Assembly: GCA_026874595.1 (NCBI GenBank)
Contig: CM049306.1
Span: 14,901,019-14,965,018, forward strand
DNA: 64,000 bases
Reading direction: 5' to 3'
Source of the DNA: Sipunculus nudus
Lineage: Eukaryota > Annelida > Sipuncula > Golfingiida > Sipunculidae
Positions 1 to 64,000 of the stretch are shown here, in pieces; position 1 is the first letter of the stretch; the number at the start of each line of letters is the position of its first letter. The translations under genes were made by a program, and so were the position numbers. A model generated the notes under the pieces. It was not told the DNA's origin, ran no database searches, and worked only from the letters and a program-made list of their open reading frames with translations.

Positions 1-222
1 TAAAAAAGCTGTTTCCCTTCTGAGAAACAGCAAGAGAAAAGAACAGCTTGTTCAAGCTAGACACTGAATCAATCTGCAATTATGTAGTGTTAAGAAAGGG
101 TTTCTGTATGGTCTGGCATGGCCTTTCACACTGTCTGCAGGTGACTAATGGGAAGTTATCTGATCCTGCTACACCTCCCTCAATGTGCCGGGTTAATGGA
201 AGTAAGTGTACACTTCCCCTGC

Positions 223-1016
223 TCTCCTTGACAATCCACATATAGTTATCCTTGGGCTTGCTTCTTTATTACAAATGCTCTTCAAACCTCTTACATTCTA
301 TAAATGCTGGCTAGCACATGGTCTGACAAAATAATAAACATAAACACCTTTTCATTTCCTATTAGTATTTCTTCAATACATGTACTTACCCATTTTCTGG
401 AATTCCAACCATTTTCTAAATATACGTATGTATATGTAAATGGCATTATAGTAGTGCACAGGCCACCTAAATTTATAATTTATAAATTTGTCTCCTTGAC
501 AATCCACATATAGTTATCCTTGGGCTTGCTTCTTTATTACAAATGCTCTTCAAACCTCTTACATTCTATAAATGCTGGCTAGCACATGGTCTGACAAAAT
601 AATAAACATAAACACCTTTTCATTTCCTATTAGTATTTCTTCAATACATGTACTTACCTATTTTCTGGAATTCCAACCATTTTCTAAATATACGTATGTA
701 TATGTAAATGGCATTATAGTAGTGCACAGGCCACCTAAATTTATAATTTATAAATTTGTCTCCTTGACAATCCACATATAGTTATCCTTGGGCTTGCTTC
801 TTTATTACAAATGCTCTTCAAACCTCTTACATTCTATAAATGCTGGCTAGCACATGGTCTGACAAAATAATAAACATAAACACCTTTTCATTTCCTATTA
901 GTATTTCTTCAATACATGTACTTACCTATTTTCTGGAATTCCAACCATTTTCTAAATATACGTATGTATATGTAAATGGCATTATAGAAGTGCACAGGCC
1001 ACCTAAATTTATAATA
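223..1016. repeat. 268-bp tandem array, about three copies
   Basis: Three head-to-tail copies start with TCTCCTTGACAATCC at 223, 491 and 759, an exact 268-bp spacing. The last copy stops near 1016, after its CACCTAAATTTATAAT motif. The copies differ at only a few single bases, so the amplification is recent or the array is being homogenised. Each copy has a 65-69 codon open frame. That frame is low-complexity, repeats with the unit and has no recognisable domain, so it is judged non-coding. Confidence 0.95.
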
Positions 1017-1550
1017 ACTGAAATTCTTTCTCTATGAATTAAAGGAAATTTTAATGAAAGCAAAGGCTAGTTAAAGCCATCTAAGTGAAGTAGCAGAGGC
1101 CATGTTTAAAATGTAAAATATTCAAATTCAGGCCAGTTAGAAGTAACTAATTATCTGTTGGAAAGCAGAGGTATTATGTTTCCCCTTGATTCTTTGGTTC
1201 ATTTGTCTGTTAGCAGCCTCAGGCAAAAAGTATTCAGTGGATTTTGGCAAAACTTTGTACAAGGTTAGTGTCACACCCAAATAACAGTCAACTTAATTTT
1301 GGAGGTTATCTGGATCAGTGGATCACCATAATATATTTTAAAGTCAAGAATCACATACAACTGTGACACAGGGTGATTCCTTTGTCAAGAGTGGACGACA
1401 CCCATTAATAGGTATTTGGGGCAGGAAGGTGAAACCATGTGACAGAAGCATGACACTGTTTACGCATAACCAGCTGACTCCAACTACACACTCTATAGAT
1501 GCATAATAACAGTTATACATATGTATATGCCAACTTTTAGACAGGATGCT
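1017..1550. other. No recognised feature
   Basis: AT-rich sequence between the 268-bp array and a dispersed repeat. I see no coding potential, RNA gene or repeat boundary here. Confidence 0.5.
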
Positions 1551-1552
1551 AC

Positions 1553-2060
1553 AATTAAAACTTTATAGTTAAACCTTAGTCCACCAACCCTGTCCACCTG
1601 TTTCTGGTGATTATTTGTTGAAATTTTAAAGAATGCAAAAACTTTTTGCACCAATCGCAGAAAGAGAAAAATGCGTAATGAACTATTTTGGAAATAAGAA
1701 CCTACCTTCTGTTTCATTTTTCTGGGAACAATTTAAAACCATTTTATGAGAAACTAGTCCAATCTGCAGCAAAATCTTACCACCAACTTAATTATAAAAT
1801 GGATATTGCAGAGAAAAGTGATGACATCATTATATACATAACATACAAAACAGGCTCCTATAACTATGGGTTCAGTGATCAACAGCAGTTGACCCTTGTT
1901 TACAGCCAGACCTGTATTCTCCCAGTGTACAGACTTCACTTTTACCTCATACATTACATTTATAGCCATACACCTGAAGGAGTAACAGTGGTCACTTGTC
2001 AGGGACACTATGAATCACAGATATATAAAAGACAAGTCAACCAGGCCTTAGATATTTAAA
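1553..2060 (+). repeat. Dispersed repeat with CRE-like core, copy 1
   Basis: This stretch aligns by eye with 40720-41110 and 54235-54660. Shared landmarks, in order, are CCCTGTCCACCTG, a GTAAT...ATTTTGGAAAT segment, AACAATTTAAAACCATTTTATGAG, ATCTTACCACCAA, GTGATGACATCAT, GACCCTTGTTTACAGC and GTCAACCAGGCC at the end. The conserved TGACGTCA of the other copies is TGACATCA here (1822-1829). Open frames on both strands shift between copies, so the repeat is non-coding. It is probably an old non-autonomous DNA element. Confidence 0.7.
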
Positions 2061-2133
2061 TGATAAGCAGGAATGAAGCAAAAAATGACATATTTTCTTC
2101 TTTTAGCCAATGGTATTAGTTTTGTTTGTCAAG

Positions 2134-2578
2134 TTTATCTAACCAACCGGCTTCTGTGGCTCAGAGGTAGAGTTCAGAACTAAAAGCCGGGAGATCGTGA
2201 GTTGGAATCTCAGCTGAGGCGATGAAATTTTTCACACTCGTACCCCACCCATGATGAGGGCTCTGCAGGCTTAATGGGAAGGCCGTGCCCAAGGGCAGTA
2301 GTTCACTCACAGAAGAGTACGCCTTTCGGGGCCTCCTCAGTCATATTACCAAGCTATGGGTCTGATTAGGCACCCAGGGCCATCAGGTGCAGTATTCACC
2401 GGGCCTGGTTAATGCCAGGATATAAAATGAGAGTGAGCATGTGGTACTGCCCTGTCACAGTCTGAAACCAGAATAGAATTCTGCAGATGTACATATATGT
2501 AGTTAAGTAAGCATTCAAAAATGGAGACGGTAACCTCCACCAAAAAAATAATTGAAAAAAAAAAGTTTTATCTAACCA
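2134..2578 (+). mobile_element. tRNA-derived SINE with 12-bp target-site duplication
   Basis: The body (about 2146-2566) begins with a tRNA-like head. It has an A box around TGGCTCAGAGGTAG (2157-2170) and a degenerate B box around GAGTTGGAATCTC (2199-2211). It ends in an A-rich tail (2542-2565). The 12-bp sequence TTTATCTAACCA flanks it exactly, at 2134-2145 and 2567-2578, the signature of target-primed retrotransposition. The middle (GGGAAGGCCGTGCC ... CACTCACAG ... GGGGCCTCC, 2277-2337) recurs at 47665-47715, so it is a shared SINE body. The insertion looks complete and fairly young. Confidence 0.85.
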
Positions 2579-2586
2579 GTTACCTA

Positions 2587-2640
2587 AACAAGTGACCCAT
2601 GGGTCACGACGCTAAGCTGACTAGGAAGAAACTCACAAAA
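2587..2640 (+). repeat. 5' end of Helentron-like family A (GTGACCCATGGGTCAC)
   Basis: AACAAG is followed by the perfect 16-bp palindrome GTGACCCATGGGTCAC (2592-2607) and then GACGCTAAGCTGACT. The same 5' module appears near 26942, 27469, 30092 and 55422. It lies next to the SINE target site, so the SINE inserted beside or into this older element. Confidence 0.75.
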
Positions 2641-2699
2641 TGAATTTTATCATCTGAATGCCAAATTTATCCCCATTCAAATGTAGCAATTACAGTTCT

Positions 2700-3430
2700 C
2701 AGAAAACATTCACAAGGAGCACAAAAAATATAGCTTACCATGACCTTATTTCATGTTTCCATGGATATTGCTAAAGACTTCCCAGTATTTTACACTGGAA
2801 CATTCTAGGGCCAGCATATACTATTTGTGCCCTTCTGATTTTTCAGGGTCCCTAAAAATCATGTCTTTGGTCCAAGGTTCACAGAAAATAGGTTACCAAG
2901 ACCTAATTTCAGGTTTCAATGCAGGTTTACTGCACACCTGCCTGAATGTTATGTTAGGAGATTCTAGGCCTAGTGGATACAATTTGTGCTCTGTTTGACT
3001 GACTGGGTGCAAAAAATACAGTTTTTCAGCATTTAAATATAGCGCAAAATATAGGTCACCATGACCTTATTTCAGGTTTTATGAGTCATCTGACCAACAT
3101 TTACACAAAGCTTGGTGATGCTAGCTCCTGTCATTTATGCAATTGTTATGTCAGTATGCTTACTTGGAGAAATCACTTAGTTCAAATTCCTGTCACTCAG
3201 CCACAATTCATTAAACCCAGATGATTTGAACAAATTTGAGAGAGCTTAATAAGAAGATAATAAGATAATTTTTTTTATTTTTTCCCTATTTTACCTAAGT
3301 AAATTAAGATAGCAAAAAAATAAGCAAAATTCTATGGAGTTTTTTTAGGTGACTGATTTTTTGCACAAAATTTGGTGATACTAGCTCTAGCCAGTTGTAC
3401 CTTTCATCTTAAGCTAATATGAACCTTACC
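2700..3430 (+). repeat. Degenerate Helentron-like core repeats (family L/A type)
   Basis: Repeated phrases such as CATGACCTTATTTCAGG, GATTCTAGGCC and TTGGTGATGCTAGCTCCTG are shared with the blocks at 5.9-6.8, 19.5-20.6 and 31.5-32.3 kb. No intact coding frame is present. Boundaries are approximate. Confidence 0.5.
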
Positions 3431-3639
3431 TTCATGTTCATATGGAATGCATTGTCTGGCTTTATTTTATGTCAACTGTCTCCAAATCAAATGTAATTTC
3501 ATTCATAAACTGCCAGCAAACAGCCCCAAGCCTGTCTTGGAGAAACTCAACTGAATGTATGACCCATGAGAGTATCCAGGCCAATAGGCACCCAGGAACT
3601 GCCAACATCCTAGATAGGGCATGGAGCTGGCCTGATCTT

Positions 3640-3905
3640 TAGACCTCTGGCAATCTGAGTGTGAACAGACTGAACTCTTGAACTATGGCCAAATCTGATG
3701 CAGTGGGCAGTGTCAAAGCTATAAACAGAATGCAGCTACTGCACTGAGTGAACTCTTGACCTGTACTTGGCTGCACTGAGTGAACTCTTGACCTGTTGCC
3801 TTATCTGATACAGTTCGCAGTCTGCAAAAGCTATAAATAGATCCAGGCTGACCTTTGGCCTGCTACCAAATCTTAAATAGTTGGCAGGCTGCCAAGTTAT
3901 ATATA
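3640..3905. repeat. ACTGAGTGAACTCTTGACCTG repeat block, copy 1
   Basis: Short tandem modules alternate ACTGAGTGAACTCTTGACC with GCAGTCTGCAAAAGCTATAAATAG. The same block recurs at about 25780-26140 and 30830-31230. The CTATAAATAG unit resembles a TATA box, but several copies lie in tandem, which suggests repeat structure and not promoters. Confidence 0.65.
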
Positions 3906-4309
3906 TATATATATACAGACAGTCTTGGCTGTTGGTAATCATATTACACATACTAAAAGACTTTGGCTAAAATGATTTTTTTTCATGCTGATGTATTCAT
4001 AAGATTGTTGATAAAAATGTTAAGAATAATAAAAGATGTACTCCTTTCATTTTAAAAGGTCTAATAATTGTGCCGAAAATGATTTTAATAAATTGTGCAA
4101 AGTTACATAAATTGAAACAATATTTTTGCAGAAGAAGACTATTGCAAAACTAAATTTGAAATAGGCTCATTAATGGCCTCAAGACCAACTTTAGCTTTCT
4201 GAGACTCTTCCAAAAATCTATGAACCCAACCTATTCTAATACAATTAAAAAAACTGTATCCTAGAATATTCTTGTGAAAATTAAATCATTCTGCTTGATT
4301 TTTTCATCA

Positions 4310-5870
4310 TACTAGATGTGTCAGAACGACACGAATGCCCCCGCCTGGGGCAAATTAGAAACATTTGTAAAATTTTGAAAAATTTTTTAAGTTCAGGAGG
4401 TGTCGTATGGTCAAAAGTAGGTCAACAAGGGCAAAATGCAAACTCGATCTGTAACGGGTCATTATCAAGCAACACACCAAAAATCATGCCAGTATATGCA
4501 GGCATTTTAAAAAAAAGTCCATACATGTGCATTTTCCATAAAAATTTCTGTCTTTCATGAAATTTTTTATGTTTAGGAGCCGTAAAACAATCAAAAGTAG
4601 GTCAACCAGGACGAAACGCGAACTCGATCTGTAACTGTCATTATCTGCCCACACATAAAAAATCAGGGTGGTATCTGCAGGCCTTGAGGAGAAAAGTCAG
4701 TACATATGCATTTGTTATGAAAATTTCTATTTTTCATGAAACTTTCTATGTTCAGGAGCAGTCAAATGGTCAAAATTAGGTCAACTGGGACAAAACAAGA
4801 ACTCGATCTGTAACTGGTCATTATCTGCCTACACACCAAAAATCAGGCCCGTATCTGCAGGCACTGCGAAAAAAAAGTCCATACATGTGCACTTTTTTAT
4901 GAAATTTTCTATGTTAGAGCACCGTCAAATGGTCAAAAGTAGGTCAACTGGGACAAAACGTGAACTCAATCTGTAACTGGTCATTATCTGCCCACACACC
5001 AAAAATCAGGCCAATATCTGCAGGTATTGTGAAGAAAAGTCTGTACAAGTGTATTTGTCATGAAAATTTATATTTAACATGAAATTTTCTATGTTCAGGA
5101 GCTGTAAAACAATCAAAAGTAGGTCAACTGGGACGAAACGCGAACTAGATCTGTAACTGGTCAATATCTGCCCACACACCAAAAATCAGGCCAATATCTG
5201 CAGGCATTGCGAAGAAAAGTCTGTACAAGTGTATTTGTCTCGAAAATTTATATTTAACATGAAATTTTCTATGTTCAGGAGCTGTAAAACAATCAAAAGT
5301 AGGTCAACTTGGACGAAACGCGAACTTGATCCGTAACTGGTCAATATCTGCCCACACACCAAAAATCAGGCCAATATCTGCAGGCATTGCGAAAAAAAGT
5401 CTGTACATGTGTATTTGTCATGAAATTTCATATTTTTCATGAAATTTTCTATGTTCAGGAGCTGTAAAACGGTCAAAAGTAAGTCAACTGGGACGAAACC
5501 CGAACTCGATCTGTAACTGGTCTATATCTGCCCATACACCAAAAATCAGGCCAATATCTGCAGGCATTGCGAAAAAAAGTCCGTACATTTGTATCTGTCA
5601 TGAATATTTCTATTTTTCATGAAATTTTCTAAGTTAAGGAGCCGTAAAACAGTCAAAAGTAGGTCAACCGGGACGAAACGCAAACTCGATCTGTAACTGG
5701 TCTATATCTGCCCACACACCAAAAATCAGGCCAATATCTGCAGGCATTGTGAAAAAAAGTCCGTACAACTGTTTGATTTCGGAATGACGGAAGGACGGAA
5801 GGACAGAAGGACGGAATGACGGACATGGGTAAAACTATATGCCCCGGCCACTTTGTGGCGGGGGCATAAA
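4310..5870 (+). mobile_element. Complete pearl/HINE-like non-autonomous element (family P)
   Basis: The left end carries the hairpin GTGTC-AGAAC-GACAC (4318-4332) and then TGCCCC...GGGGCA (4336-4352). About eight tandem monomers follow, each close to 180 bp. The repeated phrase GGAGCTGTAAAAC falls near 5100 and 5280, with variants at 5460 and 5640. A GACGGAAG-type microsatellite follows (5784-5824). The right end has a 13/14-bp hairpin with arms TATGCCCC... and ...GGGGGCATA (5838-5867). This left end, tandem core, ACGG-type microsatellite and right hairpin match the published description of bivalve pearl elements, now regarded as non-autonomous Helentrons. No transposase or Rep/Helicase frame is present, so it would depend on enzymes encoded elsewhere. 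Confidence 0.85.
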
Positions 5871-5879
5871 AAACAAATT

Positions 5880-6832
5880 TAAGCTGAAAGTGGCTAGAAT
5901 TACAAGGATTCTGACCATAAAAAACAGGTCAATGTAGGTAGCGCCACAAAAACTGCAATTTCAAATACGAGTCAAGTGACTAACATTTGCACAAAATTAA
6001 GTGATCCTAGCTCCTACTGTTTCTGAGCATGACTAATTTCATTTTCCTGTAACTCTGCTAAAATTCATCAAATTATTTGAACACGCTTGAGAGAGCTGGT
6101 CTCTGGGATCATTTCTGTGAAATATTTAACCGTTTGGCTGAATGATTTCAGAGAAGAAGATTTTCCAAAGATTTTTAGCTTTTCCCCCGTAAAAAGTAAG
6201 TTAATGCAGGTGGTGCCACATAAACGCTCAATCCTACAACATTTGGTATGATAAACATTTGATAAAATTTGGGGATGCTAGCTCCTGCTATTCCTGATAA
6301 ATTATGGGTAAATGTATTGATGACCGATGACCCCTGTACAGAAAAGGTCGATGCAGGTGGCGCCACCAATACCCCAATTTTAAATATGACTCATGTGATG
6401 AACATTTGCATAAAATTTGGTGATGATAGCTCCAGCAGTTTCTCAAAATGTAATTTTAGTATCCTTTTTTGGCCAAATGACTGTTCAGCTTCCTGTGACT
6501 CAGCCAAATTCACTGAACTGGAACTATTTGATCAAACCTGAGAAAGATTGTTTCAGCTGGGATTATTTCTATAAAATATTGAATAATTTGGCCAGAAAGT
6601 TTCAGAAAAGAAGTTTTTTTAAGCTTTCTTAGCTTTTCCCTAAAAACCTTAGTAAAAGCAGATATTGAAAATATGAGCAATATCCAATAGTTTTTTAGTT
6701 GACTGATTTTTGGCATTAAGTTTGGTGATGCTGGCCCTGCCATTTTTGAGATAGTATGGGTTAATGTACAGACAACACAAGACAGACCACAGCTCATCAT
6801 CCCATAAGCTCACAGGTTCACTTAAAAAATAG
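5880..6832 (+). repeat. Family L repeat ending in AGCTCACAGGTTC
   Basis: Several imperfect units contain TTGGTGATGCTAGCTCC and CAGGTGGCGCCACC (near 6354). The 3' signature CATAAGCTCACAGGTTC lies at about 6803-6819. Four other blocks end the same way (about 19680, 19810, 20655 and 32350), so this is a real element end. Scattered open frames on both strands are not conserved between copies. Confidence 0.6.
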
Positions 6833-7690
6833 TTGGAGATCATAATAAGGTTAAGGAGAATACTGATGACATATCAAACATCTCTAACCTGAAGATATGA
6901 AAGAAGCTGATGTTACCATTAATAATTCAAAGGAACAAAAGAGGTGTAGAATTCTTTATGCTTCCAAATATGAAATATTCACTGTATCATTTATCTACAC
7001 CAGTGTATAATAACAACATCTCAGTCAAGCTCATTGTCACTGGTCTATTTGTATCTACATAATTTATAAACATGGCCAGACAAAGAACAGAACAGATACC
7101 CTTTCATGGTTTTTCCAAATGTGAATGGAATGCCACTTAGTGAAAGGAATGTTGAAAAGTAAGGATCCTATTGATGAATTGTTTGTTAAGGAAATATCCA
7201 TCATTGCTTGAAAACAAGCTAATGTAAGTTAGAGTCAACTTCCAGAGTTAAGGGGATCTAAATATTTGCTCATAAAAAGATCCACAGAATCCTGGCAAGT
7301 CTGCAATAACAGTTCACAGGTATCTGATAACACTAACAGCCTGTATTGAAATTACCATCAGTAAGGCAAATCCTGAAATATCACGGTAGTCCTATTATAG
7401 CTGTGGCTTTTACATATTATCCATAACATCCAGAAGTTTTGAATTTATCATTAATGGTTCTGTATATTATTTATTGTGCAAATAATACTAATTGAAAATT
7501 AGAAAGGAGAGAAGTTAAAATTCTCATCACATCTGGGATACTGATAAGTATCAATTTATCTGCATTCACCTGATTCATCTAAAGATCCCACTGCAATAAA
7601 ATCTGCATTAATTGTGCTGATGGCTATTCTAAACAAAGTTAAAAATACTATCAAATATTCCTGGTTCCTCCATTTGCAGTAAACTGCCAA
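6833..7690. other. No recognised feature
   Basis: AT-rich sequence with no sustained open frame and no repeat that I can match elsewhere in the window. Confidence 0.45.
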
Positions 7691-7696
7691 TCTGAT

Positions 7697-7775
7697 GGAG
7701 TAGGACATGCATAGTGGTTAAGGCGTTGGGCTTGGGAGCTGAAGTGAAGGTCCCTGGTACTAATCCAACTGAAGC
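7697..7775 (+). repeat. tRNA-like SINE head or tRNA pseudogene
   Basis: ATAGTGGTTAAGGCGTTGGGCTTGGGAG matches the D-arm/anticodon region of a tRNA with a long-arm (Leu/Ser-like) A box. CTGGTACTAATCC sits at the B-box position with mismatches to GGTTCGAATCC. The acceptor stem does not pair convincingly, so this is a pseudogene or SINE remnant, not a working tRNA. Confidence 0.5.
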
Positions 7776-7935
7776 ATCAATGGCATAATAGTAAAATCCA
7801 AAATTAACAAGAGGTTACAATGACTTCTGAAATATTCCTAACCCCATGCTGAATTATTCCTAACCCCATGATGCATCAATGGCATAATTGTAAAATCTGA
7901 GATTAACTTCTGAAATATTCCTAACTCCATGCATA
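7773..7935. repeat. Imperfect tandem duplication of about 100 bp
   Basis: GCATCAATGGCATAAT, GTAAAATC and TTCTGAAATATTCCTAAC each appear twice in the same order. A third partial CCTAACCCCATG lies between them. It directly follows the tRNA-like remnant and may be its degenerate tail. Confidence 0.6.
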
Positions 7936-10900
7936 TAAAAACCAGAAGACTTTATAACAACATTTCATTCTTATCATATGGATACCTTCATTCTCACCCA
8001 ATAGACAATGCCACCAACAGGCCTTGGACCCATCCTTTAAAAAAAAACTGATGACAATCTGATGTTTTTTTTATTATATCCTTAACATGATAGATTTACA
8101 GCCAAAACATCAAAGTCTATACTGTTTACTACCCTCTTTACACAGGGCATTACCCACAGGCCAAATACTGGCACTGTTTGTTTTGACCTTGTATCCTGAA
8201 TCTCTACACCAGAGGGGAGCACTGTATTTTGGTCCAATCAGATGAGACCCTGTGCTGGAAGACAAAATGGTTTACCAGCCAAGTGAGGAATAAATTAAGC
8301 CAATGTTGTTCATTTCGTTTTGAGTAACAGCTCATCGCCCCGGCGACCGTTTGAACAGGCCACAGGCTCAGAGATAACGGCCCCACACGTGGTTTATGGG
8401 TGGAGCCTGCTGCCTGTTGAGTGATTGTTGACTTGCATTTGTTCAGCTGCTAGTCCAATCAGCAGTTTTTCCAGCAGACAGGCCCATGTGCACCACTTGG
8501 TGTTTAAGTGCATCACAAATGGTCAAGGCAGGCAGAAGGAAAATCAGTAGCTTCTTTAGAAGCGCAAGATTTCAGCTGCTTCGGAAGCATAACTGTGTAC
8601 TAGTGTGTAGAGAATTAATTTAACTTAATGATGAATAAATAAGAGATGAATAGAAGAACAGCAAAGCTTATTTATAATAACTATTTTACATTCCTTTATA
8701 TTCATATATGACCATCAAAATTTGTTATATTCAATCATGATCATTTTACAATGACAACCTATGTCACATGAATTGTATATGTTTTAAAATGAATATGGAA
8801 CTATATATGTATGTATACAGGTCATATCATCTGTATCAGGAAAACTGGTTTGTTAATCAAATAGTGAACTTAATGCATGTGCACTGGTAGTCTGAAGTAT
8901 AAATGAAGATTTAATCCAAAGAAACATATAAAAAAAGTGGGATCACAATATGAGTGTGTCAGTCCATAACTCAGTTATAGAGTCCATCTGGTCATTTCTC
9001 ACCAGTCACAAATTCTAGGCCCTTCAATACAACCCTGCAGCCTCCCACTTCAGCCTAGGCAGTCACTTTTCAAGTTGCAGAGTGACCAGTTGATTAAATT
9101 ATTCAACCTGTACTTCTATAAGCATTGGCATAGCAGAGTTATCAAACAAACATGGATATAATAATCTGTTTATGTGAAGAATTATACTAGTAATTCAACA
9201 GGCAAATCAGTAACATGCTGACAGCTGTTAGAGAAAGGCCATTGATACTTAAATTATATAAGACCAAGTAAATAAAGCAGTAAATGAAGATTGTCTTTGT
9301 AACTCACCTTAATTAATTCATTCAGATTAGAATGTCTTTACTGAACTCCTTGAAGCATTTCCCCAACAGGAAGAAGTTCACAGTGACAGATGGACATACT
9401 GCTACTCCAGCCTTTTTTTAGCTGGTTTTCTTTTCATGAGACAAATAAAGAGTCATCTTTATTCAAATGTATTTAAGTCTACTCTCCTAGGTAGCAGTTT
9501 TGATCAATAAGGCTCTTACTGTGTGATTTCAGGAGGAGATTACAAACTCTGTGAAACCTGGCACATATGTCCCTGTTAAAGATCCAGTTTCCTGGACAGG
9601 ATGATCATAAGAATCTGAAGACAAGCTGCAGGAACTTAGAGATATACTTTTTATTTTTTAAAAGGAAGGGAACGAAAAACAGTGTAATTCAATAAACTAC
9701 TTTATACTCAGAACCAGCCATCACAGAGTATTTTCACTCTTTGTCATTCTCAACCAGATGAAGTGAATTTGTGATAAGAACTTGGCAGACATTCACTGAA
9801 GCTTTTTGTTTAATGTAAAATAAACAGTTATGCATCAAATTATTTCTCACTGCAATAAGTATATATGTAGATCTTAATATGTTCATAGATATGACTGACA
9901 TATGGCAGCATATTAGTATAAATTTTGTTATAATTTTGACCAGTTAATGTTTTTGTGATGTTGTGTTAAAGATATAAGCAGTTAGTATGTATTATATGTG
10001 GAAGAACCAGATTTGTTTATATACAAGTCCTTTTAATAAATGATAATAAGTTAAAAAATAATTAAAACATATTAGAAATAAACTATGCTCTACAGTTAAT
10101 AAACCATCCCTTATTACTTTACCCTATTTAAAATATGTCTGTAACATTTTGCTAGTGGAGATATTTTTCTGTGGGACTCCGTGGATGTCATTTACTTTGG
10201 CATTTTGTGCAAGGTCAGTTTGTCCAGGCACTCATGTATCGTTTTCACATACCCCATAATCTACAGGCTTGTCCCTGGTTCTGTATCACCTAAAATAATA
10301 TGATTATCACATTATATTTATTTCATCATAACACTCCTGAGACAGTTATTCAACACATATTCAGTCTCTTTATCTTTCTCAAATACAATAAAATACTCAG
10401 CGGCACACTAATCCAATTAAGAACCAACGAGAAAGGCCAACATATGCCCACTGCATGAATGCTCAGGAAATTACTGTCTGTACACAAAAAATTATCACGC
10501 TGCAGCCAGACACAGTAAGAACACATAACAAAGGCAGAAATTCCCAAGTGCCCACCTGTGTTATTTTCCAGATTAAACCAAGGCAGCGCCTCCAGCATGT
10601 TTACAGTAAATGACACTGTTTGTCATATTTGCAGTTTGTACACAAACAAAAACTGTATTCATTTCCCATGCAGTTATAAGGTGAATGGTCACAATAGGTT
10701 AAAAGATCTGTAAAAAGAAACTGTACATACAAACATCCACCACTACTATTCATTAATAAGGTGTTTTAGAGAACCCCACCAATCCAGCATCAACAAAGGG
10801 GTCAACCACCCTGCATATACCTTCAAGTTATGGTCTCTTTATAGACAAAAAGTGTGTCAACATGACAAATTTGTTTCATTACTTTCATTACTTCATAAGT

Positions 10901-11520
10901 GTTTGTGGTACGCCTCTGTACACTAATTAAAACTGTGGGTTGAATGAAACAGTTTTTTTTTCACAAATTGAAAACTGTGATATAGCTTAGTGCCATAAAA
11001 TGCTAAAAAATTAATACTTGTGCAAAATTTCATCTAATTTTATTCAGTCATTATTACAGCCTGGCATTGTATTTATGAAATTATAATGTCAAGGTTTGCT
11101 GGTAAGAAAACCACCAGGAGTTTGTTAATTAATATATATAGTCAAGGCAATACTGGTATATGGGAAATATGGTTCTTTTTTTTTGTCCCCTGTCTAAGGG
11201 ATGACATGTTGAAGTCATGTTAATTTTAGTTTTCACATTCCCCTTGAAGGCATTTGGTCATGTTACTTTTAATTTTCCCCCTGTAGGTTTTAGTGTTTTT
11301 GTAATAAAATAACTTGTTAAGCAAGTTAATTTTGTTTGTTTTTTTTTGGGGGGGGGGGGGGGTTTATTATGATATAACTTTGATAGCCATTGTGTGGTTA
11401 GGATGATCTTTTATGGCCTATTTTTTTTTAAAAAATTCAAGCAATAATCTTTAGTTAATAGACAACAGATAATGGAATAGGCCCCTGCCTTTCAGTAATA
11501 CAAGCTCACAGGGGAACTAT
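7936..11520. other. No recognised gene; a poly-G tract at 11347-11362
   Basis: Mostly unique AT-rich DNA. A GC-richer patch at 8310-8390 has short open frames on both strands but no splice signals I would trust. Nothing here can be assigned a function. Confidence 0.4.
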
Positions 11521-11525
11521 GTACA

Positions 11526-11529
<4 letters not shown>

Positions 11530-11606
<77 letters not shown>
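11530..11606. repeat. (TA)n microsatellite
   Basis: An uninterrupted TA dinucleotide run of about 77 bp. It directly abuts the Tc1/pogo-like end at 11612. Confidence 0.95.
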
Positions 11607-11609
<3 letters not shown>

Positions 11610-11611
<2 letters not shown>

Positions 11612-11930
11612 TGAAATCTCGTTTTGTCGAACTTGCTTATGTCGAATACCCCACTTATGTTGAAGTTAAGACTCAATTTTCTGGACATCTCTGGTTATAA
11701 AACTGGAGGGGTAAAATGCTTAGCTCTCTCTGGATGCAATCCCTTGGGTGCCCTATGGAAGGTGGTCATGGTGGCCCATCCAAGGTTGGTGGTTCTCTTT
11801 GGGTGTTCTGGTTTCCTCCAACTCCAAAGACTATAAAATGCCACCATCCAAGCCATGGAGAATTTCTCATATATCAGTCATTATATCTAGTTGTACAATC
11901 CATGTAATATAAATAAAGTCTATATTTAAA
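11610..11930 (+). repeat. DNA-transposon end plus SINE-like remnant
   Basis: CAGTGAAATCTCGTTTTGTCGAA near 11611 resembles a pogo/Tigger-type terminal sequence (CAGT...CTCG...CGAA). It is followed by TTATGTCGAATACCCC. Downstream, CCCTTGGGTGCCCTATGGAAGG and GGTTTCCTCCAACTCC are typical of widespread invertebrate short repeats. The matching opposite terminus is not visible, so the element is truncated or chimeric. Confidence 0.4.
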
Positions 11931-13920
11931 ATTTTGGATCTCACCAGCTTCAGCAAAGAATAGTACAAAATACAATGAGGACCGATGAACCTGGTATCCC
12001 CCTTATCAGTAGCAGGTTTGTTATTTGCAACAAGTAAACAGAACACTTAAGAAAACAATTTCCCCTGATGTATATTCTATTACAAATATCTTGACATCAA
12101 CTACTGTTGATTAACTGCTGTTCATATCAGAATCCTTGACCAAGCATTCTCTCAAGGTTGCAGGCAAGGTAATGCTGCCTGCAGAAGATTCAAATGAGGT
12201 AGATCGTATGAGAATTTGCAACTCTTTAAATGTCAAAGATGAAATCACTCAGGGGAAGGCCATGTTTCTACAAAACCTGACCTCACTTAAAGGATCAATA
12301 TTACTGTTTAGTACCAACAGCTTTCTAATACCATAGGGACTATACTTGTTATGATTGGTAAGACCAAAAATGATTGTACAGTGCCTGCATTCACACATAC
12401 TTTGAAATATTGCCATTGGATTCAAACCAACATCACGGACAATTTTAAATGCATGGTAAAAGAATAGGATGCTGGTGGTAAGACTGCAGAGGTCATCAAG
12501 CACAAGCCCAGGGCAACTGTGGCTACAGTAAAAAAGGGAAATTCTTGTCTATAAAGAAACCTGATAATTATGTGATGGAACCATGCCACTCATATTCCCC
12601 CACTTAACAGTAGAATATGTCATGATTTCATTATTATAAAAAAAACACATATCTTCTTCACCAGTAAGGAACAGTCAGGTTTTCTGCAAGCCAAATGAGA
12701 CTCAGACTGCAGTGATCTCACTGCAGTCAACTTGCCAATTGTCTACCACTGTTTATTGTGGTTTGGCTTCAAGTCAACATCAGAAGCTTACTAATGAATT
12801 ATGGATGACAGGCTCAAGGCATTAAAGGTACAAAAGCCACAGGGAATGTTATTCTAATGACTGAAGTAAGTGGAGGGCCACATGATAATTTTACTGAACA
12901 GATTTTGACAGGCTAATTTCTTGGAGCACAAGGTCGAGAAGGCAGCAGTAACATATTAACACTAATTGTCAGAACAATGTTGTTCATCATTCATGTTGTT
13001 CAAATGTAAAATATTAAGAAATATTTTTTTAATTCAAAGAAAATATGTTAATAAGCCAAGCTATGCCTGTAAGTCCCTCAATCACTTACACTTTTACAAA
13101 CTATAGCAAAAAGGTAGAAACAAAAGAATGCAAAGAAAATATGGCTAAAGAGATACAACTATGGAAGAAAAAAATGGTCCTAATAAATGTAAGTTAATAT
13201 AAAATTTTATTCATCTTTATAATCTGATAGGGGTGGCTCTTATGTGAAAGAGTCATTTTTATATGTTTATGTTTTGGTCTGTGCTTCCACGGGAGCAGAA
13301 CTCTTGGTCAAATTTTATAAGGCCAGTTAGTCAAAACCAGACCAGGGTCGTGCATACTGAGTGTAAAAGCATTCACAGAGGATTTCTGCAATTTGATCTT
13401 TATATACAAATTGGAGACTAACAAGCATAACTAGCCTTGTGTTAGAAAGAGATCTCTGTAAGTTAAATTGAACTATAACTCAAGAATATATGAAAATTCA
13501 GTTAACATTGAAACAGAAATATATCAATGACAGACATGATCAGTTCTATTTTATTCAACCAAAATGTGACCAGTAGATCAAATAGGAGGTACCCATCTCT
13601 GCCAAGAAGTAATGCTTTCATCTGCATTTGTTTCTTTGTGATGTCTTTTTTTTAAACTTCTATATTGTCAGCAATAGTTCACAATAGGTTAAAACCAGGA
13701 TTGCATTAAACCAGAGGTCAAGAATGATCATGGAAACGATAATATACCCTGTGATTTTCTCATTGCTAAAATAGGTAAAAGCTGTATTGTTAGAACAGGT
13801 CAGGTGTTTACCCCATAATACTGTCCAAGAAATAAGCAGTAATACAGATAATCATCAGGTTGGGTGATTTTACTGTGTTCATGAAGTTACTACCAGGGCA
13901 AGGGATCCTCAATATAGAAG
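11931..13920. other. No recognised feature
   Basis: Unique-looking AT-rich DNA. Short open frames near 12136-12336 (+) and 12249-12503 (-) overlap antiparallel. Neither has a domain or flanking splice consensus that would support coding. Confidence 0.4.
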
Positions 13921-13925
13921 TAAAG

Positions 13926-13975
13926 AAAAACAAGTGAGTCAGGGGTCATGACACCCAGCTGATCTCTGACCACTG
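13926..13975 (+). repeat. Degenerate 5' end of family A
   Basis: AACAAGTGAGTCAGGGGTCATGACACCCAGCTGA matches the family A start (AACAAGTGACCCATGGGTCATGACGCTCAGCTGA) with several changes. The palindrome is decayed. No core repeats follow, so it is an old fragment. Confidence 0.5.
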
Positions 13976-14891
13976 AGATATTCTACAAACTTAGATTGCT
14001 GTCAGTTCAGTTTTTTTGCCATTGTGTCTGTGGCAGTTGGGAAGAATTGATCAAATGGTTTTATTCAATTTTTTCTTGGTAACAGATACATATTTACATG
14101 TGTAAAAGATGGTATTCTCTGATCTGTGCATTAAATGTTAAGAATTTGTTTGCTGGACAACAGTAATGACATGTCCACCCTAATTTCTAAGGCTGAAATA
14201 TGTGTCAAAATAAAGGAAATTACAATGGCGCCACTGCTGACACAGATGTCTTCCACAGCTGAAAAGGCTGTGCATAATCAATATGGTTACTAAATTTCAT
14301 GAACATCCATGTAATCATTACTGAGATATTTTATCTTAAGTATGGAATTCATAAATCAACAGCTTGAAATGTTAAAATTTCACAATTGTGTAGCAACATT
14401 TCTGAAGAACTGGCTTGGCTAATATTTTTCATTTTTTACATGGTAACTAGGTTATATGTGCAGATGATGTACCATGTTTCATTTTTTTAAGGCTGAGTGT
14501 AAAATATTTGTTTTTATAGCCTAGAACACTCCCACAAGTCTGAACATCCAAGTGCTAAAAACACACAATAACATGTACAATTTTTGGAATGCCAGGAGAT
14601 TTACCTAGGACGTAGCAGTATTATAAGTAAGAAGTTACTAGGTCGGATGATTATGAGTTGTGCCCTATAAACAGATGGCTGGATGGACAAAGGATGATCA
14701 CTTAAAATACATGACCAGCTGTATATACCACATCTGTGTAGAGTGCATCTTACACCTATTAAGGTGACATACCAGGCAGGTGACCCCTGCCGACTGAGCT
14801 TGATTAATGAGCAATTAGGCAAATATGTGGTTAATTGCCATGGGTTCAGTGCTACAGAGCCGCTGGGGTTCTCAAGTGCAGGCACAGGCTG
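13976..14891. other. No recognised feature; upstream region of the 14.95-kb exon
   Basis: AT-rich DNA in which I see no repeat or gene. An open frame runs from about 14743 into the exon below, but it starts at no convincing initiation context and is probably 5' UTR or upstream sequence. Confidence 0.4.
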
Positions 14892-14899
14892 TGACGTCA
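14892..14899. promoter_or_regulatory. CRE palindrome upstream of the first exon
   Basis: A full TGACGTCA, the CREB/ATF consensus, lies 48 bp upstream of the ATG at 14947. No TATA box or initiator is evident at a sensible distance; the TTTATATA at 14938 is too close to the ATG. Whether it acts as a promoter element is inference. Confidence 0.35.
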
Positions 14900-14946
14900 G
14901 CTTAGGAGCTGCAGGCTTACTATGGCAGTCACCCTGTTTATATACA

Positions 14947-15145
14947 ATGGCCACTGGTTTTTGTGACGACAATGTCCTGTCTGAAAGTTTCGAGTCCAAC
15001 ACGGATTCAACGATCGACTTTGACTCTTCAAGCTACGACAACTTTAGTAATAATTTAGCTAAAGATAGAAGAATAACAGGGAGCGAAAAAGTACAGCCAT
15101 ACATGTTTGAGCCAACCCTAAGCGGGTATGATGACACTTGGAGTG
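14947..15145 (+). CDS. First coding exon of a PYMFEP-motif protein (P2X7-C-terminal-domain-like family)
   Basis: The ATG at 14947 opens 66 codons plus one base, ending at a strong donor (AGTG|GTAAGT, 15146). The peptide begins MATGFCDDNVLSESF. It is rich in Ser, Asp and Asn, and contains VQPYMFEPTLSGYDD near residue 50. A P-Y-x-F-E-P motif after an acidic low-complexity N-terminus is familiar from invertebrate proteins annotated as P2X purinoceptor 7-like. In those it precedes a Cys-rich P2RX7 C-terminal domain, often in expanded families. No membrane segment or signal peptide is visible. The open frame extends 5' to about 14743, but the ATG at 14947 gives the most natural N-terminus. Exon structure is well supported; the family assignment is moderate and rests on one motif. 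The rest of the gene must lie downstream on the same strand. Confidence 0.65.
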
Positions 15146-15178
15146 GTAAGTCAATATATTATAATAAAAAAATATTAT

Positions 15179-15560
15179 AACAAGGCCTACAGGCCTAATG
15201 CGAACCTGTCCATTAGGAAATACACCAGGTATAATGCTTCAATGCTGGATCATTACTTTTCATGTATATGAAAAATGCAAGTACTAAACATTTTGAATAA
15301 GAAGCAATTACACATACATCACTGCTGTAATTCTCGCATGGGTGCACACAACACAAAAACAATTGTAGCTGGCACCACCAGTCTTGTATACTTCGAAGCT
15401 ATCAGAGATATACACATATGCCAATTTTCAGACTGATTTATCAAACCCCTCCTGAGAAATAAGCAGGGACACACATTGTGCAAAAATTGTTGAAGGTGGC
15501 AAAAAAAATGCTTTGTCAGTACTCAGTATAGTCATACTTGCATTATTTTATAGGCGCAAT
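15179..15560 (+). repeat. Family G element, copy 1 (AAGGCCTACAGGCCT start)
   Basis: Begins AACAAGGCCTACAGGCCTAATG, followed by ACACCAGGTATAATGCTTC, CTGGATCATTACTTTTCA, GCAAGTACTAAACA and a TGGCACCACCAGTCTTG module. The same order appears at 17926, 25345 and 30274. The AGGCCT...AGGCCT start is a compact palindromic module, comparable to the 5' ends of the other families. Its 3' limit is uncertain. Confidence 0.75.
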
Positions 15561-16070
15561 TCAAAATTAAATATATCGAGATATTTATTCATTTAATCAC
15601 AACACAAATGATTTCTATATGAAATCCATATGTTGACATGAGTGCCTGGGGATTTCCTTTTACAGTTCTTTGAAAGAAGGCATACTTATTGGAAGTTATC
15701 TAGAGGCATACTTATATATTAATACCCGACTATAAAAAACTTACAAGCAATGAAAAAACAGTGGATTGCTTAAAATCGGCAAAACACTATGTACATCACC
15801 GGTAGGCCTACATATCAAAGCTATATTTTTATAATATTATTGGATTTATTAAATACACAAAATAAGTAATTTTCCCAATATATATCTGGCAGCCAGATCT
15901 TAATATATATTTTTACATAATTTGTACCAGGGGGTTAAATTTTTATCGCCTTTTTAAGGCATGCTTGCAGGATGTTAAAGAAGTGTACTTGCATGTTAAG
16001 AACACAACTAAATACAACTAACAAACAATGGGAAACAGTGGTTTGCTTTAAAATTGACAATATTATTTTA
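15561..16070. other. No recognised feature
   Basis: AT-rich spacer between two Helentron-like families. Nothing supportable is seen. Confidence 0.45.
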
Positions 16071-17536
16071 AACTAGAATACGGGTAGTCGACAAGCGACT
16101 ACGTGTATCCGCCAAAATCAGAGAAGGACGGGTGAAGTGAGGCATGGATTGAGTGGCAAGGGGATATAGAGTTACATGTGTTAAATATTAGAATGGATCT
16201 CTGCCACATAAACATGATTGTAGGTGGTGCCACCTGTTATTTGAACGAGAAACTATCCAAGATATATACACATGCAAAATTTCATGTGGAAAAGTCAAAC
16301 CACTGCAGAGATATGAGTGATTTTATCCCACAGCAGACAAACAGATGGACGCTGTGCAAAAATGGCTGCAGCTGGTGCCACCATTTTTGTTCATGTTATA
16401 AAGCTATCCAAGGGCTACATTTGTGTAAAAAAATTTTCCTGATTGGTTGAATGAGTCTGGAGATATAAGCATGGATGTCTCGTCGTGAACGTGAATGTAG
16501 GTGGCGCCACTTGTCATAAAATCAAGAAAGCTATGCGGGATGTATAAGCATGCTGAATTTCAGGTAATTTGGTCAAACCACTGCAGAGATATGAGTGATT
16601 TTAACCAAAGACAGACAAACAGATGGACGCTGTGCAAAAATGGCTGCAGGTGGCGCCACCAGTTTTTGTGTATGTTATAAAGCTATCCAAGGGCTACATT
16701 TGTGTAAATTCTTTTTCCTGATTGGTCAGACGGTTCCCGAGATATGAGCTTGGATGTCTGCAGTGTTAACGTGAATGTAGGTGGCGCCACCTGTCAAAAA
16801 TCAAGAAAGCTATCAAGGATGTATACGCATGCCGAATTTTAGGTGAATTAGTCAAACCACTGCAGAGATGTGAGTGATTTTAACCCCAGGCAGATGAACA
16901 AATGGACACTGTGCAAACATGGTTGCAGGTGGCGCCACCTTTTGTTGTGTATGTTATAAAGCTATCCCAGGGCTACATTTGTGTAAATTTTTTTTCCGGA
17001 TCGGTCAAACGGTTCCCGAGATATATGGGTTTATGTGTGGAGGGTTAACGTGAATGTAGGTGGCGCCACCTGTCATTAAATCGAGAAAGCTATCTAGGAT
17101 GTATACGCATGCCGAATTTTAGGTGAATTAGTCAAACCACTGCAGAGATATGAGTGATTTTAACCCCAGGCAGATGAACAGATGGACACTGTGCAAACAT
17201 GGTTGCAGGTGGCGCCACCTTTTGTTGTGTATGTTATAAAGCTATCCCAGGGCTACATTTGTGTAAAAAATTTTTCCGGATCGGTCAAACGGTTCCCAAG
17301 ATATATGGGTTTATGTGTGGAAACAGACGCACAAACGGACGCTTGGCAGAGACGAAAGGTCAGAGGTCAAGGTCACTTGGTTAGGCACCAGTTCACATGT
17401 GACCCGATAATTTGTGTAAGTTTCGGAAAAATCTATCCAGTAGTCTCAGAGGAGTTCTCGGGAAACGAACGCCGCGGCGGCGGCGGAACCTGGTCAAAAA
17501 CATAGTATCCGCAAAACTTCGTTTTGGCGGATACAA
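16071..17536 (+). mobile_element. Complete Helentron-like element, family V (GTATCCGCC ends)
   Basis: Begins ACTAGAATACGG, then the hairpin GTAGTCG-ACAAG-CGACTAC (16084-16102) and GTATCCGCCAAAA (16106-16118). The core is about four tandem units of 280 bp (GTGAATGTAGGTGGCGCC near 16490, 16770 and 17050). Each unit carries two copies of the palindrome GGTGGCGCCACC. A short GACGCACAAACGGACG stretch (17327-17342) and a CGG-triplet run (17470-17487) follow. The right end is a near-perfect hairpin, GTATCCGCAAAAC-TTC-GTTTTGGCGGATAC (17505-17534), whose arm repeats the left-end motif. Open frames in the core recur with the unit and are judged non-coding. Confidence 0.85.
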
Positions 17537-17925
17537 AAATTATCTGAATTTTGTTAAGATAGTAATTATAATTCTTCGTTCTCACATAGAGTTGATGTTG
17601 TGTGTGTGATAATACGCTCACAATGCCTTGATTTTAACAGTTAATTATCTGAATTTCGTTGAGATAGTAATTAATTCTTCATTCTAACATACAGCTGATG
17701 TTGCGTGTGATAAAACCCTCACAATGCCTTGATTTTGTACTGTGAAGGCTGAGCACAAAATGGAATGAGCTAAAAGCCACTCCAGTTTGCTCTCTTCACA
17801 AAGTTGACCCATTTCCTCAAACGTTCTGGCTGGCTCAAGGAAACCTGTGTAAACTCACACCATCACAGTTTGTGCAACTGCAGCCACCCGCTACACAACT
17901 ATTTGGCATTATTTAAACTATTAAC

Positions 17926-18111
17926 AAGGCCTACAGGCCTAATGCAAACCTGTGCAATGAGATTACACCAGGTATAATGCTTCAATGCTGGACCATTACT
18001 TTTCAAGAACATGTGTAACATGTGTATGAACAATGCAAGTACTAAACACCTAGAACAAGAAACAAACAATCATCACTGCTGAAATTCTAGCATGGGTGCA
18101 CACAACACAAA
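17926..18111 (+). repeat. Family G element, copy 2 (truncated)
   Basis: AACAAGGCCTACAGGCCTAATGC and the following ACACCAGGTATAATGCTTC match copy 1. The copy runs only to the CACACAACACAAAA segment, where a family V element begins at 18112. Either the G element was interrupted there or the two are a recurrent composite: copy 1 is likewise followed by a family V element about 500 bp later. Confidence 0.75.
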
Positions 18112-19510
18112 AACTAGAATACAGGTAGCCAACAAGCGACTACTTGTTTCCGCCAAAATCAGAGTGGGACAGGTGAAGTGAGGCATGGATTGAGTTGCAA
18201 GGGGAAATAGAATGAGGTGTATTGCATAATAGCCTGGATGTCTGCAGCCGAAATGTGTATGTAGGTTGCGCCACCTACCACAAAATCCAGAAAGCTGTCC
18301 AAGATGTACAAACAAGCAAAATTTTAGGCAGACAAGTCAAACCACTACTGACATATGATTGATTTTAGTCCACGGCAGACAAACAGATAGACACTGTGCA
18401 AAAATGGTGGCAGGTAGCGCCACCACCACTTTTGCCTATGATTAAGAGCTATTTGAGATCTATACACATGCAAAATTTCAGGGGGATATGTCAAACCAGT
18501 CCTGAGATATAAGCCTGAATGTCTGCAGCGTATACATAAATGTAGGTGGCGCCACCTGCCACAAAATCAAGAAAGCTATCCAAGATGTATATACATGCAA
18601 AATGTTAGCAGATAAGTCAAACCACTACTGAGATATGAGTGATTCTAGCCCATGGCAGACAAACATACAGACGCTGTGCAAAAATGGTGGCAGGTTGTGC
18701 CACCAATTTTGTATATGATTAAGAGTTATGTGAGATCTTTACACATGCAAAATTTCAAGGGATATGTCACACCAGTCCTGAGATATAAGCCTGAATGTTT
18801 GCAGCGTATACATAAATGTAGGTGGCGCCACCTGCCACAAATTCGAGAAAGCAATCCAAGATATATAAACCTGCAAAATTTTAGGCAGATATGTCAAACC
18901 ACTGCCTAGATATGAGTGATTTTATCCCACAGCACACAAACAGATTGACACTATGCAAAATTAATTGCCACTGGTTGTGCGTATGATCAAGTGCTATGTG
19001 AGATCTATAAACATGCAAAATTTTTGCCCAATCGGTCAAATGGTTCCAGAGATATGAGCTTGTATGTCTGCAGCGTAAATTTAAATGTAGGTGGCGTCAA
19101 CTGCCATAAAATCAGGAAAGCTGTCAAAGATGTATAAACCTTAAAAATTTCAGGTGGATAAGTCAAACCACTGCTGAGATGAGTGATTTTATCCCAAGGC
19201 AGATGAACAGATGGAAGTTGTGCAAAAATGGTTGCAGATGGCGCCACCAGTTTTGCGTAAGATAAAGAGCTATGGGAGATCTATAAACATGCAAAATTGT
19301 GGCCAAACTGGTCAAACGGTTCCCAAGATATGAGCTTGGATGTCTGTAGCTTAAATGTGATATAGGTGGCGCCACCTGTCATAAAATCAAGAAAGCTGTC
19401 CAAGATGTATACACATGCAAAATTTCAGGTCGATAAGTCCAACCAATGTAGAGATATGAGTGTTTTAATCCCAAGGTAGATGAACAGATGGACGCTGTGC
19501 AAAAATCTAA
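18112..19510 (+). mobile_element. Family V element, copy 2 (3' hairpin missing)
   Basis: Starts ACTAGAATACAGGTAGCC, with AAGCGACTAC and a decayed terminal motif (GTTTCCGCCAAAATC), matching the 16071 copy. The core units carry GGTGGCGCCACC at about 18546 and 18822 and again near 19367, with variants between. The sequence then passes into a family L block near 19510 without the terminal hairpin, so the right end is lost or replaced. Confidence 0.8.
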
Positions 19511-20662
19511 GAAAATGCTGTTAGAAAAAAAATAATAAATGATGACTGATTATTTGCAAAAAATTTGGTGATGCTAGCTCCTGCCATTTTCCAGATGGGA
19601 ATGGTTAACTAGAGATGACCCACGACGCACTGACGCACAATGGACGATGCAGCAACATTGCATAAGCTCACAGGATCACTAAAAATCCGATAATTCTTTA
19701 GATGACAAATCTTATGCAAAAAATTGGTGATGCTAGCTCCTGCCTTTTTTTAAATAGCTATGACAGATGACGGAAGACGGCCGACGGCACACCATTGCAT
19801 AAGCTCACAGATTCGCTAAAAATGCAAACCAAGTTTTTTCAAACAGCTGAAAGATATAGTTCCAATAATCTGGAAATTCTGCGTCTAGACACCCGCCAGA
19901 GCCAGGTCAGTTGCCATGGTGATGTCTGGACCCCACCTGGTTGTACTGAGTGACCGCTTGACTTGGCTGCTGAAACTCAGCATGTTGTCAAATCTGTTTT
20001 CAAACACAGAAAGCCTTTTCAATTGGCTACAATGCTTTTTTAAAGCTGTATTTACCCAATCTATTCTTATAAAACTGGCAGAACCCTACCACAGAATAAT
20101 TCTTGTAAAGTTTAAACCAATCACATTAACAGTTACATCATAAATAAGTGTATAAGCTAGAAGAGTTTAAAATTACATTTTCGCTTGTAAAAAACAGAAC
20201 TTCAGATATGACATATGTGATAAACATTGGTATAAAATTTTATGATTTTAGCTCTAGCTGTTTCTGAGATTTTAATTTTAGTGTGCTCTTTTAGACAGAT
20301 GACTAAGTTCAACCTCCTGTAACTCAGCCAAAAATCTCCAAACTTGAACCATTCAAACAAACTTGAGAGAGATTGTTCCAGGGATCATTTCTGTGAAATA
20401 CTGGACAATTTGGCTGGACAGTTCCGGAGAAGAAGATTTTTAAAGCTTTTTTAACTTTTTCCTTATAAAATCCAAGAAAATGCAGTTAAAAAAAAATAAA
20501 CAAAATCTGATAGAGTTTTTCAGATGACTGATTATTTGCAAAAATCTGGTGATGCTAGCTATTGCTGTTTTTGAGATAGCTATGGTTAAAGTACAGTGAT
20601 GCACAACGCACGATGTACAAGGGACAACACCGCACCATCGCATAAGCTCACAGGTTTGCTAA
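19511..20662 (+). repeat. Family L repeat block with three 3'-end signatures
   Basis: TTTGGTGATGCTAGCTCCTGCC units occur with the ending CATAAGCTCACAG near 19662, 19799 and 20642. The last two endings follow short tracts of GACGG/GACGA type. Three endings in 1 kb point to tandem or nested copies. No coding frame is conserved. Confidence 0.6.
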
Positions 20663-23240
20663 TGATCAAACGCGATACAGAAAACGGTACACCTATTGTC
20701 ATGAATTCATACATGTGGCTTTGTTATGACTGACTGCCGTTCCTGAGCTTTCGTCATTCTGAATATTCATGAGGCATAGAACCGATCATTGCTGAATGGT
20801 TTTAATTACTTTCGACCGGTAGTAACGATAACACACAGAGCCAACAGTTACAAAAACAGTTCATTTATGGTATAATATGGTCAAATTGCAGTTTTATTTA
20901 CGCTGTTCATGTGCTTTAAGCTCAGATGACCCATGGTCAGCACCAGCACCTGCTGTTTAGGTAACTGCTTCAACAGCAGCCATCTGTTTGTATAAAGATA
21001 AAGACACAATCAACACTCCACAGCATATGTATATGTGACAATGTCATCAGTGAATATATAATACATTTTGCCAGTAGAACTGGACAGACAATAGAACAGA
21101 GATCATACAGGACTGAATACCTTAAAGCAGCAGACATAAGACATCCTGATAAGTCATCATTCATCATGGATGTCTACACTGCTGTATATTATACACGGTC
21201 TGTTTTTTCATAAAGCCAAGTAGACCAGATAGTCAACAGATCCATGGTACCTCAATCAGCCTTTATGCTGAGTTGTTTACTAAACAATAGGGCAAAGTTG
21301 TTTATGTTATCACATCTACTAGCCTGTCCACCTTCTGACATAATTTTCTCAAACTTATTTTGTTTATATGTTCAATCATACCATTGTTATCCAGATGTTG
21401 ATCGAGCTTCTATAATCATGCACCAATCATTATTCCCAACTGTTTGCAAAATCATAAAAAAAACTACATTAAACAATTAATATTTTATTGAAAATAACAA
21501 AATGACTTTTACAGAATGTTTCACAATCAAACTGTTTGGATACATAGCAGTATAACTTTAACCATTCAACACACAGAGGTTCACTTTGCCTGCTGTGGGC
21601 TAATACCTTGACACCCTGATTTGCAATGCATCACTGCTGACAGCAGACAGACATAGCCATTCATGAGCTGAATAACCATCTGAGCAACACAAAGCCCTTT
21701 TGTATTTGTTTGCACCGGCAGGTTAGATTGATTGGATTGCTATCTTCCATGGAAACTCAAAACACATTCCAGGAAATAAACAGTAAACAAGTAAACTGAG
21801 AAATATTACCTACTTGTACCACTAATGCAATTTATTGCCTCTTCATCTGGGCTGAATGTAATAGCCCTGATAACATTTAGTTGCAAACAAATAAATTTCT
21901 ATTTTTTAAAACAAATGGATAAAAATGAACTTTATGGACAAATTTATTTTTTATTCAGTAAATTTAAAAAACATGCAACAGCATCCAATATTCATAAATA
22001 TTTGCCACCAATTACCATCTTGTCTTGAGATTTTTTTTACATGTTTCTAGTTGCAGATACAAGTGGACGGCTTCCAGAACAAACACCTGTATTCAAATAA
22101 ATTTTATTCCAGCAAAGCTAATGCATTTGCAGAGGCAGATGTAGTGATATAAATTGTATCATATTGCAGTTCACGTTGACAGTGACTGCAGTAACCATAC
22201 AACCACAAAATGATTTGAACCCTGGATAAAATTATGCCATTCCTGCATGAGGATGGAGGATGAATAAAGCTAACAGAGCCTCTGGTTTGGAACTGTGTTA
22301 AATGCATCATCTACTCCTTTTTATACATTTATCAATAATATTCACAACCATTTCGCTGTATCAGGTAAAATGCACTTCTAGCATAACTGAATCAGTTTCT
22401 GAAAAAAAGAGCTTCATATCAGGGTCATTCAGTTGGAATACCATGCCAAACACAACCAGATCTATCTGAATGAAAGTGATTTTTCATGACGTTCCTTGAT
22501 ATTTCTTGAGATTTGGTCTCTATAATGGTTTTTACTGTATAATTATCATTTATCACCTTTGTTTATCACTGAACAGGTAGCTTTGATAACATGGTTACTA
22601 TTATTATCATTATATATAATTATTAAAATTATAATCATCATCATTATTATATGGCGTCTTTTGTTATGGATCACTATAAGATGTGCACATACTCGATGAA
22701 TGACTGATTCAAGTTTCAGATTTGTGAAAATCTCATAATTGTTTCAAATATTTTCATTTGTACTGTAAATGACTGATAATTGTGGTTATCAGATCAGGTG
22801 GGATTTCACAGTGTTATTCACCATGCATACAAAATGTTTATAATTTCAGTGCATTATTGTCACAATAGAAAAGAAGCCTTTGAATTTAAATAAATTTCAA
22901 TTTCTGCTGAATCTATTCAGATTTGTGTTTGAAAATGCACTTAAACAAACAAAATGAACAAGGGTAAAAGGTAATTACCTCTAACCACTTGTCAGATGTT
23001 TAAAAATAATTTTTATTCTATTGTGTTTTTTTATTCTGTGACTAATTAAAACGATCTAAAATCAATTCATGGTTAATCTGGACAATGTTTAATTATCCAC
23101 TCAGAAAATGCTGTTATGAGCTCATCACTGATCACTTTAGTATCATAGATTTGATAAAATAACGTATTCTGGGACTTAAGGTTTATTCCATGGAAGCCTT
23201 ATTTAAAAAAGCAGAGGAGTCTATTTAATGCGTACAAATT
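20663..23240. other. No recognised gene
   Basis: Unique-looking AT-rich DNA with short overlapping open frames on both strands and no matching splice signals. The patch at 20690-20860 is slightly GC-richer but carries no motif that I can name. Confidence 0.4.
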
Positions 23241-23335
23241 ATGACATCATCATGGGGGGGGGGGGAGAGGGGGGAGGGGGGTTAATTATATTTAGGTCAT
23301 CATGGGGGGGGGGGGGGGTTAATTATATTTAGGTA
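23236..23335. repeat. Two-copy G-tract duplication
   Basis: ATCATGGGG...GGTTAATTATATTTAGGT occurs twice (about 23248-23302 and 23299-23333), each copy with a long G run. The first run is interrupted by GAGA. It is a local tandem duplication around a poly-G tract. Confidence 0.8.
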
Positions 23336-25340
23336 ATCTACTGATCTAATAATTTGGCAATCAAGTGCTTGTAGGCAGAAGGCTGAGTCACTAAAAAATA
23401 TAAAACAAAAATACCTTAATTAGTTTTATTGGCCATCATTTGTAGCCACATGAATTTAAAAGGTTGTACAATCTATTACTGTCATTTTCGTCCAGTTTGA
23501 CAGATCAACATCTACCATAAAAACAGAATGACAACAAAGCAGCCGATCAAGCATGGTCAATACTTTGGGATTTACTATTAAATGTATGAAATAAAATTTC
23601 ATCCTTTTCACTACATAATTCTTGTACACCAGATGAATTTCTTTGTCTTTTCCTCAATTCAATCAATAAATCATGGCTATTCCAGTAATGCCCATGTGCG
23701 CTCTTAAGCATAAATAAATACACACTGCCAGTGCTAGAGTTTCTTATCAGATCCAGTGCAGGGCATGCCTGTATCACAAAGAGCAACATTATGTAAATCA
23801 TGTAAAAAGTGAAAGAAACTCTCAAGAAACATCTCAGACATCTATTAAAAAGGATAACATGTCAGAGGCCATGGTTTATCTTACCACAAGCTTGGAACCT
23901 TAAGGTCAAATGGCTTGCTTATATCAAACACAGAAGGTAACAATTACGCAAGGGTTGAGACAAATTAAAGAAAGCTTCTACCAAGACCATCACCTGTTTC
24001 CTGCGTTCATTCAGTGGAGCAGATTGAGATAGAAATGGCCATTAATGTACAGCCACCTCATACTGAAGAGGTTTCACAGCAGTTGCATGTCTGGAAGCAG
24101 GCAGGGGCAAAATAACTGACAGCATTAGTGGTGAGCTTTGAAAGCTAGGAAGTATGGTGTCAATATTTTGTCTTGAGAACTCCCTGGTAGAACATGGGGC
24201 TGAAGTGGTGCCAAATGGCCAGAAATAACAGAAAGCTATTGCTATTTGCAATACTGAAGGGTGTCAAGGGTCCAGCATACTTTCTTTCTAGCACATGAAG
24301 TTATCCACTTTGCTCTGCAACTGAAGCAAAAGTCAGGCACAGAGTGATTGAAGAATTGAATCAGAGACCACTTATATGCTGTACAGGGCAACAAACCAGG
24401 ATTGTCTTTAAATTTATGAAGTTTCAGTACTCTATTGCATTGTAGCCAGTCCCTGCCAGCTCTAGATCCTGGACTTCATTTATGTCTCCAAATGGTGTAC
24501 CCAACTTCCCTGTCAAAATGAATTTTTCAGAAAAACCTAATCATTAACATCATTGTATGAATTGATGTCATCTGTTCAGCCAAATTTACTAATAAGATTG
24601 GCTTTATATTTACCAGTTGGAAAAAGAATAAAATTCCCTCAAAACATTTTCTCAGAACAAGTTTGGCTTCCAAATATAACTACAGACATTTCTTGGCAAT
24701 GCAGATGCCATAGTACCCCCAGACAATTAACCCCCCCCCCCCCCTTCAAGAATAGGCCCCTGTCTTCAGTAGCAAGCCACCATGGTTTCTTCCATCTATT
24801 AACTTGAGAAACAATATTTTTTTCACAAAATATGGGAATATTCAAGGTCAAAGCCACTCTCACAGGAAAAGTCATGACCCAAATTAAATATACCTCATCC
24901 AATTACCTATATCTATGTATATGCATAATCTGAAAGAAATTTGTCCATTAGTGTTTTTTTGCTTATAATGCTCACAGTACTGTCAAGTTGCAATGAAGGG
25001 GGTATTTACAGGGAGAAAAACATGAAAAAGACAAAAGGATGATGCTACCTGTCTCCCGCAGAAGAATGCTATCAAACATCTTTGGTCAATTTTTTTTAAA
25101 CTAATCCATGCATGTATCCCTGATTGAGATATTTAAGATTTTGTATGATTTTTACCAAATATGGTTCAATGTCAAGGCCACTCTCACAGTAAAGGTCATT
25201 TCCCCAAATATAAATATACCTCATTCAATAACCCATATGTATTTTATGCATAATATGAAATGTTCTGTTCATTAGGTTTTTACTTATAATGCTCACAATA
25301 CTGTCATATGGCAGTGATGGAGTAATAAGAAAATGAGAAA
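23336..25340. other. No recognised gene; poly-C tract near 24729-24744
   Basis: Mostly unique sequence. Two paragraphs of shared text (AATATGGTTCAATGTCAAGGCCACTCTCACAG and neighbours, near 24835 and 25155) show a diverged duplication of about 320 bp. No coding exon is supported. Confidence 0.45.
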
Positions 25341-25344
25341 ACAA

Positions 25345-25770
25345 AACAAGGCCTACAGGCCTTATGTGAACCTGTGCAATGGGATAAAACCAGGTATAAT
25401 GCTTAATGCTGGACCATTACTTTTCAAGAACATGTGTAACATTTATATGAACAGTGCAAGTACTAAACACTTTGAACAAGAAACAGTTACACAAACATCA
25501 CTGCTGAAATTCTGGCACCACCAGTTTTGTAAACAACACAGTGATATACATATGCCAAATGTCAGACTGATATGTCAAACCCCTCCTACGTAATAAGCAG
25601 GGACATATACTGTGCAAAAATTATTGTAGGAGGCGCCACAAGTCTTGTACACGATAAAGCTACCCGACATGTATAATTATGCCTAATTTCAGGCTGATGT
25701 ATCAAATTTCTCTGTAGAAATAAGCAGGTGCATACACTGTGCAAAAGTAAATGTATGTGGCAACTTCCTT
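25345..25770 (+). repeat. Family G element, copy 3
   Basis: AACAAGGCCTACAGGCCTTATG opens the copy, followed by CAGGTATAATGCTTAATGCTGGACC and repeated modules around GGCGCCAC and CCACCAG. It runs directly into an ACTGAGTGAACTC block at about 25780, the same order as near 30.3-30.9 kb. The G core and the ACTGAGTGAACTC block may therefore belong to one larger element. Confidence 0.75.
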
Positions 25771-25779
25771 TGGGTTTGA

Positions 25780-26140
25780 TGCACTGGGCTGACCAGGCTT
25801 AGGTGAGTAAGGCAGTTGCCCCGAGTGAACTGTGACATATTGCTACCTCAAGCTACTGCACTGAGTGAACTCTTGACCTGCACCTGGTAAGACTGAGTGA
25901 ACTTTTGACCTGTACCTGGCTGCACTGAGTGAACTATTGACCTGTTGCATAATCTGACACAGTTGGCAGTCTGCCAAAGCTATAAATAGATCCAGGCTGA
26001 ATTTTGGTGCCAAATCTGATGCAGTGAGCAATCTTCCACTATAAATAGAATGCAGCTACTGCATTGAGTGAACTCTTGACCTATACCTGGCTGCACTTCT
26101 TCCAATCCTGGCACTGTGCCAAAACTATTTATAGAGCTGA
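25780..26140. repeat. ACTGAGTGAACTCTTGACCTG repeat block, copy 2
   Basis: Several tandem modules of CTGCACTGAGTGAACT plus GTCTGCCAAAGCTATAAATAGA. The preceding text (GATGCACTGGGCTGACCAGGCTTAGGTGAG, 25778) matches that at 30810, which fixes the left edge. Confidence 0.75.
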
Positions 26141-26935
26141 CATCATCTTGGCTAATGGCCAACATCAAGGCACTGGTAATCTGTGCAAAGAGCTGCCATC
26201 CGGACACAAAAGTGGTCCCCCTACTTGAAATAACTTTGAAATAAATTTTCCAAATACAAAATGCTTTTCAGCTGACTTTTTATAAATAAGAATTTAGGAA
26301 TATATGTAAAATTATTACAGATGCATACTGAATGCAAAATTATAATACAGATACATATCACTGATGACAAATTCTTGAATTAAGTTGAGTATGGAAACCA
26401 ATAATTTATAATCCATGTACAGTTGTCTTTATATAACCACAGAGAGCTGAATATCCATGTACAGTGACAAGGCATTGTGGGACATTCACAAGTACAACAT
26501 TGTTGGCTGCACAATATCAGTACAGATACCTTAATATATGAGGCTTATGTTAGGTCAATCAGAGCTTTATTTTCTGTGCCCACTGCATGACACAAAGCAC
26601 TCCTGAGAGGCCTGCTGTGAGACAAAATTTCATAAAACCAGAATATAGAGAGAAACACTCTGATGGATCTAACCTGGCCCCAAGAACTGGTGTGTGAATC
26701 TGACTACTCTGAGAAGGCAGAGTCTGTCCTCAAGATTGGGTTGTGCACATTAATCCTTTATTGGCACTACAGTTGTGCATTTCCCATTTTTTAGTTTTAC
26801 ACACCAAACATTATTATACAACAAGGATGATCTAGGTTAGAGCGTGAAGGGATGCTAGCCATGTGTACAACTGTGGCTGGTATGCACAAAACTTTGCCAA
26901 CTTTAGTCAGTCTACTTTTGTTCCTTGGCTTGACA
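26141..26935. other. No recognised feature
   Basis: AT-rich DNA without repeat matches or coding signals that I would defend. Confidence 0.4.
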
Positions 26936-26939
26936 TAAC

Positions 26940-27187
26940 AAAACAAGAGACCCATGGGTCACTGTGCTCAGCTGAAATTGACATTGAAGTTAACAAGGGA
27001 CCCATGGGTCACGGTGCTCAGCTGTTATTGATGATCAGAAAATATGATTTGGAAGAAGGCGTAGACAAATCTTGGTTTTGTGTGGTAATATAAGCTGATT
27101 TATGAGGATGATTGCGTTTAACTCAAGTTATGTAAAAATTTTGAAAAAATCCTTTGAGAGGGAAGAGGACTGATGTCATTTATATAA
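26940..27187 (+). repeat. Doubled family A 5' end with unique tail
   Basis: Two copies of AACAAGxGACCCATGGGTCAC-GTGCTCAGCTG lie about 50 bp apart. The downstream text (AAATATGATTTGGAA ... GAGGACTGATGTC) is shared with 34790-34900, so 34.8 kb holds a headless copy of the same sequence. The palindrome CCCATGGG is intact in both copies. Confidence 0.7.
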
Positions 27188-27462
27188 TTGTATCCGCCAA
27201 ACCAGAGTTTTGCGGTTTTCAGTCCGATGCCACCTACGCTGCATAGGTTTCCAGAGAACTCTTCTTTTACCACTGGGCATAATTTTTTATAATTCGGAAT
27301 TTTGATCAGATCACATGTAAACTGCTGCGCCCTCATTTTTGGTTGACCTCTGACCTTTCCTCTCTGCCCATTTTTCATTTGTTCATCTGTTTCCACACAT
27401 AAACCCACATATCTCCGGAACTGTTTGAAGGATCAGGCTAAAAATTTTGCATAGCCCTATAC
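27188..27462 (-). repeat. 3' part of a family V element, reverse orientation
   Basis: Read on the minus strand, this stretch ends in a decayed version of the family V hairpin (GTATCCGCCAAAC on the plus strand at 27190). It contains the same ATATCTCxGGAACxGTTT and TTTCCACACATAAACCCA text as 17280-17330. It is cut at about 27462, just before a family A 5' end. Confidence 0.75.
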
Positions 27463-27466
27463 AAAC

Positions 27467-29490
27467 ACTAACAAGTGACCTGTGGGTCATGACGCTCAGC
27501 CGACTGACATGTTGACAATATGTCCTTGCACAGACAACTAAATAAGGTAATGTAGGTGGCATCATTGTTCATGCATATTAGCTTAAGTTCATCAAGACCC
27601 ATAAGCACAACAAATCTGATGACAAACCAATCAGCCTTTCATGAGGAATCTGGCAATTTGTGTGTATTTTGCATTATTTCTAGGGTGCTCAAACATACCC
27701 CAAAATTCTGAGAATATAGTTCACTGTGACCCAATTTCAGGTTTCTAAAACTCTCAGGATGTCAAGTTAGAAGATTCTGGGCCCAAAGGTTATGATTTGG
27801 GCCCTACTTTGGTTTCAAATTTTCAATTATTCTGAGGGGTGCTTATATTTATAAGCCCCATAGCTTAGAAAATATGAGTAACGGAGACCTAAATACACGT
27901 TTCCAAGGAGATTTTCAAAAAAACTCGATGATGAATATCACTGCACAGAATCATGGTGATCAATGCATCAGTTGTTCAGATACTTGAGCTTTCGTATCAA
28001 ATTTTTTATAATTCTGGGGGGGGGGGGGGGGGGGGGGGGGTTTGGAGCCCCATAGCTCAAAGAATATGGGTAACATAGACCTAATTCCAGGTTTCCAAGA
28101 AGACTTTTCATGGACCTCACTGGATGTAAAGTGAGAAGATTCCAGGTCCAGTGTTTACGATTTGTGCCCTGTTAACAGATGACGGCATCTTTGGAGGTCT
28201 CAAAAATAGAGAAAAAAATTGTAAAACATCGAAAAAATACAGGTGGTGCCACCATTGTTCAGAAACTGATGTAACACCCCATGATCAATATCCATGCAAA
28301 GAATCATGGTGATCAATGCATTAGTTGTTCAGATATTTGAGCTTTTGTATCAAATTTTTTATTATTCTGGGGGGGGGGAAGGGGTACTTCGGAGCCCTAT
28401 AGTTTGAAGAATTTGGGTAACAGAGACCTAATTCTAGTTTTTTAAAGGAGACTTTTCATAGACCTAACTGGATGTAAAGTGAAAAGATTCCAGGTCCAGT
28501 GTTTACGATTTGTGCCCTGTAAACAGATGACGGCATCTTTTAAGGTCTCAAAATAGAGAAAAAAATTCGTTAAAAAAAATAAAAAAAATACAGTGGCGCC
28601 ACCAGTCTGCAGAAACTGATAAAACACTCCATGATCAATATCCATGCAAAGAATCATGGTGATCAATGCATTAGTTGTTCAGATACTTGAGCTTTTGTAT
28701 CAAATTTTTCATTATTTTTTTTTGGGGGGGGGGGGGGGGGTTTGGAGCCCCATAGCTTGAAGAATATGGGTAACAGAGATATAATTCCAGGTTTCCAAGG
28801 AGACTTTTCATGGACCTAACTGGATGTAAAGTGAGAAGATTCCAGGTCTAGCGTTTATGATTTGTGCCCTGTTAACAGGTGACAGAATCTTTTAAGGTCT
28901 CAAAATAGAGAAAAAAAATCGTTAAAAAATCGAAAAAATACAGGTGGCACCACCAGTCTGCAGAAACTGATAAACACTTCATGATCAATATCCATGCAAA
29001 AAATCATGGTGATCAATGCATTAGTTGTTCAGATACTTGAGTCTCTGTATCAAATCAAATTTTGCATTCTTCTGGGGGGTTTCGGAGCCCCATCGCTCGT
29101 AGAATATGGGTCACATAGACCTAATTCCAGGTTTCCAAGAAGACCTTTCAGGGACCTCTCTGGATGTAAAGTGTGAAGATTCCATGTCCAGCAGTTACAA
29201 TTTGTGACCTGTTAACAGATGACGGCATCTTTGGAGGTCTCAAAAATAGAGAAAAAAATCGTAAAAAGTCGAAAAAATACAGGTGGTGCCACCAGTGTTC
29301 AGAAACTGATGTAACAACCCATGATCAATATCTATGCAAAAATTCATGGTGATCAATGCATTAGTTGTTGCATCAGATACTTGAGCTTTTGTATCAAATT
29401 TTTCATTATTCTGGGGGGGTTTCGGAGCCCCATAGCTCGAAGAATATGGGTAACATAGCCCTTATTCCAGGTTTCCAAGAAGACTTTTAT
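27467..29490 (+). mobile_element. Family A element with poly-G-bearing monomers (3' end lost)
   Basis: AACAAGTGACCTGTGGGTCATGACGCTCAGCCGACT opens the element. About five monomers of 340-355 bp follow; homologous positions are the ATTCTGGGG stretches near 28012, 28366, 28720, 29068 and 29408. Every monomer has a G run in the same place, from 6 up to about 24 bases long. Between them lie TTTGGAGCCCCATAGCTC, AATATGGGTAACA, GATTCCAGGTCCAG and CAGGTGGxxCCACCAG. The array stops at 29490, where a reversed family V fragment begins, so the terminal hairpin is missing. Confidence 0.8.
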
Positions 29491-30008
29491 CTCAGTAGTG
29501 GTTTGACTTATCTGCCTAAAATTTTGCATGTTTATACATCTTGGATAGCTTTCTCGATTTTGTGGCAGGTGGCGCCACCTACACTTATGTTTACGCTGCA
29601 GACATTCAGGCTTATATTTCATGACTGGTTTGACATATCCTATTGAAATTTTGCATGTGTATAGATCTCTCATAGCTCTTAACCATACATAAAACTGGTG
29701 GTGCCACCTGCCACCAATTTTTGCACAGGGTCCTTCTGTTTGTCTGCTGTGGGATAAATCACTCATATACAAGTAGTGGTTTGACTTATCTGCTAACATT
29801 TTGCATATGTATACAACTTGGATAGCTTTCTGGATTTTTTGCTAAGTCGCGCCACCTACATACACATTTCGACTGCAGACATCGATGCTAATATGCAACA
29901 CACCTCACTCTTTTTCCCCTTGCCACTCAATCCATGCTTCACTTCACCCGTCCCACTCTGATTTCGGGGGATACACATAGTCGCTTGTCAACTACCTGTA
30001 TTCTGGTT
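29491..30008 (-). repeat. 5' part of a family V element, reverse orientation, nested
   Basis: Read on the minus strand, the element starts at about 30008 with ACCAGAATACAGGTAG, then AAGCGACTA and the GATxxCCCGAAATCAGAG region, and continues leftwards through GGTGGCGCCACC modules (29568). It is broken at 29491 against the family A array. The junction is abrupt, inside a monomer, consistent with insertion followed by deletion. Confidence 0.75.
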
Positions 30009-30090
30009 TACATTTTGAAAAGAAGTTTTATTTTCACACATGTTTTGACTTGGCCTAATGACTTTATCTACATTGCAGCAGAAGTATTTG

Positions 30091-30270
30091 AAACAAGTGA
30101 CCCATGGGTCATGACGCTCCGCTGACTGGGAAGAGATTCAGAAAAGGATATTTTATCATCTGAATGGTAGTATATATACCCATTCAACTTAACCATCAAA
30201 CAGATTAACCAACAGGCCAAGATTGTGTCTGTATTTATATATCTCAAAAATAGAGAAAAAATGCGTAAAC
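30091..30270 (+). repeat. Family A 5' end, fragment
   Basis: AAACAAGTGACCCATGGGTCATGACGCTCCGCTGACTGG, with the palindrome at 30097-30112 nearly perfect. The following TTTTATCATCTGAATG...CCATTCAA matches the sequence after the 2587 copy. A remnant of the CTCAAAAATAGAGAAAA core phrase precedes family G at 30274. Confidence 0.7.
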
Positions 30271-30273
30271 TTT

Positions 30274-30810
30274 AAACACAGCCTACAGGCCTAATGCGAA
30301 CATGTGCATTGGGAAATACACCAGGTATAATGCTTCAATGCTGGACCATTACTTTTCATATATATGAAAGATGCAAGTACTAAACATTTTGAATAAGAAA
30401 CAATTACACAAACATCACTGCTGAAATTCTGGCATGGGTGCACACAACACACAATTGGTTGTAGCTGGCACCACCAGTCTTGAATACAACAAAGCTATCA
30501 GAGATATACATATGCCCAATTTCAGACTGATATATCAAACCCCTCCTGAAAAAATAAGCAGGGACACACACTTTGCAAAAATTATTGTAGGTGGCACTAC
30601 CAGTCTTGTAAACGACAAAGCTATTCCATATGTATATATATGCCCAATTTCAGGCTGATATATCAAATTCCTCTGTAGAAATAAGCAGGCACATTCACTG
30701 TGCAAAAGTCATTGTAGGTGGTGACACCTGTCTTGTGAACGAGAAAGCCATCAAAGACACATAGACAGGTCAAAATATCAGGCAAATACATCAAACTTAC
30801 CTTGAGTCTG
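30274..30810 (+). repeat. Family G element, copy 4
   Basis: AGCCTACAGGCCTAATGCG starts the copy and ACACCAGGTATAATGCTTC follows. Three core modules, each with GTAG(G/C)TGGCxxxACCAGTCTTG or a variant, are spaced by 125-140 bp. The copy flows into the ACTGAGTGAACTC block. Confidence 0.75.
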
Positions 30811-31240
30811 ATGCATGGGGCTGACCAGGCTTAGGTGAGAAAGGCAGTTGCCCTGAGTGAACTGTGACAAATTTGCTGGCTCAGGCTACTGCACTGAGTG
30901 AACTCATGACCTGCACCTGGCTAGACTGAGGGAACTTTTGTTCTGCACCTGGCTGCACTGAGTGAACTCTTGACCTGTTGCATAATCTGACATAGTTGGT
31001 AGTCTGCACAAGCTATAAATAGATCCAGGCTGAACTTTGGTGCCAAATCTGATGCAGTGGGCAGTCTGCCAACGCTATAAATTGAATGCAGCTACCGCAC
31101 TGAGTGAACTCCTGACCCATACCTGGCTGCACTGAGTGAACTCTTGACCTGTTGCCTAATCTGATACAGTTGGCAGTCTGCCAAAGCTAAAAATAGATCC
31201 AGACTGACCTCTAGCCTGTTGCCATATCTGAAATAGGAGC
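30811..31240. repeat. ACTGAGTGAACTCTTGACCTG repeat block, copy 3
   Basis: The same tandem modules as at 25780, with GCTATAAATAGATCCAGG or near copies several times. Its right edge meets CACACCATTGCATAAGCTCA, a family L-type terminus. Confidence 0.75.
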
Positions 31241-31261
31241 CACACCATTGCATAAGCTCAT

Positions 31262-31352
31262 GCAGGGGCCCTGCCCTGAGGGGCATGACACCGATGAGGT
31301 GATCACATGGTGCCCATGAGGTGTTCACATGTCACCCATGAGGTGATCATAT
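31262..31352. repeat. Short 22-bp tandem repeat
   Basis: CCATGAGGTGxTCACATGxx occurs three times with a 22-23 bp period, next to GCAGGGGCCCTGCC (palindromic). A small local satellite. Confidence 0.7.
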
Positions 31353-31499
31353 GCCTTGTGCTTGGCTGCACTGATTGAACTCTTGACCTTTATCGCGCTG
31401 CACTGAATGAACTCTTGATCTGTTGCCAAATCTGAAACAGCTGGCAGTTTCACAACCTATTTAAAGATACAGACACAATCTTTGCCTGTTGCTAAATCT

Positions 31500-32360
31500 G
31501 TTTTCACATACTGAAAGACTTTGGCTAAAATGCTTTTTTCTCGAAGCTGACATATTCACAAAATCTGCACTTCAAATATGAGTCATGTGACAAACATTGG
31601 CACAATGCTTGGTAATGCTAGCTTTTGTCATTTCTGAGATTACTTTGTCAGTATGCTTACTTGGCCAAATGACTGTTCAAATTTGTGTAACTCCACTAAA
31701 ATTCATCAAATGCAAACCATTTGAACAAACTTGAGAGAACTTGCCTCTGGGTTCATTTCTGTAAAATATTGAACAATTTGGCTGGACTGTTAACAAGAAG
31801 AAGACATTTAAAAGTTTTTCAGCTTTATCCCTATAAAATCTAAGTAAACTGCAGATAGCAAAAAAAATAAGCTGAATCCTACAACATTTGATATGTGACA
31901 GATTATTGCATAAAATCTGGGGATGGTAGCTCCTGCTATTCCTGAGAAATGATGAGTTAATGTACAGATGACCAATGACCCCCGTACAAAAAAAGGTCAA
32001 TGCAGGTGGCACCACTAATACCTGAATTTCATATATGACTCATGTGACCAAGACTGGCATAAATTTGGTGATGATAGCTCCAGCCAATATTGGACAATTT
32101 GGCTGAACAGTTTCAGAGAAAAAGATTTTTAAAGCTTGTTTAGCTTTTTCCCTATAAAATCTATGAAAATGCAGTAAGCCAAAAAATAAGCAAAATCCAA
32201 TAAAGTTTTTTAGAAGACTAATTTTTTGCATAAAATTTTGTGATGCTAACTCTTGCCGTTTTCAAGATAGTGTTGGTTAACGTACAGATGACGGACAACG
32301 GACGACAGACGCTGGGTGACGCCACACCATTGCATAAGCTCACAGGTTCGCTAAAAAATA
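31500..32360 (+). repeat. Family L repeat with intact 3' end
   Basis: Tandem units contain TGGTGATGCTAGCTTTTG, GACTGTTCAAATTTGTGTAACTC and TTTTTCCCTATAAAATCTA. The end is GACGGACAACGGACGACAGACG (32288-32309), then CACCATTGCATAAGCTCACAGGTTCGCTAAAAA. As in families P and A, an ACGG-like tract precedes the terminus, which suggests a common mechanism. Confidence 0.7.
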
Positions 32361-34710
32361 CAGGTGGCTTCACCAGTGTGCAGAAACTGATAAAAACACT
32401 TAATGGTCAATAACCATGCAAAGAATCATCGTGATCTCTGCATAAGTTGTTCAGATACTTCAGCTTTTGTATCAAATTTTCCATTATTCTGAGGGATACT
32501 TTGGAGTCCTATAGCTTGAAGGATATGGGTAACAGAGACCTAATTTTAGGTTTCCACAGACACTTTTCATCGGTCTCCTTGCATGACATGAATGAAGATT
32601 CTAGGTCCAATTGTTACAATTTGTGCCACGTTAACAGATGACAGCATCCTTAAAGGTCTCAAATATAGAGAAAAAAATTTGAAAAAATTTGAAATAAAAA
32701 TAAATGTGGCGCATCCAGTCTGCAGAAACTGATGGAACACCTCATGATCAATATGTATGCCAAAAATCATGACCATCAGTGTTGTAGATACTGAGATACT
32801 GCAGTTTTTGTATCAAATTTTTCATTATTCTGGGGGGTATTTTGGAGCCATACAGCTTAAAGGTAATGGGTAACAGAGGCCTAATTTCAGGTTTCCATGG
32901 AGATTTTTCATGGGTCTCCCTGTGTGTCAAGAATGAAGATTCTAGGTCCAGTCTTTATGATTTATGCCCTGTAAACAGATGTTCACTTTTTAAAAGTCTC
33001 AAAAATAGAGAAAAAAATTCGTAAAAAATTGAAAAATACAGGTGGCACCACCAGTCTGCAGAAACTAATGAAAACACTAAATGGTAAATATCCATGCAAA
33101 GAATCATGGTGATCTCTGCATTAGTTGTTCAGATACTTCAGTTTTTGTATCAAATTTTCCATTATTCTTAGGGATACTTTGCAGTCCTTTAGCTTGAAGG
33201 ATATGGGTAACAGAGACCTAATTTCAGGTTTCCACAGACACTTTTTATGGGCCTCCTTGCATGACAAGAATGAAGATTCTAGGTCCAGCTGTTACAATTT
33301 GTGCCATGTTAACAGATGACAGCATCCTTAAAGGTCTAAAAAATGGAGGAAAAAATTCGAAAAATTGAATAAAATATAGGCGGCACCACCAGTCTGCAGA
33401 AACTGATGAAACACTCCATAATCAATATCCATGCAAAGAATCATGGTGATGTCTGCATTAGTTGTTCAGATATTTCAACTTTTGTATCAAATTGTCCATT
33501 ATTCTGAGGGATACTTCCGAGTCCTATAGCTTGAAGGATATGGGAAACAGAGACCTAATTTCAGTTTCCACAGACACCTTTCATGGGCCTCCTTGCATGA
33601 CAAGCATGAAGATTCTAGGTCCAGTTGTTATGATTTGTACCCTGTTGACAGATAACCACATCTTTAAAGGTCTCAAAAATAGAGAAAAAAATTCGTAAAA
33701 ATTTGAAAAAAAATAGAGGTGGTGCACCCAGTCTGCAAAAACTGATGGAACACCTCATGATCAATATGTATGCCAAAAATCATGACCATCAGTGTTGTAG
33801 TTAATGAGATATTGAAGTTTTTGTATGAAATTTTTTACTATTCTGGGGTGTACTATGGGGCCCCATAGCTCAAAGGAAATGGGTAACAGAGACCTAATTT
33901 CAGGTTTCCATGGAGACTTTTCATAGGTCTCTCAGTGTGTCAAGAATAAAGATTCTAGGTCCAGTCTTTATGATTTGTGCCCTGTTAACAGATGTTCACA
34001 TTTTTAAAGGTCTCAAAAATAGAGAAAAAATTCTTTAAAAAAACCTGAACAAACACAGGTGGTGCCACCAGTCTGCAGAAACTGATGAAACACTCCATGA
34101 TCAATATCCATGCAAACAATTATGGCAATCCCTGCATTAGTTGTTCAGATATTCCAGCTTTGGATCAAATTTTCCATTATTCTTAGCTGTACTTTGGAGT
34201 GCCATAGCTCAAAGGATATGGGTAACAGAGACCTTATTTTAAGTTTCCATGGAGACTTTTCATAGGTCTCTCACTGTGTGAAGAATGAAGATTCTAGGTC
34301 CAGTCTTTACGATTTGTGCCCTGTTAACAGAAGTTCACATTTTTAAAGGTCTCAAAAATAGGGAAAACAAATCGTAAAAAATTGAAAAATACAGGTGGCG
34401 CCACCAGTCTGCAGAAACTGATGAAACATCTCATGATCAATATTTATGCCAAAAATCATGACCATCAGTGATGTAGTTAATGAGATATTGAAGTTTTTGT
34501 ATGACATTTTTTATTATTCTGGGGTGTACTTTGGGGCCCCATACCTCAAAGGATATGGGTAACAGAGACCTAATTTCTAGTTTCCATGGACATTTTTCAT
34601 AGGTCTCTCAGAATGTCATGTTACAAGATTCTAGGTCCAGCGGTTACAATTTGTGCCAGGTTAGCGGACAGACGGACAGACAGACGGACAGACAGCATTT
34701 GCACAAATGA
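32361..34710 (+). repeat. 340-bp satellite-like array with two monomer types (family A core)
   Basis: Seven monomers are anchored by GTCTGCAGAAACTGAT (first copy GTGTGCAGAAACTGAT, near 32376). They differ at the position after CATGCAAAGAATCAT. Type A has GGTGATCTCTGCATTAGTTG and type B has GACCATCAGTGTTGTAG. The order is A, B, A, A, B, A, B. The array ends in GGACAGACGGACAGACAGACG (34674-34700), the microsatellite position, but no hairpin follows. Some 60-80 codon open frames recur with the period and are not genes. Confidence 0.8.
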
Positions 34711-34779
34711 CAGGAGCGTTTAACTATTTTATTAAAAATTAATTGCAATTATTGAGCCAAATCTAACTTTAATTAATAT

Positions 34780-37700
34780 GATCACAAAATATGATTTGGA
34801 ACAGGAGGAAGGCAAAGGCTGGTTTTCTGTGGTAGTATAAGTTCTATTATGAGTTGATAATATCCTTGGATGAGACAGGGAAGAGGATTGATGTCTTTTA
34901 AATTATTTACAGTTGGAAATGGTGTGCTATTATCACACAGGTTTTGACTTGGCCATAAAACTTTACCTACATTGCAGCAGAATTATTTGAAAAGTCTAAC
35001 TATTTATATAAAATTAATAACTAATATTGTGTCAAATATAATTTAAATTTAAATAATAAAAGTGCTTTTTTTCATCAAAGATTTTAAAAAAAAAATTAGT
35101 GAAATAGATACCTGTATTCCTGTTTTTATGCATGAAATTATGGAGTAATAATTCATATTTGCATTCAAATACATTTGCAAAGTACTGCACCATGTCCATG
35201 TATTTATTCTGTTTCAGCCAAACAAAGTTCTTGAGAATTCAGAATAAAAAAATATCACAAATTGAAATAATGATCATAAGTACCTGGTTTGATGAATTGT
35301 ATTTATATTAAAAAAAATTAAACTATTTTTTTTCACTTTGGACTACCTTCACATCAATTTAGGCATAACAAGAGACTTGACAATTATAACATCACAGAAA
35401 TCATAATGAGAACTTGTCTAAGATCTGATTTTTTATCATATTCAACTTTTTTATTTAAAAAAAAATGTATAAGAAAAAATGTTTAAGTAATCTCACCTTT
35501 GAAATCATTATGTGTGTAAAAAATAACCCAAGGATAAGAACACCCTATAAATTATACAAGGAGAAAACTAGAGATGGGCAAGTTTAATTTTATTATATGA
35601 AATGTAGGACCATTAATATAAATTTTGATTATTTACATAGTCTTTTGACAGGCACATGTCTTAATGTCATTAGTGAAACATATTGACATCTTTAATCAGT
35701 TCTTGTCTGAGTAAAATTTAAAAATTTTGACAAATTTTATTTTTTTTTTTAAATTTTGAAATAAATATTTATTAACAAACTGAAACACTTGTAAAAAACC
35801 TGGAAATTTAGGTTAATATTATCAACTGCATCTTTATCATTAATTCCCTTCATATAATCCCTAATAGTAAAGTACAATATAATTTAATTTTTTTTTCATT
35901 ATTAATATTGAAAAGAAAAATACCATAGGTGACTCAATGGTGTTATTTGGAATACATTTTCATCCATCCATACAAAATCCATTAAACATTAGTTATTGCA
36001 AGGTTATTCCCTGTTACTCATCAACTATCAAATTCCTTTTCTATTGATTTTTTTTTTCAAGTTGTTATTACAGACCTATAAAAATTTATTTATTTATTGT
36101 TTATTGTTATGCTGTTGGTCTAAACAACCAATAGATGAATTGGGTCAGACACCTGAATCAAATGAGGCAAGCCATTTGCTGCCAGGCTGACCAGTATATG
36201 CCCCACCTCAAGCTTGCATAATTGGCCTGAAAGGTCAACTACCGGACCTACAGGTCATATTTAGGCAAAATTAAAGGTACTGATTTTATATTAATGCTAA
36301 TAACTTATAAAATTTGAAAAATGCAGAACTAATTTTGGATATAGGCCTACAACTGAATCTTGATTAAATGATGTTATATCCCTGACAAAAATATCTCTAG
36401 CTTTAGCAATTCTCATGTTAAGGGAGTAAATATATTTTTTATTTTTTACAAAGTGTATTATGTTTGGGCCCATAACTTAAAACAATTTCACAATACTGAC
36501 ATCATTTCTGCCATGTGCATAGAGTATGAATAGAAGAACATGTATATTATATATGATCAAAGTCAGATCAGTGGTTTTGATATTAGGCAGTCTTGAAGTG
36601 TAACAATGGTTTTTTAATTGAAAATTAAAGTTTTTTCTTAATATCTCGAAGGAATGAAGTTCTAGTGACCCAACTTTTGGTATTGTAGGGGGATTGGGGA
36701 CATCTAACTGTATGCCAAATTTTGGGAGCTAAGAGCCAGCCTGGGAAGCTGGGGAGGTGAGCTCTAGCAAACTGCATAACACTTGCTTGATCTAAACAAT
36801 ACTTAACATTTTGCTTGAAAACTTGAATAAAAGCTACAGTTTTTGATCAACTAGTTTCAAATTTCAGATGTTAACAGGTGAAATGCTTATGGTAACATGC
36901 TGAGAAAATTTAATCCAATGCAGTTACAGGGAAAAATGTGCCATGTTCAAATCTGAGCAAAATTTAAGATACTGATTTTATATTCATGCTAATAATTTAT
37001 AAAATTTAAAATTCAGATCTCATTTTTGGTATACCATTAAATTTTGATTAAATATAGCTATATACCTGAAAGGAAGTCTCTAGCTTCAGCGATTCTCAAA
37101 TTAAGGGAGAAATTATATTTCCTAAATTTTTTACAATTATAAAGTATTCACTAAATGTCTTGTATTTTACAGTTTCAGTCAAACAAAACCATTGAGAATC
37201 CAGGATATACTAATTTCACAAATATAAATAACGATCATAAGTGCCTAGTTTTATGGCTTTAATTTATAAAAAAAAATTACATTATCCTTTGAATACTGTC
37301 ATATCACTGTATACGCATTAAACAAGGTAAGACACTCATGATAATTTTTAACATCATAGACATCATAATGAGAACTTGAATAAGATCTGATTTTTTATCA
37401 CATTTGAATATTTTTATTTTATTTTTAAACATGTATAAAAAAAATTAATCTCAGCTATAAATCTAATAAATGTGTTAAAAATAACCCAAGAATCAAAACT
37501 CCCAATATATCTTACAAGGAGCAAACTGGAGTTAGCCTTGTTTAATTTTATTACCTGAAATGAAGGAATCAGTACTATACATTTTGATTATTTACCAAGT
37601 ATCATGTAACAGCTGATACACCCATGAATTTAAATGTCATTAGTCAAACATATTGACATCTTTAATGAACACTTGTCTGAGTTAAATTTTAAATTTTTGA

Positions 37701-38905
37701 CATATTACAATTTTTTTTAAATTTTGGAATAAAAATAAACCAATGAAATTAAACACCTGGAAAAGACCTGGAAATTTAGATTAATTAAATGTAATCAACT
37801 GCATCCTTGTCTATCATTAATTTGCTACAAATAATTCCTAACAGTAAACAATTTCATTTAATTATTTATTTTACATTTTTATGATTGAAATGAAAAATAC
37901 CCATTTATGACTGTCATATGGATACACTTTTGGCAATCCATGGAAGATCCATAAAACATCAGTATTGCAAGGTAATTCCCTGTTACACATTAACTATAAA
38001 ATTCCTTTTCCATTAATATTTCTTACAGTTGTTCTTTTAAACCAATAATTTTTTTTAAATTATTATTTTCATGTTTTTGGCCAAAAATCTACTATAGGAG
38101 GGGGGTCAGACATCTAGATCAAGCTAAAGGAACCCAAGAGCTTGATGGCTACAGAGTATGCCCACTTTAAGCTTGCATAATTGGCCTGAAAGGTCAACAA
38201 GAGGACATATGGAGGGGTTTCAGTATAGCTTAGGTGTGACATGGTCTCATCAAAACTTTAATAGAAGATACAGTTTTTGGTCATCTCCTTTCAAATTTCA
38301 GAATTTACAAGCTGAAATTCTTAGTGTGCATTATATGAAATTAAAATGAACAGTGCTTACAGGGAAAAATGTTCTATGGCCAATGTTGGGCAAAATTTTA
38401 GTTACTGATTTTATATTTATGCTAATAAATTTTAAAATTTGTAATATTCAGATCTATTTTTCAGTATACAATTGAATCTTGATTAAATGAAGGTATATCC
38501 CTGAAAAAAAAAATTTCTAGCTTTTCAAGGTGCATTGTTCGGGCCGATTACTTCAAACAATTGCCCAATACTGACCTACTTTTTGGTATGTACATTGGAA
38601 ATGTATGGAAGAATATGCATACTAACTATGATCAAAAACAGATCAGTGGTTTTGATATTAGGCAGTCTTGAAGTGGGTTTTTTTAATGGAAAACAGAGGT
38701 TTTTCCTCAATATCTCAAAGATACGAAGTTCTAGTGACCAAATTTTCAGTACAGTGGAAGATTCTGGGGACATCTAACTGAATGCAAAATTTTGGATTAG
38801 TAGGTTCAACAGTTTTATAATGTGCCCTGTAAATAGATGGCAGGATGACGGACAAAGGACCATGACCAAAGCTCAGATGACTTAAAGTCGGCTAAGCTAA
38901 ATATT
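34780..38905 (+). mobile_element. Large family A-like element with duplicated unit of about 1.95 kb
   Basis: Matching text recurs at a spacing of about 1.95-1.97 kb: GTTTCAGCCAAACAAA at 35214 and 37168; CAAGGTTATTCCCTGTTAC at 35999 and 37969; GCTTGCATAATTGGCCTGAAAGGTCAAC at 36213 and 38172. TCAGTGGTTTTGATATTAGGCAGTCTTGAAGTG recurs at 36569 and 38643. The end has ATGACGGACAAAGGACC and then the hairpin AGCTCAG...CTAAGCT (38870-38898), nearly identical to the terminus at 56970. The DNA inside is very AT-rich and has no gene. Confidence 0.7.
38870..38898 (+). repeat. 3' terminal hairpin of family A
   Basis: AGCTCAG-TGACTT-AAAGTC-GGCTAAGCT, a stem-loop matching the one at 56970-56998 with a few mismatches. 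It marks the right end of the element. Confidence 0.75.
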
Positions 38906-38989
38906 TAAAAAAATATCAAATGGAGATAAAGTCTGAGAGAAACAGGTAATATAGGCCATGGATGGTTGATATGATTCAAGATATTGTTG

Positions 38990-39553
38990 CAAAAAACATT
39001 TTGTGGTCTGACCATATTTCTCCTGATATTCAAACTTATGCATGTCGGCAGTTTGTGAATATAAGATCTATACTATTACCATGCTGATTGGTTGGCTTTT
39101 TGATAAGCTGTTGACAATTCAGGAAATCTGTGAAACCAAAACAATGGCCTTCATATCTAAGGTCATGAATGACAAAACACATCCCCTATATTTAGAGTTC
39201 CGTTTTTTACCTTCAGGTAAACGCCTAGATACAATATTCTGCAGAACAACTCGTTTTAAAAAATCTCTCGTACCACACAGTATTAAACACTTTAACTCAC
39301 AACCCTCTTAGAAATTTAATGTTTTGAATTATGTGTTTTACCTGCAGAATTATCTGTTTTATCATTTTTACATGCTTAATTTTACATGCATCAATATGTT
39401 ATGTGTGATTTTTATGTATTTTTGTATTATTTTTATGTATTTATCTATCTATTTACTTATTTATTTTTTTATGTAATGAATTGCAAGTCAACAACAAATT
39501 CCTGGAACTGAAGGCTAATAAATGTTATCTTATCTTATCTTATCTTATCTTAT
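38990..39553 (+). mobile_element. 5'-truncated non-LTR retrotransposon (CR1/L2-type) 3' end
   Basis: The frame 39042-39311 encodes the last part of a LINE reverse-transcriptase polyprotein. Residues 13-32 resemble the family's LGWL...R motif, followed by FISKVMNDKTHPLYLEF, FLPSGKR, CRTTRFKKSLVPHSIKHFNS and a stop. The HPL...LPSGxR...RTxRFKxSxxPxxIxxxN pattern is characteristic of the C-terminal region of CR1/L2-type LINE ORF2 proteins. Catalytic RT and endonuclease domains are absent: only about 90 codons survive, as expected for 5' truncation. After the stop, an AT-rich 3' UTR ends in AATAAATG and five or more TTATC units (39525-39552), a microsatellite tail typical of this kind of LINE. It is a dead copy, close to the preceding element's terminus. 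Confidence 0.8.
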
Positions 39554-40719
39554 AAAACGTGAAGCGTTCCAATATATTTACAGAGCCCCCTTCCGCCTAT
39601 TGTTGTTAAGGTAAATTGAATACTATTTAAACCAATATCAACACAAATAGCGATTCAAACGCCTGTGTTCAGAGTAAAAAGGAGAACTTAAAACCATTGT
39701 TGGGGGGAAAAAATTGTGTTAAATAAAATATTGCTTTATGACAAGGAAACTTTAAGTAATCTAAGGAAGATATAGTACTTTATTCGAATGACCAAGAAAT
39801 TTAAGCTAAATATTATATTTTTCTATGTAAACAAGACTCACTTTTAAAACTTTGCAACCATGGCGCTTGAAACTGTCTCAGAATCTGAAAATGAACCGGT
39901 TGACCTTGCTCGCTGAGCCAACACGGCCCGTTGCCACTGGTTACACAGGCGGCTGCCTGTCAGCCGTGGCTGGGGGAAACCCCTTGGAAGACATTGTTCC
40001 CCCCCCCCCCCTTCCAACCCGGCATATCACGGTCAATTAGGACAATATATATATTCTTCTTATCAACATTTAAAGTGGACAAACACTGTCTAAGTGGTAT
40101 GTTATATGCACATTTGATAAGAATATCTTTATTTCATAACGAATATGACATTTTTTAGACGAAATATAAGAATTTAATGGTCATGTGGAATATCTCCAGT
40201 TTCCTCAAATCATCTTCTAGGGCTCTCGCACAGCATAGAGTAGCAAGAGAGCACAGGAGCTTGGGCTAATTTCCCCCCTGTATTGATGCCCCTGAGTGGT
40301 ATATGTTACATGCTGAAAAATGTGCATTATATTGATTATATAATTTCTTCAAAATTATTGTTTATATTCTGATTAATGATGCATTACCAAAAACCTGCTG
40401 TACTGCAAAATTACCTGTTACATAGGCATTTTACAACAATATTGATAAGGTGCAGTATGGGTGACCTGCTGCAAACTTGCATAACTCACACCTAAATTTT
40501 CCTTTGAATAATGTTTGATGTTTTCTTATTTTTATGTCGGTCTTAATAAGTCTTCTAGAAATTTGTGCATGTTGATGGAATAATCAAGTAAAATAAGGGT
40601 CGACAGACCATCAGTAAGAAGCCAGTTGTTGTCAGGTCACCTGTACTGCACTTTTACCAAAATATCTTCATTTTATGATGAATATGACGTTTTTACAAAT
40701 AATATTATAATTTTATTGT
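39554..40719. other. No recognised gene; poly-C tract near 40000
   Basis: A GC-richer patch (39880-40030) contains a C run. Short open frames overlap it, but no domain or splice pattern supports coding. Confidence 0.4.
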
Positions 40720-41110
40720 TTAAAGTCTGTTCCAGTACCCCTGTCCACTTGTTTTTTCGCCATTATTTATTTGTGAATCAAAGAACACCAAAACTGTTTG
40801 ACCTTGGGGAAGAAAGAGGAAAAAACGTAATTAACTATTATGGAAATAATAGCCTACCTTATGTAATTTTCCTGTAAACAATTTAAAACCATTTTATGAG
40901 TAACTGGTCTATTCTTTAGCGAAATCTTGCCACTAATCTGTTAAAGGGGCATATCAGGGCATAGTGATGACGTCATAATAGACGTGACGTACTAAAGAGG
41001 CATCAACATTCACGGAACCAATAATCAAGAGCTGCTGACCCCTGTTCACAGCGAAAATTGACCTGACGGCGAGTGCGTGATCGACAGCTCTATTAGCCAA
41101 TCAGCGAACG
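40720..41110 (+). repeat. Dispersed repeat with CRE core, copy 2
   Basis: Matches copy 1: CCAGTACCCCTGTCCACTTG, AACGTAATTAACTATTATGG, AACAATTTAAAACCATTTTATGAG, GCGAAATCTTGCCAC, then GTGATGACGTCATAATA with an intact TGACGTCA (40968-40975) and a second GACGTGACGTAC. A CCAAT box in AGCCAATCAGCG (41095-41106) follows. Confidence 0.75.
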
Positions 41111-42970
41111 TTATTGCCGGACTGAAAACGAGGCCATGTAAACACACGTGGAGGCCGGACATCAGGTCGGACATTCCTGACACGTGTGTAAACTTTCAAC
41201 TATAAGTGCTCGATGGACCTCTCATAATAAATATGTTTTATTTTTAATACGGTCGAGGCATATGTTGATAATTTTTATAAAAGTTACCCCAGGTATTATT
41301 CAAAGTAACAGCAATCTGTTTTCTTCCTTCTCTTCGTAATAAAATCACAAGACGAGGAGAAACGCAGGGATGGGACAAGGCAGGCCTGATTTGGCCCTGT
41401 CATATATTGAGTCCATAATGACACATGAAATTTTCAGTTAGTCAAAAGACGCAGTCTATATGATCCTATATACCATCTATTGGTAAACACTGGCCTGTAA
41501 CCAGTGCTAAAAAGTGTTACATTTTCCCCACACTAGCGCTTCACTCTTTAAAGTTGATGGGTATAAACAAAATGTATCAATCTTGGCCCTGTCGAATCAG
41601 AGCGTCTCCCATTCCCATTTGTTCATGTGCATGGGATGATATGCAATATTCACGTGTTAATATATGCATGCGACGATATGCTATCTCCTGTTACCAGAAA
41701 TATATTTGATATATCTCTGGTAAAAGGTCAGTAACTTTTATTGACGAGGATACAAGTTTAATTGTATAGCCTTCTGCTTTATATTGTAACCATGTCGACA
41801 ATTTACATAACAGTGTGCATTTATTGGCACTCAAAGATGCAAGACGGCTATTACTGCCTTACTGATTACTGGTGTTAGAACTTAACAACTCACAGACCTG
41901 TTGGTGTGATAAAAGCGCGAACTCAGATTTTGGTGATCGACCTAGATCTTCTGATTGTTCAATTGACCAAAAAAAAAAAATACAAAAAATCGTCAAGAAA
42001 CTACCGAAAGACAAAGGTACAATCTTGAATCATTGAGCTGTTCTTTAATAAAATTAATATGTGTAACTGTCGGCTATATTAAAGGTATAATGTTTATATT
42101 TTTCACAAAAATTTGGTCTGTTCATTTGTCTGTTATTTACAAAACTTAATATATTAAGTGATCTCATAGCTTGTTGATTTTTTTATTATATAAAACAATA
42201 ATAATATTGCATTCTATGGTCGCATATGTATCCTGCGGGGGGGGGGGGGGGGCAGGAAGGTTTAAGAAAGAGAAGGGAAAATGCTATTTTTTAAGCTAGT
42301 AGTAAACAAATAGAGATAAAAAATTCATATTTGTTATTATAATCCACTTGGAACCAGACATTATGACAGCCATGAGTCATAATTAGAAAATAATCCTTAA
42401 GATGTTCCTGTTAAACAATAAACAAGATAAAATTTTTCACTGACAATATGTGTTAACACCTATTATGTACATTTCGTTGAAATTGAGTGAGAAATCGTTA
42501 AAAATTAATTTACAGTTCATTTAGGCTATAATGATGCATTACACCAGAATATATAACAAATACTTGCAAGTTGTAATAACGAAGTGAAACGGTGTTTACT
42601 TTCAATGACTGAATTATAAAGAAATGAAATAAATACACCATTAAACATTAATGGTTATTATCTTTATTAAGATAATATTTTGATGTGTCACAGTGTCTTT
42701 TATACTAAACAAATACCACAGGTATGTCACAAATGGAGCATCACTTCAGTTCTCCTTGACAATATATATACAATATATTTATATACAATATATTTATATT
42801 ATTACATGCATGAGTCACTGACTCTGAGTGTTTAAAGGAAGATTCTAAAAATTATTGCCACAAGTTGCCTTAACTTACAGAACAGCATATTTTCTATAAT
42901 ATGCACCTGTATAAAATAAAACAGTTATTTTGCACACACACACACACTCACACATAAACACAAATGTTTA
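41111..42970. other. No recognised gene; poly-G tract 42236-42252
   Basis: Unique-looking DNA, somewhat richer in CpG than average to about 41960. No open frame of note and no repeat match was found. Confidence 0.4.
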
Positions 42971-42974
42971 TATA

Positions 42975-43163
42975 CAGGCAGATCCAGAGGGCGTGGGGGA
43001 GGGGTTGAGCCGCAACAACCTTTCTTCAGAATTTTAAACTATTTTTTCTGGCCTGCATGGACCCGTCACATTCTGGAGCAGGGGACCCTTTTATAGGTTT
43101 CTTATTAGTCTTCCTGGGTTGGCCCCTCCCCTTTACAAACCCTTAATTCGCCCGGGATCGCCC

Positions 43164-43166
<3 letters not shown>
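42975..43166 (+). mobile_element. Short TIR element (hAT-like MITE), copy 1
   Basis: The ends CAGGCAGATCCAGAGGGCG and (reverse complement) CAGGGGCGATCCCGGGCG are similar inverted termini. Internal text TTAGTCTTCCTGGGTTGGCCC matches 52828-52848. Flanks are TATATA on the left and ATATAT on the right, so a target duplication cannot be judged. It is too short to code for anything. Confidence 0.65.

Positions 43167-43244
<78 letters not shown>
43167..43244. repeat. (AT)n microsatellite
   Basis: Near-perfect AT dinucleotide run with one TTTA interruption, immediately after the MITE end. The tyrosine/isoleucine-rich frame across it is an artefact. Confidence 0.95.
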
Positions 43245-43246
<2 letters not shown>

Positions 43247-44150
43247 TCTTGTCCCACCACATCTTTTAAAACAATACAAAAGACTTAAAGACCTTCATAA
43301 ATAATATTTATATCATACATTCATTTAAATTTCTTCTTGTACACACATCTTTCTTCCTGTGTATAAACAGGAGGCTTCCTATTAAAAACATCAATATGCA
43401 TGCAATATTTTATAATAATTTCAACTTCAGTTTTATTTAATAATTTTCTCAGAATATTAAATTTTATATAAAAAAAACACGTGATGTTCACACACCATCT
43501 GTGATTTTACTTGCCCTTCAATAATTTATTGTTTAAATACTGGTATTGACACTTGTTGAATTTTTATTATTAATTTTAATTAGATGACCTATAAACTAAC
43601 TTTCAAAGGTTATAAAATCTCTGCTTGAGCAATACATATTAAGCAAGGCTTCCTTTAATGTTTATAAAAAATGAGTTGCCCCCCCCCCCCCCCTCCGCCC
43701 CCCCCCCCCCCTATATCTAATGACAGCATATATGTCACTTTAACTTGTATGGAAGCAACACTTTTTACGTTGTCATCTTTAATTTTTTTATGAAACTGCA
43801 TCCTATGTCATAGACAAATATTTTAATAACCGTTACTTTGTTGTTTTTCAAATTTGTTCTGCTAGACTTGAACGAGTTGTAAATTTTAACCAACCGCTGA
43901 GGTGTCAAGGCTGATGAGAGGGGTCAGCTGATTCGTTCTCTGACACCAGCCGTATCGAGCAGAAACGGGCGCAAATTCATCAAACTTCTCAATTTTATAT
44001 TTAAAACATCTCTGTAGCCTACATATGTACACTTTTAACCTTAGAGTGCTTTCTTGGTAAAATTAATACTGTTTGAAGCCTGGTGCGATATACGGCTGAA
44101 GTGCCGGTTCCACGTGTATAAGAAGCACGCTTTTTCGGTTTAATGTCCTA
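43245..44150. other. No recognised gene; double poly-C tract 43680-43711
   Basis: AT-rich DNA with two C runs split by CTCCG. Nothing coding is supported. Confidence 0.45.
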
Positions 44151-44159
44151 CCTAGCAAC

Positions 44160-44400
44160 CGTATCCAAGGTGGGCGGAGCTAACTCGTCCATGCCGTCAG
44201 GTCAGACTATGTTTTCTCCGCGTGCACGCGCTTCACTGTAACGTCACATTACTTTATATCCATATCCAGGGAGGATAAACAATGGCCGCATATTAGGGAC
44301 GCCATGAACCACGGATACATTTGAGACACGTCAACCAGGCCGTAAAGTATAGTCCATCTCAGTACCCGTGTCCGCATGTTTTTCTGGGATAATTTTTTAT
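44160..44400 (+). repeat. Tail and start modules of the CRE dispersed repeat
   Basis: GTCAACCAGGCCGTAAAGTATAGTCC (44330-44355) joins the terminal module of copy 1 to the initial module (TATAGTCCxTxxxGTACCCxTGTCC). The next text, GTGTCCGCATGTTTTTCTGGG, matches the reversed copy at 44905-44935. This junction suggests head-to-tail copies. Confidence 0.55.
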
Positions 44401-44596
44401 ACAAGTAAAGCAGTGTAAACCTTTTTTGGCCAAAGGCTGCAGGAGCTATTCCGCCGACTACTTACACAAAAAGTAATGCCTTGCCTTGCTTTAATTTTGT
44501 ATGAGACGAATAATCCAAAATATGACAAAACAAGTTACACCGTTTACGACTTATTCCTTGCCTGAGAACTGATAATAAACAAGCCAGTTAAACTTA

Positions 44597-44655
44597 TGAC
44601 GTCAGTCAATTAAAGGTGATGCGCGACCGATCACTGTGACGTCTTTGTGACGTCA
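44597..44655. promoter_or_regulatory. Cluster of CRE palindromes
   Basis: TGACGTCA is present at 44597-44604 and 44648-44655, with a half-site GTGACGTCTTTG at 44637. It lies in the CpG-richer stretch between inverted copies of the dispersed repeat. CREB/ATF binding is inferred from the motif alone. Confidence 0.4.
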
Positions 44656-44689
44656 CTGTTGTCTAACAAATACCAAACGCAGCCATAGA

Positions 44690-44768
44690 CATGGAAAGTG
44701 TAACATGGAGGAATGTATGGTCTAGCAGTACCGGGAAGACGCCATCCACGGTATTTCAGCAAAAATGA
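44690..44768 (+). other. Small open frame of unknown status (25 codons)
   Basis: An ATG at 44691 starts a 25-codon frame rich in Ser, Thr and Trp that closes at TGA (44766-44768). GC content and CpG are higher than around it. There is no similarity I recognise and no strong donor. It could be an upstream ORF, a first exon or chance. Confidence 0.15.
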
Positions 44769-44889
44769 ACGCAAAACAGTCACAAAGTAAATACGTTTTT
44801 CATGATATTATAAATTACTTTACACAAAATTAGCGGAATATCTGTTTTTCTACTTCAGGACAAAGGGCATTTTTTAAGAATATTCTTAA

Positions 44890-45085
44890 AATAATTATCG
44901 CGAAAAACATGCGGACATGGGTACTTGAACGGTATTTATATCGTGAGTAGGTAAGGTACCAAAAATTACGTTTTTGCCTCTTTATGCCAATGGTGCAAAT
45001 TTTGTTTGCGAAGTTGTCTTATGTAGGGATAATCGCGAAAAATCAGGTGGACAGGGGTACAGGAACGGACTATAGTTGAATTCTC
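44890..45085 (-). repeat. CRE dispersed repeat, reversed start modules (two)
   Basis: On the minus strand, CAACTATAGTCCGTTCCTGTACCCCTGTCCACCTG begins at about 45082. A second GTACCCATGTCCGCATGTTTTTCGCG begins at about 44925. Both match the start of copies 1 and 2. The open minus-strand frame from 45238 runs into this repeat, so its last part is not native coding sequence. Confidence 0.6.
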
Positions 45086-45348
45086 CAGTTTTCTTAGTTC
45101 CGTACCGACCTCGATCAGTCCTCGCAAACGGTCCAACCCAGAAGAAAATGGAGCATCTATGTCTCTCCTGACGTGCAGCGGGACCTGGTCATGGATTACA
45201 GACGCGATTTTCTCGTCTGCTTCACAGTTAAGGGTCAAGGCCAGTTGTCATGTGATATCACACTGCGCAGAATCGGACTCACAAGAATAGAAACGACGTC
45301 TGGGGGAAGCGGGGTGATATCAGACGTGATATCATCTTTCCCCTCCAT
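45086..45348 (-). CDS. Possible first exon with YY1-type start context; interrupted frame
   Basis: An ATG at 45348-45346 (minus) sits in CTCAAGATGGAGG. AAGATGG is the YY1 site often found over start codons of broadly expressed animal genes. The frame reads MEGKDDITSDITPLPPDVVS and reaches CTT|GTGAGT, a plausible donor, after exactly 22 codons (exon end 45283). If read through, it stops after 37 codons at a TGA near 45237. A second frame, shifted by one base, opens there (TLNCEADEKIASVIHDQVPL...) and continues helical and acidic/basic to about 45090. Either two exons are adjoining, or the two pieces are one exon with a single-base indel, or the first is a true short exon. CpG content is high across the region. 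No family is recognised. Confidence 0.35.
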
Positions 45349-45419
45349 CTTGAGCGCTGATAGGACGCGACATGCTTAAGCGACCTCTGGCGGAGACTGC
45401 CGGATAGCGGCTGAGTTAG

Positions 45420-46848
45420 CACCAAATATTATGAAAATGTTAAATGGAATGTTTTAAAAAATATTTACCTGAAATATAATTTATCTGAACACTTTTTTAA
45501 ATTTCGTTTTAAAATGAAACATTTTCTCATAACATTTTAAGAATGTAACTGATATACCGGTAGGCCTATTTCTTTCCGTAGGCCTACAGCCATTCAAGGA
45601 AAGGACTCTTACCTACAAGCGTAATTAAGTCGTTCCTGTCTCGTTACTTTATTAAGCCTACTTATACAGCAGCTATTTACAAATCTATCATATACAGCAA
45701 GTTTCATGTACCAAGCCACCTATGTATTATGCGACGTGCCCCCTTGGCCCATGGTTCATGACCCTTGGCTGATAAGTTAGACCTAGTATAATTATGACAC
45801 CATGCTGAAACATCAACTGAGAACCTAACTTTATTCCAATATTTCTTTTTGGGAATTTTGCTCAAACTGACTTCTTAGCATTATGTTGAGATTATGGGCC
45901 GTTTACCATAATATGAATGCAACCTGACACAAGAACACTGCGGATCATTCCTCCATAGGCCTATTACTAGTATCACGACTCGAGTAGGCTTAACAGCCCA
46001 ATTATCCGATTGCCTACTGAGTCAGGTTGTCACGGCTACTTTTGACAGCGCCTCATGGCCTGCAAGTACGCTGTCAGTTGACACAAATCAAACCAATTGT
46101 TAACAATTATTTTAGTACGATCTGTAACAACATATATCATGTGCGAAAAAAAAATCTGTTTAAACTCAGCATATTGGTAACTCTGCATGTTTGTTGAATT
46201 TCTGACCGCATGAACACAAGCATGGCTCGCACTGGTTACTGGACGGTAGCCAAGTTGTCTGCGAAACAGTTAATGACCCGAAACCACAAAGACGGATTTT
46301 CAGTTTGGTGTGTGAATTCGCGTGTATTCTTTTGTGCTAATTCGTCATTCGTAGCCTATTATTAAGATTATCGGTTGTTAACGACGATATCAATGCAACA
46401 GGATGTTTGACCGTTGTTCTACATTCCCCCGTATGGCTTCTATCTCGGCTCAAGTTAGGCTTACAAGCTAATTTATATTTAAATGTTTATACCGAGTCGT
46501 GTATTCATGGCTATAGCCTAAATTCTAAACAATATATTTATTATAAAAAAATAGGAGCGTTTGATTATTTATTTTTTTTAATTAAATTTAAATCCAACTC
46601 TAGGTAGATATTTCAAAAGACACAGTGATTTCAAAGCCGTAGGTCACTGGATTTATTTTTTAATTTTGCATAATGACATTAATATATAGGCCTATGTGTG
46701 TAAATGAGGTACATTAGTTCGAACGGAAAATATACATGTATGTTCGGGAGTTTTGAAAATTAAGAAGTTTGACTTAAAAGATGCTCAAATGTGTTATAGA
46801 AGTGAAACTCAAAGAATACATTAACATTGCCTTGGTTTTTCCTTACAG
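45420..46848. other. No recognised feature
   Basis: Mixed-composition unique sequence with scattered CpG and GGCCTA motifs. There are no repeats or exons that I can defend. Confidence 0.4.
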
Positions 46849-46902
46849 ATTCAACTCGAACTTCTCTGGATGTTAAGTTTGGTCTATCTTTAGATGGGGA
46901 AG
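46849..46902 (+). CDS. Candidate 54-bp internal exon, phase-compatible with the 14.95-kb exon
   Basis: A pyrimidine-rich acceptor, TTTTTCCTTACAG (ending 46848), and a donor, GGGGAAG|GTATAT (46903), bracket 54 bp. Read from phase 1, the exon is open: STRTSLDVKFGLSLDGE, bordered by split Asp/Gly codons. The exon at 14947 ends in phase 1 and this one starts and ends in phase 1, so they can join without breaking frame. A 54-bp window with good splice sites can arise by chance, and the intron would be about 31.7 kb, so this is only a candidate. Confidence 0.35.
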
Positions 46903-47233
46903 GTATATATACGTTATGCCCTGCTAAAGCATGGACGACCCGGACAACAAAAAACGTCTTTAAACGACTGAAAGTGTTGGGCTAAAAAAATGTTGGCTTT
47001 TAATAGAAAGCTGAATATAAAGTGATTAATATTTGTAAGATAAAAATCAAGGGATAATATGGTGTTAAATATCTAATTCGTGGTAACCGTAATCCAAATG
47101 TAATAAATAGTAAATACAACAGTGGAGGATCCAGAAATTCGAGAACAGGGGGGGGGGGGGGGGGTGCTAATATTTGTTTGGTGGCTGATGGGTGTTATTA
47201 AATCTAAGTGCTTAAAATTATATGTTGTAAATT

Positions 47234-47235
<2 letters not shown>

Positions 47236-47283
<48 letters not shown>
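47236..47283. repeat. (AT)n microsatellite
   Basis: Uninterrupted AT run inside the 47120-47996 element. Confidence 0.95.
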
Positions 47284-47654
47284 AGAAATATTTATTTTTT
47301 TTATTTCATCTATTTTCACCATGTATCCCTTAAAATTAATTACAGGTATATTGGGAAATTTTTGGAAATTATTTAAATGTGCAATGTAATGAGGACATTT
47401 TGAGGCACCTGTCACATAAAGTATGAGGATTTTCTGTTGGATGTTGGGTTATATTAACGTGTGGCCGGCTTTCATATTCATATTTCTTCAAATTAAGAAT
47501 ATTAACTTGAAAGTAAAATGTTGATGTCAATGGGGAAAATGCACATCTATGTTTATAAATGGCAAAATATAATCATCTTTCAAAAGTAATTCTCGTGGTA
47601 AAAATAATTGTTAAAATGTTCAAGTCGTATATCAAAGTTTTTACCGGCTTTTCC

Positions 47655-47750
47655 TTAGGCTAACGGGAAGGCCGTGCCTCACTCACAGGCGAATGCAATT
47701 TGGGGGCTTCCTTGGTGTCATGACCCAGCAGAGTGTAAAAATTTAAAAGA
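47655..47750 (+). repeat. SINE body fragment inside the TIR element
   Basis: GGCTAACGGGAAGGCCGTGCC, TCACTCACAG and GGGGGCTTCCTTGGTGTCATGACC match the middle of the SINE at 2146-2566. The tRNA-like head and the A-rich tail are missing. Confidence 0.65.
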
Positions 47751-48001
47751 AATAATTGGATGCTACCTTATAAAATGGACTCAATCACAAAGCTGTACAT
47801 TAATATCCTAAACTTATGAATTGGAAAGTAATAAAATGTGAATGATTGATTTATCTTATTTCTAGGGAATTTATAAGAAATGTGTGAAATGAAAATTAAT
47901 AACGGATAAATTGGAAAAGAAATAGATAAAATAAGAGATGTTTCACCTCAACCGGGGGGGCGCGCGCCGCGGGCGCCCCCTCTGGATCCGCTACTGTACA
48001 A

Positions 48002-48673
48002 TTATACAATTCGACTTAGTTTATTAAAAATTCCTGCAAATTGTAAGGACTGCACGGTCTTTGTAACTATAAGCACTAAATATATACAATGTAGCATTCA
48101 AGACTGCATCAATTATCCGTCGAAGTACAGGAAGTGGCTTCCAACGTGACTACAATTCCTCTTTTTTTCAACAAGTTAAGCCGATATTGGCGTGTTATAA
48201 TAGTTCTATATTATGTGTTGAAGCTGAAGTGAATTTTCGTGCCAATGTTGTTACTACAGAGTAAGAACGGTGCACAGAGGCGCACAGAATTCTCACGGGA
48301 TATTTGTTTTATATTTTAATACCTTCATATTGATCATAATATTTTTTTAGATACAAGTATATAATGCGATCTAAACAGATTTTAATGGTTAGTGACCCTT
48401 TTCATCACATAATTATACACAAATGAGAAGTCAATTGTAAACACTGACATCGATTATACAACAAATCTCGGCCAACACTAAATATTGTGCGCTATTGATA
48501 AACGTCTTCAGGTTTCTGGTGTAAAGCCTTTTCTTTACTGACGTGGCTTCTTTTATTGAGGTCGATGAATGGTCAATAAAAATGACACATCGAATAACCT
48601 TCTACTCCATGCTGTAAAACGCTAGTTCGTGATATAAAAAGGAAAATTGGCTTGTGCGTCAATGTCCTGCCCT

Positions 48674-48722
<49 letters not shown>

Positions 48723-49245
48723 GTACATTAAGTTTGGGGATTTCAACTTCAAAACAGTGTATGTAATGTAAAAAATGTTGATCTTAAATATATATTTAGG
48801 GAGCAATTCCACTTGATTAGAAGGATCCGTATATGCATGCCTACGTATGACGCATATATATATATACATAAGTGAATGTCTTTTGCCGAAAGTTAAATGA
48901 TGAAGTCAACACGGGTTTAAAATTCTCAGAAACCAGTAAACAAGCAAATATCAATGAAATTTTAAATAATATCATAAATTACTATAATTATTTGTAATTT
49001 ATTACTGAGATGGTACTAAACTGAAGCGCAGACCATAAAAAGAGCGTTCCTATATTAAAGAACCCATCGATAGCAGTTTACAAACACTGCATTTATTATC
49101 CTCATACGTGTTTTAAAGAATAGCCAAAAGTTAGCAAAGATTTATTATGTGATGATGAAGCAATTGATATGGACAATGGACTTGTTCATGTTTCGTCAAA
49201 ATCAAACCCCGCAGCGCCGAATGAGATTTTAGGTTTTGTCGGCGC
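48002..49245. other. No recognised gene; (CT)n microsatellite 48678-48719
   Basis: A pure CT run of about 40 bp lies in otherwise AT-rich sequence. GCGCCGA (49214) and TCGGCGC (49239) form a 7-bp inverted repeat just before an ATG at 49246. It could be a short hairpin. Confidence 0.5.
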
Positions 49246-49548
49246 ATGAAAGAGATAAATGGTAACTGCCACGAGCTTTGGATTGTGGAGTATCGAATTG
49301 CAGCTATCTGTAATCATCAATTGTCTGTCCCAAGCACTTTAAAAATCAAGGTCCCAAGGGCTTACAAAAACCCTGGACATAAGTTGAACTTTGAAAGGCT
49401 GGTTTTAATGGCTTATTCAACCGACGTCAGAAAGGAACGGTTGAAAAGTCACACAGTTACACTGAGGAGATATCTTCTATGTATCAACTTTCTAAGGCCT
49501 GTGTCTACTGCACAGGATATAATAATGAAGAAAATAGCCATGAAATAA
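49246..49548 (+). CDS. Unrecognised 100-codon open frame, probably not a gene
   Basis: The ATG at 49246 opens a basic frame (MKEINGNCHELWIVEY...) of 100 codons. There is no signal peptide, membrane segment or known domain. Codon use is unremarkable, and no flanking splice sites or promoter were found. It is listed because it is one of the longer ATG frames in a quiet area. Confidence 0.12.
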   Translation: MKEINGNCHELWIVEYRIAAICNHQLSVPSTLKIKVPRAYKNPGHKLNFERLVLMAYSTDVRKERLKSHTVTLRRYLLCINFLRPVSTAQDIIMKKIAMK

Positions 49549-51440
49549 TTAGTCAACGCCCTATTTTAAATACAAAAATATTATTTAGGCCTTTCAGAAT
49601 ATTTGGGATATACATGAATATACCTGTTTGGTACTGGTTCAGAGAAAGATTATTCCTGTTAGGATTCATTTGATATGTCACAAAAAATGTAAAATACACA
49701 GTTTAATAGAATACATGAGATAATAGTATTATTCATTGTAAAAACGCCAAAATAAGTAATTTCTAAAAATAATCTTACTTATACAAGACAGTCTGTTAAA
49801 ATGGAAGGGTAAAACATAAACTCGCGAATTCCTGGTCAAAATAAAAACAAAAAAGGATGTCCTTTTTGTATTAATATTTACAAGAAAATTTATTAATACA
49901 ATTTTATAAAGAAAAATATCAACAGAAATAGGCGATTCCCTTTTTTATTTGAATGCGAACTAACCCTAATACCCTTGAAATTCGGTATACGGGGTTTATG
50001 TGATTGGGCAGAAGAATGTACACTTCCTCTCATTTATATCCTGCATGGTGCATGTCCACCAGGTCCAGGGTCCACCGCACCTTCGGTTTCGGGATGTGTA
50101 ACTATCCCTAGATCGAGATTAATAACATGCTGGCTCATAACCTCTCATGGAGTCAAAGTTTGTGTTTGTGCCGCCCATGAAAAATCTCACCAATACTCAG
50201 CTGAAATTGGCCCTCGTGATCTCTTGGCTTTGAGTCCTGCATGTGCTGTACCCTAGAGCACAAAACCCGGTTATGTTTTCAACTTCATTACTAATGAATC
50301 TTCTTAGAACATAACCGTTTAATTAGGCTGACCGTAAGAACTGGCGGCTCCTTCCTTAAATTAAACAGAGACGGGGACAAGTCAAGAGTGAGAGTGATAT
50401 TCATATAAAAACTGCGGACTGCTACATCTAAGACTTTAGCCATGTCTGTATCACTAGGTTGCATAAAGCGAGATATAAACATTTATTTTCCTTTACCTTT
50501 CTTTATATGGCGTTCTCATGGCAACCGTCTGCGTAAAGAAAACAAATGTTTAAGACTGGAGTTAAAATTCTTCTTTATCGTCATGTATGATGTGACCGCT
50601 GGTTTATTAAATGTATGTTATCACACTAACAATAAGCCGCTTGAATTAATAAAAATACAGATGACATATATTAGGAATATATAGCAAGTTAGATATTTAT
50701 GCAGGTGCAATCAATCACTGTCCTAGTATTGATAATTCATGCTTTTTCAAAACAGTGATGGATAAGGAATTCAGCACATTTCAGAGAAGTTTAATTAAAA
50801 CAGTGTTGTTTTGATACAGTTCTTGCTTATTAGTAACTGATAATGTTGGAATTAATGATATTCGATCTGAATAATATATATATACCTTCGACAGAAATTG
50901 CCTTGCTTTAGTCATGACCATAAAAGACTTGATTGTGTCAGATACAATCAAATAAAAAGGTAAAAATATATAGTTCGATAGCATTGGAAAATGATCGAAT
51001 GGGGAAATGTAATAGGAGCTCTGGGCTTCAATTACACCCTGCTACATATGCCTTGTCTTTACATAAATTAAGGTGTTATAGAAGTAAACAAAACGAACGT
51101 TCCTCGGCCATATTGTCATGCGATGTTTAAAACAAATTTACTTGAATTCTTTTGTATAAGTATAATTTGCCGACGAAAGATGAAGCAAAGTTTGGCCTGT
51201 TGCAGACGAGGGGTACGAATTCGCCTTGTCCTATATCATGCCTGAGACTTGTCTAGGCCCAAGACGTGTGATTCCGATCCGCTCTGCTCCTCTCCGTCAA
51301 CAACTCGTATCACAGTTGTGGATCCGCAACAAGCCTGAGACTGGCCTCCGCTTAATGAAAATCTACTCGTGACCGGGACAAGAAATCGCAAACACATGCA
51401 GGTAGCACAGCGTTGAGGGTCCCAAAACTAGATCCACAGG
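49549..51440. other. No recognised gene
   Basis: Contains open frames of 60-95 codons on both strands (49910-50256 + and 50291-50482 -). Both lack a domain and confident splice sites. The + frame has a run of Cys and Pro (CPPGPGSTAP) that may hint at a decayed extracellular exon; this is weak. Confidence 0.35.
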
Positions 51441-51442
51441 GT

Positions 51443-52357
51443 ATTGTAAGTAGTGGTGGGCCGATCATCGAGTTTTTTCGAAAGTCAGTCGGTTTGCTGC
51501 AACTTTCAAGCGCTCGATTACGAAAGGAAACTATCGATTACATCATACTCATGATTGTTTTTACCAGAATGTCTTTAAGTTATAGGCAAATATTATTCCT
51601 CCATTTTTTACATTCCGTGCTTCATATAATGAGTCTGTGTTCCCAAATAACCTCCGTATATAACTGAGTGTGTCACGGTAGATGAGAGAACGGAGGACTT
51701 GTTAAACCTCTGTGAACTGGCAGGGAGCTGCAGAATTAGCGGAGAGTTTTCTAACGAGATGTTCATTGCAAAATATGGGTGGTATGGCGTAAAAAATGCT
51801 CCATAATGCTCCAGGTCTATGCCAATTTTGCAAGATTCTATTAGAAATAATCTCATCAACTTATGTCAGGTGCCGCTGCCGCATGAGTTATTATATTTTT
51901 AGCTTTCAATTACTTATTTTTTAATTTTTACCAAAAATTATATGGGCCTGTAATTTTTCTGGCAGGCCTGTGACACCAGTATGCATGCCGGCAGTCATCA
52001 TAATTGTTATAAAATGAACGTCCTGGTAGTGAAGTTAAAATGATACGCGGGAGTATTCATGAGGGCCAGCAAGTAGATGTCCTGGACTGTGATTTAATTC
52101 TTGATTACTATAATTAATTAAAATGAAACTTTGAATAGCATTTCTTAGTGATAAAAGGAAAATATAAAAAAGGCAAAAACTTCTTTCGTCAGGTAGAATT
52201 ACTAAGAATGCGGGCTGGGTTAAAAGAGTACAGTTTCACAGATAATTGCACATTTCTGTATATTTGTCTGAACCGATTAATAATCGATCATCGATCGGTT
52301 TGCCCTAACCGATGATCGATTATGAAAAAGGAACCGACTCCCACCACTAATTTTAAG
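51443..52357. mobile_element. Non-autonomous hAT-like element with 8-bp target duplication
   Basis: The element (51451-52349) has termini TAGTGGTGGGCCGATC and, inverted, TAGTGGTGGGAGTCGG. The outer 10 bp are identical. The flanks are ATTGTAAG (51443-51450) and ATTTTAAG (52350-52357), an 8-bp target duplication with one change. An 8-bp duplication and a TAGTGGTGGG-type terminus fit the hAT superfamily. The right part contains a subterminal hairpin of CGATCATCGATCGGTT against AACCGATGATCGAT (52287-52320). No transposase frame is present. Confidence 0.85.
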
Positions 52358-52690
52358 GCGGAGTGCGTGTTGGGTTTGCAGAACCCTCACAAAAATACCT
52401 AACACACCGGCAAGCAGTACTGTATTCATATTATATATCTAAGATGATTATACTACATACATTGCATGGAGAGAGTAAAAACCTGATGACAAAGATTTTT
52501 TTTGTCTTCTTAGCTCGTGAATTCATATTCCGGAACATATGCAAAGCCGAGATAGTTGTTTTCCACAATAATTTGCTATAAGACCTTAAGAGAACAAAAG
52601 GATATAATAGAATGATGAATTTTGACGAAACAGCACAGAGATCTCTAGAATGTTCGAAACTCAGATGGCTCAAATCTAATATTAAATAAA
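52358..52690. other. No recognised feature
   Basis: Short unique stretch between two DNA elements. Overlapping open frames on both strands are not supported as coding. Confidence 0.4.
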
Positions 52691-52691
52691 G

Positions 52692-52879
52692 TTGAAGAAG
52701 CGGATTCAAGGGGACCCCCTCCCCCTTTTTCTTTAAGGATCTTAGACCAATTTTGGCAGCCTGTAACCCACCCACCCCCCCCCCCCCCTCCTTTCCGGAC
52801 ACTGATACCTTTTTTATGCTTTGTCATTAGTCCTCCTGGGTTGGACCCACTCGTTTCGTAAATCCTGTATCCGCCCCTG
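52692..52879 (+). mobile_element. Short TIR element (hAT-like MITE), copy 2
   Basis: GCGGATTCAAGGGGACCCCC at the left and TTAGTCCTCCTGGGTTGG...TGTATCCGCCCCTG at the right match the 42975-43166 element. A poly-C tract sits inside (52771-52787). Confidence 0.65.
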
Positions 52880-54230
52880 AGTTGTTGAACAGCAATAAAC
52901 AGTATTGTCATAATGTTAAGGGAATAATAAACCATATGAGTTAAATGATATCGAGATTATATAATTAAATTGCATATAAAACAGGCATATGCTTATAATT
53001 TCTGCAACAAACGTGCAAACCTTCATTGAACCAGTCACCACGCATGAGCATTTTGACGAATGAATTGCCGTTATCATTAACATCATACAGGTTAATAAAG
53101 TTTTTGGTGTTTTTTTATACAGCCAGGAATTATCAGCGGTCAATTTTATTTTACATCTGTAGACAACATAATCAGTGATTGCGTGTGATTAAGTGGGCTC
53201 AGAAAAGGAAAACAAATTTATTACCCCAAAAGGGATGTGTTTCGGGTATTGGTGTTTACAGATTGGAACCAGAATATGCAAGGACTCAGCTGAGCTGACG
53301 TTAATTGAATTATTACATCAGCTGGGTTTTGGACTTCACTGATTAGTCTTCCGCTGATAGAGTTACAGTGTCAGACGCTTGATATCTGGGCACAAATTAG
53401 GCAGTAGTTGTTGAGCCGCGTGAATTCCCAGGCACGACCAGCTGAATGGTTCCCAGCGGAAGTGGTTTCATGGGCTTTACATTGTTCTTTAATCATGTCA
53501 GCACACCTCATGACGTATGAGCTAAATTTAATGTTCATTTTCTGCATCAAATGAAGTAGGTCATATACTGTATCTGATGAATAAATACTAGTTGTAAGAC
53601 CAATAATGGAAACCAGACTCGCTTCCAGCGGACTCGCAATCTCTAAGTAAATTCCACGATCAATGCCCCGGAGCCGTACAGCATTTCCGTTACCACAGTG
53701 TTCGTCTAATCTAAAACAGTGTAATACACTGATCAGGGGTCAGGGGTATCTAGAGGAGCAGATATTAGCAATGTCCTTATACATGTATTTCAAACTGTTT
53801 AAATCTTACATATTTGTCTGATATAAAAAAATTGGTGATAACAAACACACAGGATTTTTCGCAAATATTCACGTTAACCGAAAATAGAATATTTTTAGAA
53901 AATAATTCATAGCGATCTGAGTGAAGGAACCTGATCATGGAACTGTTTCAGCGCTTTTAACCTCGGTTTATAACACTGACTGTAATCATCTTATTACAAT
54001 GACATATTCAACATTATTATTCACGGATTATTGGAAATAAATCCTCAACTTCTCACTAGAACTTTCATAAGTGGGGTCAGGCGCGTATTAAGAAAGGGGG
54101 GGGGGGGGGGGGCAGGGGGGAAATCTTTGAAATAAAATGAGATAACCTCATTACCAGAAAACGTTCGACTTGCTTCTGATGCCATTTACACAGCTGTACG
54201 TCTGAATAAAGGAGTAATGTATAACGTCTA
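52880..54230. other. No recognised gene; poly-G tract near 54099-54118
   Basis: Unique sequence with some GC-richer patches (53260-53480), but no open frame, RNA gene or repeat that I can identify. Confidence 0.4.
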
Positions 54231-54234
54231 CTAA

Positions 54235-54581
54235 AGTCCGTTCCACAACCCATTCTCCCCCTTTTTTGGAAATTATTATTTTTTTTGCAAGTAAAAAAAC
54301 GACAACACTTTTTGCCTCTAGGACAGAAAGAAAGAAAATGTTAAATTATTTATGTTGGATATATTAGCCTACCTTGTGTCATTTTCTTGTAAACAATTTA
54401 AAACCATTTTATGAGAAGCTATTTCGTGGCGACATCTTACCACCAATCTATGAAATGAGCATGTCAGGGAACAGTGATGACGTCATAATACACGTTGCGC
54501 ACACAAACTATGCATACATATTTGCGGGACCAATAATCAAGAGCCGCCGACCCCTGTTTACAGTGAGACTTTTATTCCCCT

Positions 54582-54585
<4 letters not shown>
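54235..54585 (+). repeat. Dispersed repeat with CRE core, copy 3
   Basis: Same module order as copies 1 and 2: AGTCCGTTCCAC, GTAAACAATTTAAAACCATTTTATGAG, GACATCTTACCACCAATCTATGA, GTGATGACGTCATAATA (CRE at 54478-54485), ACCAATAATCAAGAGC and GACCCCTGTTTACAG. The tail module (CCACCAGACCGTTAAG, near 54644) is separated by a (TA)n run. Confidence 0.75.
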
Positions 54586-54620
<35 letters not shown>

Positions 54621-54674
54621 AGACCACCGATATATATGAGGCATGTCCACCAGACCGTTAAGTGACTATACATG

Positions 54675-54742
<68 letters not shown>
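54586..54742. repeat. Two (TA)n microsatellites
   Basis: TA runs at about 54586-54612 and 54677-54742, with the repeat's tail module between them. Confidence 0.95.
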
Positions 54743-54744
<2 letters not shown>

Positions 54745-54815
54745 TAAGCAGGTACGGTACCAAAAATGAGTTTGTTTTTTTAATTTACAATATTACTTAT
54801 GAAATAAATTTTCAG

Positions 54816-54964
54816 ATCATCTCGTAAATGGGCTATTTAAAAATCGATTAGACTTTGATGTGGATCCGGCTGATGGTCCAGATTCAAGAAGGACTTCCAG
54901 GAATATTCATAATAACCAGTCAGATATGCTCGATTGGACATGTGGATATGGGCCGAATAAATGA
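54816..54964 (+). CDS. Candidate last or internal exon, phase-compatible with 14.95 and 46.85 kb
   Basis: An acceptor, AAATTTTCAG (ending 54815), is followed in phase 1 by 48 open codons. They begin HLVNGLFKNRLDFDVDPADG, continue with an RRTSRN segment and a SDMLDWTCGYG segment, and stop at TGA 54962-54964. Joined to the exons at 14947 and 46849, the model gives 402 coding bases (133 residues) with no frame break. The Asp/Asn/Ser-rich character matches the first exon. In P2X7-C-terminal-like proteins a W-C-x-C-G motif follows the PYxFEP region, and D-W-x-C-G here is reminiscent of it. A +1 frame continues open to 55094 (...GRINECKHLLG..., ...MGCGLPRIKDCPNGGG...), so the stop could reflect a frameshift. 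AATAAA overlaps the stop (54956-54961). Confidence 0.4.
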
Positions 54965-55094
54965 ATGCAAGCACTTGTTGGGGATCATATTCACCAATAA
55001 ACCTAGGAATATGGACCAACCAGTGTATGAAAACATGGGGTGCGGATTACCCCGCATTAAGGACTGTCCCAATGGTGGAGGCCTGCATTCATGA

Positions 55095-55420
55095 CAATGT
55101 ACATTTCTAGTTATCATTGACATTTTAAAGAATGAACACGCTTACAAGCACATCTCTTGATCTGACAACAAAATCAATATCAGCCAAATGGCTCACAAAA
55201 TAATGTACCACAATCATCTAAAATACTCACAATAACGTGTTCAAGACATGTTTAAAGAAAGACAGAAAAGTCAATAAATTTCATAAACCATACACATAGT
55301 AAAAAATGTTGAAAATGTGAAACATCTGCATATAAACTTGCAACTTGCCTATAAATCGTTCTCATTTAGAAGCATATATAGATTGTAGATGAAAAAAAAC
55401 AGAGAATTTACTTCACCTGG
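55095..55420. other. No recognised feature
   Basis: AT-rich spacer before a complete family A element. Confidence 0.5.
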
Positions 55421-55421
55421 T

Positions 55422-57001
55422 AACAAGTGACCGATGGCTCATGACGCTCAGCCGACTGGCATGTTTACAATAGGTGGCATCAAAGTTCATGCACATTAGC
55501 TGAAGTTCATCAAGACCTGTAAGCACATCAAATTTGATGACGATCCATCCAGCTGACCTGAGGAATCTGGCAATTTGTGTGTATTTTACATTATTTCTGG
55601 GATGCTCAAACATGGGCTGTAACTCAGATAATATAGGTCACAGTGACCTCAATTCAGGTTTCTGAGGAGAACTTATGAGGAACTCTCAGGATGTCACGTA
55701 AAAAGATTCTAGGTCAAATGGTTATGATTTGTGGCCTGCCTGGTATCAAATTTTCAATTATTCTGAGGGGTGCTTATAAGCCCCATAGCTTGGAGAATAT
55801 GGGTAATAGAGACCTAATTTCATGTTTCAAAGAAGTTTTCATTGACCTCCCTGGATGTCAAGTAAGAAGATTCTAGGTCCAGTCATTACGATTTGTGCCC
55901 TGTTAACAGATGATGACATCTTTAAAGGTCTCAAAAATAGAGAAAAAAAATTGTGAAAAATGAAAAATACAGGCACCAAAAGTCTGCAAAAACTGATGAA
56001 ACACTCCTTGACCAATATCCATGCAAAGAATCATGGTGATTCATGCATTAGATGTTCAGATACTTGAGCTTTTGTATCAAATTTTGCATTATGCTGGGGG
56101 ATACTTCGAAGTCCTTATAGCTCTGAGATTTTGGGTAACAGAAACCTAATTTTAAGTTTCCAAGGAGACTATTCATGGGCCACGTTGCATGTCAAGCTAA
56201 CAAATTCTAGGTCCAGGTGTTACGATTTGTGCTCTGTTATCAGATGATCGCGTCTTTTAAAGTCTCAAAAATACAGAAAAAAATCGTTAAAAAATCGAAA
56301 AAGTATAGGTGGCGCCACCAGTCTGCAGAAACTGATGAAACACTCCATGATCAATATCCATGCAAATAATCATGTTGATCAATGCAATAGTTGTTCAGAT
56401 ACTTGAGTCTTTGTATCAAATTTTCCATTATTCTGGGGGGTACTTCAGAGCCCTATAGTTCAAAGAATATGGGTAACAGAGACCTATTTCCAGGTTTCCA
56501 AGGAGGCTTTTCACGGGCCTCCCTGCATGTCAAGATAGAAGCTTCTAGGTCCAGTCGTTACGATTAGTGCCCTGTTAAGAGATGATCGCATCTTTTAAGG
56601 TCTCAAAAATACAGAAAAAAATCGTTAAAATAATCGAAAAAAAACAGGTGGCGCCACTAGTCTGCAGAAACTGATGAAACAATCCATGAACGATATCCAT
56701 GCAAAGAATCATGGTGTTCAATGCATTAGTTGTTCAGTCACTTGAGTTTTTGTATCAAATTTTCCAGTATTCTGGAGGTTATTTCAGAGCCCCATAGATC
56801 GAAGAATATGGGTAACAGAGACCTATTTCTAGGTTTCCATGGAGACTTTTCATGGGCCTCCCTGCATGTCTAGATAAAAAATTCTAGGTCCAGTCGTTAC
56901 CATTTGTGCCCTGTTAACGGAAAGACGACCAGACGGCCGGACGGACGACGGACAAAGAGTGATTGCTTAAGCTCAGATGACTTATAGTCAGCTGAGCTAA
57001 A
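55422..57001 (+). mobile_element. Complete Helentron-like family A element
   Basis: The left end is AACAAGTGACCGATGGCTCATGACGCTCAGCCGACTGG, a mildly decayed GTGACCCATGGGTCAC palindrome followed by GCTCAGCxGACT. About 3.5 tandem monomers of 335-340 bp follow; CTAGGTCCAG falls near 55876, 56206, 56545 and 56884. Two monomers carry GGTGGCGCCAC (about 56310 and 56648). A GACGACCAGACGGCCGGACGGACGACGG microsatellite (about 56924-56951) follows. The right end is the hairpin AGCTCAG-TGACTTATAGTCA-GCTGAGCT (56970-56998). The left-end GCTCAGCTGACT consensus is the inverse of AGTCAGCTGAGC in this hairpin. No protein is encoded. Confidence 0.85.
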
Positions 57002-58980
57002 AATGAATCTTCCTATATACTTAATACTTTATGTTTATTTGTTCAGTGTTAGCCATTAGAATACGGTGCTGACCGTGAACCCGAGGGTAGCAATATAGGA
57101 ATATGGGCACCAGTATAGGATTATCGGCACCCTCTTGGATAACACCTAACTGTTAAGTTAGTGAACATTCTTTTATTAATTGGCGAAGACTTTTCATTTC
57201 TTGATAAATTCTGTTTTTCACAATATTTTCAAAATTATTTTTGAACATAACATACTATCTACTTACATGAATGATACTGAAATAAGCTACGACCATTAAA
57301 TAGATATGTTCTTACACACTGATATTGCAAGAATACTTTGTATGTCTTTAATATTTCAGTATCAGAAGTTAGCTTTATTTAGACATATAATGATTTGCTT
57401 GAGATTTGTTACTGTTCAATCTGCTTTCACACAGGTACTTATATCCGACATGAAAAGTATTTATTTTCCACATATAAAATCCAATAACGTACTCCAGTAG
57501 CAGAGACTCGTCAATAACATATGGAACTAAAATATATTATGCCTAATGTGCTTTTGAGCTGGCAATTTTTCTAACGCCGATATGTCAGTTGGTCTCTGGC
57601 TATGAAATATAATTTTGCATTCAACTAATTACTTAATTACTTAATGTACAGGTGGTACCCGCTAGCTCATATTAGACATGTGAGAAAACACACGCCAGAT
57701 AGGGTACCTTGTGTACGTGTATCACCAATAGTGCAAACAAAGTCCTCCAGACACACCTGTACATTACTTTTTCCTCAAACTTGCGTTTGCTTTGAATTAA
57801 ATCATCATATTAAACATCAGTGGGTTCTCGAAAGTGCCTTGTAAAATGAAGGGGGGGGGGGGGGAGATGCGACAAACATGAGCTATGAGCTAAAATGTTA
57901 GAACTGATAATTTTAAATATTCCAGTGTGTACAGCGGTAACATATATAAAGATTGTGTTCCGTTCAAACACCACTTCTGAAATTACGCAGATTCATTTAA
58001 CAAAAGTATTACGTAAGATTTATTTAATTAAAGTATTACGTAAGATTTATTTAATAAATCTATCATGTAAGACACGATGGATAGATACAAGGACTAATCG
58101 GGGCAGTGTAAACTCATAAGTTTCTTATTTTTAACCAATCATGATAAAATCATCCTTAAATATTGAGACATATGGTCTTCAGGTTTTTTATACACGGGCT
58201 AAGAATAATACAAATATTAAATCAGCAATTACGATATTAAGATATAGAGCAAAATTTGTATGTTCATTTTAGCGTCTTGATTTCAGGAATCGAACATGGT
58301 TCGAACCTGGACGTTCAGCTGTGAGTCTACACAACCTTCTACCCCTGCTTCAGAAAACAGTTAAATTACCTATGATGCTTACGTTACTGCGTAGAGAAAA
58401 GAAGGAAATCACAATGCGTCTCATCTAATACACCATGTAACTTCCAATAGAATCAGTCAATATGACTGGGCTGGATATGTACATGTTCAACACTTAATCT
58501 CTCCCTTGTGCACTTGATAGTCACTCCAGTGCAAAAGCCAAAACGATAAACAGCTAAAATTGCGCCTTTATCATCTCTACAGCTGACTACATATATGAAA
58601 TAAACATATGATATACATCTCTAGAACTGGTATATCATTCATAGTGTTGCCTTAAGAAAAATCCAAAAAAATCTAAAATAAAATTCCAGGACTGGACTTA
58701 CAAATTCCAAAAAAAAATTCCAAGACGTGAATAGAAACGCCGATATTTCTTCCAAATGGTCCACATTTAGGTTTGCTTATTTTTTAAACATGACAATCCA
58801 TTTTAAAAACTAAGTTTAAGCGAATACATTATGTACGCCAACAAATAATTAGAAGAATGCCAGCACTTTTCAATCTCAAGAATTTGAGTAAAATAGTTTT
58901 ATATAAATAAATAACCCTTTTATCAAGTAGCCCGGCTACGTTGTGTAGCATTTTGTATTAAGGACGATGATAAACAAATA
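57002..58980. other. Mostly unrecognised; possible exon at 57360-57434 and a tRNA-like remnant
   Basis: ATATTTCAG|TATCAGAAG...CACACAG|GTACTT brackets 75 bp open in phase 0 (YQKLALFRHIMICLRFVTVQ...). A poly-G tract lies at 57850-57865. A 25-bp unit, AAAGTATTACGTAAGATTTATTT, is doubled at 57998-58050. Near 58268-58345, on the minus strand, AGGTTCGAACC is a perfect B box, but the rest does not fold as a tRNA. Confidence 0.3.
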
Positions 58981-59010
58981 ATCACGTTGCAGACAATGAC
59001 CTGATGTTAT

Positions 59011-59012
<2 letters not shown>

Positions 59013-59074
<62 letters not shown>
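59013..59074. repeat. (AT)n microsatellite
   Basis: Uninterrupted AT run of about 62 bp. Confidence 0.95.
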
Positions 59075-59076
<2 letters not shown>

Positions 59077-59210
59077 CTTTCATTATTTAAATATTATGAA
59101 AGGACAATATTAATTAATTGTTTAATTGATGGAAACGTCTTCATGGAACGAACAAACGAGATAAAGTTATTTGTTTTTCAGTACATAAATGTAAGTAATA
59201 CATCGGTAAA

Positions 59211-59717
59211 TTATACATTTAACTGCTCCTGCATGGTGGATCTTCGTACCATGTTGTACAGATCGATATGAGACCTGCATTTTGAATAGTCAACTGTACA
59301 TCCAGGCACCAAAGTATACTTTCCACAATTAACTGTGTTACCTGAGACGCTAATACAACTAATAGAACAAAGGAAGAAATCCCGAGGGGTCAACGCCCAC
59401 ATACCCGTGTACGGATCCTGGCCCGAAATCTTTGTAAATGTTCTGCTGTCAATTACATGGACGGAGGTGACAAGTCTGGGTATACATACGCCACACCTGT
59501 TCAGTTTCCTGTGTACAGCTGGAATAAGTCAAGTCGTAGTCAAAACGTAATCACCTTCAATGTCGTCGACTGTTCTGCATCAGCGGGTGGTATGAAAACC
59601 TGTATTAGCATATCCCAGGCCCTTCTATTTCATTTTCATATTTATATTGTCAAGAAAGTCCACAGATTTGATAATGATTTATATCTGCCGGTACCAGTCT
59701 GTCATGTGTACTTCTAA
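59211..59717. other. Open, Cys-containing region of unclear strand
   Basis: This block is GC-richer than its surroundings and unusually open. On the minus strand a frame runs from about 59544 to 59211, with Cys pairs (RCGVC, CSISC, NCGKY, PGCTVDYSKC) and a natural end. On the plus strand two frames are open, one with ARNLCKCSAVNYMDGGDKSG followed by PVYSWN and VVDCSA. Openness on several frames usually means one real coding strand or a young pseudogene. I cannot choose the strand. The plus frame has a faint resemblance to the Cys spacing of secreted cytokine folds, which I would not rely on. Confidence 0.25.
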
Positions 59718-61949
59718 TATGCCAGCCCAAAACGCAAAATAGTAAACATCATGAATTGAGAATTTACACTGCCTCAGCTGACAATTATTAAAATACTATT
59801 CATTAGTTTTCAGGTGTATCATTTTTCTGAACAAGAATATAACAAACCTGATCGTGGCAAATTATCTGAAAGTTAAGCGTATTGCCAGCAAAAGTTCGAA
59901 TTTCATTCTTTGCATCTATATTTTACAATAATGTTGTGTATAATTTCTAAATAAATGAGATATTAAGGTAGCTCCTAAAATGAAATCAATTCAAAAGTAA
60001 TTTTAAATTCATATTAGACCCAATAAAGTATACATTATTTTAAGCCCAAAACATTGTTGTAAATGACGGTATACACATTATTTTAACTGTCCATTCATTT
60101 TAACATGATATTTTTACATTTTTGGTACACCATTTTAGACACCCAGTAGTAACAACCCATATTTCTGTTGAATCACATAAAGTGCATGACAATATCTGAA
60201 AAGCCATTTTTGCTTTTCCTTTTACTGTGTGTCTTTCTCTTTGAAAACTAAAATTTTATTAATTTTTTACTCACAATTAAAAAATGAAGTTTTAAGTTAG
60301 ATAGAAACATGAGGAAGAACAACAAAAATATGGGTTCTTAGATATTGTCGTGTAGTTTAATATAAGTCAACTCAAACTTAAAGTGGAGAACCTTTTGAAA
60401 ATTAAAAAAAATGTGAAAATGAATGACTTCGACGCTGTGTATTTCTTTTGAAAGAACTCTGTAATAGCTTAAAAAACTGTATAATGATGTGGGCTATTAT
60501 AAAAATTAAAACAATTTTTGGATTGATTTAAATATGATTTTTTTCCAAATATGCTTCCTCAAAATGAATTATATATCTGTATATGCATGGGTATTTCATT
60601 TTGGAAACGCTTCAAAATTGTTTTCTAGCGAGCTCCTGGAACTACTGAATTTCTACAGAATTTTAGAAGCCTTTTTATAAGTCCTTATTATTACAGCTAG
60701 ATAACTGAATATTCAATAATCAGATACCGAAATATGTAAAGATGAAAACCAAATCTGTGTGCAACTGAGGCAATTTCTTTAAGTTTGTTTCAGTTTATTG
60801 CTAGGAGTGATTATTCCTGCTTCATTTATTAAGGTATATGTGAAGTTATATGTGAAGTCTGACAATATCAAATAGCAATTCATTATATGGGAGAGCTTAA
60901 TTTATATGTGTAAGCATATGAACATGTGTGCTGAAACCTGCTGTGAGGCAGTCTGTTCCTCTTGGTAATACCACGTGGTCAGAACGGTGGACAACCTACC
61001 CAGCTGGGCTTGTTGGTCATATTATCTCATCTATAATTCAATTTATATAATATGTATAAGCAGAACATTTGGAATAGAGCTGGATTACCACGTTTATTTA
61101 CTCTGAAGTTTAGTTATTAAATCTTATTTTTTAATTCTGTTACTATAATTTGAGAGGAGTTTCTAGGCAGTGCAAGTTAAACATTATGTAAAGACTTTTT
61201 TTATCAAGCAAGGGTTTTATACTATTTTCTAGTTTTTCTGTAATGTTTAAACTATTTCCTAAAGAATCATAAAGACCTGCTCTCATAAACTGTGTCCCAG
61301 TCAAAACATTTCACTCTTTATGAACAGCCAATTAGAGTCATGCTGGTGTTGTCAGGGGAATATTGTAATGTAGCTGTCACATGTCTGGGCGGCATATTTT
61401 AATTAGCTGCAGGTCAGGGATTTAACCAGATGCTATATACAGGAGAGATATGGATTTAATATAATTGCTCTACCAATTGATGGCTTATAATACTTTATAA
61501 CTCCCTCGTATAAGATCCCACTCAAAAATTATCTTCTGTCTCAGCCGGTAAGTAAGTTCTTAGTGTGCAGCACCTGGCCCTCTTCTTCTGTTAACCTTCC
61601 TCTGAATTGTGTTACAAAAAATATTCCACAAGAGACAAAAAGGAAACAGAAGTTGATGAATAACTAAAAATCAATTGAAATTATTTGTATATTTCAGCAT
61701 CTGTCAACATGATTTGTGCCTGCAGCTGGTGAGAGAAGATCTAATTTTATTGGGCTTCTAATGATAAGATTGTCTGGGCCAAACTGTTTATACTGTGTTA
61801 CATCAGAGCACATAATATCTGATACACAGAAATTATTCAGTTATATTGCATTGAATAAATACACATTCAGGCTGTTTTTCCCCCTTTTTTGTCGTGAAAT
61901 TCAACTTTAAATATGTATTACGTATTTCTTTAAAATCAACATGACTTAC
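59718..61949. other. No recognised gene; intron or 3' flank of the minus-strand exon
   Basis: AT-rich unique DNA. A gene continuing on the minus strand would have its next exons here or beyond, but I found no convincing acceptor/donor pair with an open frame. Confidence 0.4.
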
Positions 61950-62702
61950 CGGGTCCCTGTTTGGGTCAAGTGCGTCCACTAAGACTTTGATGTGTCCATC
62001 CTTAACAACTTTCTCCTGTACGGTACGGTGATGGCACATAGTGGTGAAAACGCGAGCACTAAGGATCTGTACACAGTGGTACGAACAGGTCTTCCAGCGT
62101 ACGCTCGGCATACAGTGATGACGTAATCCCGTCACTTGCTGTTGAGCACTCATCGAGTCCTGCAGGATTCGTAAAATCGTGCCGGGGTCCGACGAGAAGA
62201 CAATGTCCATTGGAGTCGGGCGATAATAAACCGATGCCGAGTGGCTCATCGCAGTTTTATACGGGCTTGACATCTTGTTCGACATATCTAAGTTACTCAG
62301 TGACGTATGAACATTTGAACATTCGGCACCCCCCGTTGAGTCTTCGTAATAACTGTACCTGATCTGCTCACTCTCGGCGTCGTATCTAACATTTGCCTGA
62401 CAATACTGCCCTCTTTGCTCCTGACTGGGGGATTTGTGGTCTGTCCCTGGCACCAAGTTGACAATATCTAGCGTGGCTGTGAGGGCTGAATCTACAGCCT
62501 CCTCCAGTTTCCATGGGTGATACATCCCCTCAGCAATACAGATATCCATCACCTCGTTAACCACGGCCAGGGCTGCAAAGTGCATCCTTCTTGACCATGG
62601 GAGAATATCCAGCATCAAACGGACCAGTCTGGTCAGCTGAGAGAATATTTCTATCTTCTTGGAAGAACATGTATCCTGTTGCCGTAGGTCTTCATGACAT
62701 AC
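61950..62702 (-). CDS. Long internal exon, helical (armadillo/HEAT-like) protein, 251 codons
   Basis: On the minus strand the acceptor TCCTTAAG (62710-62703) precedes GTATGTCATGAA, and the donor CCCG|GTAAGT lies at 61949. The exon is exactly 753 bp, open throughout, phase 0 at both ends. The peptide starts VCHEDLRQQDTCSSKKIEIF. It has an amphipathic helical stretch (LTRLVRLMLDILPWSRRMHF, about residues 23-42), then AALAVVNEVMDICIAEGMYH. A polar, Ser/Tyr-rich linker follows (about residues 88-155). A second helical part has DPGTILRILQDSMSAQQQVT and HRTVQEKVVKDGHIKVLVDA, ending DALDPNRDP. The last segment is typical of armadillo/HEAT repeats. GC content and CpG are clearly higher than the flanks. 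I do not recognise the gene. The frame runs 38 codons past the donor into the intron, and upstream of the acceptor there is no ATG, so both ends are exon borders. Confidence 0.85.
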
Positions 62703-64000
62703 CTTAAGGAGCAAACAACCGCGGTGATTTATAACAAAAACATGAACATATAAAATATTAAATTTTATGTTACGAAATTAATATTTGGTATCACTTGCTT
62801 TTGGATAAATAGACGATACAGAGTTTGTCATCTTTATAAAATTGAAAAATAGTTTAATATTGCGGTATGTTTGTTTTGTATCACGAAGTTGATGTGTGGG
62901 CATGGCGTTTACTGTTAATAGGGATATGATTTGATCTATTCGTACGCAGCACGTCTGTGAGAAGTGGAGTGTTGGAAATAATGGACAGTTCGCCTTTGAC
63001 TGTCAATATAATTAGGTTATGGCGCTGTTAGATGTAGGTTCAAGCGGCTGTATTAGCCCCAGGGACATAACATCTCCCAAGGCAGGCAACAAAATTCACA
63101 TCAGACGACAGTCAGTTAGAACTGGGGACACTGAGTGAGATGAAAGAGAAGGGGGTCCGTGCCCATCGGAGTTTTCTTATTTTTTTCTTCCCTTTGGCTA
63201 ATGCTGATTGCCTTGTATATCTTTGTATGGGATTCTTTCTTAAGATATCGCTAGCCAACCTCGCCATCCCATAGCCTGACACAGCCAAATGCCCTGAGCT
63301 ATAATATGACAATAGTCCAAGGAACTGTTGCTATCGATTTAGCCTTGGCCCAAAGCCGTTTCTGTTAACCTTCTGGCGAAATATGTGTCCTTTACCTGAA
63401 CCGTGTTTTCATCCCGTACAGACCTTTAAAGTTGAGAATTTTGGTTTGATACTATTTTCCATATGCTGCTATATTACCTAAAAGATAAACAATAAGCAAT
63501 GAACACTTATTTTATGTTGTATTGAACATTTTACCAAATTACAGAGAAAGGAATATTCGTGCATTAATTCTTTAATAAAAACCCAACGCGACTTCGAGTA
63601 TGTTATTTGTCATAAAGAACGTTAAGGCATATTCCTTTCTGACAGAGACTGTGTTGTAAGGAATGTATTTTAACAGGAGACCGAATATAGATTTTGTGTA
63701 ATGAATTTTAACATTAAATTTATGCAAACCTTATGGGAATTTGAGTTGTGTTCACCGATTTATTGCGACAATACATTTGTTCAAATGATGATTTCCTCAG
63801 TGTATTGTACCTTCAAGCTTTGTAAATTATATATGCTATATAAATAGTGATTTTGAAGGACGTACGGGTACATATTGCTTTTTTGAACATGAAAAGATAA
63901 GTCATGTTTTTTTGCTGCCGTGTACATTCACACGATATTAACAGTTAAAGACCTGCCTAAAATAAATCGGTTTGCGAATATATTTTTGTCAAATAAACGC
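62703..64000. other. No further exon recognised; presumed intron/upstream of the minus-strand gene
   Basis: A donor-like CACGGTTCAG|GTAAAG (minus, near 63393) could end a small exon containing ATGAAAACACGGTTCAG, but the support is thin. The basic minus frame at 63112-63312 has no domain. The rest is AT-rich. Confidence 0.35.

Follow-up and report, generated by a model that had tools for sequence, protein, structure and literature searches.

Probable Helentron-like repeat families in Sipunculus nudus and the likely passage of a tandem core between end sets by nesting

Whether repeat families with different tandem cores share one terminal plan, and whether their cores can pass from one set of ends to another, are questions raised by the families P, V, A and G present in a 64,000-nt stretch of Sipunculus nudus DNA (the window). 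The sequence-only reading of this stretch had proposed a common Helentron-like terminal design combined with cores swapped freely between end sets. Our analysis makes it likely that P, V, A and G are four HINE families, in other words non-coding Helentron-like rolling-circle elements with tandem-repeat cores, and, jointly with this, that cores are transferred between them by nesting.

Read as the reverse complement, the elements consist of a T-run, a 5' subterminal inverted repeat (subTIR), a short tract, a tandem core, a 3' subterminal repeat, a palindrome, the letters CTAG or CTTG, and a T. This plan, which matches the one published for HINEs, was found in P, V, A and G, but the 5' and 3' ends as first described are exchanged with respect to the Helentron convention. 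The family P element (4311-5868, minus strand, Helentron orientation), identified from its end-pair match, its folding and its genome loci, carries the T-run and the ATGCCCCCGCC subTIR with its inverted repeat at the 5868 side, followed by a GTCC-like tract, a tandem core of about 180 bp, the 3' subTIR, the palindrome GTGTC/GACAC and CTAG at 4312-4315. The complete family V element (16072-17534, minus strand), the plan of which recurs in 20 genome loci, consists of the GTATCCGCCAAAA subTIR, a Va/Vb dimer core (149 + 130 bp), the hairpin GTAGTCG/CGACTAC and CTAG. The complete family A element (55422-57001, minus strand), identified from its end-pair match, folding and an end query, has the GCTCAGCTGACT subTIR with its inverted repeat, an ACGG-like tract, a core of about 339 bp, a palindrome remnant and CTTG; among the matches listed for the end query, the window copy is accompanied by 39 others at 93% over 54-55 nt. 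The plain G element (30275-32354, minus strand) comprises the AGGCCT palindrome, the G core, a core of 32-bp units, a T core of about 420 bp, a short ACGG tract and the CACAGGTTCGC subTIR. A truncated plain G end with the G core and the 32-bp-unit core lies at 25345-26126 (minus strand, delimited from the sequence). The sequences of the subterminal repeats differ from family to family, the copy number of the cores is variable, and near-identical copies are numerous. P and A have a clear ACGG-like tract, a feature previously said to be usual; G has a short one, and V a few units.

The claim that the 3' arm is the inverse of the 5' motif was borne out in all four families, weakly so in G. The two 70-nt ends of each element were aligned for their best inverted match, with 2000 shuffles as reference: P gave 11/11 (3 shuffles as good), V 14/14 (none as good), A 11/12 (17 as good) and G a weak 10/11 (48 as good). 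On folding, each of the two P ends and the two V ends was equaled by 0 to 9 of 200 shuffles and one A end by 7; the other end of copy 55422 was equaled by 105 of 200, showing no excess structure, while one G end was weak (23 of 200) and a 16-nt piece of the other, when folded, gave no structure. The inverted repeat beside the 5' subTIR folds in P (z -4.11), V (z -2.05) and A (z -2.30), and the 3' palindrome in P (z -4.26), V (z -2.55) and, weakly, G (z -1.31); it does not fold in A copy 55422 (z 0.10), although it is kept in other A copies. The letters following this palindrome are CTAG in P and V and CTTG in A and G. The hexamers ACTAGA and AACAAG, given earlier as the starts of the families, proved informative only at mapped ends, since taken by themselves they show no enrichment over the window (16 ACTAGA found vs 27 expected, 51 AACAAG vs 55 expected). 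None of the 38 listed open reading frames of at least 90 aa in the window, all of which were scanned, passed the Pfam cut-off, and the frame at 61833-62774 had no Pfam match at E 0.1 and a best PDB match at E 0.043.

In the window, the empty sites available for V and an A variant in the host repeat R, and for plain G in the A core, agree within about 6 nt. The V element in repeat R (27190-30006, plus strand, in the opposite orientation) has the R copy at 34795-35010 as its empty site and is split by a family A element (27470-29487, minus strand), the far end of which is lost and the junctions of which were read from the sequence. The A variant in repeat R (30092-34721, minus strand, empty site within about 6 nt) contains in turn the plain G element at 30275-32354, for which A core units serve as the empty site; the target-site data for A and for G amount to one window site each. 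In the genome copies of V and P, the ends are sharp and coincide with paralogous empty sites, so that the termini of these two families do fall on insertion boundaries. V inserts at TWA^TT and lengthens the site by the element plus two nt: TT precedes the element in 18/18 flanks, T occupies position -5 in 18/18 and A position -3 in 15/18, and TT follows CTAG in 20/20, the first T of that TT lying within the query. Two extra T were found at each of the V empty sites L046 (92%), L053 (80%) and L059 (66%, weak) and at the P empty site L042 (99%), and three at the P site L033. The net gain at the cleaner V and P sites is the element plus two or three nt. The P insertions L043 and L036 sit within the A core, the L036 site being inexact and located in an A run; the empty sites of L050, L021 and the A variant are also inexact. 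V and P both insert in T-rich targets, where a 2-nt TT duplication is indistinguishable from a TT borne by the element.

These sites bear on the idea that the arrays are ordinary satellite and the ends MITE-like transposons moved by a cut-and-paste transposase. The tandem monomers of about 126-340 bp and their variable copy number would suit it, but the extreme ends lack inverted repeats, there is no target duplication beyond the possible TT, the palindrome is one-sided and the end reads CTAG, and we consider this explanation very improbable. The Helentron/HINE reading is backed by the structure, the insertion sites and the paralogous empty sites. The canonical Helitron 5' TC is absent, V starting with (TT)GTATCC and P with (T)ATGCCC. 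As regards the Helitron1-type 3' end (CTRR, hairpin, A^T target), V fits (CTAG, TWA^TT), P has CTAG but lies in T runs, and A and G have CTTG. V also shows proto-Helentron traits, namely the 5' TT (if TT is counted to the element), the 3' CTAG and the A^T insertion.

The closest likeness is with Cg_HINE of Crassostrea gigas, described as having a subTIR of 11-12 bp, a complementary inverted repeat separated from it by a short spacer, a 3' subTIR with a palindrome, a microsatellite (GTCY in several), a satellite-like tandem core and a preference for insertion at TT with no target-site duplication (PMC7492417); the 3' end letters and the gain of two nt at TWA^TT found here are not stated for Cg_HINE in the available part of that paper. 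Pearl, DTC84 and MgE of bivalves likewise carry short satellite-like core arrays between flanks (PMC7492417, PMC5139131), as far as the published descriptions go. DINE-1/HINE-Mo elements share the subTIRs, the 3' palindrome, the T-rich target without any clear duplication and the varying number of T at the ends (PMC4067079). Proto-Helentron-Pi of Phytophthora infestans has a 5' TT, a 3' CTAG and A/T insertion, as in V, and P has CTAG too; that element is autonomous, however, and its plan is called Helitron-like (PMC4067079), whereas V and P add subTIRs and a 5' inverted repeat.

The genome contains autonomous Helentron-type Rep genes with an OTU domain, and 143 Helitron_like_N matches were obtained, some of them in intact Helentron-type copies with open frames above 2,200 aa; the Helentron-type motif (RGSPH) was found in L079-L081 and the Helitron-type motif (RGLPH) in L078. 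Library modules gave no match at E 0.01 in seven Rep-related stretches searched for an autonomous element with P, V, A or G ends, and 5.2 kb of flanks of the intact Rep element contained no module and no convincing end. Two HINE-Mo subfamilies, by contrast, have been linked to autonomous Helentrons (84-99.9% identity, PMC4067079). Several autonomous partners might move the four families, the likeness of plan reflecting the needs of any Helentron-like replicase: the family-specific subterminal repeats, the division of the ends between CTAG and CTTG, and the presence of both types of Rep motif are in keeping with this proposal, but none of the families could be tied to a partner, and we give it about an even chance. 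A Helentron Rep/Helicase would nick the 5' end, replicate one strand through the core and stop at the 3' hairpin; according to Thomas et al., the Helentron mechanism needs biochemical work (PMC4067079).

The cores are less different from one another than had been claimed. The P core stands apart, but the V and G monomers are homologous, and a 12-bp palindrome is common to A and V. This palindrome, GGTGGCGCCACC, occurs once per monomer in the V and A cores (for example at 16780-16791, from a motif scan). With at most one mismatch it was found 25 times in the window vs 0.02 expected, 15 times in the V core, 9 in the A core, once at 6356 in a G-like stretch and never in P, and the G core monomers hold it only at 2 mismatches. 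With the palindrome removed, the Va/G and Vb/G alignments still scored z 10.8 and 6.4 (0/500 shuffles each), and the V profile without it matched 6/6 G monomers (E 1.1e-7 to 0.033). Comparisons of the P core with the V, G and A cores, and of Vb and G with A, did not support homology. A literature search for GGTGGCGCCACC returned one paper, on an endochitinase, and the box pattern AGGTGGCGCCACCWGTC matched 5 times in viral contigs, probably by chance.

The ends and cores might have diverged together from one ancestral element, the V/G core likeness being due to common descent with no exchange needed. The palindrome and order shared by the V and G monomers, the weak resemblance of A to Va, the part of one end that A and G have in common (1/1000 shuffles as good) and the concurrent divergence seen in group 1 of the oyster Cg_HINEs (PMC7492417) are all compatible with this scenario. 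The V and G ends are nevertheless dissimilar (1000/1000 and 605/1000 shuffles as good) while their cores are similar, and a V element lying with its own ends in G, as in the G::V composite, is left unexplained; we regard descent without exchange as rather less probable than not.

The free swapping of cores between end sets was not supported. V ends carry the V core or no core in 20/20 loci read, and P ends occur with the P core in 30/30, including the window copy, the loci having been chosen in both cases by the near-identity of one end. A core can nevertheless be acquired by another end set, as the G::V composite family shows: the V core was found behind a G end in 8/8 relatives of the window composite that were read. 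For group 2 of Cg_HINE, unrelated cores between related flanks have already been reported, and according to the same paper a given core cluster is tied consistently to one flank pair (PMC7492417); here the V core lies behind G ends as well, by way of nesting.

The window composite is a G element with a nested V element (17923-20662, minus strand, right limit uncertain, 8 genome relatives), in which the nested V element (18113-19506, minus strand) has a V terminus at 18113 and V core, the other V end being missing. The G loci were selected because they resemble the end of the composite itself, and are not a sample of all G copies. The G|V junction is identical in 7/8 relatives, the 15-nt flanks on that side being different in all 8, and the uninterrupted form of this site is present in the plain G copies at 30275 and 15179, the latter a truncated G end with G core (15179-15502, minus strand, from the sequence). 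The far V|G junction is present in 2/8 relatives (L068, L071), and two of the four longer stretches (L073, L075) span from G end to G end; in L074, the second G end is absent within 5 kb, and L076 seems to contain more than one element. Twelve states separate the nested V from 19 free V copies, 10 of which are common to the older window V at 30007 and therefore mark an older V subfamily, while 2 are private to the nested copies. A single V-in-G insertion probably gave rise to these copies, as suggested mainly by the common G|V junction.

At L067, one of the relatives, the G end and the G|V junction are in place, but on the far side an intact V end of the young type, not a G end, adjoins unrelated flanking sequence. 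Best identities in 65-nt steps put most of its left part nearer to the composites and the sequence from about 2349 on nearer to free V, and the V end follows TTATTT, which resembles a V insertion site, as would be expected if unequal exchange between V arrays had joined a composite to a free V. That array recombination moves cores and ends besides nesting is possible but doubtful, since this is one locus and the common G|V junction in the other copies is left unexplained.

The G::V composite is a case of nesting and amplification, after which the buried end would have decayed. Ends and core would normally travel together, and a core would gain new ends when its element lands in the A/T-rich interior of another; copying of the nested pair would then proceed from the outer ends, and those left buried would degrade. 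The amplified composite and the plain G forms in the same window provide a concrete route for the transfer of satellite arrays between HINE families, for which the oyster study offers recombination, junction fragments or cut-and-replace (PMC7492417). Across 8 copies of the composite (the one in the window and those of 7 loci), the buried V end is variable at 27/60 columns in its first 60 nt, vs 21/120 in the adjacent G (p 0.00015) and 11/59 in the adjacent V (p 0.003); with CpG columns dropped, the contrast weakens to p 0.012 and 0.076, and the copies are related to one another. A change in the hairpin stem (position 19, G to A) is present in all 8 copies.

The excess variation may be due to CpG decay or relaxed constraint alone, without any selection in favor of disrupting the inner terminator. 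The buried end is CpG-rich, and CpG appears to account for part of the excess; yet the adjacent buried V should be equally unconstrained if both are dead, and the stem change is absent from at least 90% of the 19 free copies and from the older window V. We hold this explanation to be as probable as its contrary. More tentatively, and with less confidence, nested HINEs may be terminator traps: a composite would spread only once its inner 3' terminator has lost strength, so that the buried V end would be driven to outpace its neighbors in change, and the outer family would receive the satellite core. If so, cores would pass between incompatible end sets with no need for the ends to recombine, and composites would preserve a natural record of Helentron replication stop points; should the excess at the buried terminator hold in a larger sample, it would provide sequence evidence on where Helentron replication stops. 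Self-insertion has likewise been proposed to generate nested or composite elements with several termini in FoHeli of Fusarium (PMC5148889); the duplicated 5' ends occur there within FoHelis, whereas here two families are involved, the composite has been amplified, and the buried end is more variable than its neighbors.

The end plan that the sequence-only reading had ascribed to P, V, and A was retained for four families of HINE (non-autonomous Helentron)-like repeats with tandem cores (P, V, A, and G), but with the 5' and 3' orientation exchanged. In an end-to-end comparison, the inverted partners within the P, V, and A ends far exceeded those in shuffled sequences, while those within the G ends did so weakly; folding backs both P ends, both V ends, and one A end. 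When V is reverse-complemented, its order is TT, GTATCCGCCAAAAC, a loop, GTTTTGCGGATAC, the core, the subterminal inverted repeat, the GTAGTCG hairpin, CTAG, and T, which is also the order published for the Cg_HINE of oyster (PMC7492417). The order of P, A, and G matches that of reverse-complemented V, except that folding of a short piece of G revealed no 5' inverted repeat. In the Helentron orientation, the 3' closure is CTAG in P and V and CTTG in A and G; the V copy at window position 30007 closes with CTGG instead of CTAG. The TT/CTAG ends reported for proto-Helentron-Pi are also present on V, provided that the TT is the element's own. The bare hexamers ACTAGA and AACAAG showed no enrichment when counted within the window. 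The design of the four families is that of HINEs, already in print for bivalves.

Comparison with empty sites does not bear out a mismatch between termini and insertion boundaries for V, P, or the one G copy tested. V is preceded by TT (18/18), with T at position -5 (18/18) and A at -3 (15/18), and its CTAG is followed by TT (20/20), the first T lying within the query and the second outside; at two of the 20 V loci fetched from the genome (L052, which carries a short remnant, and L057), the first end was not detected by the script. Empty sites for V were identified among the fetched stretches in the case of L046 (92% identity), L053 (80%), and L059 (66%, a weak match), the gain consisting each time of the V element plus two T; L050 had four comparators, with small gaps. 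Empty sites for P were obtained with L042 (99%, two extra T) and L033 (three extra T), and the comparison gave no clear boundary at L021. The P copies of L043 and L036 are inserted in an A core, the boundary of the latter being inexact. The host repeat R of the window (34778-34992; 27031-27177 and 30015-30092) received both a V element and an A variant, another copy of R being the empty site for the two insertions, and one G element of the window sits in an A core; all these boundaries agree within about 6 nt.

In the assembly holding the window (1.43 Gb, 153 contigs; window at C1:14901019-14965018), the V end query gave at least 40 matches at 100%, listed from 522 candidates, and 20 of the 40 listed were fetched in long form. 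These carry a V end (20/20), the other V end (19/20), and a V core (19/20), L052 having a V end without any V core; the number of core dimers ranges from 0 to 7, with all monomers in one orientation. The opposite V end, which lies outside the query, shows a median pairwise identity of 98.3% (minimum 56.7, 18 copies), and the V family has therefore spread recently. The P end query gave at least 41 matches listed from 488 candidates, the P core adjoining the P end in all 30 loci read, including the window's own copy, and the A end query at least 40 from 267 candidates, again including the window's copy. No foreign core was found between V ends in the 20 V loci fetched. As the V and P samples were picked for a nearly identical end, they are biased towards close relatives, and divergent copies could differ.

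It does not hold, however, that ends never occur with more than one core, since G ends are found both with the G core alone and with the V core too. The G end at window position 17923, which belongs to a G element with a nested V, has at least 39 other relatives at 99-100% identity, listed from 849 candidates; eight of those listed were read and four of them were fetched longer. A V core lies behind the G end in all eight, and in seven of them the V terminus abuts G at one and the same position; the 15-nt flanks on the G-end side are all different (8/8). In two of the eight, L068 (= L073) and L071, the V element passes into G core at its far end. The former reads G end, V end, V core, V end, G core, 32-bp core, T core, and G end. 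A G end is likewise reached in L075 (= L064), whose positions 2216-4081 hold a P core between two P ends within the T core of the composite, itself interrupted; this P adds a further, third level of nesting. L076 (= L066) extends to a G end but apparently contains more than one element, whereas in L074 (= L070) the V terminus is gone and 5 kb of sequence contains no second G end. The uninterrupted site is seen in two plain G copies (15179 and 30275), and the filled site exceeds it by about two nucleotides, counted by eye. Compared with 19 free V copies, the nested V copies have 12 differing positions in common, only two of these states being private to them, since the other 10 occur in the older V at 30007. 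A single V insertion was probably copied along with its G host, as suggested mainly by the common junction and the differing flanks, and this nested route, which spreads one family's core with another family's end, is worth keeping in mind.

The V terminus buried against G was aligned in seven loci and the window copy, L070 being excluded because it lacks this stretch. Variable columns amount to 27/60 in the nested V end (first 60 nt), 21/120 in the adjacent G (nt 71-190, not covered by the query; p 0.00015), and 11/59 in the adjacent V (p 0.003), with a pooled p of 5.5e-5. After removing the columns lying in a CpG of any copy, the counts were 17/48, 19/118, and 11/59, respectively (p 0.012 and 0.076). 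All eight buried ends have one hairpin-stem change in common, and a second change restores the stem in L067. Loss of the inner terminator is suggested rather than proved, since CpG accounts for some of the excess and the copies are related to one another; this hint is open to test and worth keeping. L067 is itself a hybrid: its positions 1501-2750 show a G end and the G-V junction on one side and a young-type V core with an intact V end on the other, this far end following TTATTT, in a flank which is not G. Compared in 65-nt steps, L067 resembles the composites more closely through most of its left part and free V more closely from about position 2349 onwards. This one locus could have arisen by recombination between V arrays or by copying that began at the V end and ran on as far as the G end.

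The V core is a dimer of 149-bp and 130-bp monomers (Va and Vb), and the monomers of G, A, and P measure about 126, about 338, and 180 bp, respectively. The cores had been described as unrelated, which stands for P, as shuffle comparisons with Va, Vb, G, and A gave nothing clear, but fails for V and G: Va, Vb, and G remain homologous once their common palindrome is removed (0/500 shuffles as good for each of the three pairs), and a profile built from 71 Va monomers recovers those of G when the palindrome is kept and 6/6 of them when it is left out. A may be weakly related to V: between Va and A, 31/500 shuffles were as good in a free comparison and 0/300 (z 4.2) when anchored beyond the palindrome; the anchored Vb/A and G/A comparisons gave nothing, and the Va profile without palindrome matched one A unit (E 0.46). 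At one mismatch or less, the palindrome occurs at 25 window sites (15 in V core, nine in A core, and one at 6356), and it is present in the G core at two mismatches. Three 268-bp tandem units with 99% matches (window 223-1015) look much younger than the HINE cores.

As regards the ends, A and G have one in common (1/1000 shuffles as good), and no similarity between V and G was detected in the shuffle comparison. The P/A (7/1000) and V/P (16/1000) similarities are marginal, the match taking in a T-run in both cases and a microsatellite in the former. Two A termini lie 50 bp apart (window 26942 and 26992), and two P termini stand back to back in locus L018 (1430-1570); each pair looks like the insertion of one element right at the end of another of the same family.

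Helitron_like_N has at least 143 matches in the genome (150 of 195 candidates scored), seven of them within open frames of 2,229 to 2,426 aa, and none in 14 control genomes. L080 encodes DUF6570, an OTU protease domain, and Helitron_like_N, and shares with L079 and L081 the motif IEFQARGSPHAH, with the S described as diagnostic for Helentrons (Thomas et al., PMC4067079). L078 carries RGLPH, the Helitron form of the Rep motif, and both lineages therefore coexist; the Rep genes of L078-L081 have long open frames, and no Rep motif was found in L077. The library of repeat modules gave no match at E 0.01 in L077-L081 and two flank stretches, and a search of the flanks of the L080 element did not identify its ends; the oyster study likewise failed to link its own autonomous elements with its HINEs (PMC7492417). 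Upstream of a Helentron-type Rep, L082 (C11:50386900-50389400) contains a tandem array of about 1.2 kb with a unit length of about 69 bp, the nearer part of which lies in the open frame of the Rep as a 23-aa repeat. A 314-aa open frame on the minus strand of the window (61833-62774), for which Pfam gave no match at E 0.1 and PDB only weak ones (best E 0.043), is perhaps a host exon.
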